Positions 1 through 64,000 of a stretch of 64,000 nt of DNA are shown piece by piece (within the stretch, counting starts at the first letter, position 1; each line of letters starts with the position of its first letter). Below the pieces are notes generated by a model that saw nothing but the letters and a program-made list of their open reading frames with translations, searched no databases and was not told where the DNA came from. The stretch is from Ilex aquifolium (Eukaryota > Streptophyta > Magnoliopsida > Aquifoliales > Aquifoliaceae). The translations under genes were made by a program, and so were the position numbers. The stretch lies in assembly GCA_951799425.1 (NCBI GenBank), contig OX637393.1, forward strand, positions 24,570,744 to 24,634,743. The letters are read 5' to 3'.

Positions 1-758
1 AATATTCTGGCACTTCTTTTAGGTAGGTCATGAAATGGTACCTGTACTTCATTGTCTTCATCTGCCCCACCCGCCCTTACAAAGGGACCAAAAGCACACT
101 TCCAAGTAACAGGGAAGTTTTTCACAGTTGATCAAACCCTGATTTTGGAGAACTGCTATCATGTGTTAGTTTTCTAGTTTTGGCATTTTTTCGGCAGGGC
201 TATTGGTATGGTGGAAGACTAAAGTAGAAACAAAACAATACATAGAAAATTTCAGCTGTCAGTTGGAAACCCTGTTCTAAAAATTTGATTGCTATTGAAA
301 TGCTTCCTACTTACTAAGTGGCTTATAAATACTATTGCTGGGAAAGCTGTTTACTTAGAGGCCAAGTTGGGTTGCTTGGGATTATTTTCCGGTTAAATCA
401 AAATCAGGAATTTGCGTTTTTGTTTCAATTATTTTTTTTTTCTTACATAGGTACTAATTTTCTTTGCTATATTTTTAAAAAACTTGCATTTTATCAACGA
501 TGGTCCATGTTCAATAGATCCTGGGTGAGTGTTGGTCTTGGAAACTGTGTAGATACATATTGAGCATTGTTCTTGTTGTTCCTATAGCAATGCAACATTT
601 GTGGGCACTATTATGGTGTTACCAATGGTGATAGTAACATTTCACTCTCTTGGCTTTGGTGTCACATTCAATCGTTCAAAAACAGGTTATGATTCTGTAA
701 ATTATGTGGACTTGTTGGGCCCTTGATATATAGGTGCTGACTTCTTATTCAATTGCAG
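1..758 (+). other. Upstream intron of the ECT gene (no exon recognised)
   Basis: This stretch precedes the first recognisable exon. It is AT-rich with T-tracts and stop codons in all frames, and ends in a good acceptor (TTCAATTGCAG, closing at 758). I find no peptide resembling the low-complexity N-terminal half of ECT proteins, so I read it as intron. A short exon could still be hidden here. The real start codon lies outside the window. Confidence 0.5.
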
Positions 759-1298
759 TTTTCTCAACAACAGACACCATTTTATGGATACGGGTTGGCA
801 TCAAGTTCCTCTGCAGGACGCTACCCGTACGGTGGCTCACATTGTAGCCCAAACTATGGTAGTGGATCTATTCCTCATTGGGAAGCTAATCACATGAACA
901 GACTCAATCTTGATAAAGGTGGAAGACGAGAAAGGGACCGCAACTCGATTGGCATTTCTAGTGATACACATGGTATCACCAGTGATCGTAATCGAGGACC
1001 AAGGGCTTCAAAGGCGAAGGACAAGGGTGCTAGTGAAGAGAACCCTTCAACTGTTGCTAGGAAAATCATTGCATCTAATTCAGGGGTTCATGCTGATCTG
1101 TTCAATCAGCCAGATTTTGTCTCGAATTACGACAATGCCAAGTTTTTTGTCATCAAGTCTTTCAGTGAAGACAATGTCCACAAAAGTATCAAATACAGTG
1201 CTTGGGCCAGCACACCTCTCGGGAACAGAAAATTAGATGCTGCTTATGGTGACGCAAAGAAGATTAACGGGAGTTGTCCTGTGTTTCTCTTGTTTTCG
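759..1298 (+). CDS. ECT: YTH-domain m6A reader (ECT family), exon with N-terminal part of YTH domain
   Basis: Exon of 180 codons, entered in phase 0 after TTGCAG and left at TTTTCG|GTATGT. It encodes a Gln/Ser/Tyr/Gly-rich linker, a basic stretch (NRGPRASKAK, typical just before the YTH domain of plant ECT proteins), then the first YTH strands: AKFFVIKSFSEDNVHKSIKY, the SAWAST motif and PVFLLFS. The Trp of SAWAST (codon at 1203) is the first aromatic-cage residue that binds N6-methyladenosine in this family. ECT proteins are cytoplasmic mRNA-binding readers related to animal YTHDF. The reading frame continues past the donor into intron sequence, so a simple ORF call would overrun. Which ECT paralogue this is cannot be decided here. 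Family assignment is firm from motif order across all three exons. Confidence 0.93.
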
Positions 1299-1448
1299 GT
1301 ATGTTGGTTGAACTCTGATTTTTTTGGCTTTTCCAACAAATTGAGGAAATGGAGCCTAGTCCTAATACTTTTGAGGAGAAGATAATGAGATGAGCCATTG
1401 ATACGAATTAATCCTAGGGATCTGAAGGCCGGTGATTAGATAGCTTTA

Positions 1449-1795
1449 GGGTGTGTTTGGTGTAGGTATAACATTAGATATGATTGGACAATTGATTCCA
1501 TTCCAATCCATAGTGGTAGTCATAATGGGTCAACCACTTTATGCTATCCTAACTAAATCATGTTTGGATCAAGGTTTAGATAAATTGTAGGTCTATTATT
1601 CTAATACCAATCTCTTGTTTGGATGAGGGATTAATGTATGGTATTAAGTTTAACAAGACAAAAGCACCCTACATCAATGCATAAATCTTTAGTCTATAAG
1701 GACACTCTTGTCATTGGGTATTAATACTAATCATGCATTCATGCCACAATTCATACCATCTATTATGTGGTTTAGTTCACACCAAGTATGGGGTG
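1449..1795. repeat. Possible Tourist-like MITE
   Basis: The segment starts with GGGTGTGTTTGG, a form common at Harbinger/Tourist ends, and both outer flanks read TTA (1446-1448 and 1796-1798), the expected 3-bp duplication. The right end (CACCAAGTATGGGGTG) matches the left end only partly when reversed, so the inverted repeat is weak. Tentative. Confidence 0.3.
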
Positions 1796-2672
1796 TTAAA
1801 TGCTACTTTCAGCAACAAACTGGTACTATAATATCTTTAATACCGAGAATTGTAACTTGGTCCAAAGTTGGTATTAGATGACAATTGGACTGATTCTAGA
1901 ATTTTGGTCCATGAAATACAAGGTGGAGGGATTTTTGTTCATGATTGCTTTTATTTTTTTTGGGTTGGGGGTGGGGTTGGACTAAATGTCTAATTCTGAA
2001 AATATCTAAAAGTTATCTCCCTTCTTTTTTAATTTTTTTTTTGTAAAGCTCTAAACAACTCTCTTGTGCTATAAAGAAGATTAGGGTTATTCATTTGATA
2101 AAAAAAATATCTTCTAAATTTCCTTTGCGTGATTAGTATTTGAGGAGCACACTTTGGAGAAGTTATACACATTGATGAAAATAATTCCCTTCCAAACTGG
2201 TATTGAACCTTGTGAACCTCTTCACTCATTACCATTTGGTTTTGAGTTGAATGCTTTAAGGTGGCATCAATCTGAACTTAGGAAGATTTTTGGTGAGACT
2301 CATTTTGCATCAATTTGTTAATTGGTTCTCCTTTTGTCCATACCACAAGTGCAATGTTATGTCTCTGAATTTGTATTTTGATTCTTGTATTTATCTCTCC
2401 ATGTGTGGGTGGGGTCATTCGTGCGGAGAGGTGTTAGAACTTTTCCCACATCGATAAAAGTAACACCTCCCAAACTAGTAGAGAAGCCTTTTGACGACTG
2501 GGAGTTTCTTCACTTGTTTTCAATTGGTTTTGAGTTGGATTCTTTAACAATGTAGATTAAAGTTTCTATCTTAAAGCATTTAGCAATGATATGAAAGGCA
2601 ATCAAAAGTAGTATTTCCATTTTTATGATGGTTGTGTTGTGTCTATAACCACACAATTTTTTGAGATTTTTT

Positions 2673-3140
2673 GGGGCTTGTTTGGATGGATTTTTGAGTA
2701 GGGTTTGGATTGGCTTTTTCAAACCCTTTCAAAGCCAAACACCTTTTCACAAAGATGGGATTCAACATTGAATTCGGTCTATACCCATGTTTGATATACA
2801 ACATATACACATATAGGACCCACGAATATATCATAATTATTTACAACTATTTGTCTTGTAAATGACTATTTTTCTCTTAATCAATCCAATTCATATATAT
2901 GTTAAGGGGTACAATTATTTTTTGCATCCTTAACCCTTTAACCCATCTTCCCAAACTAACCCATCCCCTAGGTTTGACGAAACCTATGATCATGAGTTTA
3001 ATATTCGGGCCAGTTGCGGGCCGGGTTTGGGAACCCGGGATTGGATTTTCAATCTAAACATGGGATTTGGGAGTTCCTTAGACTATTTTTCCCAAACCCA
3101 TCTTGCCAAGCCCCCCAATACCCCCTTATCAAACAGCCCC
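2673..3140. repeat. MITE-like element with GGGGCTTGTTTGG / CAAACAGCCCC ends
   Basis: The left end GGGGCTTGTTTGG and the right end ATCAAACAGCCCC form an inverted repeat of about 12 bases. The interior is non-coding and runs of G and C near the ends echo each other. No convincing target duplication was found, so the superfamily is open. It lies in the long ECT intron just before the LINE tail. Confidence 0.45.
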
Positions 3141-3185
3141 TTGGGGTTTGGGTGGGAGTGGGCCCACCTAGGGCTCATTGGACAG

Positions 3186-3363
3186 TTTTTTTTTTCTTTT
3201 CTAGTGGTAAATATATATTCCATTGATCAAAAGGAAAGTTTTACAAGCAAGAATGGACGCCTACACATCGAGACAAAATAGCAACATTCTAGAATCTTAA
3301 AGATACCTCAAGGATGGTTTGCTTTCTCGTCACAGATTGGCTACCATCGTAGTCTACGGCATG
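3186..3363 (-). mobile_element. LINE (non-LTR retrotransposon) 3' end with poly(A), left of the copia insertion
   Basis: Read on the - strand this is a LINE 3' end: a GTTTTGTCTCGATG-like tail followed by an A-tract seen as a T run at 3186-3200. It is the continuation of the LINE remnant at 8778-9660, the two parts being separated by the copia element and its CATAT duplication. No target duplication for the LINE was found. Confidence 0.55.
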
Positions 3364-3368
3364 CATAT
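3364..3368. repeat. Left target-site duplication of intronic copia element (CATAT)
   Basis: CATAT directly precedes the LTR that begins TGTTAG; the same five bases follow the other LTR at 8773-8777. Confidence 0.85.
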
Positions 3369-3548
3369 TGTTAGCTTTAGAGAGTTAACAAGATATTAGA
3401 GAAATGGAGAGTGGTCAAACTTAACCTACCTCTCACTAATGACTTGTATTTATAGTTACCTTGTAAACATATAAAGTATGAGTATACCCTTTACGTGGTA
3501 TACTTGTTACAATTATATTAAACTAATTACATAATAGTACTCTCAACA
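3369..3548 (-). repeat. Copia 3' LTR
   Basis: 180 bp starting TGTTAG and ending CTCTCAACA on the + strand. It aligns along its length with 8599-8772, except for a few bases near the start. Confidence 0.9.
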
Positions 3549-3559
3549 CTCCCCCTCAA
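3549..3559 (-). promoter_or_regulatory. Copia polypurine tract
   Basis: On the - strand TTGAGGGGGAG abuts the 3' LTR, the standard place and composition of a plus-strand DNA primer. Confidence 0.8.
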
Positions 3560-4960
3560 GTTGGAATATATATATATATATCATATAATCTAAGATTGGA
3601 ACAGATGGCTGTAAGACTAGTACGACTCAATGCTTTAGTAAACATTTCTACAAGTTGATCTTCAGATCTCACAAACGGAGTTGTAATATCTGCAGCAATT
3701 ATCTTTTCTCGAATAAAGTGACAATCAACTTCAATATGTTTGATACTCATGAAATACTGATTGACAACAATATGAATAGCTGCCCGATTATCACAGAACA
3801 ATTGTAAAGGAGGTTGAATTGGAAAACCAATTTTCCGAAGAGAGTAGTATAGTAATCATATCAACTCACTAGTTGTATGTACCATTGCTCTATACTCAGC
3901 CTCCACTGGATCTTGTTACCGCTGTTTGTTTCTTATTTTTTCATATTATAACGTTACCTCTCAAGAAGTACAATAATCAGTGGTTGATCTTCGATCGGAG
4001 GGAGAACCAGCCCAATCAACATCTGAAAATTTTTTACTCTAAAATGTCCATTAACTCGATACAACAACCAAGACCAGGAGCACGTTTGAAGTATCGAAAA
4101 ATGCAAGTAATTGCTTCCCAATGTGGTACTCTAGGACATCCTATAAACTGACTTACCAACTATATAGGCAATATTTGACCGAGTAATAGTGAGATAATTG
4201 AGCTTCTCAACCAACGTGAGATACTGACATGGATTCTCAAACAGTGCACCATCATCCATCAACAATTTCTGGTTCGGATTCATAGGAACATCAATTGGTT
4301 TGTCACCCAAAAAAACTTGATTCTTCTAACAAGTCAAGTATATATTTCCTCTGAGATAAGCAAATATCGTATTTAGATTTAGTAACCTCAATACCTAAGA
4401 AGTACCTGAGTTTTCCTAGGCCCTTAGTGTGAAATCGGTCCGGTCAGAAGGTTTTTAACTTGGTAATACCCTCGAAATCATTCCCAGTAATTACAATATC
4501 ATCCACATAAATAACCAATAGAATATATCTGGTATCAGTTTGTCTATAGAACATAGAGTGGTTTGCCTGACATCGAGAAGACCAAACTCTAAAACTGCAT
4601 CGAAAAACTTACCAAACCATGCCCTTGGTGACTGCTTCAACTCATACAGAGATTTCTTTAACCGACACACACTCTTACAATACTCATTTTGAGTAGTAAA
4701 TCCTGGTGGCTGCTCCATGTAGATCTCTTTAGCCAAGTCACCATGTAAGAAGACATTCTTAACATCTAACTGAAACAATGGCCAATTAAGATTAGCAGCT
4801 AAAGAAATCAATATACGAACAGAGGAAATTTTGGCAACAAGAGAAAAAGTCTTCTTATAATCAACACCATAAGTTTGAGTAAATTCCTTAGCAGTAAGAC
4901 AGGCTTTGAGATGTTCAACAGAACCATCTAGATTAAATTTAACAGTATACACCTATTGAC
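3556..4960 (-). pseudogene. Copia reverse transcriptase and RNase H (decayed)
   Basis: RT begins with YTVKFNLDGSVEHLKACLTA, then GVDYKKTFSLVAKISSVRIL, FQLDVKNVFLHGDL and YMEQPPGF, all classic copia RT motifs. The catalytic YVDD lies near 4495-4506 in another frame, so at least one frameshift separates the motifs. RNase H retains FCDNRAAIHI and KHIEVDCHFIREK, and the frame ends at about 3556 next to the polypurine tract. The product cannot be full length. Confidence 0.88.
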
Positions 4961-5075
4961 AACCAACAGTTCGTTTACTAGGTGGTAAAGGAACAAGATC
5001 CCAAGTCCCATTATGATGTAAGACATCCATCTCCATTTCCATAGCTTTCCTCCAATTCGGATGAGACAACGCACC

Positions 5076-6450
5076 CTATAAGTGCTTAGGGATAAAGATA
5101 GTAGACAGTTGAGAGGTAAAACACGAGAAGACAAGAGACAAGACATCATAAGAAACAAAATTAGCAATGGGATAGTTAGTAACACATGATCGAGTACCTT
5201 TCCGAAGAGAAACAGATAAAGAATCGGAAGTACCCGAGGGACTAGGATCATGAGATGGCAAGGAAGATGAGAGGGGCACCTCAGTCGATGATCGTGGGTG
5301 ACGGGAGTATACGCGAAACGGGGTAGTAGATGATAGCGTAGTAGGCAGGGGAATAACTGATGGTGTAAGGGAGGGGCTATGGTGTAGTGGACGGTCCAAA
5401 GTCCAGATCCAAAGGCTGAGCATGTGCAGAAAAATATGGAACAGATTCATTAAAAGTGACATCAGCACTAGTAAAGTATCGATGAAGGGTAGGATTATAG
5501 CATCGATACACCTTCTGTGTGCGGGAGTATCCAAGAAAGAAACATTTGGTAGCACGAGAGTCAAGTTTATCAAACGCGAGTCCCAAGTTGTGAACATAAC
5601 AGACACACTCAAAAATCTTAGGAGTTATGGAAAATAAGGGAGTGTCGGGAAATAAGAAAGAATATGGACTGTGCCCATTTAACATTGAAAGATGACATAC
5701 AATTAATAAAGTGACAAGCAATGAGAACATCACTCCAAAACAAGGAGGAACATTCATTTGGAATAACAGTGCACAGGTAACTTCTACCAGATGACAGTTT
5801 TTTCGCTTAACAACATTATTCTGCTGAGATGTGTAAGCACAGGAAGTCTGATGAATAACACCAGTTTTACGGAGATAAACTAAAAAGGGATTAAATTCAT
5901 ATTCATAAGCATTATTAGAATGTAAAATACGAACACGACAACCATACTAAATTTTTATTTTTTTACGAAAGGTCTCAAATATAGAAAATAAGTCAGAACG
6001 AGTTTTCATAAGAAATAATCAAGTCACACGAGAATAATCATCCACAAAGGACACAAAATAAGGATATTTATTAGATGAAATATTCTTTACTGAACCCCAT
6101 GCATCCGAATGCACTAATTCAAATGGACTAGACACACGATTATTAACTCGAGACTGAAAGGATACACGACGATACTTATTAAGTTGACAAGCTTCACAAG
6201 ACACAGATGACACATAACTAAAGTTGAGAACTTGATGTTTCAGATAATTGAAAGTAAACTTAAGGGAGCATTTAATCTTGCTAATGGAAAGTAAACTAAA
6301 AGGAAACTGTGGCACAAATAAAACGGAGAAAAACGACATATTAGGACTCAATTGAGTAGTCCTCAAACCTGTAACCTTAGAAGAAGTATCATTAGTAAGT
6401 GTAACATTATGTGGGGAACTAACAAAATTATAAGTGGAAAAACACACCTG
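5076..6450 (-). pseudogene. Copia GAG-pre-integrase and integrase (decayed)
   Basis: The zinc-binding part reads CEACQLNKYRRVSF, followed by PFELVHSDAWG (first catalytic Asp) and YFVSFVDDYSR. Further left the frame shows the integrase C-terminal signature FECVCYVHN and KCFFLGYS. Several frame changes and stops occur between 5370 and 6020. Confidence 0.85.
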
Positions 6451-6669
6451 TCGAACCAGTCTCGTGGACAGAAGCGCCGGAGTCTATGATCTAGGGACTG
6501 TGGGTGGAGGACAGTAAACAAATGGAAGCAGTATCTGACTGGACAAAAGTAGCAGTGAAAGAGGATGAAGCAGATTGTTACCGAAACATGAACAAGCGGA
6601 GCTGATTGTGAGCTGGGAGCGGGAGAGAGGAAGTGTCATCCTGAGAAAAGACCTGATTAGCAGCACCAG

Positions 6670-7560
6670 AAGGTTTGCCATGTAAATCCTAACAAAAATC
6701 AACAGTGTGCCCTCTACGACTACAATGAGTGTAGGAGCGAGGACCAGTATAGCCTTCACGACTGCCAGTATGGCCTCCAGTACGACCTCTCTTACCTCCA
6801 CGACCACCGTGATTACCACGTCCACCCTGAGGATCATCATTGTGGCCAGTAGGAACAATAAGAGTTGAGCGGTCAATGAAAACGCCATGATCAATACCTA
6901 AAGGGCCAGTAGACAAGATAGAATGCTATAAACTGGAGAAAACCTCAAGTAGAGAGGGAAGACTGGAGCCACCAAAATCTGAGAGCGAATAGACTCATAT
7001 TAATGTTTCAAACCCATCAGAAAATGAACAACATTCAAATCCTCATGCTGCTTCTGTCAAACGGCTGCATCAGTAGTGAACGGGTGGTAGAGTTTCAATT
7101 CCTCACAAACTCCCCAAACGTGAGAGTAATAATTCTCGAGACTTAGAGTACCCGGCTCTAGGCGAAAATACTATTTGCACACATCATATGCACGAGTAAA
7201 ACTACCTGTGTCAGAATACATGGTGGCCAAGTAATTCCAAATTTCTTTGGCCGTGTCAAGATAAATAAAAGTAGAACTGATACGGGCCTCAATGCTATTC
7301 AACAATAATGAAATAATCTGAGGATCTTCCAGTTCCTACTTATCATACCCAAGAGCATCGTCCTTGAGTTTAGGATCTACCAAATACTTCTCAAAGCCTT
7401 TCCCTTTAAGAAAAACTTGAATTGATTATGACCATAAAACATAATTGGTCCCATTGAGTTTAACTGAAGTCATGGGACTATTCAGGAGAACCGTGGGAGA
7501 AGAGATCGGTGGCGAAGGTGGAATAAGAGAGGTGGAGGTGATTTCTTGTTTGGGATCCAT
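6670..7560 (-). pseudogene. Copia gag (decayed)
   Basis: Start Met at 7560 (MDPKQEITSTS) followed by the copia gag signature KLNGTNYVLWS. The nucleocapsid knuckle CTHCSRRGHTVDFC (C-X2-C-X4-H-X4-C) lies at about 6690-6740 after a Gly/Arg-rich stretch. Stops interrupt the frame between these two parts. Confidence 0.82.
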
Positions 7561-7689
7561 AGTAGGATAGCAACAGTAGGAGCAATCAAGTAAGAAGAAA
7601 GGGTGCGAAAAGACCTTAGTAGATGCAAGAATAGTATGAACCAGTGAGGCTAAATGTTGAACCGAACCAGATGGACTGTTGAGGCTGCT

Positions 7690-8070
7690 CAATCGGTGCA
7701 AAGGGATTGATAAGACTGCCGAACTGTTAAACTGGTCCAGAAAGGAGGGGCTATAGGGCAGGACTGCTAAACTGGACTAAACTGGAGTGCTGAACCGGAC
7801 CAAAAAAGTGGACTGAATTGCTGAACCAGTGCAGTAAAGCTGGCTGAACCAGGGAACCGGGACTGAACCGGAACGAGAAACGTGGAACCAGGACCAAACT
7901 GGCCTGAAACTGATGGAACCGGACTTGAACCAGCTTGGAACAGAACGAACCGGACAAGAAATAGTCTGGGTTTGAACTGGCTGGAACAATGGGCTTGGAT
8001 AGTGGGCTGGAACAGTGGGACTGACAGTGGGCTGGAGCATTGGGCTTGATTCTTGGGCTTGAACAATGGA
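7690..8070 (-). repeat. Degenerate GGTTC/CCAGT-type short repeats in the copia 5' leader
   Basis: Between the primer site and gag, the leader is built from many variants of AACCGG and AACTGG spaced by 5-15 bases. Open frames across it translate to Phe/Gln/Pro/Ser repeats and are best read as repeat translation, not protein. Confidence 0.6.
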
Positions 8071-8586
8071 AAGTAGGGTTATATTAAAATTAGGTTTTGG
8101 GTTATTAATATAACCAAACCCTTGGTTTATAACCCGAAGTGCAGTCGGGTCCTGCACTTCGTCTTCTTCACAGCAAGTATAAGAAACCCTAGCTGTGGTG
8201 GCGCGCAGGCTGCGACTAACGACCAACACTGGACGCCGGCAACGACAACAAACAACCTTTCTACCCTACGGCGAGCGCCACAATTGCAAAACTCAGACTT
8301 TGACCTCCACACAACGAGCAAAACTTCGCGAACCAAAGACCACCGGAACAACTCAACCGTGAAAATCAATTCCAACACCATCACCACGACAACAGTGATA
8401 CCAACATAACACAACCCACGACCATTGGGTTAGACAAAAACCCTAGTCCATGGCCATGGGTGCATAGGCGGCAGAAAAGAAGAAGATAGAAGAGAAGGCG
8501 AAGGTGACTGCGATGGTTAGAAAGAAAATCTTGTGGAAGATGATTAGAAGGCTTTGGGTTAATTGCAGATTAACTTTGGATCCATT

Positions 8587-8598
8587 GCTTTGATACCA
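8587..8598 (-). promoter_or_regulatory. Copia primer-binding site (initiator tRNA-Met type)
   Basis: On the - strand TGGTATCAAAGC adjoins the 5' LTR; it differs by one base from TGGTATCAGAGC, the usual complement of plant initiator tRNA-Met. Confidence 0.85.
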
Positions 8599-8772
8599 TG
8601 TTAGAGGATTAACACAATATTAGAGAAACTGAGAGTGGTCAAACTTAACATACCTCTCACCAATGACTTGTATTTATAGTTACCTTGTAAACATACAAAG
8701 TACAAGTATACCTTTTACGTGGTATACTTATTACAATTATATTAAACTAATTACATAATAATACTCCCAACA
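8599..8772 (-). repeat. Copia 5' LTR
   Basis: 174 bp from TGTTAG to CCCAACA, matching 3369-3548, and followed by the CATAT duplication at 8773-8777. Confidence 0.9.
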
Positions 8773-8777
8773 CATAT

Positions 8778-9660
8778 AAAAGCCAGCTAATTACTCTTAG
8801 CCTAATTACATAGATCTTAATAAACAAAAATGATAAAACAGAAAATTTAGTCAAACAGTGATCTTGTAGGTTCCATTTACCTTTCAGCTATAGTTTCCTT
8901 GCTGGCGCTTGAAATATCTTGAAGCTTGCCAACTTTTTCTTCACCTGGACCATAATCTTCTTGGATAGACTAACCAAATCTAAGAAGTTATTAGCATTCC
9001 ATCTTACATTTCATTCCAGCCATATATGTTATACAAACAGAAGGAGAACTTTGTCGAAAAAACTTCCAAGGATTTGCCTTTCATCCTTCAAAGCGCTCAC
9101 TGCACTGTTTCTTGCCAAAATCTCTGTTGTCGTTGTAAGTCATGCATCTGCGAGAGCGTAAACCAGATTCTGAAAGTAAATGGGAAATTAAAGAAGGTGA
9201 TCATGTGATTCAACATTGGAGCGATAGAAAACACAACTCATTTAGTTGATTTAACCAAGTTGAAGGAGTCTATCTTGGGTGCTTAGCTTCTCTCGAATGG
9301 CTATCCAAAAGATGATGGAAACTCTAGGGATCAACTTAGGATACCACACTAAGATGATGAATTTTCCTCCAACACCAAGCAGAGTCTTTGGGAATTTTAA
9401 AGTCCCAAAAGCCATAATCCTATAAAGATTTACTTGAGTTATGCATGACTGCTTTATTCCATTCCTCCACCTTCTTCACCCCCAATCAACCTTTCCCTTC
9501 ACTGCATACCACCTTCTTCCCAGGCTATCCTTGCCCCCGAGTGCTTTAAGCTTGAGCAAAACCGTAGGAAGGACCTCATCGTTCAAGCTGCCTGGACATT
9601 TTCTTAGGAATTTGGAAAAAAAATTAGACTAGTAGGCTTCAATGATAAACAACACAGACT
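8778..9660 (-). mobile_element. LINE ORF2 C-terminal remnant
   Basis: The - strand between 9420 and 9330 translates to FWDFKIPKDSAWCWRKI, the typical start of the zinc-binding domain that follows reverse transcriptase in plant L1-type LINEs. Further left, HIWLE*NVRWNANNF and LDLVSLSKKIM resemble the LINE C-terminus. Many stops and frameshifts. Its 3' end continues at 3186-3363 across the copia insertion. The 5' (right) limit is approximate. Confidence 0.65.
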
Positions 9661-10310
9661 TGATAAGCTGCAATGGACCAGCGACATAGATTGTCGTACT
9701 AGGGTTATTGTGAATATAGAATGAGGAGTACATCAAGCTTGAGGTAGGTGTCCTTGTTTGCAAGAAGCATCTCAGATGGTGTTGTCATATGTATGCTCCT
9801 CTGAGGATCTTTATCAGGAGCTAGTCTGTTTTGTTGAAGTTTGGTGAAGTTGAGAGCAAGGTATTTATCTATGCATTACTTCTCACCCATGCTTAAGTGG
9901 CCACAGCTCTGTCTCAAGATCTTTTTTGACAACCATGTGTTCATGATTGAATTTTGGTGATATATAAGTACGTAACTTTATATTGAAGGATGCATTTACT
10001 TGTGTAGTTGATGGTGGAAGCTTTAAAGCCAGCTATCTGTTTATGCATTTAGTAGGCTGATGGCAAATGTATATACTGAGTTTCCTTCTTTCTACCTTTT
10101 TCTCTTTGCATGGATAGGATGAATGGAAATACCTCATGCTTGCCTACAAGCAAAGGAACTAAGTATTTGTTACCTTCCTCTAACAATTTGATAGGTAGCT
10201 ATAGAAAATCCACAAGCTTATATTAACTATGTATTTATTTGCTTTTTGTTTTGCAATCCGAATTGACATTTGATTTTGGTCTTCTAAATATTCGTCACAA
10301 CTATGTGTAG
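9661..10310 (+). other. Intron sequence without recognisable features
   Basis: AT-rich, no ORF or repeat that I can support. It ends in the acceptor of the 10311 exon. Confidence 0.5.
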
Positions 10311-10523
10311 GTCAATGCAAGTGGACAATTCTGTGGGATAGCTGAAATGGTTGGACCTGTTGATTTTGATAATGATGCTGACTACTGGCAGCAGGATAGG
10401 TGGAGTGGCCAATTCCCTGTCCAGTGGCATATTATTAAAGATGTGCCTAACAGCCAGTTCCGCCACATACTTCTTGAAAATAATGAAAACAAACCTGTTA
10501 CTCACAGCCGGGACTCTCAAGAG
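10311..10523 (+). CDS. ECT: ECT-family YTH protein, middle YTH exon
   Basis: Exon of 71 codons between the acceptor CTATGTGTAG and the donor GAG|GTATTA, phase 0 on both sides. It reads [19 protein letters not shown], then [20 protein letters not shown], then [20 protein letters not shown]. The two Trp residues of YWQQDRW (codons at 10386 and 10401) match the second and third cage tryptophans of YTH domains, so the m6A pocket looks intact. The exon joins directly in frame to the exon ending at 1298 (LLFS|VNASG, the usual YTH sequence), proving that the 9-kb interval between them is intron. No stops or frameshifts. Confidence 0.93.
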
Positions 10524-11272
10524 GTATTACTGAATTAACATATCTTTTCTTTTTACCAACTAATTCTAATTTGTACTGCCTATTATGTTTGTCATCTCTT
10601 TTAATGGGAACTTTAGGAGTCTTTAGTTTTTGGGCATGGTTACCTAGATTGGTTGGTTGCCTATTGTCACTTGAGCTTTTGCAGTTTTGGCAGATGTTAC
10701 TTGATGTAATGTTGTGGAGTTCTGTATTTCATACTTCTGAGGTTGCTGAGACACTTTGGTTAGTTGGTGTAGGTCTTAATGTTAGTATCCTTCATATGAG
10801 CTAGACTATCTTTGAACTTATGCCAGTTTTCCCATGTCAGCATTACATCCTCAAAAATGCGGTCACTTCAAATTGAAGCTTTTGTCTGACCTAACCTGGG
10901 TTGGCAGCATGAATTTTCTTTCAGCATTTACTTCATTCCTCAATGATTCAAACCTCCTTTTGTGGTGATTTCTTATTCTTGAAGCTTGAACTTCATCAAA
11001 ACTCTTTATCTCTTGTTGCATTGCACATCCTTCTCTCCCTTCTTCATCCTTTCCCTCTCTTACCCCCCCTCCGCTTCCTTTCTATAGAGCACCAGACTTG
11101 ATGTATTAAAACCCTGTTTCTCTTTAAGTACGATCAAGATAAATATTAGTCTTTCATTGTGTGCGTGTATATATATCACACCTTACAACACTGAAAGTAA
11201 CGTTTGATTCATCATACACCCACTTGACTTTTGTCTCTTGATGCTTTTTTTTAATAAAAATGTTTCCTCCAG
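10524..11272 (+). other. Short ECT intron
   Basis: Begins GTATTA and ends CCTCCAG. T-rich, with a pyrimidine-rich stretch near 11030-11090. I see no repeat or RNA gene. Confidence 0.85.
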
Positions 11273-11524
11273 GTGAAACTGGAACAGGGTATTGAGATGC
11301 TGAAAATTTTCAAGGATTATGATGCCGAGACATCCATTCTAGATGATTTCAATTTTTATGATGAGAGGGAGATGACTTTCCAGGAAAAGAAGGCCAGACA
11401 GCGAGTCAGTTCAACTAAAAATGATTCAGTTGAACTTGCTGATGCTTCGATGAAGAAACTGTCTGAGAACCTCGGTGAAGCCTTACAGTTGGAAGACTGT
11501 AAAGAAGTACCCAAAACAGAATAG
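11273..11524 (+). CDS. ECT: ECT-family YTH protein, last exon with C-terminus
   Basis: Final exon, 83 codons plus TAG, after the acceptor TTTCCTCCAG. It reads VKLEQGIEMLKIFKDYDAE then SILDDFNFYDEREMTFQEKK, the conserved C-terminal helix and tail of the YTH domain, followed by a short charged tail ending in KEVPKTE. The LEQG...FKDY...DDF.FYDERE motif is diagnostic of plant ECT proteins. Phase 0 joins it to the exon ending at 10523. The coding part shows no damage, so despite the large TE-filled intron the gene is probably functional. Confidence 0.92.
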   Translation: MKLEQGIEMLKIFKDYDAETSILDDFNFYDEREMTFQEKKARQRVSSTKNDSVELADASMKKLSENLGEALQLEDCKEVPKTE

Positions 11525-12000
11525 AGCTGTGAGCACTAGAGTTCAGCGTATCACCAGATGACAATTGTTGCATTGACTGCCTGAAGGTGTTAGTTGTATC
11601 TATACTGGGGGTCTGGGTTGCCATCTCTACTCAGACTGACTGCTGACAGCATTTTTGAGGTGGTATTTTCCATCATCCTGGCCAGTCTGGCTGTGAACTA
11701 AATTCTCTCTCTCTCTCTCGATAAAATCAGTTGGATGGTATTTGGGCAAGGCATAGAGGCAGGCTAGAATTATGGGCTTAATTGTTTTTTTTTGTTTTGT
11801 TTTTTTGTATTACCTTTCATTGTTCCTTTGAAGCTGGTTGGTGGTCCTAGGAGTTGTGCATTCTGTGCCTGGTGACATGTTGGTTGTAATTTTAGGTTTT
11901 TGTTTTAGTGCAGGGTAATTATTTTGAGCATCTGCTCAAAGGAAGCTGTAAAATTCCCGATTTGAGTAGAGCAATTTAATGAAAGAGTGCAGCAATGTGT
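11525..12000 (+). other. Probable 3' untranslated region of the ECT gene
   Basis: Unique AT-rich sequence after the stop codon, with a CT-rich run near 11704-11720 and T-tracts near 11786-11810. Several AAT-rich tracts around 11960-12000 could serve as near-upstream polyadenylation elements, but no single cleavage site can be chosen. The 3' limit is an estimate. Confidence 0.45.
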
Positions 12001-12247
12001 AGTTATGGTAGTTCGTTATGCCTGAGTATTTTATTCAGTGGTCTAAATAAACGCAAGTGAAATCTGTACTTGCAAACTCACACGAGTAGTCTATTGGTGT
12101 GGGTTAAGTTAGAGGGAATTAAAAATATAGGCGTCCTGTGTTCGATTTTCACTACCGATTCTCGGGTTTAACAAATACATTTGGTTAGTTTATGATTACA
12201 AATATCTAGAGTTTATTTTATAGTGAATTTAATGTAACTGTGTTTTA

Positions 12248-13194
12248 TGCTCCGTTTGGTATAATAAAAAAATGGAAGGATGAAAAGTTGGAAGAATAGA
12301 AAGTTGGAGGGATAAATAAAATATCATGTTTGGTAAGGAAGGAAAATAAGAAGGATGAAAAAGTGAATGGATTAATTTTCTTTTCAATTCATCAAAATCA
12401 ATCCTTCCAAAATCGGAAGGAAAATGGATGGAAAGTTAATTATTTGCGTTGAGATGTATATTATTTGTTTATATATTTTTTGATATATACATATATTATA
12501 TATACATTAATTTCATATAAAAATACAATTATAAAATATGTATTTATATATATATTTTAAAAAAAATAAAAAAAATTTGAAGTAAAGAAAATATTTTTTT
12601 CATCTTAGCTAGGGGTAAAAATTTTCGACTCAAAACGATGACATGACTCGAACACGACATGAATTTTATGACACTAACTTGATTATAACTTGACATGAAC
12701 TTGAAAATGATCTGACAAGCGAAGAAGAAATATAAAATGCTCATATTCAGTTTAACCCGTCAAATTTAAAATTGACACCATCAACCTGTTTATTTAAAAA
12801 TAAACACTTTCTCTATTTTCTCGTTTGTATGGTAATTTTTTATTCAAAGTTTATGTGGGTCAACACAAATACGAACATGAAAATGATACGAAAATAAACA
12901 GGTCAACTCGCAACTCGACACGACACAATTAGTTAAATGAGTTGAGTTAGGTTTGACTAATATTCGACACAAACCCGTAATGATTCAACACGAATCTGAC
13001 ATGACACGACTCGATTGTTACTTCTAATCTTAGCCAACACAAAAAAAAAATTTAGTTATTTTTATTTTTCATCCATCCTACCAAATATAAATGAAGGAAA
13101 GTGTATCATTCATATTTTCTTTCTTTGAAGGATATAAAATATCCCTCTTACTTTCCATCCTTCATACTTTTCATCTTTTCTATCAAACAGAACA
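12248..13194. mobile_element. Tourist/Harbinger-like MITE carrying a nested insertion
   Basis: Flanked by TTA on both sides (12245-12247 and 13195-13197). Left end TGCTCCGTTTGGTATAATAA; the reversed right end starts TGTTCTGTTTGATA, and both ends then continue into similar GGAAGGATGGAAAG-rich sequence for over 50 bases. Without the inner hAT-like element (12610-13026 plus one 8-bp repeat) it would be about 520 bp. No coding capacity. Confidence 0.75.
12610..13026. mobile_element. hAT-like MITE nested in the Tourist-like MITE
   Basis: 417 bp with a perfect 8-bp target duplication ATCTTAGC (12602-12609 and 13027-13034). Left end TAGGGGTAAAAATTTTCGAC; reversed right end TAGAAGTAACAATCGAGTCG. The 8-bp duplication and TA-GGGGT-like tips fit the hAT superfamily. 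Non-coding, rich in GACACGAC-type repeats near both ends. Confidence 0.8.
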
Positions 13195-13197
13195 TTA

Positions 13198-14088
13198 GAG
13201 ATGTGTATCTTCTTTAAACAAAAAAGAAGAAGAAGAAAAGAAGTCGGTCTCTCTTGCATGAGGAATGCCTATGTAAAAGAGTTAACATGAACAACTTTGG
13301 TTTGTCTTCAAATTTGGGAACCTAATAAGATTTAGTAATAAAATGTATCCAAGGAAGTGATTTATTGGTATATAGAGGTGTGAGGTATGTAAGGCGTATT
13401 CTTTCATAGAGGGGATATATTAGTGTTATTAATCAGCCCAGTCCCGCTGGGTCAACTCAGAAACCCAGCTAAACGGTGGCTAAGCCTGACCAACTCATAT
13501 GTTAGATCGTCTAACCAATCCACCTGCCAAACTCCCAAGGCGGGCGATTTTTAAGAAACCTGGATGAACTAAATCCTTTACATAAATCCGGTTGGGTCAA
13601 AAACAACTTTTTTGAACGTGAGGCTATGGCTAAAGCATACTGTTGATAGGCGCATATTGCTTCTCTCTGATTATTGGGTATCTCTAATGTTTGACTCAAC
13701 CTGAAACTCAAATTTGAGTTAAAAATTGAGTAAAAAATTTAATTTGGTATAGACTTCTCCAATGTACAAATTCAAATTTAAAGAAGGACAAATACAAATT
13801 TAAAGGAAGATAAAATATGGTCTTTTGATCTTTTAAAAGAGTAAAATATGACTATTAAAGATTTGAGTAAATATTTTAGTCTGTTTTGATTTGAGTAAAA
13901 AGTTGAGTCTCCCTTCATTTGGTATAAGTTTGTGTCAAAGATTGGAGCTTGTTTTTAGTTTATTTTTACTCAAATTTAAATTTGAGTAAGATTTTGAGTA
14001 AGGAGCGGAAATGACCTTAGACTTTCTAATGTAGGATGAAATGTTCACGTTGAAATGTCTTCGTGGCTTTTGTCTTTTAATGTCTTCT
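13198..14088. other. Intergenic sequence, nothing recognised
   Basis: AT-rich spacer between the MITE pair and the G2 LTR. Variants of TTTGAGTAAAAA-TTGAGT repeat between about 13700 and 14000, but I cannot assign a family. Short ORFs here lack any motif. Confidence 0.4.
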
Positions 14089-16346
14089 TGTAACGCCCCA
14101 AAATTCCACTTGGACGGTATTACTATCTAAAACCATTCACATCAGGAGAGCAACTAATAATTTCCATAAGTAAAGAAAATTTCATTCATCATGCACAATA
14201 TCTATAACAACATCTAAAAGAATATGCCAAACCATGGTCTTTACATCCAAAAAGAATATGCCCCACTAAGACAAGTACATCAAAAATAACTATTATCTTG
14301 CAGCGGAATGAACACAATATCATTTGTACATTGTCCCAAAATCATCTCCTAGTCTAGGACATAAAAAGAACAACTCTATACATTCCACTCGGGATCCACG
14401 CTTCCATCCAATTGAGTTTCCCAAGCTATCTGCTCATCAACTCCGAGCTCCTCTAAACCATAATCTGAAAAATATATTGTTTGTAGGGGGTGATCACTAA
14501 GCTCTGTAGCAACATCCTCCCAAACTCGATCAAGGTTTTAAAACAAATAAAAGAAGACAAGTCTCTTTTAGAAAATAGCATATATATATATTTTGAGAAT
14601 AGAACCATGATAGTTGTAATGATCTCAAGTGTACGGAAATACAATAAATCAATGACAGAAATAAACTTACAAGAAATTAAAGCAATCCATAAATAAATCA
14701 TTCTATATTCTCATGTATGTTGGTTCATTCCCATTGTCATGTATGTTGGTTGCTTCTCAGGAATCTACACAACGATTCTATCTCGTTCACCCACCACAAA
14801 CCAATCATTCCCCGCAGGGCACATCACAAACTACTTTAGGAAGGGCGTATACCGTCTCCCACGGCATTGACGAATCCTTCCCAAGAAAGGTATACCATCC
14901 CTCAGCCTCGAACTTACGTGAACAATAGTGGTTGCTCTCACAAACAACAATCAACTACAAGTGCTAGGAAACCATCTCACCCCCACTGGGATAGACTAAC
15001 CTCTAACACTTTATGGCAGCTCTCGAAGGCAATTCAAGTCCATCACAACAAACCATACAAGAGATAAAACCAACATTTTTTCTCAACAACCACAATCTTA
15101 GTCAATCACAATTTTCATTAATAAATCAAGTATCACAATTATACAATTCTCAACATACTACAATAATAAAGGAATAAAAATATGCAAGAGATCATATCAA
15201 TAAAATCTTCACAATCTTGATATCAAAATTCTAGGGTTTTGCCAAAAATCATAATTTTTTTGGAACAAGAACAAGTATTAGATGAAAACATGATTTAATC
15301 AATAATAGACATTTAGAAATCAAGAATCCATGTATTTTTCATAACCCAAACATGTATTTAGCAAAACTAAGATTTTAGAAATTCAAGAACAATGTTTCTT
15401 GAACCCAAACATGTATTTTGTTCAAAACTGTGTTTCAATAACAAAGAAACCAAGAACTCATAACTATTTATCATATAACTATCAAGAATATTGAAAACAT
15501 ACATATATAATACCCTAAGCCTCAATGAAAGAATTTGAGAAGAATCCCCTACATTGCTGCTTAATTTTTGTGTGAAGAACTAGAAGATTTGATCCTTCCC
15601 ACTTGAATCAACCCTTGAATTTCTTGTTTTTCCCCTTCTTTCCTTCCTCTCTAAGCCTCTTTATGGTTTGCATTGATGAAAATGGGTTGCAAATGGGAGA
15701 GAAAACACCCAAAACAAGTCTGAGTCGTGAAGCCTTCAGTTTGGCGCGTCCGGACGCGTGTTTTGTGCTGTCCGGACGCATGTTTTTGCGTCCAAGTTTC
15801 TGCCATACGCGTCCAGACGCGTTTCTATTCCCGTCCGGACGCGGATGACAGTATACCCTCAACTTCCAGATCAATTTTGACCTATTTAGAAGCCGATTCA
15901 GACAATTTTCGTCAAATACACTTTTGTAGCCCTTGAAGTCTAGTTTCTACTGTCCAAAATTCAGATAAATTAGAGTTAGGAATAAAAAGTTATAGCTAAA
16001 ATACTAAGGTAGTGTCAAATTCCTTCCCATCCGAATTCTTTCTAAAATGTGTTTCAACTCCGAGATACTTCCTAACTTCTAATACACCCTATATTACCTC
16101 TCCCAAAGTTTCTCGATCTTCCGGATTCAATGGAAATCTTATTTTGACTTAAAAATGTTTAGAAACTTACCTAACAACCTTTTCCAAGTTTAAACGCATT
16201 CGAAACTTAAACTTCATAGTCACTTTGCCTCCCTAGTATTTATTCCTACTATTACAATCTATATGGTTCATGCTTAGGTCATGAGATATATAAGAATTAC
16301 TAAATAATTACATTACTATATTAATACAAACATGTGGGGGTTTACA
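14089..16346 (-). repeat. G2 3' LTR
   Basis: 2258 bp from TGTAACGCCCC to GGTTTACA (TGTAA...TTACA ends). The first 400 bp match 27295-27700. On the - strand a TATA-like CATAAAGAGG sits near 15658-15666, with a palindrome cluster upstream of it at 15745-15844. Confidence 0.88.
15745..15844 (-). promoter_or_regulatory. Palindrome cluster in G2 U3 (CGCGTCCGGACGCG type)
   Basis: Five copies or variants in 100 bp: CGCGTCCGGACGCG at 15745-15758 (perfect 14-bp palindrome), GTCCGGAC at 15770-15777, a half-decayed GCGTCCAAG at 15788, ACGCGTCCAGACGCGT at 15807-15822 (one mismatch), CGTCCGGACG at about 15832-15841. They lie upstream of the presumed TATA box in transcription direction. Confidence 0.8.
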
Positions 16347-16363
16347 ATCGACCCTCCTTAAAG
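16347..16363 (-). promoter_or_regulatory. G2 polypurine tract
   Basis: On the - strand CTTTAAGGAGGGTCGAT borders the 3' LTR. Confidence 0.75.
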
Positions 16364-16387
16364 AAAGTTTCGTTCTCGAAACTTACC

Positions 16388-17535
16388 TTAAGTAGAGAAC
16401 AAATGAGGGTATTTCTCTCGCATCTCCAGCTCTGGTTCCCAAGTAGCTTCCTCCACCCCATGATGTTGCCACAAGACTTTCACCAGTTGGATGACTTTAT
16501 TGCGAAACACCTTTTCCTTGGTATCCAGAATCTCCACCGGTTGTTCTTCATATGTTGCTCCATCTTGAATTTTAATTCCCTCCAAATCCACGACATGCTT
16601 TGTATCCGTCCTTAACATTGACACATGGAACACATCATGTACCCCTGACAACTGAGCTGGTAACCGAAGTTGATACGCCACTTTGCCCACCGCTTTGATC
16701 ACTTCAAATGGTCCGATGTACCTTGGAGCTAATTTTCCCTTCTTGCCAAATCTAAATACTCCCTTTCTAGGTGACACCTTGAGGAACACATAGTCCCCCT
16801 CTTGGAATTCCAAGGGTCTTCGTCTTCTATCCGCATAGCTTTTCTGTCTACTTTGTGCCGTGCGTAGTCTCTCTCGGATGAGTTGAATTTTCTCCGTAGT
16901 CTCCCGAACAATTTCTGGCCCAAACAAGCTACTTTCTTCAGCTTCCAACCAACCAGTCGGGGACCTACATGGTCTTCCATACAATGCCTCATAAGGTGTC
17001 ATGCCAATGCTAGATTGAAAACTATTGTTATATGCAAATTCCACCAACGGTAAATGATCACTCCAACTTCCCTTGAAGTCCAACACCCAAGCACGTAACA
17101 TGTCCTCCAAAATCTGTATCACTTTCTCGGATTGGCCATCCGTTTGAGGATGAAAAGCAGTGCTGAAGTGCAACTCTGTCCCCATAGCTCGTTGTAGACT
17201 TTGCCAAAATTGCGCCACAAAACGAGAATCACGATCCGACACAATAGAGAGTGGAACTCCATGCAATCGAACAATCTCGCGAATATAAAGCTTGCTCAAG
17301 GTCTCTAAAGTGTCAGTGGTCTTCATACTCAAGAAATGCGCGGACTTGGTGAATCTATCAACAATGACCCATACGACATTATGCCCGCGTGAAGTCCGTG
17401 GAAAGCCAGACACGAAATCCATGGTGATGTGATCCCACTTCCACTCTGGGATAGGTAAGGACTGTAGTAATCCTCCGGGTTTCTGATGCTCAATCTTCAC
17501 CTGCTGACACACCGCGCACTTTGCAATGTACTTAG
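16388..17535 (-). pseudogene. G2 integrase (core to C-terminus), cut off by element B
   Basis: The frame runs from AKCAVCQQVKIEHQKPGGLLQ (second half of the HHCC zinc finger) through WDHITMDFVSGFPRTSRGHN, VVWVIVDRFTKSAHF, SIVSDRDSRFVAQFW and FHPQTDGQSEKVIQ (catalytic D, D, E all present), then the GPY/F-type region KGKLAPRYIGPFEVIKAVG and the chromodomain-like end VLWQHHGVEEATWEPELEM. No stop in 380 codons. The N-terminal half continues at 24316 on the far side of B, where the frame ends KGMKQDVAK. Confidence 0.92.
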
Positions 17536-19399
17536 TGATGAGCACAAAATATTGTATATTTCAAGGCCTCATTACATGCATTTTAACTCAACTTTTGCAT
17601 CTCATTACATGCCGATTTTATGAATAATGTTGAATTCTTGATGTTGCATGTTTTTATAGCTTAAATCATGTATTTTAGGACCTTGCAACTATGTTGGATG
17701 TGTGGTGAGGGCATGGACACATTACATGAAGATTTGGAGGCTTAAAAGTGAAGAAATCAAGGAGGTATTGGTGTTTGGTAACAAAGGCGCCAGCAACCAC
17801 ACCACTGGGTTGAAGAACCTCGGTTTTCATCCATTTTGACCATGATCCACTTCGAATCGGAAAAATTTCAAAACATGAAAGTTGTATATCTGGATGTTTT
17901 CTGTATTGTGTCAAAATTTTAGCTCAATCAAACGGTTGGATCAAAATTTATGCCGATTCTACGAAAAGTGGTCCGGAGTAGAAAACAGTACCGGTACTAT
18001 AACGTTCCGGTACTGCGTACCGGTACTTCGAACTCCAGAAGGTTTAGAGTACTGGTACACAGTACCGGTACGCTCCCAGAACAACCCATAACTCTTCTCC
18101 ACTTGCTTGGGGGTCCCACCATTGATTCTCCCACACCTAGGCCGACATTTTATCCCTACAACCATGCCTCCTACACCCTACTTGAATACATTTTGAAGGC
18201 TTGGGCATTAAGGGAAGAGAGAGAGAAAGGGGGCTGCCATGTGGGTTGCAGGCTAGCTCTTCCTTAGCCTGTCAAGAGCCATAACTCAGCCTCCCATTGA
18301 TGGGAGGCCTGCACACAGCTAGGGGGGACCACCATGCACGAAAATTGAAGGCTAACTCTCCAATATATTCAGCATTTACACATTGTATTGGGGTGGCTAC
18401 CTAAGCTTAGATAGTTCCTAGGAAGAAGAAGATGAATAGTAGAATAGAAATTTATGTTTTTGCATTTTTCTTCCATCATTTCAGTTGTAGTTTATTGTAA
18501 GGATCTTGTAATCTTCATTCCTTTCCTTTAATGTCATTTATTTCAAGTATATTTCAAGTTTAGTCTTGCATTTTAGATTTCACCATTAATGCTTTCAAGT
18601 TCTTCATTTTTCAAGCTTTAAAATGGGTATTGAATATTTTTCTTCTTAGTTTAAGTTTTCTTGCATTAGTTCAAGTTCCATGCTTCATTTCTTCATTATG
18701 TCCATTTACATTATGCATGTCTTTCATTTTATCATGAGTAGCTAGATTTTAAGTTGGTTAATCCAAGGGAGAATTCCTCTTAAGTGTGCCACTTCAACTC
18801 ACTTTCATTCCTCCTCTCAGAGTATGATGGCTCGGTTTGACTGGGTTGGGGTGAGGACATGGTTGTGAGTTCTTGATACACCGTAGGCATCGTCACGGGG
18901 TATGCTTGAATCCTCACCTCCATTTTAGTCCCGAGCTTCCCACGAATCAATCGTACATCTAGGCTCTATTGGAGGAAGGCTTGAGTTGACTTGGTATTCC
19001 TATTGGAATGACCACTTTGGATTAGCCAACATTTGTTTTCATTGCATTTTCATTCAAAAACTTCACTCACAAAACACAAACACAAGATTTTACATTTTCC
19101 CTTTTGTTCACCAAAATCACTTTCACACACTCGAACTTTCCTTCCCTGAGGAGACGACCTTGGAATACTTTTCCAAGTAAAACACCGACACACAAAAGAC
19201 TCTTTGCGATTGGGGAGCACTTTTGTTCACACACCCGCATTTCATTCACATTTTGTTCATTCCATTTTCCACCAATCCATTGTTGCCTAATCTCTTGTAT
19301 CATTCCGAGGGAGAGTGACACTCCCTTCACACATACACCATATACACATTAAAGGGATGATATTAAGGGGTTAGGAACTACAACGTTTTTGCTCAATCA
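17536..19399 (+). repeat. Element B 5' LTR
   Basis: 1864 bp, near identical to 22506-24315 apart from a 61-bp segment in the palindrome cluster (missing from the 3' LTR) and a short replacement near 17600-17612. High identity implies a young insertion. Confidence 0.92.
17988..18071 (+). promoter_or_regulatory. Palindrome cluster in B 5' LTR (GTACCGGTAC)
   Basis: GTACCGGTAC at 17988-17997, 18017-18026 and 18062-18071; variants TTCCGGTAC near 18006 and GTACTGGTAC at 18049-18058. It lies about 450 bp from the LTR start, presumably in U3; no clear TATA box follows. Confidence 0.8.
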
Positions 19400-19402
19400 T
19401 TT

Positions 19403-19420
19403 TGGCGCCGTTGCCGGGGA
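19403..19420 (+). promoter_or_regulatory. Element B primer-binding site (tRNA-Asp)
   Basis: TGGCGCCGTTGCCGGGGA, exactly complementary to the 3' end of plant tRNA-Asp (CCCCGGCAACGGCGCCA), three bases after the LTR. This primer is usual for Athila-lineage elements. Confidence 0.9.
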
Positions 19421-19530
19421 AGGTTAAGAAGGGTGATTTTGGGCGGCATGGTAAGTCTCGTGATTTTCATCACGGGCCAAGGTATGTCGTTTCTTTTGTA
19501 AATATTTTGTTTTATTTTGTGTTTTGTATT

Positions 19531-20424
19531 ATGTCTTATAATTTTTATGAAAATGTATATAATGCCCAAAGTTTTCAAAATGTGTGTGAGATTTGTGATG
19601 AGTATGGGCATGTTACTAGTGAGTGCCCAAGAATGGCCTCTTATTTTGAAAACGTTTGTGAAATTTGTGGTTAGTATGAACACCTCACTAATGAATGCCC
19701 AAGATATTATCCGGTTCAAGACTTTGCATGCGAAGGTTCAAATTCATTTTTGGCCTCTGAAAATTTTTACCCCAATCATTATGTTACACCGAGTTATCCG
19801 AGTTATGGTTGGGAGAATGAATCTCATGATTTTTCATCCAATCTCACACCACCAAATGAATTTTACCATTATCCAACGTATGAGGACTCAACTGAACAAG
19901 AATTGGAAAATACGTTTTACGAGTTTATGCAAAGCCAAATGGAATGGAATGCCAAAATAACCCAACAACTTAATACATTGACTAATGCTATAATTGCTAT
20001 GGATGAAGAACAACATTTGGAGCATAGTCAATGTATTGAGGATGATCATACCAATGAAATGCATAGTGATGTTGAATCTCCCACCACTCTAGATTGTGAA
20101 ACATTTAATGAGGATATCATCGCACAAGAGGCTAATGAGCCCAAGGTCATTTTGCCATCTAAGTGTGGTGTTGAGATTCACATTTCTCAACTTGGGGAGG
20201 GCATTGCAATGGAGTTAAGTGTAGAAAGTTTTCAAGACAAATTGTATACGCCATTGTTGAGATTGCATAAACTTGCCTACACTTCTATTTGGTTGAGATT
20301 TTTGACTTCTTATCCTTTGTATTGTTGGATAGATGGATTAGTAAGGGCATTTATACAACAAAAAAATTGTAAAATCAAAAAAATCAATGGGCGCAAGTTC
20401 ATATCCGAATTGAAGCCGGATTGA
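19531..20424 (+). pseudogene. Small gag-like zinc-knuckle protein of element B
   Basis: One frame of 297 codons starting MSYNFYENVYNAQSF with a single internal TAG (19672-19674). The N-terminus carries two tandem CCHC knuckles: CEICDEYGHVTSEC and CEICG*YEHLTNEC, the second containing the TAG. The middle is acidic and Tyr/Pro/Asn-rich (PSYGWENESHDF, PPNEFYHYPTYEDSTEQELE), followed by a possible short coiled coil (QMEWNAKITQQLNTLTNAI). The C-terminal 100 residues contain hydrophobic LLRLHKLAYTSIWLRFL and end EPKVILP...ISELKPD. I recognise no capsid domain. The matching ORF in F shows the protein is characteristic of this family; a role in RNA packaging is inferred only from the knuckles. Confidence 0.7.
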
Positions 20425-20609
20425 CATGAGCCCTCTTTGTTTTACTTTCATGTACATAGTAGTTAGATTTCTTTTATTGTTATATTTTTATTTTCATAAA
20501 TGTTGTAGTGTAGATTTTAGCATGAAGGTTGTTTACCTCTTCCTAATTTGGACTCATTTCACTTTGAGCATCATTGTAGCAAATCTTATTGGGTATCATG
20601 TTCTAGTCT

Positions 20610-20622
20610 AAGTTGGGGGGTG
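20610..20622 (+). promoter_or_regulatory. Internal polypurine-like motif 1 in B
   Basis: AAGTTGGGGGGTG, identical to the true polypurine tract at 22493-22505 but 1.9 kb upstream and just after the ORF. Confidence 0.55.
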
Positions 20623-20664
20623 TAAACAAGCTTTTTGTGTTTTATTTTTCCGTTAATGTATACT

Positions 20665-20717
20665 AAAGAAAAAGAAAAAAAAAAAAGAGAAAAGAAAAAA
20701 AAAAAAAAAAAAAAAGA
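20665..20717 (+). repeat. A-rich low-complexity tract
   Basis: Long A/AG run (AAAGAAAAAG then more than 15 A) between the first and second polypurine-like motifs. Confidence 0.8.
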
Positions 20718-20770
20718 GGGGTATCTCATTCCCCGTTTTACTTTCATTTTTCTCATTGCATGATTCATTG

Positions 20771-20807
20771 TGCATTGAGGACAATGCATGGTTTAAGTTG
20801 GGGGGTG
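20771..20807 (+). promoter_or_regulatory. Stem-loop plus second polypurine-like motif in B
   Basis: TGCATTG-AGGA-CAATGCA forms a perfect 7-bp stem with a 4-base loop at 20771-20788, followed by AAGTTGGGGGGTG at 20795-20807. The same arrangement occurs after pol in E (63331) and A (42862). Confidence 0.65.
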
Positions 20808-22492
20808 AGGTGCACCATTTACATTTTCCACCACTTTTTGTATAAAATAATGAAAAATGTGAAAATTTTGAAAAATTTTGGTTCCAATATTGAACTATAT
20901 TCCCCTATCCTAATGGTTATGAGATTTGTGATTACTTGATCTTCATTTTGAACTTTGAATACATGAGCACATTATAGAAGTTTATCCTATTGTTAAGAGT
21001 ATCACATACTTGTTTGCTTTTGAACTCAACCATGAGTGCACCATGAACTTGTAATTTTTGTAATTTACGGATTGAGTTCACATTTGAGTGCTTGACATGA
21101 ATAGTGAAGATGAGTAAGAACCCATGTGAGCTTTAATGCCAATCCTTGTTTGGAGGGAACTTACATTTACTCAAGGAACAATTTTTCAAATTCCAAATTT
21201 GTTCAATAATCTCATTATGCTTGTTTTAGTTAGGTGCATTTGGGTAGTTAATTGACTTTGTCTTGATATGTACAATGATCTCCCATGCCTATCTAGAAAT
21301 GATCTTAGGCCATCTTTGAAATGATTTGAGCCTTTGCCTTTTTCTTGTGAAAAATTTATCTCTAGTGCCATGATTGAGCCTTAATTGTAAATTCGTTTCT
21401 ATGCCACACATGTAACCAAGCCATTGAAAAATGATAAATATCTACCTTACCTTGGTTGTTCCTAGAGCGGGATATGATTTGATCGTAAAAGAAAAGGAAG
21501 TATGGTGTGGAAACTCAAACAAAAGGAATAAATGATGTTGAAACTCAAAAGAATTGAATGGAAAAAGAATGAAAATCCAAGAAAAGGAAGAAAAGGGGTG
21601 AAAGAAGAAAAGAAAGAGAAAAAGAAAAGGAAAATGTTAAGGAAAAGAAGAAAAAAGAAACAAAGAGTGTGGTGATAGTGTTAGCCTAGAAATCCCATAA
21701 AAGGGAGATCTTTTTGAAATAAAGGTCATTCACTCGGAATAACCCTCTTTGTTATCCTATATCCTTCGTTTCCCTTACCTCAATATCACCCCAAGGCCTC
21801 ATTACAACCCGTGAAAGTCCTAAATGATCTAGAGAAAGCATGGGGGATGCATACTTTGAAAAGAACAAGAGAAGTTGGTTTTGCTATCAAATGCCCTAGC
21901 ATTCCCTTCATGAGATTATGCCAAGGTTGTTTCATTTTTATGCATACTTCATTTTTGGATTATATGTGAGTATACTTCATTTTGAGCACAAGATTCCATC
22001 TCACATATACACATGGAGAGCATGCCAAGATAACTAGAGTGTGATTCATTGTGAGAGACACCCTTGGTGAGTTTGCATCGAAGCTTAATTTGGATAGCCA
22101 AAGTGAATGTGAACTCCATTGTGTAAATGTTTAAATTACATGCTCATTTCACACACACACGAGTTTGAAAATGAATGTGTATGTGGATATTCTAGAATAG
22201 CATTTAAGGCTATGATGTGTCTCATGTGTGATTAGTTCGGGTGTGTTGAGCAAGCTATTTTGACATCCCAGAGCTAATTAAGATAAGGGAATATGCTTTA
22301 ATATTGGATACAAGGAAGAGAAGTTTGTAGGTACCTTCACTGAAAACCTTCACGAGACAAAACTCGTCCACTAGGGATCACCTAGGGGTTTACAGGCTTG
22401 TTGCATGTGCTAAATGCAATTGCGGAATTAGTATATGTTTTATTTTGTTTGCATGCTTTTTACATTTTTTTTGCTAGGGACTAGCAAAACTT
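20808..22492 (+). other. Non-coding 3' interior of element B
   Basis: No ORF beyond about 60 codons. A purine-rich stretch of AAAGAAAAGG variants runs from about 21485 to 21665. No recognisable domain or remnants of pol. Confidence 0.6.
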
Positions 22493-22505
22493 AAGTTGGG
22501 GGGTG
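22493..22505 (+). promoter_or_regulatory. Element B polypurine tract
   Basis: AAGTTGGGGGGTG abuts the 3' LTR (TGATGAGC). Confidence 0.85.
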
Positions 22506-24315
22506 TGATGAGCACAAAATATTGTATATTTCAAGGCCTCATTACATGCATTTTAACTCAACTTTTGCATCTAAGTACTTAGAGTTAGCCGATTTTATGA
22601 ATAATGTTGAATTCTTGATGTTGCATGTTTTTATAGCTTAAATCATGTATTTTAGGACCTTGCAACTATGTTGGATGTGTGGTGAGGGCATGGACACATT
22701 ACATGAAGATTTGGAGGCTTAAAAGTGAAGAAATCAAGGAGGTATTGGTGTTTGGTAACAAAGGCGCCAGCAGCCACACCACTAGGTTGAAGAGCCTCGG
22801 TTTTCCTCCATTTTTACCATGATCCACTTAGAATCTGAAAAAGTTAAAAACATGAAAGTTGTAGATCTGGATGTTTTCTGTATTTTGTCAAAATTTTAGC
22901 TCAATCCAATGGTTGGATCAAAAGTTATGCCGATTCTAAGAAAAGTGGTCCGGAGCAGAAAACAGTACCGGTACACAGTACCGGTACGCTCCCAGAACAA
23001 CCCAGAACTCTTCTCCACTTGCTTGGGGGTCCCACCATTGATTCTCCCACACCTAGGCCGAAATTTTATCCCTACAACCATGCCTCCTACACCCTACTTG
23101 AATACATTTTGAAGGCTTGGGCATTAAGGGAAGAGAGAGAGAAAGGGGGCTGCCATGTGGGTTGCAGGCTAGCTCTTCCTTAGCCTGTCAAGAGCCATAA
23201 CTCAGCCTCCCATTGATGGGAGGCCTGCACACAGCTAGGGGGGACCACCATGCACGAAAATTGAAGGCTAACTCTCCAATATATTCAGCATTTACACATT
23301 GTATTGGGGTGGCTACCTAAGCTTAGATAGTTCCTAGGAAGAAGAAGATGAATAGTAGAATAGAAATTTATGTTTTTGCATTTTTCTTCCATCATTTCAG
23401 TTGTAGTTTATTGTAAGGATCTTGTAATCTTCATTCCTTTCCTTTAATGTCATTTATTTCAAGTATATTTCAAGTTTAGTCTTGCATTTTAGATTTCACC
23501 ATTAATGCTTTCAAGTTCTTCATTTTTCAAGCTTTAAAATGGGTATTGAATATTTTTCTTCTTAGTTTAAGTTTTCTTGCATTAGTTCAAGTTCCATGCT
23601 TCATTTCTTCATTATGTCCATTTACATTATGCATGTCTTTCATTTTATCATGAGTAGCTAGATTTTAAGTTGGTTAATCCAAGGGAGAATTCCTCTTAGG
23701 TGTGCCACTTCAACTCACTTTCATTCCTCCTCTCAGAGTATGATGACTCGGTTTGACTGGGTTGGGGTGAGGACATGGTTGTGAGTTCTTGATACACCGT
23801 AGGCATCGTCACGGGGTATGCTTGAATCCTCACCTCCATTTTAGTCCCGAGCGTCCCACGAATCAATCGTACATCTAGGCTCTATTGGAGGAAGGCTTGA
23901 GTTGACTTGGTATTCCTATTGGAATGACCACTTTGGATTAGCCAACATTTGTTTTCATTGCATTTTCATTCAAAAACTTCACTCACAAAACACAAACACA
24001 AGATTTTACATTTTCCCTTTTGTTCACCAAAATCACTTTCACACACTCGAACTTTCCTTCCCTGAGGAGACGACCTTGGAATACTTTTCCAAGTAAAACA
24101 CCGACACACAAAAGACTCTTTGCGATTGGGGAGCACTTTTGTTCACACACCCGCATTTCATTCACATTTTGTTCATTCCATTTTCCACCAATCCGTTGTT
24201 GCCTAATCTCTTGTATCATTCCGAGAGAGAGTGACACTCCCTTCACACATACACCATATACACATTAAAGGGATGATATTAAGGGGTTAGGAACTACAAC
24301 GTTTTTGCTCAATCA
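22506..24315 (+). repeat. Element B 3' LTR
   Basis: 1810 bp, same ends as the 5' LTR. The palindrome cluster (about 22965-22988) is reduced to two adjacent GTACCGGTAC copies. Confidence 0.92.
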
Positions 24316-25344
24316 CTTAGCCACGTCTTGCTTCATCCCTTTCCACCAATATTGACGCTTCATGTCTCTATACATCTTAGTACTACCCGGATGTATTGAG
24401 AATTTTGAACGATGACACTCACCCAACACTTCTTGCCTTACTTGGTCATTGTTTGGTACACATAGTCTTCCACGAAACTTTAACTCGTCATCGTGTATGG
24501 ACCAGTTCTCAAGAACCTCATTCCTCTTCAATCTATCCCGGATAGTTTCCAACTCTGTGTCTAATCGTTGCAACTCTACAATCCGTTGTCGGAGAATTGG
24601 TTGAGCTATAAGATTGAGTAAGCAGGGTCGATCCCCCTGCCTATCCACCAATAGGTCAAAGTCCTCCAAAGCATTAATCATCTTCCACCTATTAACAACA
24701 AGAACATTGATTTCTCCCAGAGACTTTCTGCTCAGTGCATCAGCTACTACATTAGCCTTCCCCGGATGGTAGTTAAGTGTGAAATCGTAATCTTCCAAAT
24801 ATTCGATCCTCCTTCTTTGTCGGAGATTCAAATCTTTCTGTGTGAATATATACTTGAGACTCTTATGATCAGAAAACACCTGAAACTTTTCTCCATACAA
24901 GTAACACCTCCACAACTTAAGAGCAAGGACCACGGCGGCGAGCTCTAAGTCGTTAGTGGGATAGTTCCGCTCATGAACCTTTAGTTGTCTCGATCCATAT
25001 GCGACTACCCTACCTCCCTGCATTAGCACACATCCTAACCCTCGTAACGAAGCATCGGTGTAAACATCGTATCCTTCCCCACTGCTAGGAATAATGAGGA
25101 CATGGACTGTTGTCAACCTCTCCTTCAAGGTGCAAAAGGCTTGTTCACACGCTTGAGTCCACAAGAACCTTTCCCCCTTCTTGGTGAGGCGGGTCATTGG
25201 CATCGCGAGCTTTGAGAACCCTTCCACAAACCTCCGGTAATAGCCTGCTAATCCCAGGAAACTACGTACTTCGGTCACATTCCTGGGTGGTTCCCATTTC
25301 ATCACGGCTTCAATCTTTGCGGGGTCAACAGCTACGCCTCGTTC
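24316..25344 (-). pseudogene. G2 RNase H and integrase N-terminus
   Basis: Frame from [21 protein letters not shown] through [15 protein letters not shown] (RT thumb), then the RNase H segment [35 protein letters not shown] and [18 protein letters not shown], ending in the integrase zinc finger start [19 protein letters not shown]. One in-frame TAG at 25342-25344 separates it from the RT part. At 24316 the frame is cut by element B and resumes at 17535. Confidence 0.9.
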
Positions 25345-26628
25345 CTACACAACATGGCTAAGGAATTTCACTTCCTTTATCCAGAACTCGCATTTGCTCA
25401 TCTTAGCACACAACTTATGCTCTTTCAAGGTCTGAAGCACTACCGAAAGATGGTGTTCATGTTCCCTTTGTGTCTGTGAATAGATTAATATGTCATCAAT
25501 AAACACAATGACAAACTGATCTAGATACGGCCGGAATACCCTATGCATCAAATCCATGAAGGCTGCAGGAGCATTAGTCAGTCCGAACGGCATTATCGTA
25601 TATTCGAAATGACCATACCGGGTACAGAAAGCTATCTTAGGAATATCCTCCTCCTTGATCCGTAGTTGATGGTCCCCTGTGCGAAGATCAATCTTGGAGT
25701 AATACTTAGAACCCCTCAGCTGATCGAATAAATCATCAATTCGTGGCAACGAAGATTTATTCTTCACTGTCACTTGATTCAACCTTCGGTAATCTGTGCA
25801 TAACCGAAGTGTTTCGTCATGCTTCTTCACAAAGAGGACCGGGGCTCCCCAAGGTGAAGTTCTTAAACGGATAAACCCAATAGCCAATAAATGGTCCAAC
25901 TGTTTCCTTAGCTCCTTCAACTCCAAAGGTGCCATCCTATAGGGAGCAATGGATATGGGTTCGGTTCCCGGATAGAGATCAATCGTAAACTCAATCTCTC
26001 TCTGTGGGGGTAACCCGGGTAATTCATCTGGGAAGACATCCAGAAACTCTGACACTATCAATACCACGTCCGGTAGGGATCTGTCCCGATCATCTCCCAT
26101 TAAGCTAGCTAAGAAACTCAAATGGATCCCCGCCTTAGCTTTCAAGAATCTACTACCCGTAGTAGGAAATGGATGGTAAGAATTCCGATCATTCATGAAA
26201 CTTAAAACTACCCCTCCCGGTAATTGAAATGAAATCCGCTTGAGAAAACAATCCATTACCGTACGGAAAGTGGACAACAAGTTCATCCCAAATATTATGT
26301 CATACCCCTTCATGTCTAATGCAACCAAGGCTACAATCAATTCTTGCTCCCCAATTCGAAGCACACAACCTCTACACACCCTTTTAGTATCTAATCGTTC
26401 TCCCGTAGACATGTCAATACTCAAGGCATGTTCTAACTTCTCAAATTCCAACCCCAAATTAAGAGCATATATAGTGTGTATGAATGAATGAGTCGCACCG
26501 AGATCAAATAGAATTCGGGCCCAAGAATTAAAAAGAAGAACGATACCTTCCACAACTGCATTGGAAACGTCTTCCTCCGGTTGGGTCAAAGCAAAAACTC
26601 TTCCTCGATTGGTACTGCCTGGGGCCAT
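25345..26628 (-). pseudogene. G2 protease and reverse transcriptase
   Basis: Protease: [13 protein letters not shown] (the usual D-S/T-G-A-S/T site with Leu in place of Ser/Thr). [82 protein letters not shown] and the catalytic FIDDILIYS. The pair of Asp is intact. The only defects are one TAG to gag (26644) and one TAG to RNase H (25342). Confidence 0.92.
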
Positions 26629-26643
26629 AGCTGCTAACGGTTT

Positions 26644-27150
26644 CTACTGTAGTGGCTTCTGTAGGGGTGGCCTATTTGTATTTACCTGTTCTGTTGCTTG
26701 ACTGGTCTTTGGTGGAAACGATGGGCAGTTATTTCTGAAGTGCCCAAGCCCTCCACATGCGAAGCATTGACGCGGGTTAGTGTCTGCTCTATTCTGAGTA
26801 ACCCCAGCTCCTCGAACGGCTTGATTCCTTTGCCCCGAAGCTTGGTCAGGTCGGCGGTACAGATCTGCCCTTTGTGTGACTCCACTACTGCTACCGGCTC
26901 TCAAGGCATCTCTACTAGCGAAGTTTTTGTCTTCGTCTGGTCTTCTCTATGTCTCTCTCCACCAAGTTTTCCCATTCCACTAGATCCTTGTATTCTCGAA
27001 TTCGGAGTGCAACTAGCTTCTCGCGGATGGAAGGCCTCAAACCTTGTTCAAAGCGTTTAGCCCTCTTTGCATCAGTGGCCACAAACTCGATTGCGTAGCG
27101 AGACAACTCATCGAATTCGAATAAATAATTAATCCCTAACCTAACTAAAC
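26644..27150 (-). pseudogene. G2 gag, C-terminal part only
   Basis: ELSRYAIEFVATDAKRAKRF, then RPSIREKLVALRIREYKDLV and the knuckle CFACGGLGHFRNNC (C-X2-C-X4-H-X4-C). The typical gag N-terminal two thirds are missing, the homology starting abruptly at about 27120. A frame break lies near 26910. Confidence 0.85.
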
Positions 27151-27277
27151 AAAAAATCACACCTATTTGATAAACATATAACCTCAAACAAATTCAAGCC
27201 TAAAGTTTCTTCAACCTAACCTAATACTCCAGTGATAATCCACAACCTACAGCTCCCATGTAAGACCTAAAGCCTAA

Positions 27278-27289
27278 GCTCTGATACCA
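27278..27289 (-). promoter_or_regulatory. G2 primer-binding site (initiator tRNA-Met)
   Basis: TGGTATCAGAGC on the - strand, five bases from the 5' LTR. Confidence 0.9.
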
Positions 27290-27294
27290 AAACC

Positions 27295-27700
27295 TGTAAC
27301 GCCCCAAAATCCCACTTGGACGGCATTACTATTTAAAACCATTCACATCAGGAGAGCAACTAATAATTTCCATAAGTAAAGAAAATTTCATTCATCATGC
27401 ACAATATCTATAACATCATCCAAAAGAATAAGCCAAACCATGGCCATTACATCCAAAAAGAATATGTCCCACTAAGACAAGTACATCAAAAATAACTATT
27501 ATCTTGCAGTGGAATGAACACAATATCATTTGTACATTGTCCCAAAATCATCTCCTAGTCTAGGGCATAAAAAAAACAACTCTATACATTCCCCTCGGGA
27601 TCCACGCTTCCATCTAATTGAGTTTCCCAAGTTATTTGCTCATCAACTCCGAGCTCCTCCTCTAAACCATAATCTGAAAAATATATTGTTTGTAGGGGGT
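27295..27700 (-). repeat. G2 5' LTR, truncated
   Basis: Begins TGTAACGCCCC like the 3' LTR and matches its first 400 bp, then stops at a junction flanked by a 21-bp direct repeat (27651-27671 and 27701-27721). About 1.85 kb of the LTR, including the expected U3, is gone. Confidence 0.88.
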
Positions 27701-27721
27701 GAGCTCCTCCTCTAAACCATA

Positions 27722-28440
27722 GAATACATGATCACAAACATAGAAACATGACTCTGGATAGTTATTATAATGTTTTGTGAGGACTATGGCAGAAGTTAGA
27801 TCAATATCAAGTGTTATAGGCTGGTTGCCTTGGGGATGCCCATAAATTTGAAAAGACGGTGGAACATGAGTGCATCTTTGAAGTCTTAGTTGGCCTGAAT
27901 ATGGGTTTGATCCAATTCACATACACGTTTTGGGATGTGATTCATTGTCTTCTCTCATAGTAGAAGGAATGTTGTGCTTCAGTCGTTTATCGTAGATAGA
28001 TATGCCCTTGCCTTTCGCTCTCACCGGGAACGTAAAGGGACTAATGGGGTTGTGATAGTGATCGTGTAGTTGCTCCCATTTCTGATAACAAAGATAAGTT
28101 TGTGTGTGATTATTGTGGTAAATCAAGACACACCAAAGCTAGTTGTTGGAAAATACAAGATTGACATATTTGTGTAGAGGGGGTTGCAGTAGAGGAGTTA
28201 CTAGCTCTCATGCTCATCTTACTTTCATTGACTCTTCTTTGAGTCCCTTTGATGTCTCATGACACAATTGAAGTTTGCCTCGCTGTTGCATACACTTCAT
28301 CATTTGCTCACTCAAGCATTCATGCCAAAACAGATAATGCCACTTCCTTGTCTTGTAGTCCCTCTTGGATCATTCATTTGGAGGCATCTTACCCATTGAA
28401 AGGTTTTTCCACTTTTTTTCACTTCTTATAATACTTGTTC
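27722..28440 (+). pseudogene. Ty1/copia gag-protease fragment
   Basis: The + strand reads HKFEKTVEHECIFEVLVGLN and, after stops, KFVCDYCGKSRHTKASCWKIQD, a C-X2-C-X4-H-X4-C knuckle in the Asn/Lys-rich setting typical of copia gag. Near 28360 SWIIHLEASYP resembles the copia protease start (WIIDSGASDH). Heavily decayed, no LTR of its own seen. Confidence 0.65.
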
Positions 28441-29697
28441 TGTAAAACTCGGGTAAATTTGAACTTTTTCTGAAAAAGGGCAAAACGGTAATTTGCCACT
28501 ATAATGCGTATTTAAAATACTCATGTTTCTAGAGCTCAGATGACACAACGGACTTCGTCGTTAGATTTGTATCGCGAAATCTAGTTACCCTGTCAAATTT
28601 CAACGAATTCTGAGATAGTCAAATTTTGCACGTATTTCGAGGCGACTTGGTGGCGGCTGACCTCACAAAGGTCCCCACAAATGAATTTTATAAAATTTCC
28701 TTATAATTGAATTAAAGTTCAAATAAAATTAATTTGAACTTAAACCGGGATGAAATTAATCATTTCGGGGCAGAAACGGACCCGGAAAAGAGGGAGCGTG
28801 TGGCGCGACGTGGACCGCGCATTTTGAGGCTATAAATATAGACAAATATCAGAATTTTGGGGAAATTCCCCATTCATCAGCCGGCCAAAGAGAGGAGAGA
28901 AAGAGAGAAAAGAAAAATTGGACTTCAAGTCTTCTCTCGACGATTTTCGAAGCTCCGTTGATTGAATCGACTCGGACCAAGAGTTAAAGTCGATCACCTC
29001 GACGAGGGCTACACAACCACACCAAGAACGAGTGATTTCACCGAAGATCCAAAGAGGAGATTTTGGGAAATCCAAGGTTTGAGGTTGAGGTTGGTGTTTT
29101 TGAAGGTTCTACCTTCGTTCTATGCTCCAAGAGGTAGGGTTCCCTCCTACTTTGGTTTATTTCCATCCTATGGTGTCCATAGGAAATGTGGAGCTGTTAT
29201 ATGGGCTGTTTTGAGACTGTTTTATGGACTGTTTATATGGGCTGTTTTGGGGCTGTTATATGGACTGTTTTGGGGCTGTTTTATGGACAGTTATATGGAC
29301 TGTTTTTGGGCTGTTATATGGACTATTTTGGAGCTGTTTTATGGGCTGTTATATAGACTATTTTGGGGCTGTTATATGGGCTGTTTTGGGGCTGTTAAGT
29401 TAGCTGTTTTTGGGCTGTTATGTGGGCTGTTATTTGTTATATTGTGCCTTGTGAAAGAGATGAATTTTGGCAAGTATATGCATTAGATATCAAGTGCCAT
29501 GACATATGTTGAGATATGTGGTTGAAATGGGTCCATATGGCATTCATAGCATGTTGGAAATAATTGTTGTTTGCAATGATTCATTACATTGCATATGCAC
29601 GGAGACATCGCATATATTGGGTGTGAGTGCATTGTGATATCAAACACCACACTTGGTGATTGATAAGTGGACTCGGAAAGGTTGGGTCGAAGACCTA
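28441..29697 (+). repeat. Truncated LTR related to G1
   Basis: Starts TGTAAAACTCGGGTAAATTT and aligns with the G1 LTRs (31435 and 38953) through the TATA region (TATAAATATA at 28831) and the CTGTTTTGGGG minisatellite, ending abruptly at about 29697. No interior or second LTR adjoins it. Confidence 0.8.
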
Positions 29698-30604
29698 TTT
29701 TTTTCAGACTTTGCATGTTCATTTTTTCCATTTTTCACTTTCTTGGTTTTTTTTTCCTCTTTTATTTTTTCTGTATCCTTCTAATTTAGAAGAAGGTGCA
29801 AGAAAATTGTGTAGCAAAGGTAGGTTTAATATATTTTCATATGTGGCTCGGTTATTTTTCGGGTTTTAAGAAAAGAATTTATATTCTTTTAGGCTCAATC
29901 AAGGCTGACTAAGGATATAATTTTGTAAAAGAAATGGTTAAGGCTCAAGATTAATCAAAAATGGCTTTTCCAGAAATCATATATTTGTACTCTTTCTAAA
30001 TGAAAGTTAAGGATAATACTAACAATATAATTCGATAAGTGTTAATCAAAACAAAATTAATAAGATTATTCAAAGAAAATTTACCGTTGAATCGAAGAGT
30101 CTTATTTGAGTAGATGTAGAATATCTCTCCAAGAATGATTGGCTCAAATTCTGCAATTGGATTTACATCTCCACTATATATGCAAAGAGTGTAATATTTC
30201 ACAAGGTTTCTAAAATAAGGAAATCTATTTTGTGCTTATAAGAATAAGTTTAAACAAAAATATTAAGATAATACACAACTAAAATATGAAAATCATGCGT
30301 GATCAGATTAAGACTATTCTTGCAAAGCATTAAACTACTAACTCAATTTAATAGTGAATCATATGAAGTAATCTTCCTAACTTTTTTTTAAAAAAAACAA
30401 AAGCTTCATTTTAACTAACACAAACAAATTTAAACACACATAAGTTCAAAACAAACAAGTTCAAAACATACATAAGTTCAAGACAAATAAGTTTAAAACA
30501 AACAAGTGCAAAACATAAATTAAAGTTCAAGTGCATAAAGTAAATGTGCATAATTAAAAATTTGAGTGAAAGATAGCAAAGTTTTTGTGTAGAATCTCTA
30601 ATCT
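29698..30604. other. AT-rich non-coding region left of the Athila-type ORF
   Basis: On the - strand this follows the stop of the ORF at 30605. It holds AACTTATGTGTG-type repeats (about 30415-30530) and T-tracts. It may be the 3' interior of the Athila-type unit, but no polypurine tract or LTR was identified. Confidence 0.35.
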
Positions 30605-31434
30605 TTAAGAAGTAGAAGGTCCTCCTCCAAAATGTTCTCGCAGTAGCCTCAAGATCTCTGCTTGACTTTGTTCATAATCATTCATGCACTTGTTGATTTC
30701 TGTAATACTGGTACCAAGCTGGATGATAGTGGTTTCCAATCCTAACAAAATCTGTCTGTCAGTTCTGTCATCCACTGTTATGTATGGTTGATCCTCTTGT
30801 GGCTGCTGCTGTTCTTGCGGAATGAATTCTTTAGGTACTTGGAATAGTTCATCTTGTAGTGGAGGTGGTACTTCGGGTTGCTCTTCAGCCTGTCCTCCAT
30901 GACTCTTTTTCAATGAAGTTTTATCCAATGCTCCAAAATGGTCCACTGTTTTCCATATAGATCAATAACCATGCCCTTGTTCCTGCATAACTGAGAAACT
31001 AACATAACATATGGAAGTGAGGGTTTCTTTCTATCCACAGCAAGCAACATTTGGCCCATGATTAAGTTTGGAAGATCAATTGTGTGTCCCATCCCAAAAG
31101 CATATACAAAGTAAGCTTGCTCAGTATAAATTTGTTTTTTCTGAGCTCGGGGTAACAAACTGTTCACTGTTATCAAATTCAGAATTCAATATTAGTCTGT
31201 CAGATCCCCTTGCTTTATATATTTATTTCGTCTACCCCAAACAAACTTTGGATTACCCATCAATTCTCTCCCTACGTCATTCAAATCAGGTAATTCAGTA
31301 TAAGGATATTGAGGGTTTTCTGGTCTTTGCATGGGTTGAAAAAATTCGGCTACAGTAGCCGGTGTAACTTGAAAAACAATACTCCGTACGAACACACGCA
31401 ATTGTCTTTCTCCAATAATCTCAGCATTACTATA
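30605..31434 (-). pseudogene. Athila-type third ORF, C-terminal part (left of G1)
   Basis: Continuation of the ORF at 41429-41731. The frame reads GERQLRVFVRSIVFQVTPAT, then YTELPDLNDVGRELMGNPK and, after a frame break near 31190, YFVYAFGMGHTIDLPNLIMG and SLPYVMLVSQLCRNKGMVID, then a Gln/Pro-rich tail with heptad-like LLGLETTIIQLGTSITEIN, ending at 30605. This order resembles the plant 'putative transposon protein' ORF found with Athila elements. Function unknown in the family. Confidence 0.6.
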
Positions 31435-33893
31435 TGTAAAACCCGGGTAAATTTGAACTTTTTTCTGAAAAAAGGGCAAAACGGTAATTTACCACTATAA
31501 TGCGTATTTAAAACACTCATGTTTCTAGAGCTCGGATGACACAATGAACTTCGCCATTGGATTCGTATCGCGAAATCCAGTTACCCTGTCAGATTTCATC
31601 AAATTCTGAGATAGTCGAAATTTACACGTATTTCGAGGCGTCTGGGTGGAGGGTGACCTCACAAAGGTCCCCACAAATAAATTTTATAGAATTTCCTTAT
31701 AATTGAATTAAAGTTCAAATAAAATTAATTTGAACTTAAACCGAGATGTAATGAAACATTTCGGGACGAAAAACGGACCCAAAAGTAGGAAATATGCGGT
31801 GCGACGTGGACCGCACAATTAAAATTATAAATAGTGACTTAAATCAGATTTTTTGGAGAAAATATCTCTATTTGTTCAGCCTCACAGGTTTGGGAGAGAA
31901 GAGAGAGAAGAGAAGAAGAAAAAAATCAATCTTCAAGCTTTCTCCTTCGATTCCCGGAGTTCCGTCGGTCGGAATTCGTCGAGCCAAGAGTTAAAGTTCA
32001 TCTCCTCGACGAGGGCTACGCGTACGTACCAAAAAGAAATGATTTCACCGAAGATCCAAAGAAAGGATTTTGGAGAAATCAAAGTTTTGGGCTTGGGAAG
32101 TGTTCTTGAAGCTTCCTTCGGGTGATTTACGCACCAAGAGGTAGGGTTCCTCCTACTTTGACTTTATTCCTATCCTTTGGTGTTGAAATTGTGAGATGTT
32201 TTGGGTTGGAATTGTGGCCTGTTTAGGGGCTGTTTTGTGGCATATTTTGTGGCTGTTTTGTGGCCTGTTTTGGGGCTGTTTTGTGGCCTGTTTTGGGGCT
32301 GCTTTGTGACCTGTTTTGGGGCTGTTTTTTGGGCATGTTATATGTTTACATTATGCTTTGAGAATTAAGTGTGTCATTGCTTGATTATGTAACGACATGC
32401 TTGGTTGTTGTTGTTAGATAAAATATCGATATGTGTTTATAAGGTGTCTTTGTGAATGGAATGTGCTATGACATGCTTGAGGATGTTGTAGTTGTGTATT
32501 AATACATGTTGTTAATGTATTAGCATCATGATAAATTGTGGTAATTATGTGCATTACACATATATTGCCTTGACCCATGTTGATATGTGATTTAAGTTGT
32601 CCATATGACATTCATTACAAATGAGACATCACATTGATATGCGATGGTACATTACATTGCATTTGCACGGAGGCATCACATTCATGGGCTTAGGCATGAG
32701 TGTAGGTGTGTGTGTGTATAGACATGGTTTATTCAAACATCATACTTGGTGGTTGAAGGGTGGGCTCGGGAAAGTGGGATTGAAGATCCTATTGAGTTGC
32801 ATGGTTGCATGCATGGAAAAACTTGTGTCGGGTATAGCAAGTAGGGCTAGACTCTCCCTCGGGTGCAAAACCCGGTTATTGGTTTATTCACTTCCGTCGG
32901 TGCAAGTCCAAAAAAATGAATTAGGCATACGGAGCCGGCGGTGTAATTCCAAAATCCGTTGCCTAATAAGACACAAGATTTTGTTTATAAAACACTCATT
33001 CAATGGGTAACATCCACAGTGATTTGGTTTTATAAATACATGACTTTTATTTCAAACGATCATTGGATGGATTTTTCGTCAATTGACGGTTTCATTGCAC
33101 AAGTGCATTGCATTGTGTTGTGGGAGTCGGTGAACACTCGGGTTAAGATGCATGTGTAAGTCTCATCTCATTGCATGCATGACATGGTAAAATTCCAATA
33201 TAGAGTTGCATATTCTTGTTTGGAATGTTGTTATGGATGAATGTTGTATGTAAACATTGCATATGCATCTAGGGTGGGGAGTAGCCTCTGTAGGAGATAC
33301 TCTATTGAGCGTTGCTCATCCTATACGGGAAAATATTTCAGGTGCGGGTTTTACGCCGATGGACAACACTCACTCGGGCACTTAAGAAGGAAGAAAAGTC
33401 GAGATGTGGCTTTATTTTGAGTCCTTGTAAAATTTTTGTAAAAATTATGATTTTTGAGCATGTAAATATTTGGAAATAGTCGTAATGGGACTCATATGAA
33501 CTGTTTTGAATGTAAATTTCCTGATGTATGAGTTTGATATGAGTTTGGGTAGGTTTTCTCAAAACTCCATATTTATGGACTATTTTTAATCTAACCTTGC
33601 ATGTAATTATATGAGTATGGATAAATGGACTCGGTGTGGTCAATGTTTACTCATAAATGGACCTGGTGCTGCCAGTGTTTTATATTGGGCCTCGGATGGG
33701 TCATGTAAATGTATATTGTACAGGTTGGGTTTTGGGTAGAGCTCCCCGTACAAAGGAGACTTTGCCCGATTTTTTTTCAATTATGGACCCCGATAAATGG
33801 GGTATAACGGCGCGATATCGAGTTACTCGGTATCCACGGGTATTCCGCGGGTTGATGGGTAATCAACGGACTCCCGAATTTTGGGGCGTCACA
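31435..33893 (+). repeat. G1 5' LTR
   Basis: 2459 bp. A TATA box (ATTATAAATAG) lies near 31824-31833, preceded by an imperfect inverted repeat TGCGGT...ACCGCA (31795-31815). A CTGTTTTGGGG minisatellite spans about 32215-32335. Confidence 0.93.
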
Positions 33894-33896
33894 GCT

Positions 33897-33908
33897 TGGT
33901 ATCAGAGC
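33897..33908 (+). promoter_or_regulatory. G1 primer-binding site (initiator tRNA-Met)
   Basis: TGGTATCAGAGC, three bases after the LTR. Confidence 0.92.
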
Positions 33909-34245
33909 TTAGGTTTACGATAAACCCAGGACTTGATGGGCATGGGTCTAGACCATTGCATTCATTGTGCATTACATGTTATGTGCTTAAATTGCTACAT
34001 GTTATGTGATATGTGTTGTGTGAATTATATGCATGGTAAAATGTATATGGAAAGGAGAAACACTTGGGTTATAAAACATAACCTTGGGTTTCGAAAAAGA
34101 ATGAACGGGATGGTTCGGGGTGTTGATGTCTATTAGTGGTTGACACATGCTTTACTAGTTAGACAAGTAGAGAAATCTCAAAGTTTAAACTTGATCCCCA
34201 TTTTTGAATACTATGTAAGACTATATTGCTATCTAACATATGTAG

Positions 34246-35360
34246 ATGGAAAATCGAGGAAGGGGACGCCGAGGCGGTTGGTGGAACAACAACCAACCAC
34301 CACCGGCCTTTGACCAACAAGCCTTCATAGAGGCTATTGGTACTGAGACTGCTACCATTGCACAGACGAGTGCTGCGGCTGCCACCATTGCACAGGCTAG
34401 TGCAACTGTGAGCCAAGGAGGGCCAAGTAACCTCCAGAGGTTCAAGGCACACCATCCTCCAACCTTCATGGGAGGAGGGGATCCGATGGTAGTCGATCAT
34501 TGGTTCCGACAAGTCGGCAAGATCTTGGAGGCTATGGAGATCACCTCCGATGCCATTAAGATAAAGCTAGCTGCATTCCAGCTGGAGGGAGAATCCCAAG
34601 TGTGGTGGGATTGGGTCAAAGCCTCAAGGGACTTGGAGGCAACGACATGGGAAGAGTTCCGTGAGCTCTTCATGGGCAAATACTTCCTAGCGTCTGCCCG
34701 GCATGAAAAAGCTCGGGAGTTCCTAGACCTGAAACAAGGGACGATGACGGTGCTCGAATATGTGGCTAAGTTCACTGAATTAGCCCGTTTCGCCAATGAG
34801 TATCTGGCCACAAACATAACCAAAGTGAGGAAGTTTGAGGATGGCCTAAAATTGTCCATCCGGGGTAAAATTGTAGTCTTCTCCTGCAAGACTTGGACTT
34901 GATGGTCGAGACTACCATGGCCATTGAGAGAGAGGTGGACGACGCACGGAACATCCGGGAGGCGGGTGTTAAAGATAAGAGGAAGGAGAGCCAACCTTTT
35001 TCTTAGGGTTCGAGGAAGAAGCAAAGGACTTCGACTTCCCGAGGGTTTCAGGGACAGGGCCGCGCCCATCAAGGCCAAGGTCAAATATCCCAAGGCGGGA
35101 GAAATCAGAGGCCTTCTTACCCCTCAAGCCAAAGGACTTGTTTTTATTGCCTCCAACCTGGGCATATGAAGCGGGATTGTCCTCAACGGCAGGGATCTCA
35201 GGGTTATGGAGCATTCCAGTCCCAGTCTTCGGTAGGACATGCACAGACGCATTTTGTTCCTCCCTACCCCACCATGGGCCAGGGGAGGCAATACCAGTTC
35301 TAGGGTGTTGCACAAGACCCTACTAATTCACAGGCAGGAATCCCTCAATTAGGCCAGAGC
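34246..35360 (+). pseudogene. G1 gag
   Basis: Starts MENRGRGRRGGWWNNNQPPP. Capsid region: FKAHHPPTFMGGGDPMVVDH, AAFQLEGESQVWWDWVKASR and LDLKQGTMTVLEYVAKFTEL. A frameshift near 34880 and stops near 35005 and 35300 follow. The knuckle CFYCLQPGHMKRDC (about 35137-35178) is kept in another frame. Confidence 0.9.
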
Positions 35361-35885
35361 ATGGGTCGAGGTCGAGGTCGAGGCCAGGGCTCACAAGCCA
35401 GGACTTCAGGGACCCAGGGGCGTGTCTACGCCATCACTTCTCAGACTGAGCCGGCAGATCAGTCGGTTATCCAGGGTACATTTCTACTCTCTCGCTTATG
35501 GGTAAGGGTATTATTTGACTTCGGTGCATCTCATTCATTCATTGTTGCATCATGTGTAAAAGATTTTGGCTTAGAGGTTGAAACCTTGGAAGAGCCATTG
35601 CATGTGAGTTCTCCCATAGGAGTTAGGGTGAGCGTTGATCAGATATGTCGGGATTGTGAGTTAGAGATCTCGGGGATTCTACTCACCGTGGACCTTAGGG
35701 TCATGGACATGTCGAAGTTCGATGCTATTCTTGGTATGGATTGGTTGGCGGCAAACCGAGTCGTCATTGATTGTAATCGGAAGAGGGTCACTGCCCACAC
35801 ACCGGAAGGTGTTTGTTTCATGTATCAGGGGAATAAGCACGATACTTTACCCCAAGTTGTGTACAAATCTAGATGGCACGGGTAG
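35361..35885 (+). pseudogene. G1 aspartic protease
   Basis: GRVYAITSQTEPADQSVIQG then VRVLFDFGASHSFIVA: the active-site loop reads DFGAS. IDGMDW-type end: AILGMDWLAANRVVIDC. The frame closes with a TAG at 35883. Confidence 0.88.
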
Positions 35886-36878
35886 TTGATGGGTTGGCTA
35901 GCAAGCCTTACCCTGGAGGACGAGGCGAGACAGGAGTTGGGTCTACCTCGGGTGGTTTGTGAGTATAAGGATGTTTTTCCGGATGAACTACCGGGATTAC
36001 CTCCACATAGGGATGTACACTTCATTATTGAGTTACACCCTGGTACATCTCCTATTTCTTTGACTCCGCATAGAATGGCACCAGCTGAGTTGCAAGAACT
36101 CAAGGTCCAATTACAGGAATTGTTGGACAAGGGCTTTATTAGGCCGAGCACCTCACCTTGGGGCGCTTCGGTGTTGTTTGCCAAGAAGAAGGACAAGACC
36201 CTTTGACTATGCATAGACTACCGGCAGTTAAATAGGGTTACTATCAAGAATAGGTACCCTTTGCCGAGGATTGATGATTTGTTTGATCAGCTGAGAGGGG
36301 CACGGGTCTACTCCAAGATAGATCTACGCACCGGTTACCATCAGTTGAGGGTTAGGGAGACGGATATCCCTAAGACGGCGTTTAGGACGCAATATGGGCA
36401 TTTTGAGTTCACAGTGATGCCATTCGGATTGGCGAATGCTCCAGCGATATTCATGGATCTCATGCGTAGGGTGTTCCAACCCTACCTAGATCAGTTCGTT
36501 GTGGTATTCGTTAACGACATTTTGATCTACTCCAAGTCTGAGGAGGAGCATGAGGGTCACTTAAAGATTGTTCTCCAGACCTTGAGGGACCATCAGTTGT
36601 ACGCCAAGTTCAGCAAGTATGAATTTTGGCTGACTGAGGTGAAATTCTTGGGACATGTGGTGTCGGCTTCGGGTGTATCCGTGGACCCGGAGAAGGTTGA
36701 GGCAATTATGAGTTGGGAGAGACCGAAGTCAGTTTTCGAGATACGCAGTTTCTTGGGATTGACAGGGTATTACAGGAGATTCATTGAGGACTTCTCCCGA
36801 TTAGCTGCACCTATGACGAGATTGACCCGGAAGGAGGTCAAGTTTCAGTGGGATGATTCGTGCGAGAAGGCATTCTAG
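35886..36878 (+). pseudogene. G1 reverse transcriptase with altered catalytic motif
   Basis: [40 protein letters not shown], a TGA at about 36204, then [40 protein letters not shown] and [20 protein letters not shown]. The catalytic box reads [10 protein letters not shown] instead of F(V/I)DD: the first Asp codon is AAC (36513-36515), a G-to-A change that should abolish polymerase activity. A TAG at 36876 breaks the link to RNase H. Confidence 0.9.
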
Positions 36879-36881
36879 GAG

Positions 36882-37439
36882 TTGAAGAGGAGGCTTACTT
36901 CAGCTCCTATTCTGATAGTCCCAGAAAGGGGACAGAGGTACCTAGTGTATTGTGATGCCTCTAAGGACGGACTTGGATGTGTTTTGATGCAGTCTGGGAG
37001 GGTAGTGGCTTATGGTTCTCGGCAGTTAAAGAACCACGAGCAGAGTTACCCTACATATGACATGAAGTTGGCGGCCATTGTCTTTGCCTTGAAGGCTTGG
37101 CGCCACTATCTATACGGTGAGCAGTTCGAGGTGTTTTCGGACCACAAAAGTCTGAAGTACATCTTTACACAGCGGGACCTCAACATGAGGCAACGCATGT
37201 GGATGGAGTACTTGGAGGACTACGATTTCACTTTGCATTACCATCCCGGTAAGGCAAATGTGGTGGCTGATGCACTTAGTCGGAAGTCACGAGGAGTTGT
37301 GGCTAGTGTGGCTTCTAGGGAGTGGCAGATGCTCGAGACTGTAGGACAATTCGGGCTACACTATATGGGGCAGGCTCAGGGTACTTTGGGAAGTTTGGTG
37401 GCTACGCCTTCCCTACTGTGCAAAGTGATTGAGTCTTAG
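36882..37439 (+). pseudogene. G1 RNase H
   Basis: [59 protein letters not shown] and [18 protein letters not shown]: the D, E (here K/L context), D pattern of gypsy RNase H followed by the conserved [12 protein letters not shown] junction. Stops at both ends. Confidence 0.88.
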
Positions 37440-38720
37440 GGGCAAGACCCAGAGATATTGTCTATTAAGGACCGAGTACGGTCGGGTACGGGTGACGAGG
37501 GCTGGGCTATTTACACGGATGGCAGTCTTCGATTTAGGGGAAGGGTTGTGGTTCCCTAGTTAGCAAAGCTGAGAGAGGAGATCCTTAGGGAGTTCCATTG
37601 CTCCCGTTTTGTTGTACACCCCGGTGGCACGAAGATGTATCAAGATCTTCGTCGCCAGTATTATTGGAGCGGGATGAAGAAACACGTTGGGGATTTTGTT
37701 AGTAGATGTCTCACGTGTCAGCAAGTGAAGGCTGAGCACCAGAGACCAGCGGGATTACTCCAGCCCTTGGAGGTAGCTGAGTGGAAGTGGGAGCATGTCA
37801 CGATGGATTTTGTGACCAACTTGCCACGAACATCGCGAGGGCATGACGCAATATGGGTGATAGTGGACCGGCTTACAAAGTCGACACACTTTTTGGCGGT
37901 GCGGATGACCTTCACACTGGAGGAATTCTACAGGTTGTATATACAGGAGATTGTCCGGTTGCATGGGGTGTCCGTATCTATAGTATTGGATTGGGATCCC
38001 AGGTTTACGGCTCATTTTTGGGAGAGTTTTCAGCGAGCCATGGTGACACAGTTGATGATGAGCACTGCTTTTCATCCCCAAACAGACGGTCAGTCGGAGA
38101 GGACCATCCAGACTTTAGAGGACATGCTACGTGCATGCGTCCTAGATCTCAAGGGTAGCTGGGAAGAGCACCTACCCTTAGTGGAGTTCGCCTACAACAA
38201 CAGTTATCAGGCGAGCATACAGATGGCACCCTATGAGGTACTATATGGGAGGCCTTGTCGATCTCCGGTTTGTTGGACGGAGGTAGGAGAGAGACCCTCT
38301 ACGAGTCCGGTTTTGGTTAGGGACACCTTTGAGAAGGTGGACTAGATACAAAAGCATCTTCTCACGGCTCAGAGCCGAGAGCTACGCCGACAGACGGCGG
38401 CGATCTCTAGAGTTTGAGGTGCGAGATCATGTCTTCTTGAAGGTGATGCCTAAGAGAGGAGTGGTCAGGTTCGGCAAGCGGGGAAAGCTGTCGCCGAGGT
38501 ATATCGGGTCCTTCGAGGTACTCGAGAGGGTAGGTACAGTTGCTTACCGGCTGACGTTACCGCCAAATCTATCGGGTGTTCATGCGGTATTCCATGTCTC
38601 TATGCTCCAGAAGTATACTCCAGATCCGACACATGTGGTGGATTGAGGTGAGTTGATTGTTGATGCGGATGAGACCTTCGAGGAGGGACCGGTACGTATC
38701 ATGGATAGCCGGGATCAGAT
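37440..38720 (+). pseudogene. G1 integrase with C-terminal chromodomain-like tail
   Basis: Zinc finger HPGGTKMYQDLRRQYYWSGM and CLTCQQVKAEHQRPAG; core WEHVTMDFVTNLPRTSRGHD, WVIVDRLTKSTHF, LDWDPRFTAHFW, TAFHPQTDGQSERTIQ with D, D, E retained. The tail KRGKLSPRYIGSFEVLERVG continues to VFHVSMLQKYTPDPTHVVD; in the next frame EEPTWE marks a chromodomain-like end at about 38790. Stops at about 37558, 38343 and 38644. Confidence 0.9.
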
Positions 38721-38939
38721 TTTGTGAGGCAAGACCGTGAGACTAGTGAAGGTATTGTGGCAGCACCGAGGAGTGGAGGAGCCGACATGGGAGCGCGAGG
38801 ACACTATCCGTACCAATTATCCTTTCTTATTCGAGGATGGAGGTACATTTTTTTTATAGTTATAAGTCTGATATACATGTCACATATGCATGTGGTTGAA
38901 TGTGTATGTGTGTGTGAATTTCGGGGACGAAATTCTTTT

Positions 38940-38952
38940 AAGGGGGGAAGAA
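38940..38952 (+). promoter_or_regulatory. G1 polypurine tract
   Basis: AAGGGGGGAAGAA directly before the 3' LTR. Confidence 0.88.
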
Positions 38953-41423
38953 TGTAAAACCCTGGTAAATTTGAACTTTTTTCTGAAAAAAGGGCAAAAC
39001 GGTAATTTGCCACTATAATGCGTATTTAAAATACTCATCTTTCTAGAGCTCGGATGACACAACGGACTTCGCCATTGGATTCATATCGCGAAATCCAGTT
39101 ACTTTGTCAGATTTCATCAAATTCTGAGATAGTCAGAATTTACACGTATTTCGAGGCGTCTGAGTGGCGGGTGACCTCACAAAGGTCCCCACAAATAAAT
39201 TTTATAGAATTTCTTTATAATTGAATTAAAGTTTAAATAAAATTAATTTGAACTTAAACCGAGATGTAATGAAACGTTTCGGGACGAAAAACAGACCCGA
39301 AAGTAGGAAATATGCGGTGCGACGTGGACCGCACAATTAAAATTATAAATAGTGACTTAAATCAGATTTTTTGGAGAAAATATATCCATTTGTTCAGTCT
39401 CACACGTTTGGGAGAGAAGAGAGAGAATAGAAGAAGAAAAAAATCAATCTTAAAGTTTTCTCCTTCGATTCCCAGAGTTCCGTCGGTCGGAATTCGTTGA
39501 GCCAAGAGTTAAAGTTCATCTCCTCGACGAGGGCTACGTGTACGCACCAAAAATAATTGATTTCACCGAAGATCCAAAGAAAGGATTTTGGAGAGATCAA
39601 AATTTTGGGCTTGGGAAGTGTTCTTGAAGCTTCCTTCGAGTGCTTTACGCACCAAGAGGTAGGATTCCTCCTACTTTGGTTTTATCCCTATCCTTTGGTG
39701 TTGGAATTGTGGCCTGTTTAGGGGCTGCTTTGTTGCCTGTTTAGGGGCTGTTTTGTGGCCTGTTTTGGGGCTGCTATGTGGCCAGTTTAGGGGCTGCATT
39801 GTGGCCTGTTTTGGGGGCTGCTATGTGGCCTGTTGAGGGGTTGTTTTGTGGCTTGTTTTGGGGCTATTTTGTGGGCATGTTATATGTTTACATTATGCCT
39901 TGAGAATTAAGTGTTTCATTGCTTGATTATGTAACGACATGCTTGGTTGTTATTATTAGATAAAATATCGATATGTGTTTATAATGTGTCTTTGTGAATG
40001 GAATGTGTTATGACATGCTTGAGGATGTTATAGTTGTGTATTAATACATGTTGTTAATGTATTAGCATCATGATAAATTGTGGTAATTATGTGCATTACA
40101 CATATATTTCCTTGACCCATGTTGATATGTGGTTTAAGTTGTCCATATGACATTCATTACATATGAGACATGACATTGATATGCGATGATACATTACATT
40201 TGTACGGAGGCATCACATTCATGGGCTTAGGCATGAGTGTGTGTATGTGGGCATGGTTTATTCAAACATCATACTTGGTGGTTGAAGGGTGGGCTCGGGA
40301 AAGTGGGATTGAAGATCCTACTGAGTCGCACGGTTGCATGCATGGAAAAACTTGTGTCGGGTATAGCAAGTAGGGCTAGACTCTCCCTCGGGTGCAAAAC
40401 CCGGTTATTGATTTATTCACTTCCGTCGGTGCAAGTCCAAAAAAATGAATTAGGCATACGGAGCCGGCGGTGTAATTCCAAAATCCGTTGCCCAATAAGA
40501 CACAAGATATTGTTTATAAAACACTCATTCAATGGGTAACATCCACAGTGATTTGGTTTTATAAATACATGACTTTTATTTCAAACGATCATTGGATGGA
40601 TTTTTCGTCAATGGATGGTTTCATTGCACAAGTCCATTGCATTGTGTTGTGGGAGTCGGTGAGCATTCGGGTTAAGATGCATGAGTAAGTCTCGTCTCAT
40701 TCCATGCATGACATGGTAAAATTTCAATATAGAGTTGCATATTCTTGTTTGGAATGTTGTTATGGATGAATGTTGTATGTAAACATTGCATATGCATCTA
40801 GGGTGGGGAGTAGCCTCTGTAGGAGATACTCTATTGAGCATTGCTCACCCTATAAGGGAAAACATTTCAGGTGTGGGTTTTACGCCAACGAACGACACTC
40901 ACTCGGGCACTTAAGGAGGAAGAAAAGTCGAGATGTGGCTTTATTTTGAGTCCTTGTAAAATTATTGTAAAAATTATGATTTTTGAGCATGTAAATATTT
41001 GGAAATAGTTGTAATGAGACTCATATGAACTGTTTTGAATGTAAATTTCCTGATGTATGAGTTTGATATGAGTTTGGGTAGGTTTTCTCAAACCTCCATA
41101 TTTATGGACTATTTTTAATCTAACCTTGCATGTAATTATATGAGTATGGATAAATGGACCCGGTGTGGTCAATGTTTACTCATAAATGGACCCGGTGCGG
41201 TCATTGTTTTATATTGGGCCTTGGATGGGTCATGTGAATGTATATTGCACAGGTTGGGTTTTGGGTAGAGCTCCCCATACAAAGGAGACTCTGCCCAATT
41301 TTTTTTCAACTATGGACCCCGATAAATGGGGCATAACGACGCGATATCGAGTTACTCGGTATCCACGGGTATTCCGCGGGTTGATGGGTAATCAACGAAC
41401 CCCCGGATTTTGGGGGCGTCACA
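38953..41423 (+). repeat. G1 3' LTR
   Basis: 2471 bp from TGTAAAACCC to GGGCGTCACA; TATA near 39343. Its minisatellite (about 39710-39875) differs in length and unit order from that of the 5' LTR. Confidence 0.93.
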
Positions 41424-41428
41424 CTATA

Positions 41429-41731
41429 AAACTCACGAACTAAACAATCATAAGCAGGAGTAAGAAATCAAACATAATGCCACCATCCTCTTTCAGCAAG
41501 AATTTTTCTTACTCCTATGTTCTCAAAATCCTCATAAATAACTGGCAGTTCAGAAATTATAGTTTTAGTCAGAAAATTAGCATCATACCAGGCCTGTTGT
41601 TCAAAATTTTCAAATATCACCTCATTGAAGATATTCCTTGGTCCATGTTGTTGTGGAGGTGCTTGAGGTGGTTGAGGTTGATCTCTTTGTGCACGGCTTG
41701 AAGATCCTTTCGTTCGTCGTCTTGAATCCAT
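41429..41731 (-). pseudogene. Athila-type third ORF, N-terminal part (right of G1)
   Basis: Start MDSRRRTKGSSSRAQRDQPQ, a basic Pro/Gln-rich leader, then IFENFEQQAWYDANFLTKTI and IYEDFENIGVRKILAERGWW. A TGA follows HYV, and the frame continues FLTPAYDCLVREFYS up to the G1 insertion, to resume at 31434. This resembles the ORF1 type annotated with Arabidopsis Athila elements. A TATA box and palindromes lie 220-260 bp upstream. Confidence 0.6.
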
Positions 41732-41947
41732 GTTTTTCTTGATTTTTCTTCAAATACTCCGTTTCAACTGATTTCAATCAGTAGATACCTTCAAAATGTG
41801 ATGGGTAAGTCAATAATCGGAAAAGATTTGAAAAAAAACAGTTGAATATTGCAGATTCGGGAGCTATTCTTTGGAGAAAACTCGGCTATTTCGAATTTTT
41901 GCTTGCGAGGGAGATGAAATAATCGTTTTTTTGCATGGAGATGGCGT

Positions 41948-41994
41948 TTATAGGGGCACTGCCGTCCGGACGCTAGGCCCACCGTCTGGACGGT
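41948..41994 (-). promoter_or_regulatory. Promoter-like TATA box with palindromes upstream of the Athila-type ORF
   Basis: On the - strand CCCCTATAAACG (TATA at 41948-41953) follows two palindromes: CGTCCGGACG (41963-41972) and ACCGTCTGGACGGT (41981-41994, one mismatch). The latter and its 3' neighbour TGCCTTGCTGG are shared with 51839-51864 in the 5' LTR of element A. Confidence 0.6.
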
Positions 41995-42280
41995 GCTGCC
42001 TTGCTGGTTTTTGTGTTGTGTATTGCAGGTTGCTGCTTCTTAGTTCCTGCAATTCATAAAATTCCTGCAGTTTTACAAAATTAAAAACAATTTATCTATT
42101 CTACAAAATTTTGTTAACCACTTTTTTTCTTGTCAAAAATTGGTGGTTTATAAAATTTTTTATTTTATTTTATTTGTTATTGATTATTTACTTATTTTCC
42201 TAATTAATTTATAGTTATTTATATTTATTTATAGTTATTCATAATTATGTACACTTATTTCAAAATAATACATCATTTGA
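41995..42280. other. AT-rich spacer
   Basis: Repeated TTATTTA and TTTATAGTT motifs, no coding sense. It separates the post-pol ORF of A from the promoter-like site. Confidence 0.45.
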
Positions 42281-42619
42281 TCATGCTGATTCATAGTCAG
42301 AACTATCTGCATCAATAATACCAGTGACACGGTTAACTTCACTTCTTACGTATCTTGTTAACATTGGAGTAGAATAGGATGGCTCCTTAAGATAATCCTT
42401 ACTCTGCCCATACCTAATCCACCGGAGACGATCTGACGCTCGACCTGAAATTAGTTCCGCACACTGATTATATTGTCTTAAATGTTCTAACCGACCACAT
42501 CTTACACAACCATCAAGACGATTCGCTCGTCGGTGTTTAACAAATGTACTTTTTCTACACAGGGGTCTTGGTTGACTTTCAAAAATTTCTAAATTTCTAA
42601 ATTTTCTAGCTTTTTACAT
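42281..42619 (-). CDS. Small conserved ORF downstream of Athila pol (element A copy)
   Basis: Open for about 110 codons on the - strand apart from a stop two codons into it (ATG at 42619, TAA at 42614-42616). It reads KARKFRNLEIFESQPRPLCR, KSTFVKHRRANRLDGCVRCG, RLEHLRQYNQCAELISGRAS, DRLRWIRYGQSKDYLKEPSY and ends TGIIDADSSDYESA. Very basic, with Cys pairs (CVRC...C) and an acidic tail. The copy in E (63607-63945) matches in order and spacing. I do not recognise the family. Conservation in two diverged elements suggests it encodes protein. Confidence 0.6.
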
Positions 42620-42861
42620 GATCAATGCATGTATATCTTTTGGAAAATGACGTAGTAGAACTAAACTTAACCAAAATAGTTTTTCGTCTATTGTACAATT
42701 ATTTTTTTCAAAAAATTCTAAAAATAACTCAAAAATTATTAACAAATTGACTCACTATCCGGTTCTTTAACATCTGTCAGTCACAAAGACGAACAAGTTT
42801 ATAAAAACACTAAACACACACATAAGTAAATTCACACTCATACCTCCCCAACTTAAATTAA

Positions 42862-42877
42862 ACATTATCTGCAATGT
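42862..42877 (-). promoter_or_regulatory. Post-pol stem-loop of element A
   Basis: ACATT-GCAGAT-AATGT on the - strand, followed by TTTAATTTAAGTTGGGGAGG. It is the weaker counterpart of the stem-loops at 20771 (B) and 63331 (E). Confidence 0.5.
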
Positions 42878-43030
42878 AAAAACAATGATAATCAACATTG
42901 ATAAGAAAACTCAGCAATCTGTTGTCGTTTCACCGATTGGGATATCTGGCTGATACTCAGGAGATTTACTTTGTCAAATAAATTACAACTAATTAATAAT
43001 ATTATTGAGAATTAAGCAATAATTTATTTT

Positions 43031-43699
43031 TCAGAGCACATAAATAAGATCAAAAAGTTGTACAGAAGTTATATCTTGAGTAAAACCATCATAATATGGC
43101 TTAAGCCTTTGACCATTTACTTTAAAGATAGTTCCGGTTACCGGATTTTTAATTTCAATTTCTCCATAGTCAAAAACTTGCTCGACAATATAAGGACATG
43201 TCCATCTAGATCTTAGTTTTCCAGGAAATAAACGAAGCTTTGCATTATATAACAGAAATTTTTGAGAAGGTTTAAAAGATTTTCGCATGATATTTTTATC
43301 ATGAAAAAATTTTGTTCTTGACTTTGCAATCTTTGCATTTTCATAAGCTTCATTTCTTAATTCCTCTAATTCATTAATTTGAAGTTTGCGAGATATTCCA
43401 GCTTTGTCCATATCAAAATTCATCAGTTTGATTGCTCAATATGCTTGATGTTCTAATTCTATAGGCAAGTGACATGATTTTCCATAAACTAACCGATAAG
43501 GAGACATCCCTAAAATAGTTTTATATGCAGTACGGTAAGCCCAAAGCGCATCAGTCAATCTTAAGGACCAATCCTTACGATCTGGATTTACTATTTTTTT
43601 AAAAATATATTTTTTTTCCCTATTAGCTAATTCAGCTTGTCCACTTGTCTGTGGATGATATGGAGTGGATATTTTATGAGAAATCGTGTATTTTTTCAT
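43031..43699 (-). pseudogene. Element A integrase, C-terminal half
   Basis: [20 protein letters not shown] (catalytic Glu), [20 protein letters not shown], a stop where E has AYWAIK, then [20 protein letters not shown] and [20 protein letters not shown], ending [18 protein letters not shown]. Confidence 0.88.
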
Positions 43700-44494
43700 A
43701 AGATTTTCAAAAACTTTATTTCAAAAATGTAATCCACCATCACTTATAATGGTCCGAGGAATTCCAAATCTGGACAAAATATTTTCTTTTAAAAATTTGA
43801 TCACTGTTTTATGATCATTATTTCGACATGGAATTGCCTCTACCCATTTAGAGACATAATCGACTGCAACTAAAATATACAGATATCTAAAAGATGGGGG
43901 AAATGAACCCATAAAATCGATGCCCCAACAATAAAAAAATTCAATGATTAAAATAGGGTTTAAAGACATCATATTTCTTTTTGAAATATCTCCCAATCTT
44001 TGACATCTGTCACAATTTAAACAAAAGATATGAACATCTTTAAAAAGAGTTGGCCAATAAAATCCACACTGTAAAATTTTAGAAGCGGTTTTCTTTGTAG
44101 CAAAATGACCTCCGCAAGCTTCAGAGTGACAAAACTGAATTACCTGACTTATTTCATGATTAGGTACACAACGCCTTATTATTTGATCTTTACAATATTT
44201 AAAGAAATAAGGATCCTCCCAGAAAAAGTTACGTGTTTCGCTTAGGAACTTATTTCTATCAGACCAGGTATAATGAGAAGGAATAATACCAGTGGCTAAA
44301 TAATTTGCTATATCTGCATACCATGGTACTTCTGTTATAACAAACAGTTGTTCATTTGGAAATGTTTCTTTAATTGGAGTTGGTTCTTCTTTTATTTCAT
44401 AATTTAGCCTTGACAAGTGATCTGCTACCACATTTTCTACTCCCTTCTTATCCTTAATGATAAGATCAAATCTTGAAGTAATAATATCCATCAT
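43700..44494 (-). pseudogene. Element A integrase N-terminal half and RNase H end
   Basis: GVENVVADHLSRLNYEIKEE (RNase H to integrase junction), NEQLFVITEVPWYADIANYL, the HHCC finger CHSEACGGHFATKKTASKI and CLNCDRCQRLG, then IDFMGSFPPSFRYLYILVAV and RFGIPRTIISDGG. A stop at 43718 and a frameshift at about 44495 bound it. Confidence 0.9.
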
Positions 44495-45288
44495 AGGAGA
44501 TGTGGTTTAGCATCTTTTTTAGTAAGTAAGTATTTTAAAGCTGCATGATCTGTAAATACAACAATTGACGATCCAACCAGATATGAACGAAATTTATCTA
44601 AAGCAAATACAATAGCAAGTAGTTCTTTTTCTGTGATTGAATAGTTTATTTGTGCATCATTTAGAGTTTTGCTTGCATAGTATATAACATATGATTTTTT
44701 ATATTTTCTTTGACCTAATACAGCTCCTACTGCATAATCACTTGCATCACACATTACTTCAAAAGGTAAAAACCAGTCAGGAGGTTGCATAATAGGTGCA
44801 GAAATAAGCATGCTTTTTAATTTATTAAACACGAATTGACATGCATTATTCCATTCAAATAATGCATCCTGACATAAAAGATTACATATAGGTCTAGATA
44901 TTAAACTAAATTTTTTTATAAATCTTCTGTAAAATTCTGCATGACCTAAAATCGAGCGAATATCTTTTACTATTTTTGGTGAAGGTAAATTTGCTATCAG
45001 ATCAATTTTGGATTTATCAACTTCGATCCCTTTTTTAGACACTACATGACCTAAAACAATACCTTGTGTAACCATAAAATGACATTTTTCCCAATTTAAG
45101 ACAAGGTTTGTTTCTTCACATCGAATGAGCATTTTTTCAAGATTTTCTAAACATAATTGAAATGAATCACCATATACTGAAAAATCGTCCATAAAAACTT
45201 CTAGACACCGTTCTACCATATCACTGAATATACTCAGCATGCAACGCTGAAAGGTAGCTGGAGCATTACATAGTCCAAAAGGCATCAT
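44491..45288 (-). pseudogene. Element A reverse transcriptase core and RNase H
   Basis: MMPFGLCNAPATFQRCMLSI, EVFMDDFSVYGDSFQLCLEN (catalytic DD intact), LGHAEFYRRFIKKFSLISRP, and RNase H motifs MCDASDYAVGAVLGQRK and TDHAALKYLLTKKDAK. A frameshift at 45289 separates it from the RT fingers. Confidence 0.9.
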
Positions 45289-45289
45289 T

Positions 45290-46117
45290 TTATATGCAAA
45301 AAGTATCGAAAAGACATGTAAATGTAGTTTTTTCTTGATCGTCTATCGCAATTTCAATCTGATTATAACCAAAATATCCATATAAAAAACAATAATATGC
45401 ATGACCAGCTATTCTTTCTAAAACTTGATCTAGAAAAGGTAACGAAAAGTGATCTTTTCTGGTGAGAGAATTTAGTTTGCGATAGTCAATACATACACTC
45501 CAACCTGTGACTGTACGCATTCGAACTAATTCATTTTTTGTATTCTTTATTACCGTAATACCAGATTTCTTAGGTACTACCTGTGTAGGACTAACCCATT
45601 TACTATCAGATATATGATAGATAATATTAGCATCTAATAGTTTAAGTACTTCATTGCGAACTACCTCTTTCAGATATGGATTTAATCTTCTTTGTATTTG
45701 ACGAGATGGTTTAACATTTTCATCTAAATATATACAATGGGTACACAGAAGTGGGCTTATACCTTTTATATCTGCGATTGTCCATCCAAGAACACTTTGA
45801 TGATTTTTCAATACTTTTGTTAATTCTTTTTCTTGACTTTCAGATAAATTTGATGATATGATTACGGGATGAATTTCATCTTTTTCTAGAAAAACATACT
45901 TTAGATTGGTTGGAAGCGGTTTTAAATCTGGCTTAAATATTTTGACATTAGACTCTACAGATTTAGACAACAGATTTTCACATTTTGGGTTCTCTATATT
46001 TTCAGACTCATTATCAGATACAGATTCTAATGTATATAATTCCTGTTTCAGAAAAAAAATTTCAAAAAACTTTTGAGTTAATGACTCAACACAATTTATT
46101 TCATGCACTTCATCTTC
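45290..46117 (-). pseudogene. Element A protease-RT linker and RT fingers
   Basis: EDEVHEINCVESLTQKFFEI, LKPLPTNLKYVFLEKDEIHP, HQSVLGWTIADIKGISPLLC, VRNEVLKLLDANIIYHISDS, KWVSPTQVVPKKSGITVIKN and CIDYRKLNSLTRKDHFSLPF. The frame was cut at 46117 by the G3 LTR; the bases to the right belong to G3. Confidence 0.9.
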
Positions 46118-48481
46118 TGTAACGCCCCAAAACACACCCTGGACGGCATTACATACTAAAACCATTTACATCATGAGAGCACTAATATCATCCATAAATA
46201 AATTAAACTTCATTCATCATCCATAAAATATTTACATCATTATCCAAAAGAATATGCCCAACCATGGCATTTACATCTCAAAAATTAATTAAAGTAGCAC
46301 AGCGGAATAGCAAAAGAAACTAGACCTTACAGTGTCCAAAAGAATAACCTAGTCTAGTACAAAAGAAGCTACATCTCTACATATCCACCTCGGGATCTAG
46401 GTTCCCCTCGAGTGGAGCCTCCTAATGCCCTGACTCGTCGATGCCGAGATCCTCCTCTAGCACCAAATCTGAAAAATGTAATTTGTAGGGGATGAGCACG
46501 AAGCTCTGTAGCAAAATCTTCCCAACTCAAACAAGGTTTATAAAAATATAAAACGGGTCGGTCACATTTCGAAAATAATATATATCAATTTTTTTTTGAA
46601 GGAAAAACAGGACAGTTTAAAGAGATCTCAAGTTTAAGCCATAACAACAATCAAGTAAAAGAATAAATTAAATTGAACAACAATACACCGTGTCCAAAGT
46701 TAGGCCAATTCGGAAGAGCGTCTTCCGATGCATTGTCCCATACCAATGCACCGGCCAAGACGTTCCAACTCATCATCCCATGTATATTGGTTCATCCCCG
46801 TACCATGTATGTTGATTGCTTCTCATGAATCTACCCAACGATTATACCTAGTCCACCAATTACAATCAAAATCACAAACACTTTAGGAAAATGCGTCTAC
46901 CATCCCTCTGGCAGTGACGAGTCCCTTCCCAGGAAAAGTATACCATCCCTTGTTCGAACTCCAGTGAACGATAGTGGTCGTATTACCACATGACAACCCA
47001 CTACAAGTGTTAGGAAACCATCACCCCCACTGGGATAGACTAACCTCTAACACTCTACAGCATCTCTCGAAGGCAATCCAAGTCCCTCACAACAACCATA
47101 CAATTGAGGAAACCAAAATATTCTCAATTCATCAACATTTCAAGGAATTACCAAATTCCACAATTTATAATATAATGTTTCATAATATGATGGAAGAAAA
47201 TGAGCAAGAGATCATCATAAGTAACATTTTGGTGTACAATATCAAACACTAAAGTTTTGAAAGCAATACTAAGGAAAAATAGAGGGAAAAGTCTATTTCT
47301 CTTTAAAACCAAGGTTTGAAGATGAAAAAGAGAAATTTAATAGTTACCCAACCATCACAATGTTCAAAACATGGCATTTATTTCAAGAGGAACAAGAATC
47401 ATGTATTTCTTATCAGGTATATAAGGATGAGAGTGAAAAACATATATATATACATAAACCCTAGCCTCAATGTAAGAGATTAGGAAGAAATCCCCTACCT
47501 CAACCAAGTATCTCTAGCAACCCAAGCTTTAAAGACTCCCTTTTCCCCTTTTTCTTGCTCCCTTGCTACTTTCTCTTTTGGTTCTAAGAGGTTTGAGTGA
47601 GGGTGAAGTGAAATTATAGAAGAGGGAATGGATGGAGAAGTGAAATCTTGAAAACTAGGGCTTTGATCTTGTAAATCTCTCCCAATTTTTGTGTTTTTCT
47701 CTCCCTCTTTTGCTCTCTAAGGGTGCCTAGGGTTTGGATGGGTGAAATGAGGCTAAAAAAGTTGACATTAAGTATTTATAGTGGAGCTAGGACCGACTGT
47801 TCGCGAGTTGAAAATTTCGGATTTTTACAGCGACTACCGGTAGCTGATTTTGACTACCGGTAGCTCGGGTACATTGGCACTCGACTACCTGTTGACTACC
47901 GGTAGCTCGGGTACACTGGACACTCGACTACCTGTTGACTACCGGTAGCTCGGGCACACTGGACCATTGACTACCGGTAGTCACTGCCCAGATTTTCTGC
48001 TTCAACTTCAAGTGCAGTTTTGACCCATTTAGAGGTCGAATTGGAAAATTTTCATGAGAGACACTTTTGTAGTCCTAGATGTCTAATATCTGCTTTCCAA
48101 ATTTCAGATCAATTGGAGTTAGTAATAAAAAGTTATGATCGAAATAGTAGACAGTGTCCAAAATCCTTTATACCCAAATTTTCTCTAAAATGTGTTTTAA
48201 CTCCAAAATACTTCCTAACTTCTAATACACCCCATATCACCTCTCCCAAGGTTTTTCGACCTTCCGGACTCAATGGAAACCTTATTTTGACCTAAATCCA
48301 TTTAGAAACTTACTTAATCCCTCTTCTCAAGCTTACACACCTTCAAAACTTCAACTTCCAAATTAATTTGCATCTCTAGTTTTTTTTTTATTCCTACCAT
48401 CACTACACATATCCGCATTTTTACAACTATTATTTAATATATATCTATATACATATATAAACGAAAATGCGGGGTGTTACA
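46118..48481 (-). repeat. G3 3' LTR
   Basis: 2364 bp from TGTAACGCCCC to GGTGTTACA. Alignable with the G2 LTR outside the palindrome cluster. TATA box CACTATAAATACT on the - strand at 47771-47782. Confidence 0.88.
47834..47982 (-). promoter_or_regulatory. Palindrome cluster in G3 U3 (CTACCGGTAG)
   Basis: CTACCGGTAG at 47834, 47854, 47896, 47939 and 47971 (extended to the 14-bp palindrome GACTACCGGTAGTC at 47969-47982), plus half sites CTACCTG. Three of them sit in imperfect tandem units of about 43 bp. The nearest lies 54 bp upstream of the TATA box. Confidence 0.85.
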
Positions 48482-48499
48482 ATCCACTCCCCTTAAAGA
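48482..48499 (-). promoter_or_regulatory. G3 polypurine tract
   Basis: CTTTAAGGGGAGTGGAT on the - strand next to the LTR. Confidence 0.75.
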
Positions 48500-48522
48500 A
48501 AGTTTCGTCCTCGAAACTTACC

Positions 48523-49049
48523 TCAAGTAGTGAACAAAAAGGGATACTTCTCCCGCATTTCTTGCTCCGGTTCCCATGTAGCTTCCTCCACTCCATGGTG
48601 TTGCCACCAAACCTTCACTAGTCGGATGAATTTGTTATGAAGTACCTTTTCTTTGGCATCGAGAATCTTCAACGGTTGTTCTTCATAGGTGGCTCCATCT
48701 TGAATTTCAATCTCCTCCAAGTTCACGACTGGAGTTGCATCCGAGTGACACGTCCTCAACATCGACACGTGAAACACGTCATGTACTCCGGATAGCTGGG
48801 CTGGTAGTCGAAGTTGATACGCCGCATTGCTTACTGCTTTGATCACTTCAAACGGTCTGGTATATCTTGGCGCTAACTTTTCCTTCTTACCGAATCGAAA
48901 CACGCCCTTCTTGTGTGACACCTTGGGAAACATGTAATCTCCCACTTTTAATTCCAAGGATCTTCGTCTGTGGTCCGCATAGCTCTTTTGTCTACTTTGC
49001 GCCGTGCGTAGCCTCTCCCGGATGAGTTGAATCTTCTCCGTAGTTTCCC
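48523..49049 (-). pseudogene. G3 integrase C-terminus
   Basis: KVGDYMFPKVSHKKGVFRFG, KLAPRYTRPFEVIKAVSNAA, SGVHDVFHVSMLRTCHSDAT and VWWQHHGVEEATWEPEQEM, the chromovirus integrase tail also present in G2. Upstream, ETTEKIQLIRERLRTA is cut at about 49049. Confidence 0.88.
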
Positions 49050-49424
49050 CATTGTAGTCCTTACTCCGTTAGTTCGCTGCGCACTCTGATATAAATTACA
49101 ATCCACCAAAGGTTACAGTTGAAACCTAACCAGACTTGTCCTCCCATCTTAGCTTCCAAATCCATATACATTTTTTTATTTTATTTTATTTTATTTTATT
49201 ATTATTATTATTATTTTTTTTTTAACGAAATAATTTAAGAAAAATTAACATAATGTCATCGAAAATACCATTTTAGTGGTCACTACCAATCACTAGAGTT
49301 TTGAATTCATGAGCAAATACATAATCAAGATTTGGAATCAAGAATAAATGGCTATCAAGCTTGGAAATCAAGAACAAAAGAACAAGCAAGGTTTGAAATT
49401 AATAACACACGAATCTCAAGTTCT
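49050..49424. other. Unassigned sequence between G3 and A gag
   Basis: It contains a TTTTA/TTA microsatellite run (about 49166-49220). On its left G3 pol stops mid-domain and on its right A gag stops after NKSPEEL. It looks like rearranged filler, and A has lost the rest of gag and its protease here. Confidence 0.4.
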
Positions 49425-50131
49425 TCAGGACTTTTATTCATAAATTCCCTTTGGGCCATCATTTCAACAAATTGTCGCATTGCAGGTGGAAGAGCATCAT
49501 AAAAAAACCCGACTAAAGTCCAATTTTCAAATGCATAATGTGGACAAGCTTGGAGAAGATCTTTAAATCTTTCCCAATATTGATAAAAAGTTTCTCTTTC
49601 TTTTACAGAAAAAATCATTATTTGACGTCTTAGTGTATTTGTACGATGTACAAGAATTTTTTTTTTAAAGAACTCAGTTTGCAAAGCTTGCCAATTTGTG
49701 ATAGAATAAGCTCTTAAAGTGTTAAGCCACTGTTTCGCTTTATCTTTTAAAGAAAAAGGGAAAAGTTTTAATTTGACCATTTCAGAATTATCTTGCAAGG
49801 TTCCACAGACTTCTTCAAATTCTTTCATATGAACATAAGGGTTTTCAGTTTCTAGATCATGAAACTGTGGTAATAACTGTATTGTTCCTAGCTTAATATT
49901 AATATTTGGAGCATCTGTTGGAAAAGCAAAACATGACGGAACATTAGTTCATATAGGATGTAAATATTCTCTTAAGGGTCGGACATTTTGAATTACTTCC
50001 TGCTCTCTAGGATTTTCTTCCCTAGGTACGTTTTGAATCATACCTAATTCAAATGATTCTTGAGTAGATGAAGATGATGATGACGAAGGAGATGATTGAT
50101 TTACCCAACCTACTGATGAATGCACATACAT
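49425..50131 (-). pseudogene. Element A gag
   Basis: Start MYVHSSVGWVNQSSPS, Ser-rich leader, stop after LREYLHPI, then TIQLLPQFHDLETENPYVHM, KEFEEVCGTLQDNSEMVKLK, LFPFSLKDKAKQWLNTLRAY and HYAFENWTLVGFFYDALPPA, ending REFMNKSPEEL. E reads the same blocks in the same order. The knuckle region is missing. Confidence 0.85.
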
Positions 50132-50154
50132 AAACTATTAAAGAAAACACACAC

Positions 50155-50175
50155 TTTATATATATATATATATAA
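50155..50175. repeat. TA microsatellite
   Basis: Short (TA)n run between gag and the primer site. Confidence 0.7.
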
Positions 50176-50221
50176 TAAATAAACAACTTTTGTATCTTAT
50201 TTGATTTCAAATTACCATGAC

Positions 50222-50239
50222 TCCCCGGCAACGGCACCA
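50222..50239 (-). promoter_or_regulatory. Element A primer-binding site (tRNA-Asp type)
   Basis: TGGTGCCGTTGCCGGGGA on the - strand, one base different from the exact tRNA-Asp complement seen in B and E. Confidence 0.88.
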
Positions 50240-50589
50240 AAAACTCGATTCTCACTATTTTGTGATCTGATTTATATTATACACCAAAGTATAAGTGGTC
50301 GAATTGTAGTTTTCTCGGTTTTAAGTCCAAGTATCGATCCCACGAAGAGTTTTTAATAATTAGGAAATAAAATAAAAACAGTGTAGTTGTTATTTAAGTA
50401 GTGTAACATAAGATAGCTTCTGAAGTGAACTTAGATTGATAACTAGTCTATTTAAGCTTTTGTTTGCAGATAGATTGTTTAAAGACAATAATATAAAAAG
50501 TATCCTTCAGTTTAAGGATCCCATATGTTTTATATTGGTCAAGTACTGGAAATGCCACCTTACAACAATTAACTTCCATGTCACTGGAA

Positions 50590-51250
50590 TGTCAACCGGT
50601 TGGTCTGATGTATATAAATCATCACACAACAACTTCTTAGGTTAGCTGGTAGTATCCATGACAATTGATTAATCCAAGTAAACCAGAAGGACACGTCATT
50701 CATGAGGAATACTTGAATTACTCAATTGACCACATGATAGTAAGTGCGTACATAATAAACCATAACACAACAACTTCTTAGGTTAGCTGGTGGTATTAAA
50801 TCATAACACAACAACTTCTTAGGTTAGCTGGTTATAGATGCGCCAATTGACTAATCCGAGTAAACCAGAAGGACACGCCATTAATGAGGAATACTTGAAT
50901 TACTCAATTGATCATCTGTAATATATATATACCAGTTAAACATCCTCAGTGCCTTTGGAGGTCAAGCCATACCGGTGGAATACTGTAGATATTCGACTGA
51001 CAATATTATTATGTATACTAGTTAAATGATCTTAGTAATCCAGAAGGACAAGCCATTCATGAGGATCACTTAGGTCATTAATCTGATAGTTATATATATA
51101 TATAAGTTAAACAACCCTAATAACCCAGAAGGACAAGTCATTCATAAGGATCATTTAGGTTTTGTACCGTGCATCAGTAGAACATCCTCAGTGCTCTGGT
51201 GGAGGTCAAGCCATACCGATGGAACACCGTAGATGCACTGATGACATAAT
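50590..51250. repeat. Interspersed tandem cassettes in A LTR R-U5 region
   Basis: The block CCAGAAGGACA(A/C)G(T/C)CATTCATGAGGA occurs at about 50684, 50865, 51041 and 51125; ACAACTTCTTAGGTTAGCTGG at about 50630, 50769 and 50810; CATCCTCAGTGC...GGAGGTCAAGCCATACCG at 50940 and 51183. Blocks recur in similar order with spacing near 85-180 bp. Confidence 0.8.
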
Positions 51251-51297
51251 TCCAGGCACAGCACCGAAATTACGTACATCACTGTATCATGCATGAA

Positions 51298-51298
<1 letters not shown>

Positions 51299-51364
<66 letters not shown>
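51299..51364. repeat. TA dinucleotide microsatellite
   Basis: About 33 TA repeats without interruption. Open frames across it translate to Ile-Tyr repeats and are not genes. Confidence 0.97.
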
Positions 51365-51365
<1 letters not shown>

Positions 51366-51750
51366 CATCAGCATTTGCAGAAGTTAACAAATATTATACA
51401 TATTTTCACCTCTCACTGGAGGATAGAAGTAACTATTTAGACCCCATTACTATAGACAAGCAAGGAGTGCGGGTAGTTATCATTACAACAATAACTGAAA
51501 TACAGACTCAGACACTTCTTTCACAAGGAACAACTGAAACACACCCACCTTTTATTATCAGTTAAGACAAAAAAGTGTCGGCAGTTCAATTATCCGAATA
51601 GAAAGAGACAACATAAATTTAGAAATACAGAGTTTCAGTTGGATTGTATGACGGACCGGATTTGTGTGTGACTTCCTCTTTTTCTCTTTCTTTTTCTTTC
51701 TTTGAAATTCTCTCTGGAGCTCTCTCTCTACCCGACCAACTTCAAAACAA

Positions 51751-51852
51751 GGCCATGCATGGCCTTTATATAGAAAAAGGAGGAAGCAGGAGGTGTCAGG
51801 AGGGCAACCACCTTAGTGCACCGTCCGGACGGCCCTCCACCGTCTGGACGGT
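51751..51852 (-). promoter_or_regulatory. Element A promoter: TATA box, start-site palindrome and U3 palindromes
   Basis: On the - strand CCGTCCGGACGG (51821-51832) and ACCGTCTGGACGGT (51839-51852, one mismatch) lie 50-80 bp upstream of TATATAAA (51765-51772). Just after the TATA box is the perfect 14-bp palindrome GGCCATGCATGGCC (51751-51764). Confidence 0.7.
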
Positions 51853-52116
51853 CATGCCTTGCTGGATCATTATCTTCTTGAGTGCTGACTCTTCCTTTGT
51901 GTGAATTACACTTTGGTCATTTGCTCTTTTGAGCTTTGACGCATTGTTCCTTGTATTTTCCGGCAATTCGACATTAAACCCTGAAATTTCAAACATAACA
52001 TGATTAAAACCCTAATTTACACGCAAACCTTAATTGATAGCTTTTAATTGATTTATCTTACAAAATTATTTATTTAACTATATGAATTTACATACTAACT
52101 AGGGTTAATCAGGAAG

Positions 52117-52930
52117 AAATAGGGGGAAATGCCACGGAGGAGATTAGGGCTTGCCCTCTGGGGTCTGCTCTTATTGGTCAGTTTGAAACGTGATTTTTAT
52201 CCCCGCGCCCACCGCCCTGTGGTCGCCCTCCCATCGATCGAGAGGTCATTCGCTAATTTGAAGTTTCTTGTTGACCAAAATTTCTTTTATTCGGAGCCCA
52301 TAAATAGGGCATGACTTTCCTATTGCTAGGGTAAGCCTTTAGACATTCTTTTAAGAGAGAAATCTATCTTAAACACTAGAAAAATTCCACCATAACCTTA
52401 GATCCCTAAACCCAAGGCTCCCTTCTAAAGATTCTAAACAACCTCACAACTTGGTGTTTAAGATCTTGAATGGTTTGAATCAAACCCATTGGTGTGTACA
52501 TTCCAAGGATAGTTGGTGCACCTAAGACATCGAAGGAGTCCCTTTGGCGGAGAGATCTATTGGAGAAAAAGAGGATCTAACCATGGTATTGGTTGAAGTA
52601 TAAGATTCGAGTACTTATAGATTGACTTTGTGATAGTGAATTAAGTTTTGGTGAACTGGTAGAGGTTCCCCGTGATTTTTTCGAAGGAGAGTTTTCGCGT
52701 CAACAAATTGCTTGTGTTCTTTATTATTTTTACATATACACTTACAATTGTTAGCACACACGTGCACTATGTGTTTGATGTATTTAATACTTGACATATA
52801 AAATTACACATAGTTGTGTATTGGGTTTGGATTTTGGGATTTGGATTTTCTCATGTGAGATTGAGTGCTTGTGTGTTTATTGATAAAATTAACAATATCA
52901 ATCTATATAGGTTCATCAGGTCATGGTGGT
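52117..52930 (+). repeat. Probable copia-type LTR fragment
   Basis: TATA-like CCCATAAATAGGG near 52300, then a leader ending GTTCCCCGTGA...GTTTTCGCGTCAACAAATTG, TTGTGTTCTTTATTATTT, a setting typical of the R-U5 part of copia LTRs of the Sire/Tork kind. No ends, primer site or second LTR found; limits approximate. Confidence 0.4.
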
Positions 52931-53221
52931 TAAAAAAGGGTTCTCACATTTAATTGCTAAAATTTTGTGAGGAGATAATTGAAGTAAAATTAGGCTTTAA
53001 TTGATATTTGATTAAGCTTAAAATCAAAAAAAGATATTTGGCCCCTCCATCTAGGTAGTGTCGTGCGCTCCAAGTGTGTAAACTGAGGGAGATCCACTTC
53101 GTTTCTCCCACTCCTAGAACAACAGTAAGTTTGTTGGTTTACAATAAGGATTTATGGTTCATAGAAAATTTACGTTTCACCATGGTCCTATGGATCAGAA
53201 CTTACACATCCTAGGACTAGT
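52931..53221. other. Unassigned spacer
   Basis: AT-rich sequence between the copia-type LTR fragment and element F. No motif recognised. Confidence 0.35.
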
Positions 53222-53457
53222 TGATGAGCACATAATATTTCATATTTAAAGGCCACATTACATGCATTTTAACTCAACTTTGTATTTAATTACTTAGAGT
53301 TAGTCGAATTTGTGAATAATGTGGAAATTTTGATGTTGCAGGTAATCATAGGGTAATTGATGGCTTTCAGAACCCTACAACTAAGTATGGATGAGTGGTG
53401 AAGAGATGGACACATTACATGAGGATTTGGAGGCTTAAAAGTGAAAAAAATCACGGA

Positions 53458-53524
53458 GGTATCGGTACATCGTATCATAGGTACCGATATTCACACCATT
53501 TGGTATTGGTACCTCGGTATTCCT
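53458..53524 (+). promoter_or_regulatory. First palindrome subcluster in F LTR (GGTACCGATA type)
   Basis: GGTATCGGTAC, GGTACCGATA and TTGGTACCTCGGTAT variants within 67 bp. At the same place B has only GGTATTGGTGTTTGG-like non-palindromic sequence. Confidence 0.6.
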
Positions 53525-53671
53525 AATTTTTGACCATGATCTACTTCGAATATGAAAAATTTACGAACATAAAAGTTGTAGATATGGATGTCCTCTATAT
53601 TATGTTAAAATTTCAGCTCAATTGGACATATGGGATCAAAAGTTATGACAAATTTACGAAAGTTGGTCATG

Positions 53672-53808
53672 AGTTACCAGTAGCTGACCCCTAACTACTT
53701 ACCGGTAGCATCCCCCTTACGACCTACCGGTAGAACCTTAAAACCTACCAGTAAAAGACCCTACTGGAAGTTATCTACCGGTAGAAGTCTCACGACCTAC
53801 AGGTAGAA
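53672..53808 (+). promoter_or_regulatory. Second palindrome subcluster in F LTR (CTACCGGTAG)
   Basis: Seven copies or variants: near 53672, 53698, 53723, 53744, 53760, 53775 (TCTACCGGTAGA, perfect 12 bp) and 53797. It occupies the site of the GTACCGGTAC cluster of B. Confidence 0.8.
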
Positions 53809-55065
53809 CATGCCCACAAAGCCCAGACACTTCCCCACATGACTCCACCAACCACGGGGGCCACCTCTTATCCTCTAAACCATACCCTGACATGTTTGAC
53901 ACCACATAATGCTCTCCTAACCCCTAAAGTCAGATTTGAATTAAGAGAGAGGGGTGGTTGGGAAAGCATGGGAGGAGTATGCTTGGACTGAAATTGCTTG
54001 TTCAAGTGGACAACCTTTCTCCAATCATTCCAATTTAGTTCACACATGCTAAGGGAGAGAGGATGGATGAAATTGAAGGGGGGCTTACACCATTATTTCG
54101 ATTTTACATACTTTTGAGAGACAAGCTCCTAGGTTGAAGATGAAGTTTTAGAGAGAGAAAGTTGGGTTTTTAAATTTCCTTCACCATTTTCATTGTAGTA
54201 AGCTTTATTTTACTTGTAATCTTTCCCTCTTTCACTCTAAACTCTTTTATTTAAGTTGTAATCAACCTTAGTTAAGTGTTCTTGTATTTTCATTTCTACA
54301 ATTGGGTATTTTATCTTCAAGCTTTGTATTTAGGGTATGAATGACTTTGCTCTTGTAGTTTAAACCTTTTCTTGCATCAATATAATTCTCATGTTTCATT
54401 TCACTACCATGTTTCTTTACATTATGTTTGTTCTTGCCTTTACTATGAGTAGCTAGACTTTTAGTTGGCTAATTCAAGGAGAATTTTCTCTTGGGTATGC
54501 GAAATCGACCCTCTTTCATTCTTCCTCATAATGTAAAGTGTTTGGTTTGGCAATGTTGAGTGCGAACATGGTCGTGAGCTCTTGATATACCGTAGACTTG
54601 TCATGGGGTATATTTTTGTCCAACATAACCACATTAGTTCCTCACTTCCTACAAATCAATCAAACATCGAGACACCATTGGTTGAATGAATTGAGTCGAT
54701 TTGGCATTCCCATTAGAATGACCTCTATGGATTAGCCAAACTTGCTTTCTTGCATTTTTCTCAAAACACAACTCACCAAACACAATTCTCAAAATTTTCC
54801 AATTTTCATTTCTTTACAAATCACCCTTCAATAGCATTTGACATTTCTTTCTCTAAGGAGACGACCTTGGAATACCCATTCCAAGTAAAACACGACATTG
54901 CAAGTCTCTCTACGCTTGGGGAGCACTTTTGCACACACACACACACGATTTTTTCCATTTCTTGCATTTGAACCCGAGGGAGAGTGACACTCACCAACTC
55001 ATATAAGCCATATACACACAATCCGGGCTCATGTTTGGAGACTAGAAAAAATGATCAAGCATTTT

Positions 55066-55083
55066 TGGCGTCGTTGTCAGGGA
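55066..55083 (+). promoter_or_regulatory. Element F primer-binding site (tRNA-Asp, decayed)
   Basis: TGGCGTCGTTGTCAGGGA differs from the exact complement at three positions, all C-to-T or G-to-A. Confidence 0.8.
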
Positions 55084-55204
55084 AGACTAAGTGTCAAGTT
55101 TCAAAGGTGATTTGGGACGGCATAGGTAACTTTCGTGATTTTCATCACGGGCCAAGGTATGTCTTCTCAATTGTAAATAGTTTGTTGTAGTTTTTGTTTT
55201 ATGT

Positions 55205-55549
55205 AATGTTTCTTAATTTTTATGAAAATGTATTAAATGCCCCAAATTTTTAAAATGTTCGCGAGATTTGGGATGAGTATGAGCACATCACTAGTGAGTG
55301 TCCATTAAATTATATGGTTTAAGACTTTGCATGTGAAGGATCAATTTCAATATTTGCTCCCAAAATTTTTTACCCTGACCATTATGTTGCAACGAGTTAT
55401 CCGAGTTATAGTTGGGAGAACGAACCTTATAATTTTTCATCTGATCTCACACCACCAAATGAATTTTGCCACTATCAAACATATGAGGACTCAACCGAAC
55501 AAGAATTAGAAAATAATCTTGGAGAGTTTATTCAATACCAAATGGAAGT
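55205..55549 (+). pseudogene. Zinc-knuckle ORF of element F (truncated)
   Basis: Reads NFYENVLNAPNF*NVREIWDE and YEHITSECPLNYMV*DFACE, then YVATSYPSYSWENEPYNFSS, DLTPPNEFCHYQTYEDSTEQ, ELENNLGEFIQYQMEV, parallel to B but with only one knuckle, whose two first Cys are lost. Cut at 55549 by E. Confidence 0.75.
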
Positions 55550-57321
55550 TGATTAGTAGTTAAAAGTAGCATCGTAATATGCCTTTTTAAGACTAATTAT
55601 ACTTTGATGGAGTTTAAATGATGACATTTCAGGATATAAATTGTACAAAGGTCCAAAGGTAATGAATATCAAACTTTCATGCAACACCAGCATGCCCTGG
55701 AACAAAATTTGAGAAGCTTGGAACAAAGCAATAACGTTCGAACGCCAATTCATGTTCTAACGTTCCCTTGAATTATTTGAAGATCAGATTGCTAAAATAC
55801 TGAGACATGGCATGTTGCGGCCAAGAAGGAAAGCACTGAGGTACTTGAGTACCACGTTCGAACGTTAATTCACGTTCGAACGTTCTCCTGAATTATTGAA
55901 GACCAGGCTGCTGAGTGCAAAGTCAAGTTGTACATGAAGTGTGGAAATTGCTCTCACAGAAGAACACAGGCCACTTGAGTGGGAAGTTTAGACCCCTTCT
56001 GGGGTTCGAACGCCCATCAAGCAAAGACATGAGACAACGTTCGAACGCTAGACAACGTTCGAACGTTCTGCAGAGTGGATGGCTTTCAGAGGACTTTGAA
56101 GGCTTAACACTATTCTTTCATAATCCCTTGTCCCTTCCTCCTTGCCTATAAATACTCCCATTGTGGGAGCTTCATGGAGATAGAGACTAGACCAATATTT
56201 CCTAGCTACTTGTAGAATTAGACTTAGACTAGATTTACATTTACTTGTATAGAGGAAGATAGATCATCTTTTGGTTGCGGTGGAAAACCCTCCAAAAGTG
56301 ACTAGTTTTCTTCTACTTTCATTATTAGTTTCATTTTCTTTCATTGCTTGAGCTTCCTTCTTCCCTTACAGGAGTGAAACTCATCCACTTTTCTAGAGCT
56401 TTACCAAAGCCGTGAAGGGTGGAACGTGATTCACTCATTCTTCGTTGAAGATCGACTCCTTGTGTAGTGTGTTTTATCTTGTAACTCCTCTACTTAGAGG
56501 GATGAGCATCACTCACTTTTCTAGCTTTACCAAAGCCATGAAGAGTGAGTAGTTTCTCATTCACTTTTTAGTGAGAGGTGATGGCCATGTATAAATCATC
56601 CGGAAGTTATATTTGTGCATTTCGTTTATGCTTAAATGCTTTATATTTCACTTGTTTATTGAATGATTGAATGTATCTAACAAAGCTAAGGTCCTTTTTA
56701 TAACCGTGAGTACTTTCTATGACGTAGATGACTCTTGACATAGAAAGACTCATTGGTTCAAGGCAAGTACCCCAGCTAGATCTTCATAACTACATTGCAA
56801 TCTTTACCATTATTGTGCTTCATTTAAAAGAATAGAATATTAATGTCATGGTTGGATGGCTTGTAGAAACACTTGCTTGTTTGTAGACGGGTTAAGTCTC
56901 GGCATAGACAATTCTTGTAAACTTCTAAAAAGACATCGGAACCATGCTATTAATTCTCACAATCCATCTTTATCTTTCGATTAACTTCATGTTGACACGG
57001 TGGTTAATTGAGTTCCCAAGCACAAGTATAATAAACCGGATGGTTAACTACATGTCTAAATCCTCGAGCTAAAGGGTGCCTGTTACATTTGAGAACTTCT
57101 TATATTTTGTCTAGAAAATCTCATTAGAAAGAATCTTATATTCTGTCCAGAAAAATCTCTAAACATCACAACTTTAAATCTTAAGGATTCCAGTCATTGT
57201 GGTCTCTATCACTGCTTACTTCTAAACACCAATATTAGTTCCCTATAGATTCAACTCCGGACTTAACCGGATTATTACTACAACTTGACCGTCTGCACTT
57301 GGGTGTACACATTTCGGATCA
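55550..57321 (+). repeat. Element E 5' LTR (limits inferred)
   Basis: About 1.77 kb from TGATTAGTAG, where F homology stops, to CGGATCA, 11 bases before the primer site. It holds palindromes (55735-56067) and a TATA box GCCTATAAATACTCCC (56145-56160). Confidence 0.7.
55735..56067 (+). promoter_or_regulatory. Palindrome cluster in E U3 (ACGTTCGAACGT)
   Basis: CGTTCGAACG at 55735, ACGTTCGAACGT at 55854 and 55872, GTTCGAAC at about 56004, ACGTTCGAACG at about 56037, AACGTTCGAACGTT at 56054-56067 (perfect 14 bp), plus decayed copies near 55752. The last one lies 80 bp upstream of the TATA box at 56147-56154. Confidence 0.85.
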
Positions 57322-57332
57322 AGAAAAGTTTT

Positions 57333-57350
57333 TGGCGCCGTTGCCGGGGA
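57333..57350 (+). promoter_or_regulatory. Element E primer-binding site (tRNA-Asp)
   Basis: TGGCGCCGTTGCCGGGGA, an exact complement of the plant tRNA-Asp 3' end. Confidence 0.92.
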
Positions 57351-57434
57351 AACAAAAGGGCATTTTAAAGTAAAAGGTAAAAAGACCTTCATTTGTATAT
57401 ATATTTTTGATTAACTGTTTATAATTTTTCTTTT

Positions 57435-58452
57435 ATGTCTGAGGACAATCCTCACTTTCAAAATTTTCTAGAAGAATCTGTTGGGTCTGTGAACCAGTCT
57501 GAACCATCTTCACCTAGATCAGTAGCAGACTCTTTTGACAATAGTATAACAAATAATGAGAGACAAGGAGAAGTTCATGTAAGAGAGGGGGAAGTCCTAA
57601 CATTCGCACTTTGAGGGATTACTTGAATCCCACACGAAATAGTGTCCCCTCTTGTTTCGTGTTTCCTGCAAATGTGCCCCTCTTTAATGTAAAGGCGAGG
57701 ACAGTTCAACTACTTCCTCAATTTCATGGACTCGAATCTGAAAATCCATATCTGCATATAAAAGATTTTGAGGAAGTATGTGGAACATTTCAAGACAACA
57801 CTGAGCTGGCCAAGTTGAAACTTTTTCCTTTTTCTTTAAAGGACAAAGCTAAACAATAGTTAAATTCTTTAAAATCCCATACAATACCTTACTGGCATGC
57901 ATTAAAGAATGATTTTTTTAGAAAGTTTTTTCCTCTACACAACACTAATGTACTCAAAAGGCAAATCATGAATTTTTTGGTTAAAGAAGGAGAGACCTTT
58001 TACCAATGTTGGGAGACATTCAACGATCTTCTCCAGTCCTGCTACACCATGCTTTTGAGAATTGGACTTTGGTAGGATTTTTCTATGACTCCTTGCCCAC
58101 TAGACTACGCCAGTTTGTCGAAATGATGGCTCAAGGAGAGTTTATGGGAAAGAGTCCGGAGGAGGCATTCAATTTTTTTGACACTATATCTGATAGTTCT
58201 CAGATGTGGGACTCAGTCTCTCCTACCACTGTTGAAGCCAGACCATCTATTTGCCATGGGGGTAAGTATGTTTTGAAAGAAGATGATGACCTAAGAGCGA
58301 AAATGTCCACCCTGTCTCGAAAGCTTGAAGCTTTAGAGATGAAAAAGGTCCATCAAGTTGATATTGGCCCTCCCACAGAACAAGTGTGTGGGATTTGTGT
58401 GCTAACAGGACACCCTACTGAGGAGTGTCCGGCCATTCCGACATTCACATAG
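57435..58452 (+). pseudogene. Element E gag
   Basis: ATG at 57435 (MSEDNPHFQNFLEESVGSVN), a frameshift near 57605, then NPTRNSVPSCFVFPANVPLF, TVQLLPQFHGLESENPYLHI, LFPFSLKDKAKQ, a TAG, and after a frame change FENWTLVGFFYDSLPTRLRQ, FMGKSPEEAFNFFDTISDSS, RKLEALEMKKV and the knuckle CGICVLTGHPTEEC. TAG at 58450. Confidence 0.88.
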
Positions 58453-59300
58453 GTCTTGTTGGAACAAACAAATGCAATTTCCAACTTCAATAAGCCTTAC
58501 TCCAATCCATATTCTGAAACATACAATCCAGGGTGGTGGAATCACCCAAACTTCAGTTGGAGTAACACACAACCAACTCCCATGAACCCACAACAAGGTT
58601 CACACCCACCATCTCAAGGACCTCCCACATATCAACTATACCAACCACCACAAAAAAGGAGCCTTGAGGACACACTAAATCAGTTTATGCAAAGCTAAAT
58701 GAACTACAACAATAGTTCCACTCAGGCTTTTACTGATTTCAAAGCACAGACTACCCAGTCTTTCGAGGATCTTAAAAGCCACATCCAAAAGCTGACTCAA
58801 TCCATGACCACACACGAAAAGGGCAAGTTTCCGGCCCAACCAAAACAACCGCAAGGCCAATTCCAAGTGGGAAATCCTTCAATCATGGAAAACCCACAAG
58901 ACCAAGCCAAAGTTGTCACTACATTGAGAAGTGGCAAGGTGATTGACAAAACCATAAGAGACATGTTAATTCCAAAGCCAAGACCTGAGTCAATCCCAGT
59001 TACTACACTAGTATAGCCTGAACAGGTGATTGAAGAAGAACCTAAACCTATGATTGAACAGGACCCAGAACCATCAGAGGAAAAAGAACCTTCATGTCCT
59101 ATTCCAGCTCCTTTCCCTCATAGACTCAAAAAATTACAAAAGTTGAATAACCAGCCAGAAATTTATGAGCTTTTTAAGCAAGTAAAAATCAATATTCCAC
59201 TTCTGGATGCAATCAAGCAAGTCCCCTCTTATGCCAAGTTTCTGAAAGACTTGTGCATAGTCAAAAGAAGCCAAAATATCCAAAAAAAAAAAAAAAAGCC
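58453..59300 (+). pseudogene. Element E gag-protease linker
   Basis: Asn/Pro/Gln-rich (NPYSETYNPGWWNHPNFSWS), then NSSTQAFTDFKAQTTQSFED, KFPAQPKQPQGQFQVGN and a Pro/Glu stretch (PIPAPFPHRLKKLQKLNNQP), standard in Athila polyproteins. Stops at 58696, 59014 and about 59305; an A run at 59281-59297 probably shifted the frame. Confidence 0.8.
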
Positions 59301-59411
59301 TTCTTAACAGAACAAGTCAGTGTCTTACTTCAACACAAAACTCCTCCAAAATACAAGGATCTGGGATGTCCAACTGTGGCATGTGTCATTGGAAACTTCA
59401 AAATAGAACAA

Positions 59412-59822
59412 ACACTATTAGATCTTTGAGCCAGTGTCAATTTGCTCCCTTTTTCTGTCTATCAACAATTTGGTCTATGTGAGCTCAAACCCATTTGTGT
59501 CACACACCAGTTGGCAGACAAATCTGTCAAAGTTCTTAGGGGCATTGTTGAAGATGTACTTGTCCAAGTGGACAACTTTGTCTTTCCTGTTGACTTCATT
59601 GTTCTAGATACTCAGCCATCAATACATTCAGAAAATCAAATTCCCGTCATTCTTGGTCGACCTTTCCTTGCAACTTCAAATGCACTAATCAATTGTAGGA
59701 ATGGAGTCATGAAATTAACTTTTGGGAATATGACTCTTGAGATGAATATTTTCAATATTGCTAAGCACCCAGGAGAAGACAAGGAAGTGAGAGAAATAAA
59801 TTTCATTGAATCTCTGATATAG
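59412..59822 (+). pseudogene. Element E aspartic protease
   Basis: LLDL*ASVNLLPFSVYQQFG: active-site Asp kept, following Gly codon now TGA. Then PVDFIVLDTQPSIHSENQIP, VILGRPFLATSNALINCRNG and VREINFIESLI. Ends with TAG at 59820. Confidence 0.85.
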
Positions 59823-61218
59823 GAACATCTAGATAACACATTTTGTGAAAACCCTACTGAAACTTCTTTGTTGGAGTCTGTCACATATGAGACAACAGAT
59901 GATGATCAAAACCCAAAGAATTTCCCTACTCATACTACTGGGACATGGGCACCCAAATTCAAAGAAATCTCACCAAGTGGCACAAAGCCACTCTCATCAA
60001 GCGTCAAGCCACCAAAGCCTGAGCTAAAACCGCTCCCATCTGACCTCAAATATGCATTTTTAGGGGAGGACGAGTCATACCCAGTGGTAATTTCATCTAA
60101 GCTTACAGACTTGTAAGAGTCTAAGTTGATTGAAGTTCTCAAATGCCATAAAAGCATCATTGGGTGGACCATCGCTGACTTGAAAGGTATAAGCCCGTTA
60201 ATCTGCAATCATGCTATATACCTTGAAGAGGATTCAAAACTCTCTTGTCAAATGCAGCGACGATTGAACCCTCATATAAAGGAAGTTGTGAGAACTGAGG
60301 TGCTTAAGCTATTAGATCCTGATCTTTCCCATCTCTGATAGCAAATGGGTGAGCCCAACCCAAGTTGTGCCCAAGAAGTCTGGAGTCATAGTGGTCAAAA
60401 ATGATGTCAATGAACTAGTACTAACTTGAGTCGTTACAAGATGGCGAATGTGCATAGACTATCGAAAGCTCAATTTGGTAACTAGAAAAGACCATTTCCC
60501 TCTTCCCTTTCTTGATCAAGTTTTAGAGAGAATTGCAGGTTATGAATTCTACTGTTTCCTGGATGGGTATTCTGGGTATAATCAAAATGAGATAGCACTA
60601 GATGACCAGGAGAAAACAGCATTCACATGCCCCTTTGAGACCTTTGCATTCAAAAAGATGTCGTTCGAACTTTGTAACGCTCCTGCAACATTCCAAAGGT
60701 GCATGGTGAGTTTGTTTAACGACATGGTTGAGAAATTTTTGGAAGTGTTCATGGATGACTTCTCTGTATATGGTGACTCGTTTGATTTATGTCTAACAAA
60801 CCTAGAGAAGGTGTTGATAAGATGTAAGGAAGCCAATCTAGTACTCAATTGGAAAAAATGTCATTTCATGGTAACACAAGACATTGTCTTAGGTCACATT
60901 GTGTCGTCTGAAGGCATGAAAGTTGACAAGGCGAAAATAGATCTGATTGGAAATTTGCTAGCTCCCAAGACTATAAAGGATGTCCGATCATTCCTAGGAC
61001 ATGCAGGGTTCTATAGGAGATTCATAAAAGACTTTAGTACCATAGCTAAACCCATGTGTCATCTCCTAAGTCAAGACGTAATTTTTGTGTGGAATGAAGC
61101 ATGCCAGAAAGCTTTTGACAAGCTTAAAGGCATGTTAATTTCTGCCCCAATAATGCAACCCCCTGACTGGACCCTGCCGTTTGAATTAATGTGTGATGTT
61201 AGTGATTATGTTGTATGA
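59823..61218 (+). pseudogene. Element E reverse transcriptase
   Basis: LKPLPSDLKYAFLGEDESYP, HKSIIGWTIADLKGISPLIC, a frameshift near 60330, VVPKKSGVIVVKN-like, CIDYRKLNLVTRKDHFPLPF, DGYSGYNQNEIALDDQEKTA, LCNAPATFQRCMVSLFNDMV, EVFMDDFSVYGDSFDLCLTN (catalytic DD intact) and FLGHAGFYRRFIKDFSTIAK. Confidence 0.9.
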
Positions 61219-62424
61219 GTTGTGTTGGGACAAAGAAAGGACAAGAAACCCTATGTGATTTACTATGCAAGCAAGACTTTGAATGATGCTCAAATGAATT
61301 ATTCAACGATTGAAAAAGAATTGCTTGTTGTAGTTTTTGCGCCGGAGAAATTTCGTTCTTATCTTGTTGGATCTTCTGTTATTGTGTTCACTAACCATGC
61401 AGTATTAAAATTCTTGCTCACAAAGAAGGATGCCAAGTCAAGGCTCTTAAGATGGATACTCTTACTCCAAGAGTTTGATCTGATCATTAAGGATAAGAAG
61501 GGTGTTGAGAATGAGGTGGCAAATCATCTGTCCAGGTTAACGTATGAATTTCATGAGGATGGACTGCCAATTAATGAAAATTTTCCTAATGAACAACTGT
61601 TCACAGTCATGGAAACACCATGGTACGTTGATATTGCTAACTTTCTTGTTATTGGTACGTTTCCTCATTCCTTTACATTGATGGATAGGAAGAAATTTCT
61701 GAGGGAGGTTCGTAATTTCTTTTGGGAGGATCCATACGTGTTTAAGTACTGTAAGGATCAAATCATAAAGTGTTGCATCCCCGAGCATGAGGGCACACAC
61801 GTAATATCATTTTGTCATTCTGAAGCATGTGGTGGCCATTTCTCATCAAAGAAAAACGCTGCAAAAATCTTGCAGTGTGGATTTTATTGGCCCACTCTTT
61901 TCAAAGATGTCCATGCCTTTTGTCTAACATGTGATAGATGCCAAAGGTTGGGAAGCATTTCTAAAAGAAACATGATGCCCTTAAACCCAATTCTGGTAAT
62001 TGAAATTTTTGACTGTTGGGACATCGATTTTATGGGATCATTTCCCCCTTCCTTTGGCTATCTATATATTTTAGTGGCCATTGATTATGTGTCCAAATGG
62101 GTTGAAGCAATTCCATGTCGAAATAATGATTACCGAACAGTGATTAAATTCTTAAAAGAAAATATTTTGTCTCGGTTTGGAATACCGAAATCTATCATAA
62201 GTGATGGGGGTGCTCATTTTTGTAATCGTCCTTTTTAGAATTTGATGAAAAAATACTTGATTTTTCACAAAATTGCAACCCCCTATCATCCACAGACTAG
62301 TGGACAGGATGAATTGGCTAATCGAGAGATCAAACTAATTTTAGAAAAAATGGTAAACCCAGACCGCAAAGATTGGTCGTTGAGACTAACTGATGCACTT
62401 TGGGCATGTCTCCTTATCGATTAG
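61219..62424 (+). pseudogene. Element E RNase H and integrase
   Basis: RNase H tail VLGQRKDKKPYVIYYASKTL, NYSTIEKELLVVVFAPEKFR, FTNHAVLKFLLTKKDAKSRL (TDH Asp replaced by Asn). Integrase finger CHSEACGGHFSSKKNAAKIL with CLTCDRCQRLG; core IDFMGSFPPSFGYLYILVAI, RFGIPKSIISDGGAHFCN and [19 protein letters not shown] at 62236. Confidence 0.9.
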
Positions 62425-62907
62425 TCTATGGCAAGCCTTGTCACCTACCTGTGGAATTGGAACATAGAGCATATTGGGCCATAAAAATGACGAACTTTGA
62501 CCCAGACAAGGCTGGACTCTCAAGAAAAATTCAGATAAATGAGCTAGAAGAATTAAGAAATGAAGCATATGAAAATGCTAAGATTGCTAAGTCCAGAATG
62601 AAAATTTTTCATGACAAGAATATTGTGCGAAAGTCTTTTGAACCCTCTAAAAAAGTCATGTTATACAATTCAAGGCTCCATCTTTTTCTTGCTAAGTTGA
62701 CATCAAGATGGACTGGGCCTTACATTGTCAAAAAAGTGTTTGGACATGGAGCAGTGGAAGTGGAAAACCCATCAAACGGTAATATTTTTACTGTTAATGG
62801 TCAGCGTTTGAAACCATTTTTGGAAAATTTTGTTAAAAATGTGGAAACCATTCTTTTAATGGATCCAGAATATTCCTTCGAGATTCGCGCCTGCCGACAC
62901 AAAAAAA

Positions 62908-62943
62908 GGGTCGGGTCAGAAAAAATCCGACCCAACCCGACCC
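62908..62943 (+). other. GGGTCGGG stem-loop after integrase
   Basis: GGGTCGGG (62908-62915) can pair with CCCGACCC (62936-62943, 8 bp) or with CCGACCC (62927-62933, 7 bp). Confidence 0.5.
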
Positions 62944-63028
62944 AAGAGGACGCCTTTATAATGCCTCCAACCTTTTTTTTCCTTTTTCCCCATCTGCCGC
63001 TGTTGGCCCCCCTTTCCATTTTTCATTT

Positions 63029-63058
63029 TTTCTTCTTCTTCTTCTTCTCTTCTTCTTC
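63029..63058 (+). repeat. TTC-rich microsatellite
   Basis: CTTCTTCTTC run at the end of the integrase frame. Confidence 0.85.
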
Positions 63059-63330
63059 GTTTTTCTCCATAAACGACCCACCCCCTGCAAATCCATGACC
63101 ACATACTCCATAGACACAATCATTTGCTTCATGCTTTGCATTTTAATCTTGTATTTGCTCATGGGTGTCCTGCTCTTATTCGCACTCACACACAAGGATT
63201 TTCATCCTACCCGAAACCCAGATCTTCATAAAGATGATTAATTTTTGTATTATTATTTGTAGGTTTCGACAGAGGAACAGATCTCTACCTTACAACCTCA
63301 TTTCCAAACTCCATACACTGGTAAATTCAA

Positions 63331-63366
63331 AACATTGGGGACAATGTTCAATTTAGGTTGGGAGTG
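63331..63366 (+). promoter_or_regulatory. Post-pol stem-loop and polypurine-like motif of element E
   Basis: AACATTG-GGGA-CAATGTT (63331-63348), a perfect 7-bp stem, followed by CAATTTAGGTTGGGAGTG. Same arrangement as in B and A. Confidence 0.65.
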
Positions 63367-63606
63367 AGAACTACAGTTCATATTTTGTGCCTTTTGTGCC
63401 CGTAAAATTTTTTGTGTTTGTTGTTGTTGCTGTTGTTGCTTTGGGTTGATGATCATGTCTTTGAGTTAGCTTCAATCGTCTTTATGACTAGCAGACGTTA
63501 AAGAACTAGATAGAGTGTTTTAAAGCTTAGCAAGCATGGATATTAAACTTTTTTGGTTCAGTCTGGGAGTTTACGCACTTGTCCATCTGATGTGCATTTT
63601 GTGATA

Positions 63607-63945
63607 ATGAGAAAGACAAGATTGGTAAGAAAAACCGAAATCTGAGAACAGCAAGTGAAACCACTGTGTGGTAGAAGCACTTTTGTTAAACGTCATCGTG
63701 CCAAAAGACTTGGTGCTTGTAAACAACGTGGCCGAGTCTTTCACATGAAAGAATATAATCAATGTTCTGAACCAATTTCCGATCGCGCACTCAATCGATT
63801 GGACTAGATAGTGAATGGGCAGAGTAAGGATTATCCTGACACGCCATGCTATTCCGGTACTTTGCTTAACCGGTTTGTGTGACAGGAAATTAGAAGAGTC
63901 ACTGATGGTTCAAATGGCACGGAGATAGAGGAAGACTCGGATTAG
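63607..63945 (+). pseudogene. Small conserved ORF downstream of Athila pol (element E copy)
   Basis: One frame from ATG (63607) to TAG (63943-63945) with three internal stops (TGA, TAG, TGA). It reads MRKTRLVRKTEI*EQQVKPL, CGRSTFVKRHRAKRLGACKQ, RGRVFHMKEYNQCSEPISDR, ALNRLD*IVNGQSKDYPDTP and RRVTDGSNGTEIEEDSD. It matches 42281-42619 block by block (RSTFVK, YNQC.E.IS.RA..RL, GQSKDY, acidic end). Where A has Trp or Arg, E has TAG or TGA, consistent with single transitions. Family unknown. Confidence 0.6.
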
Positions 63946-64000
63946 ACTACTTTTTGACAAAACTGTGGAAAATTGTGTCTTTGAGGATGAAGACCAAGGG

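Follow-up and report, generated by a model that had tools for sequence, protein, structure and literature searches.

The window, as we call the whole 64-kb stretch of Ilex aquifolium DNA analysed here, contains a series of retrotransposon LTRs that carry clustered short palindromes, namely those of the Tekay-like elements G2 and G3, of the Athila-like elements A, E and F, and of B (Table 1). Tekay and Athila are presumed clade names, judged by the ends of the LTRs, the primer sites and sequence resembling a chromodomain. A further chromovirus, D, is inserted into the ORF region of A, downstream of a putative internal promoter. By eye, the ORFs of D follow the order reverse transcriptase, RNase H, integrase, and Pfam matches were obtained to RVP_2, integrase and RVT_1; by domain order and Pfam, the host elements are not Ty1/copia Sireviruses. 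The original prediction had overlooked a second palindrome pair of A, which lies ahead of an internal TATA box.

Table 1. Arrays, LTRs, TATA boxes and ORF pieces located in the window.
Feature	Position	Strand	Remarks
G2 (Tekay-like) 3' LTR	14089..16348	-	boundaries read from sequence
G2 LTR array of CGTCCGGACG	15745..15846	-	two perfect copies (15745-15758, 15832-15841) and two with one mismatch
B LTR1 array of GTACCGGTAC	17987..18071	+	three exact copies and two with one mismatch
B LTR2 array	22965..22987	+	two exact copies
A ORF region, later pieces past D insertion	30901..31433	-	PF20167 at 0.22 and, in the next piece, 5.6e-10; both below the family cut-off
A ORF region, first piece (87 aa)	41471..41731	-	after the putative internal promoter; itself without Pfam match
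A internal TATA box	41947..41953	-	9 bp past internal array
A internal array	41962..41993	-	pair identical to that of the A LTR; CCAGCAAGGCA upstream of LTR and internal arrays alike
G3 (Tekay-like) LTR	46118..48480	-	
G3 TATA box	47774..47781	-	53 bp past array
G3 LTR array of CTACCGGTAG	47834..47983	-	five exact copies, partly inside a 43-bp tandem unit
A (Athila-like) LTR TATA box	51765..51772	-	49 bp past array
A LTR array, CCGTCCGGACGG plus CCGTCTGGACGG	51821..51851	-	named palindrome at 51821-51832
F LTR array of CTACCGGTAG	53674..53806	+	two exact copies (53724, 53774) and degenerate copies
E (Athila-like) 5' LTR	55550..57331	+	3' end read from primer site; 3' LTR beyond the window (L034:3847 onward)
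E LTR array of CGTTCGAACG	55735..56067	+	five exact copies (at least 10 bp) and degenerate copies
E LTR TATA box	56146..56154	+	79 bp past array

Palindrome excess and clustering

The original prediction had placed clusters of 10-14-bp palindromes in the LTRs of G2, B, A, G3, F and E, and every named palindrome was found, with one G3 palindrome exceeding this length range at 16 bp. Chance levels were taken from 200 dinucleotide shuffles in 500-bp blocks, counting palindromes of at least 10 bp and excluding two-letter decamers. In the window, 26 CG-centred palindromes stood against a shuffled mean of 6.55 (sd 2.6, maximum 14), and 26 pairs of them lay at most 400 bp apart, against 0.4 in the shuffles (maximum 4). 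TA-centred palindromes were mildly elevated (27 vs 16.7, maximum 26), and neither the AT-centred (20 vs 22.9) nor the GC-centred ones (12 vs 10.8) were raised. The clusters of CG-centred palindromes are confirmed as real. The proposed centring on CCGG or TCGA is true of the named clusters but not of the genome at large, where arrays of GCGCCTAGGCGC and TGATCGATCA exist too.

A decamer recurring at least three times in 400 bp was present in ten clusters, and it was palindromic in three of these (B, G3 and E). The B palindrome is the sole decamer recurring in this way in its cluster; in G3, flanking words recur besides the palindrome.

Position of the arrays relative to TATA boxes

A strict TATA motif follows the arrays of G3, the A LTR and E. 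The predicted location upstream of a TATA box therefore stands for these three and not for G2, for which it had been tentative: no strict motif lies within 400 bp downstream of the G2 array. Neither do the B and F arrays have one within 400 bp, as had been said of them. The spacing is 53, 49 and 79 bp in G3, A and E, respectively (about 50-180 bp in the original prediction), and the far end of the E array is some 410 bp away from the TATA box. Altogether, a TATA box within 80 bp was seen in four of eight blocks (G3, A LTR, A internal and E, with the two LTRs of B counted separately), where the chance level of this test is 2.9-3.9% of positions. Within the window, CG-centred palindromes occur singly in the LTRs of D and form no cluster; outside it, five D-like LTRs have their array close to the LTR 3' end rather than ahead of a TATA box.

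Array types are swapped between related LTRs and shared between lineages

The families had been called unrelated, which is only partly right: the LTRs of G2 and G3 are homologous, as are those of B and F. Yet the two members of each pair have different palindromes at the corresponding place in U3, and the alignment is lost where the arrays start. G3-like LTRs elsewhere (L030, L042) bear GTACCGGTAC at the array site. Conversely, CGTCCGGACG is common to the Tekay-like G2 and the Athila-like A, and CTACCGGTAG to the Tekay-like G3 and the Athila-like F. Lineages that lack a PF20167 ORF are among those sharing types.

Arrays persist in other copies of the families

For G3 and G2, the clusters recur in other copies of the family. 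G3-type arrays were kept in 29/29 other copies, each with 3-5 exact palindromes and with the TATA box 52-72 bp past the array, and G2-type arrays in all 20 other copies fetched, each with 1-3 exact copies of CGTCCGGACG. In the G3 copies the palindromes are substituted less often than their surroundings: relative to the window copy, which alone served as reference for copies 98-99% alike upstream, differences amounted to 3/284 at palindrome CpGs vs 59/970 at other CpGs, and to 8/1135 at non-CpG positions of palindromes vs 603/30208 elsewhere. An alignment-free count over 30 G3 arrays gave 133 exact and 28 one-mismatch palindrome copies.

The LTR type recurs ahead of an internal ORF

In A and E, the LTR palindrome recurs upstream of an internal ORF of PF20167 type. 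Besides these two, an array of assignable type lies upstream of the post-pol ORF at 16 of the 20 PF20167 loci that were fetched, and a GC-rich palindrome cluster was found in 15/20 upstream zones and in 0/20 ORF zones (Markov null means 0.1 and 0.3). Among 22 elements examined, LTR type and internal type agreed in all ten for which both could be assigned (permutation 13/20000), where the motif classes were fixed after inspection, the ten matches represent about four clades, and the other elements (eight typed internally only, one in the LTR zone only and three nowhere) test nothing. With one mismatch allowed, L080 and E reach eight palindrome copies over both places and A fewer. At only two of the 20 loci, L077 (116 bp) and L080 (12 bp), is the internal array followed by a strict TATA motif at a distance of 150 bp or less; by eye, TATATATA follows the internal arrays of L081, L082 and L090.

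Among the typed loci, array type tracks the PF20167 clade (GCGC-N4-GCGC, TGATCGATCA, CGTCCGGACG and CGTTCGAACG), and L080 and L081, whose PF20167 clades are 36% alike, have one array type in common. Residual similarity between LTR and internal site persisted after masking of the exact palindromes in 6/6 elements tested, and copying of the module between the two places could by itself yield the match of types. Searches of a protein database for PF20167 homologues returned 3 and 2 matches.

Comparison with known systems

According to the original prediction, no such arrays had been described. This does not hold, as palindromic boxes are already known from LTRs of Ty1/copia Sireviruses: the available part of Bousios 2010 (PMC2829016) describes, for 13 Sireviruses, palindromic repeated-motif (RM) boxes upstream of the TATA box and of the ENV gene, in many copies and of element-specific sequence; its authors were unable to identify one site shared by all to which a single factor might bind, and they report no such boxes for the classic Ty1/copia elements in their comparison. 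RM boxes number at least eight per element and go with CpG islands. As far as that account goes, our arrays resemble RM boxes in being dyad-symmetric, clustered and element-specific and in having extra copies upstream of an ORF after pol. Those of G3, A and E also lie shortly ahead of a TATA box, which does not apply to G2, B, F or the D-like LTRs. They differ from the boxes portrayed there in mostly having fewer copies and partly other cores (TTCGAA, GCGC-N4-GCGC, TGATCGATCA); the CGG-CCG core of RM boxes is overlapped within CCGG, is absent from TTCGAA of E and from TGATCGATCA, and does not occur as such in GCGC-N4-GCGC. What is new relative to this partial account is that the hosts are Ty3/gypsy elements (Tekay-like, Athila-like and another chromovirus), that related LTRs swap types, that lineages share them, and that types match within an element.

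Maize Sirevirus palindromes are small-RNA hotspots (Bousios 2016, as relayed in the available parts of PMC5311732 and PMC10760457); as summarised there, they likewise form a cis-region that is rich in palindromes, evolves fast and is predicted to have strong secondary structure, unlike our G3 palindromes in that the latter are less substituted. An internal promoter for the ENV ORF is reported for Arabidopsis Athila6A, an Athila-type element like ours with a promoter ahead of an ORF, and the available part of that report mentions no palindromes (PMC4977677). The name 'CCGTCC-box' appears in the accessible text of PMC3485330, and palindromes at insertion targets, as treated in the accessible text of PMC6911290, were set aside as they concern target sites and not LTR arrays.

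Rfam gave 0 matches at gathering scores, plasmid records held no match to B, and three protein queries of viral contigs found no relative. A scan of viral contigs gave 26 stretches with GTACCGGTAC pairs, scans by primer-site patterns 2 and 0 stretches, and a prokaryote scan one contig with a 36% integrase. A heat-shock element, whose unit is GAAnnTTC, was rejected as common theme, the E core being TTCGAA. For the CCGG sites an LBD protein may be a candidate factor; we found no literature on LOB/LBD binding of such sites. In foamy viruses, an internal promoter and Tas place two promoters of one element under a common regulator. The two promoters proposed here would likewise share a regulator, PF20167 being only putative in that role.

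Interpretation

We consider it probable, at roughly 0.6, that the arrays are cis-regulatory modules through which dimeric host factors would act on both promoters. Host DNA-binding proteins acting as dimers would bind the clustered dyad-symmetric sites, and each element lineage would draw one site type from a limited set. In typable Athila-like elements the same type would serve at the LTR and at the internal promoter ahead of the PF20167 ORF, such that one factor could switch both transcripts, and related LTRs with different array-bearing U3 blocks would answer to different factors. Indirect support for the dimeric-factor reading comes from the family-typed arrays, their place ahead of a TATA box in G3, A and E, the low substitution in G3 and the internal recurrence of type in elements typed at both sites. 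We infer that the internal site acts as a promoter, that a protein binds and that it is of host origin; activation rather than repression is its more likely effect.

It is unlikely that the arrays act at the RNA level, with copies pairing into hairpins as a source of small RNAs and silencing, a role suggested for the small-RNA-rich maize Sirevirus palindromes. Each of the 11 segments folded, with G2 taken on both strands, is indeed more stable than the mean of its shuffles (z -2.6 to -7.4), but any array of a single palindrome folds well, so that folding is not independent evidence. Moreover, hairpins could form without each copy being a loopless palindrome and without LTR and internal site agreeing in type, and a cost alone would not preserve arrays as seen in G3; hairpins may be a side effect. 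Dimerisation of genomic RNA through self-complementary sites, as with retroviral dimer-initiation palindromes, was also proposed in the original prediction and is extremely improbable. Every copy is indeed self-complementary, and D-like arrays near the LTR 3' end, which leave this idea some room, would fall in the RNA leader. It is weakened by the fact that the arrays of G3, A and E lie upstream of the TATA box, hence are presumably missing from the RNA 5' end, that copies pair intramolecularly and that arrays at internal promoters have no role in it.

The 43-bp tandem repeat within the G3 array and the differing site number in the two LTRs of B would suit a neutral by-product, in which a chance palindrome was amplified by short tandem duplication in each LTR. 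This is very unlikely given the B palindrome as the only decamer recurring three times, cores common to several unrelated lineages, the ten LTR/internal matches out of ten and the lower substitution in G3 palindromes. That the PF20167 product itself activates its internal promoter and LTR, like a retroviral transactivator, seems distinctly unlikely: the matched internal array does sit ahead of the PF20167 ORF and type tracks PF20167 clade in typed loci, but such tracking is also expected from plain vertical inheritance, clades only 36% alike (L080, L081) have one type, the Tekay-like G2 and G3 have types in common with A and F, and D in the window has gag-pol type ORFs alone (at least 150 aa, on its own strand between the LTRs) while D-like LTRs elsewhere bear arrays.

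An extended form of this last idea, for which we see only a slim chance, is a two-promoter circuit of Athila-like elements: the internally made PF20167 protein would recognise a clade-specific palindrome and activate or de-silence both promoters, and Tekay-like and other elements would have acquired the palindromes. If true, the latter would exploit, or escape into, such circuits, and array types would be specificities shared and traded among the retrotransposons of one genome.

The palindromic-box promoter design, known from Ty1/copia Sireviruses, is extended here to three kinds of Ty3/gypsy element, with a type that differs between related LTRs at one site and agrees between two places of an element. 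What was a loose motif observation can now be put to the test, as a limited number of site types for which common regulators are predicted, and it gives a handle on whether host factors or the elements themselves govern the transcription of retrotransposons in large plant genomes.

Palindrome arrays in the window

All palindromes of the original prediction were found at their places in the window, which spans C3:24570744-24634743 of an 800-Mb assembly, from a plant to judge by the elements, and consists of nested LTR retrotransposons. Their clade names (see table) are our assumption, drawn from the primer sites, the ends of the LTRs and the wording of the ORFs. In comparison with 200 dinucleotide shuffles, decamers made of only two letters being left out, CG-centred palindromes 10 bp or longer were in excess (26 against 6.55, shuffle maximum 14), and pairs of them at most 400 bp apart numbered 26 against 0.4 (maximum 4). 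TA-centred palindromes were mildly elevated (27 against 16.7, maximum 26). Because tandem duplication lies outside the shuffle model, word recurrence was also examined. In ten clusters a decamer occurred three or more times within 400 bp, and in three of these clusters (B, G3, E) such a decamer was palindromic. In the case of B, the palindrome was the sole such decamer; in the case of G3, flanking words recurred along with it. Of the 396 decamers recurring at least twice, four were palindromic, namely the four named cores. A CpG transition explains the difference in 5 of 9 one-mismatch copies inside the named arrays. One B LTR lacks, relative to the other, the segment that separates two palindromes, a difference that looks like recombination at the palindrome sites.

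A strict TATA motif lies downstream of the arrays of G3 (53 bp), A (LTR 49 bp, internal 9 bp) and E (79 bp), the chance level within 80 bp, a limit chosen after data inspection, being 2.9% (plus) or 3.9% (minus) of window positions. The proposed position upstream of TATA stood for G3, A and E, and fell for the tentative G2, which has no strict motif within 400 bp downstream; the same absence in B (both LTRs) and F agrees with their description as lacking a clear TATA.

Features of the window and of other loci (L numbers) cut from the same genome; L034 is the 10 kb directly past the window
Feature	Position	Strand	Description
G2 LTR	14089-16348	minus	Tekay-like chromovirus, related to G3
G3 LTR	46118-48480	minus	Tekay-like chromovirus, related to G2
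D LTRs	31434-33893; 38952-41423		chromovirus other than G2/G3
B, F			Athila-like LTRs, related to each other, apparently non-autonomous
A		minus	Athila-like, gag- and pol-type ORFs
E		plus	Athila-like, gag- and pol-type ORFs
B arrays	17987-18071; 22965-22987		one in each LTR
A internal array	41962-41993		palindrome pair between pol and next ORF
E internal array	L034:321-716		
Palindrome in A LTR	51749-51766		perfect, 18 bp, AAGGCCATGCATGGCCTT, directly after TATA, near expected transcript start
D LTR dyad	31760-31845		single imperfect GCGGT...ACCGC, immediately upstream of TATA
Palindromes left of G2	13705-13989		two, AT-rich, 16 and 24 bp, common CTCAAATTTGAG-like arms
Palindrome in E internal array	L034:434-457		perfect, 24 bp, CATCCAACGTTCGAACGTTGGATG
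L030/F likeness	L030:1616-1688; 53576-53649		74 bp, 82% alike
CCTTATAAGG arrays	L030:319-630; L071:2638-3053		6 and 9 copies inside tandem repeats; presumably a CArG-like word; L030 array in 3' half of G3-like LTR
CTTCCGGAAG arrays	L043:875-1163; L093:6031-6383		another palindrome type; in B-like LTR and beside D-like LTR homology

Array types in related LTRs

The families had been called unrelated, which does not apply to G2/G3 and B/F, as MAFFT alignments scored in 60-column steps show homologous LTRs outside the array block. G2 and G3 share 56-88% identity before the arrays, 32-54% across them, 37-59% to about column 1380 and mostly 60-93% thereafter. For B and F, the values are 60-91% up to the array, 39-60% across it, 33-58% to about column 1140 and then 62-86%. 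This drop over and after the arrays indicates that LTRs homologous elsewhere have different promoter blocks, arrays included.

In the genome, two GTACCGGTAC 5 bases apart occur at 13 places, against 0 for the reversed pattern, and all 13 sit within arrays of 2-14 copies. Neighbours were assigned for 11 of the 13 (all but L036 and L043): G3-like LTRs in four (L030, L037, L038, L042), D-like LTRs in five (L031, L032, L033, L039, L041), a B-like LTR in one (L040) and a B-like internal region in one (L035). G3 homology stops 8 bases away from the array in L030 and 12 in L042, in both at most 5 bases from the G2/G3 breakpoint. In the D-like LTRs, the array is found near the 3' end of the LTR, which does not fit a position upstream of TATA; the window's own D LTRs are without GTACCGGTAC arrays. 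The stretch that the Tekay-like LTR of L030 has in common with the Athila-like F LTR lies in the roughly 100 bp that precede each array, and may be a trace of exchange between lineages.

Persistence in other copies

Other copies of G3 and G2 carry the clusters. For G3, scoring covered 40 of 3944 candidates, and 30 loci, the window copy among them, were extracted; CTACCGGTAG arrays were present in 30/30, with 3-5 exact palindromes in each of the 29 further copies and TATA 52-72 bp past the last one. For G2 (40 scored of 3888 candidates), the palindrome was present in all 20 short stretches fetched, with 1-3 exact copies each, and the strict TATA motif in none of them.

Changes relative to the window G3 copy amounted to 3/284 at palindrome CpG against 59/970 at other CpG (Fisher 1.5e-4), and to 8/1135 at palindrome non-CpG against 603/30208 at other non-CpG positions (9e-4); these P values are nominal because the copies share ancestry, and alignment gaps in the repeat array may conceal some changes. 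Counted without alignment, the 30 loci contain 133 exact, 28 one-mismatch and 54 two-mismatch copies. Of the one-mismatch copies, 15 are CAACCGGTAG; of the two-mismatch ones, 51 are CAACAGGTAG, which is itself repeated within the repeat unit.

Internal arrays and type matching

The palindrome pair of A recurs internally, and the same word, CCAGCAAGGCA, stands upstream of both its internal and LTR arrays. A's first ORF piece after the internal array has no Pfam match, and the pieces past the D insertion match PF20167 at 0.22 (weak) and 5.6e-10, both under the curated cut-off. From collinearity with E, the two halves of A are likely one element, part of the gag-pol intervening stretch seemingly missing in A as compared with E. 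The internal array of A led us to predict E-type palindromes at the equivalent place of E, just past the window, where five exact CGTTCGAACG cores were found (11 copies at one mismatch or fewer). CTATAAA follows about 12 bp downstream (by eye), and two pieces of the next ORF match PF20167 (8.2e-7 and 3.5e-10, under cut-off).

A genome search for PF20167 yielded 150 scored matches of 6661 candidates, from which 20 loci of diverse ORF length and score were picked by eye and 6.5 kb fetched for each. GC-rich palindrome clusters occurred in the zone upstream of the ORF in 15/20 and in the ORF zone in 0/20 (Markov null means 0.1 and 0.3); the same definition gave 2/20 in the 2300-3300 zone and 5/20 in the LTR zone. 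Arrays were then typed by seven motif classes set after data inspection, the zones of A and E being cut separately. Among these 22 elements, an internal type was assigned in 18 and an LTR type in 11: both in ten, internal only in eight, LTR zone only in one and neither in three. With these post hoc classes, both types agree in 10/10 doubly typed elements: GCGC-N4-GCGC in L074, L076, L083, L085 and L086, CGTCCGGACG in L080, L081, L090 and A, and CGTTCGAACG in E. Ten matches were reached 13 times in 20000 permutations, the effective sample being small since the ten elements form about four clades by protein similarity (A grouped with L081 by ORF wording). In an earlier count, the exact internal core was found in the element's own downstream zone in 6/22, and in other elements' zones in 56/462 pairs.

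Downstream arrays of different type in L077, L088 and L093, in or beside stretches of D-like homology, were treated as belonging to other, nested elements. Of the 20 loci, only L077 and L080 have a strict TATA in the 150 bp that follow the internal array; TATATATA follows the arrays of L081, L082 and L090 (by eye). L079, L087 and L092, one PF20167 clade, carry TGATCGATCA arrays in their upstream zones, and typing with the seven classes found no array in their LTR zones. With exact palindromes masked and degenerate copies left in, the alignment of internal with LTR modules outscored 200 mononucleotide shuffles in each of six elements examined. The type match may thus be due to copying between both places.

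Interpretation

As to whether such arrays are undescribed, no Ty3/gypsy counterpart was recognisable in the titles and abstract starts examined, though one may be in print. For Ty1/copia they are described: in 13 Sireviruses, Bousios 2010 (PMC2829016) reports clusters of palindromic boxes, each element with its own sequence, that precede TATA and also ENV, and the classic Ty1/copia elements compared there are reported to lack them. Later work covers palindromes in maize (PMC5311732, PMC10760457), and PMC4977677 a promoter of the Athila6A ENV ORF.

On sequence grounds, the arrays fit best as candidate DNA sites for dimeric proteins, because they are loopless dyads, arrayed, lineage-typed and beside promoters in G3, A and E, and because of their fewer substitutions than surroundings in G3 copies and their type match between two places of an element. 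Action as RNA hairpins is possible given the predicted folding, but such folding is expected of any array of this sort. As for the protein that would bind these dimer sites, a putative PF20167 regulator encoded by the elements themselves is the less likely candidate, since both lineages use the same words: CGTCCGGACG occurs in G2 (Tekay-like) and A (Athila-like), CTACCGGTAG in G3 (Tekay-like) and F (Athila-like). Sharing across both lineages suggests that the putative binding factor is more likely of host origin.
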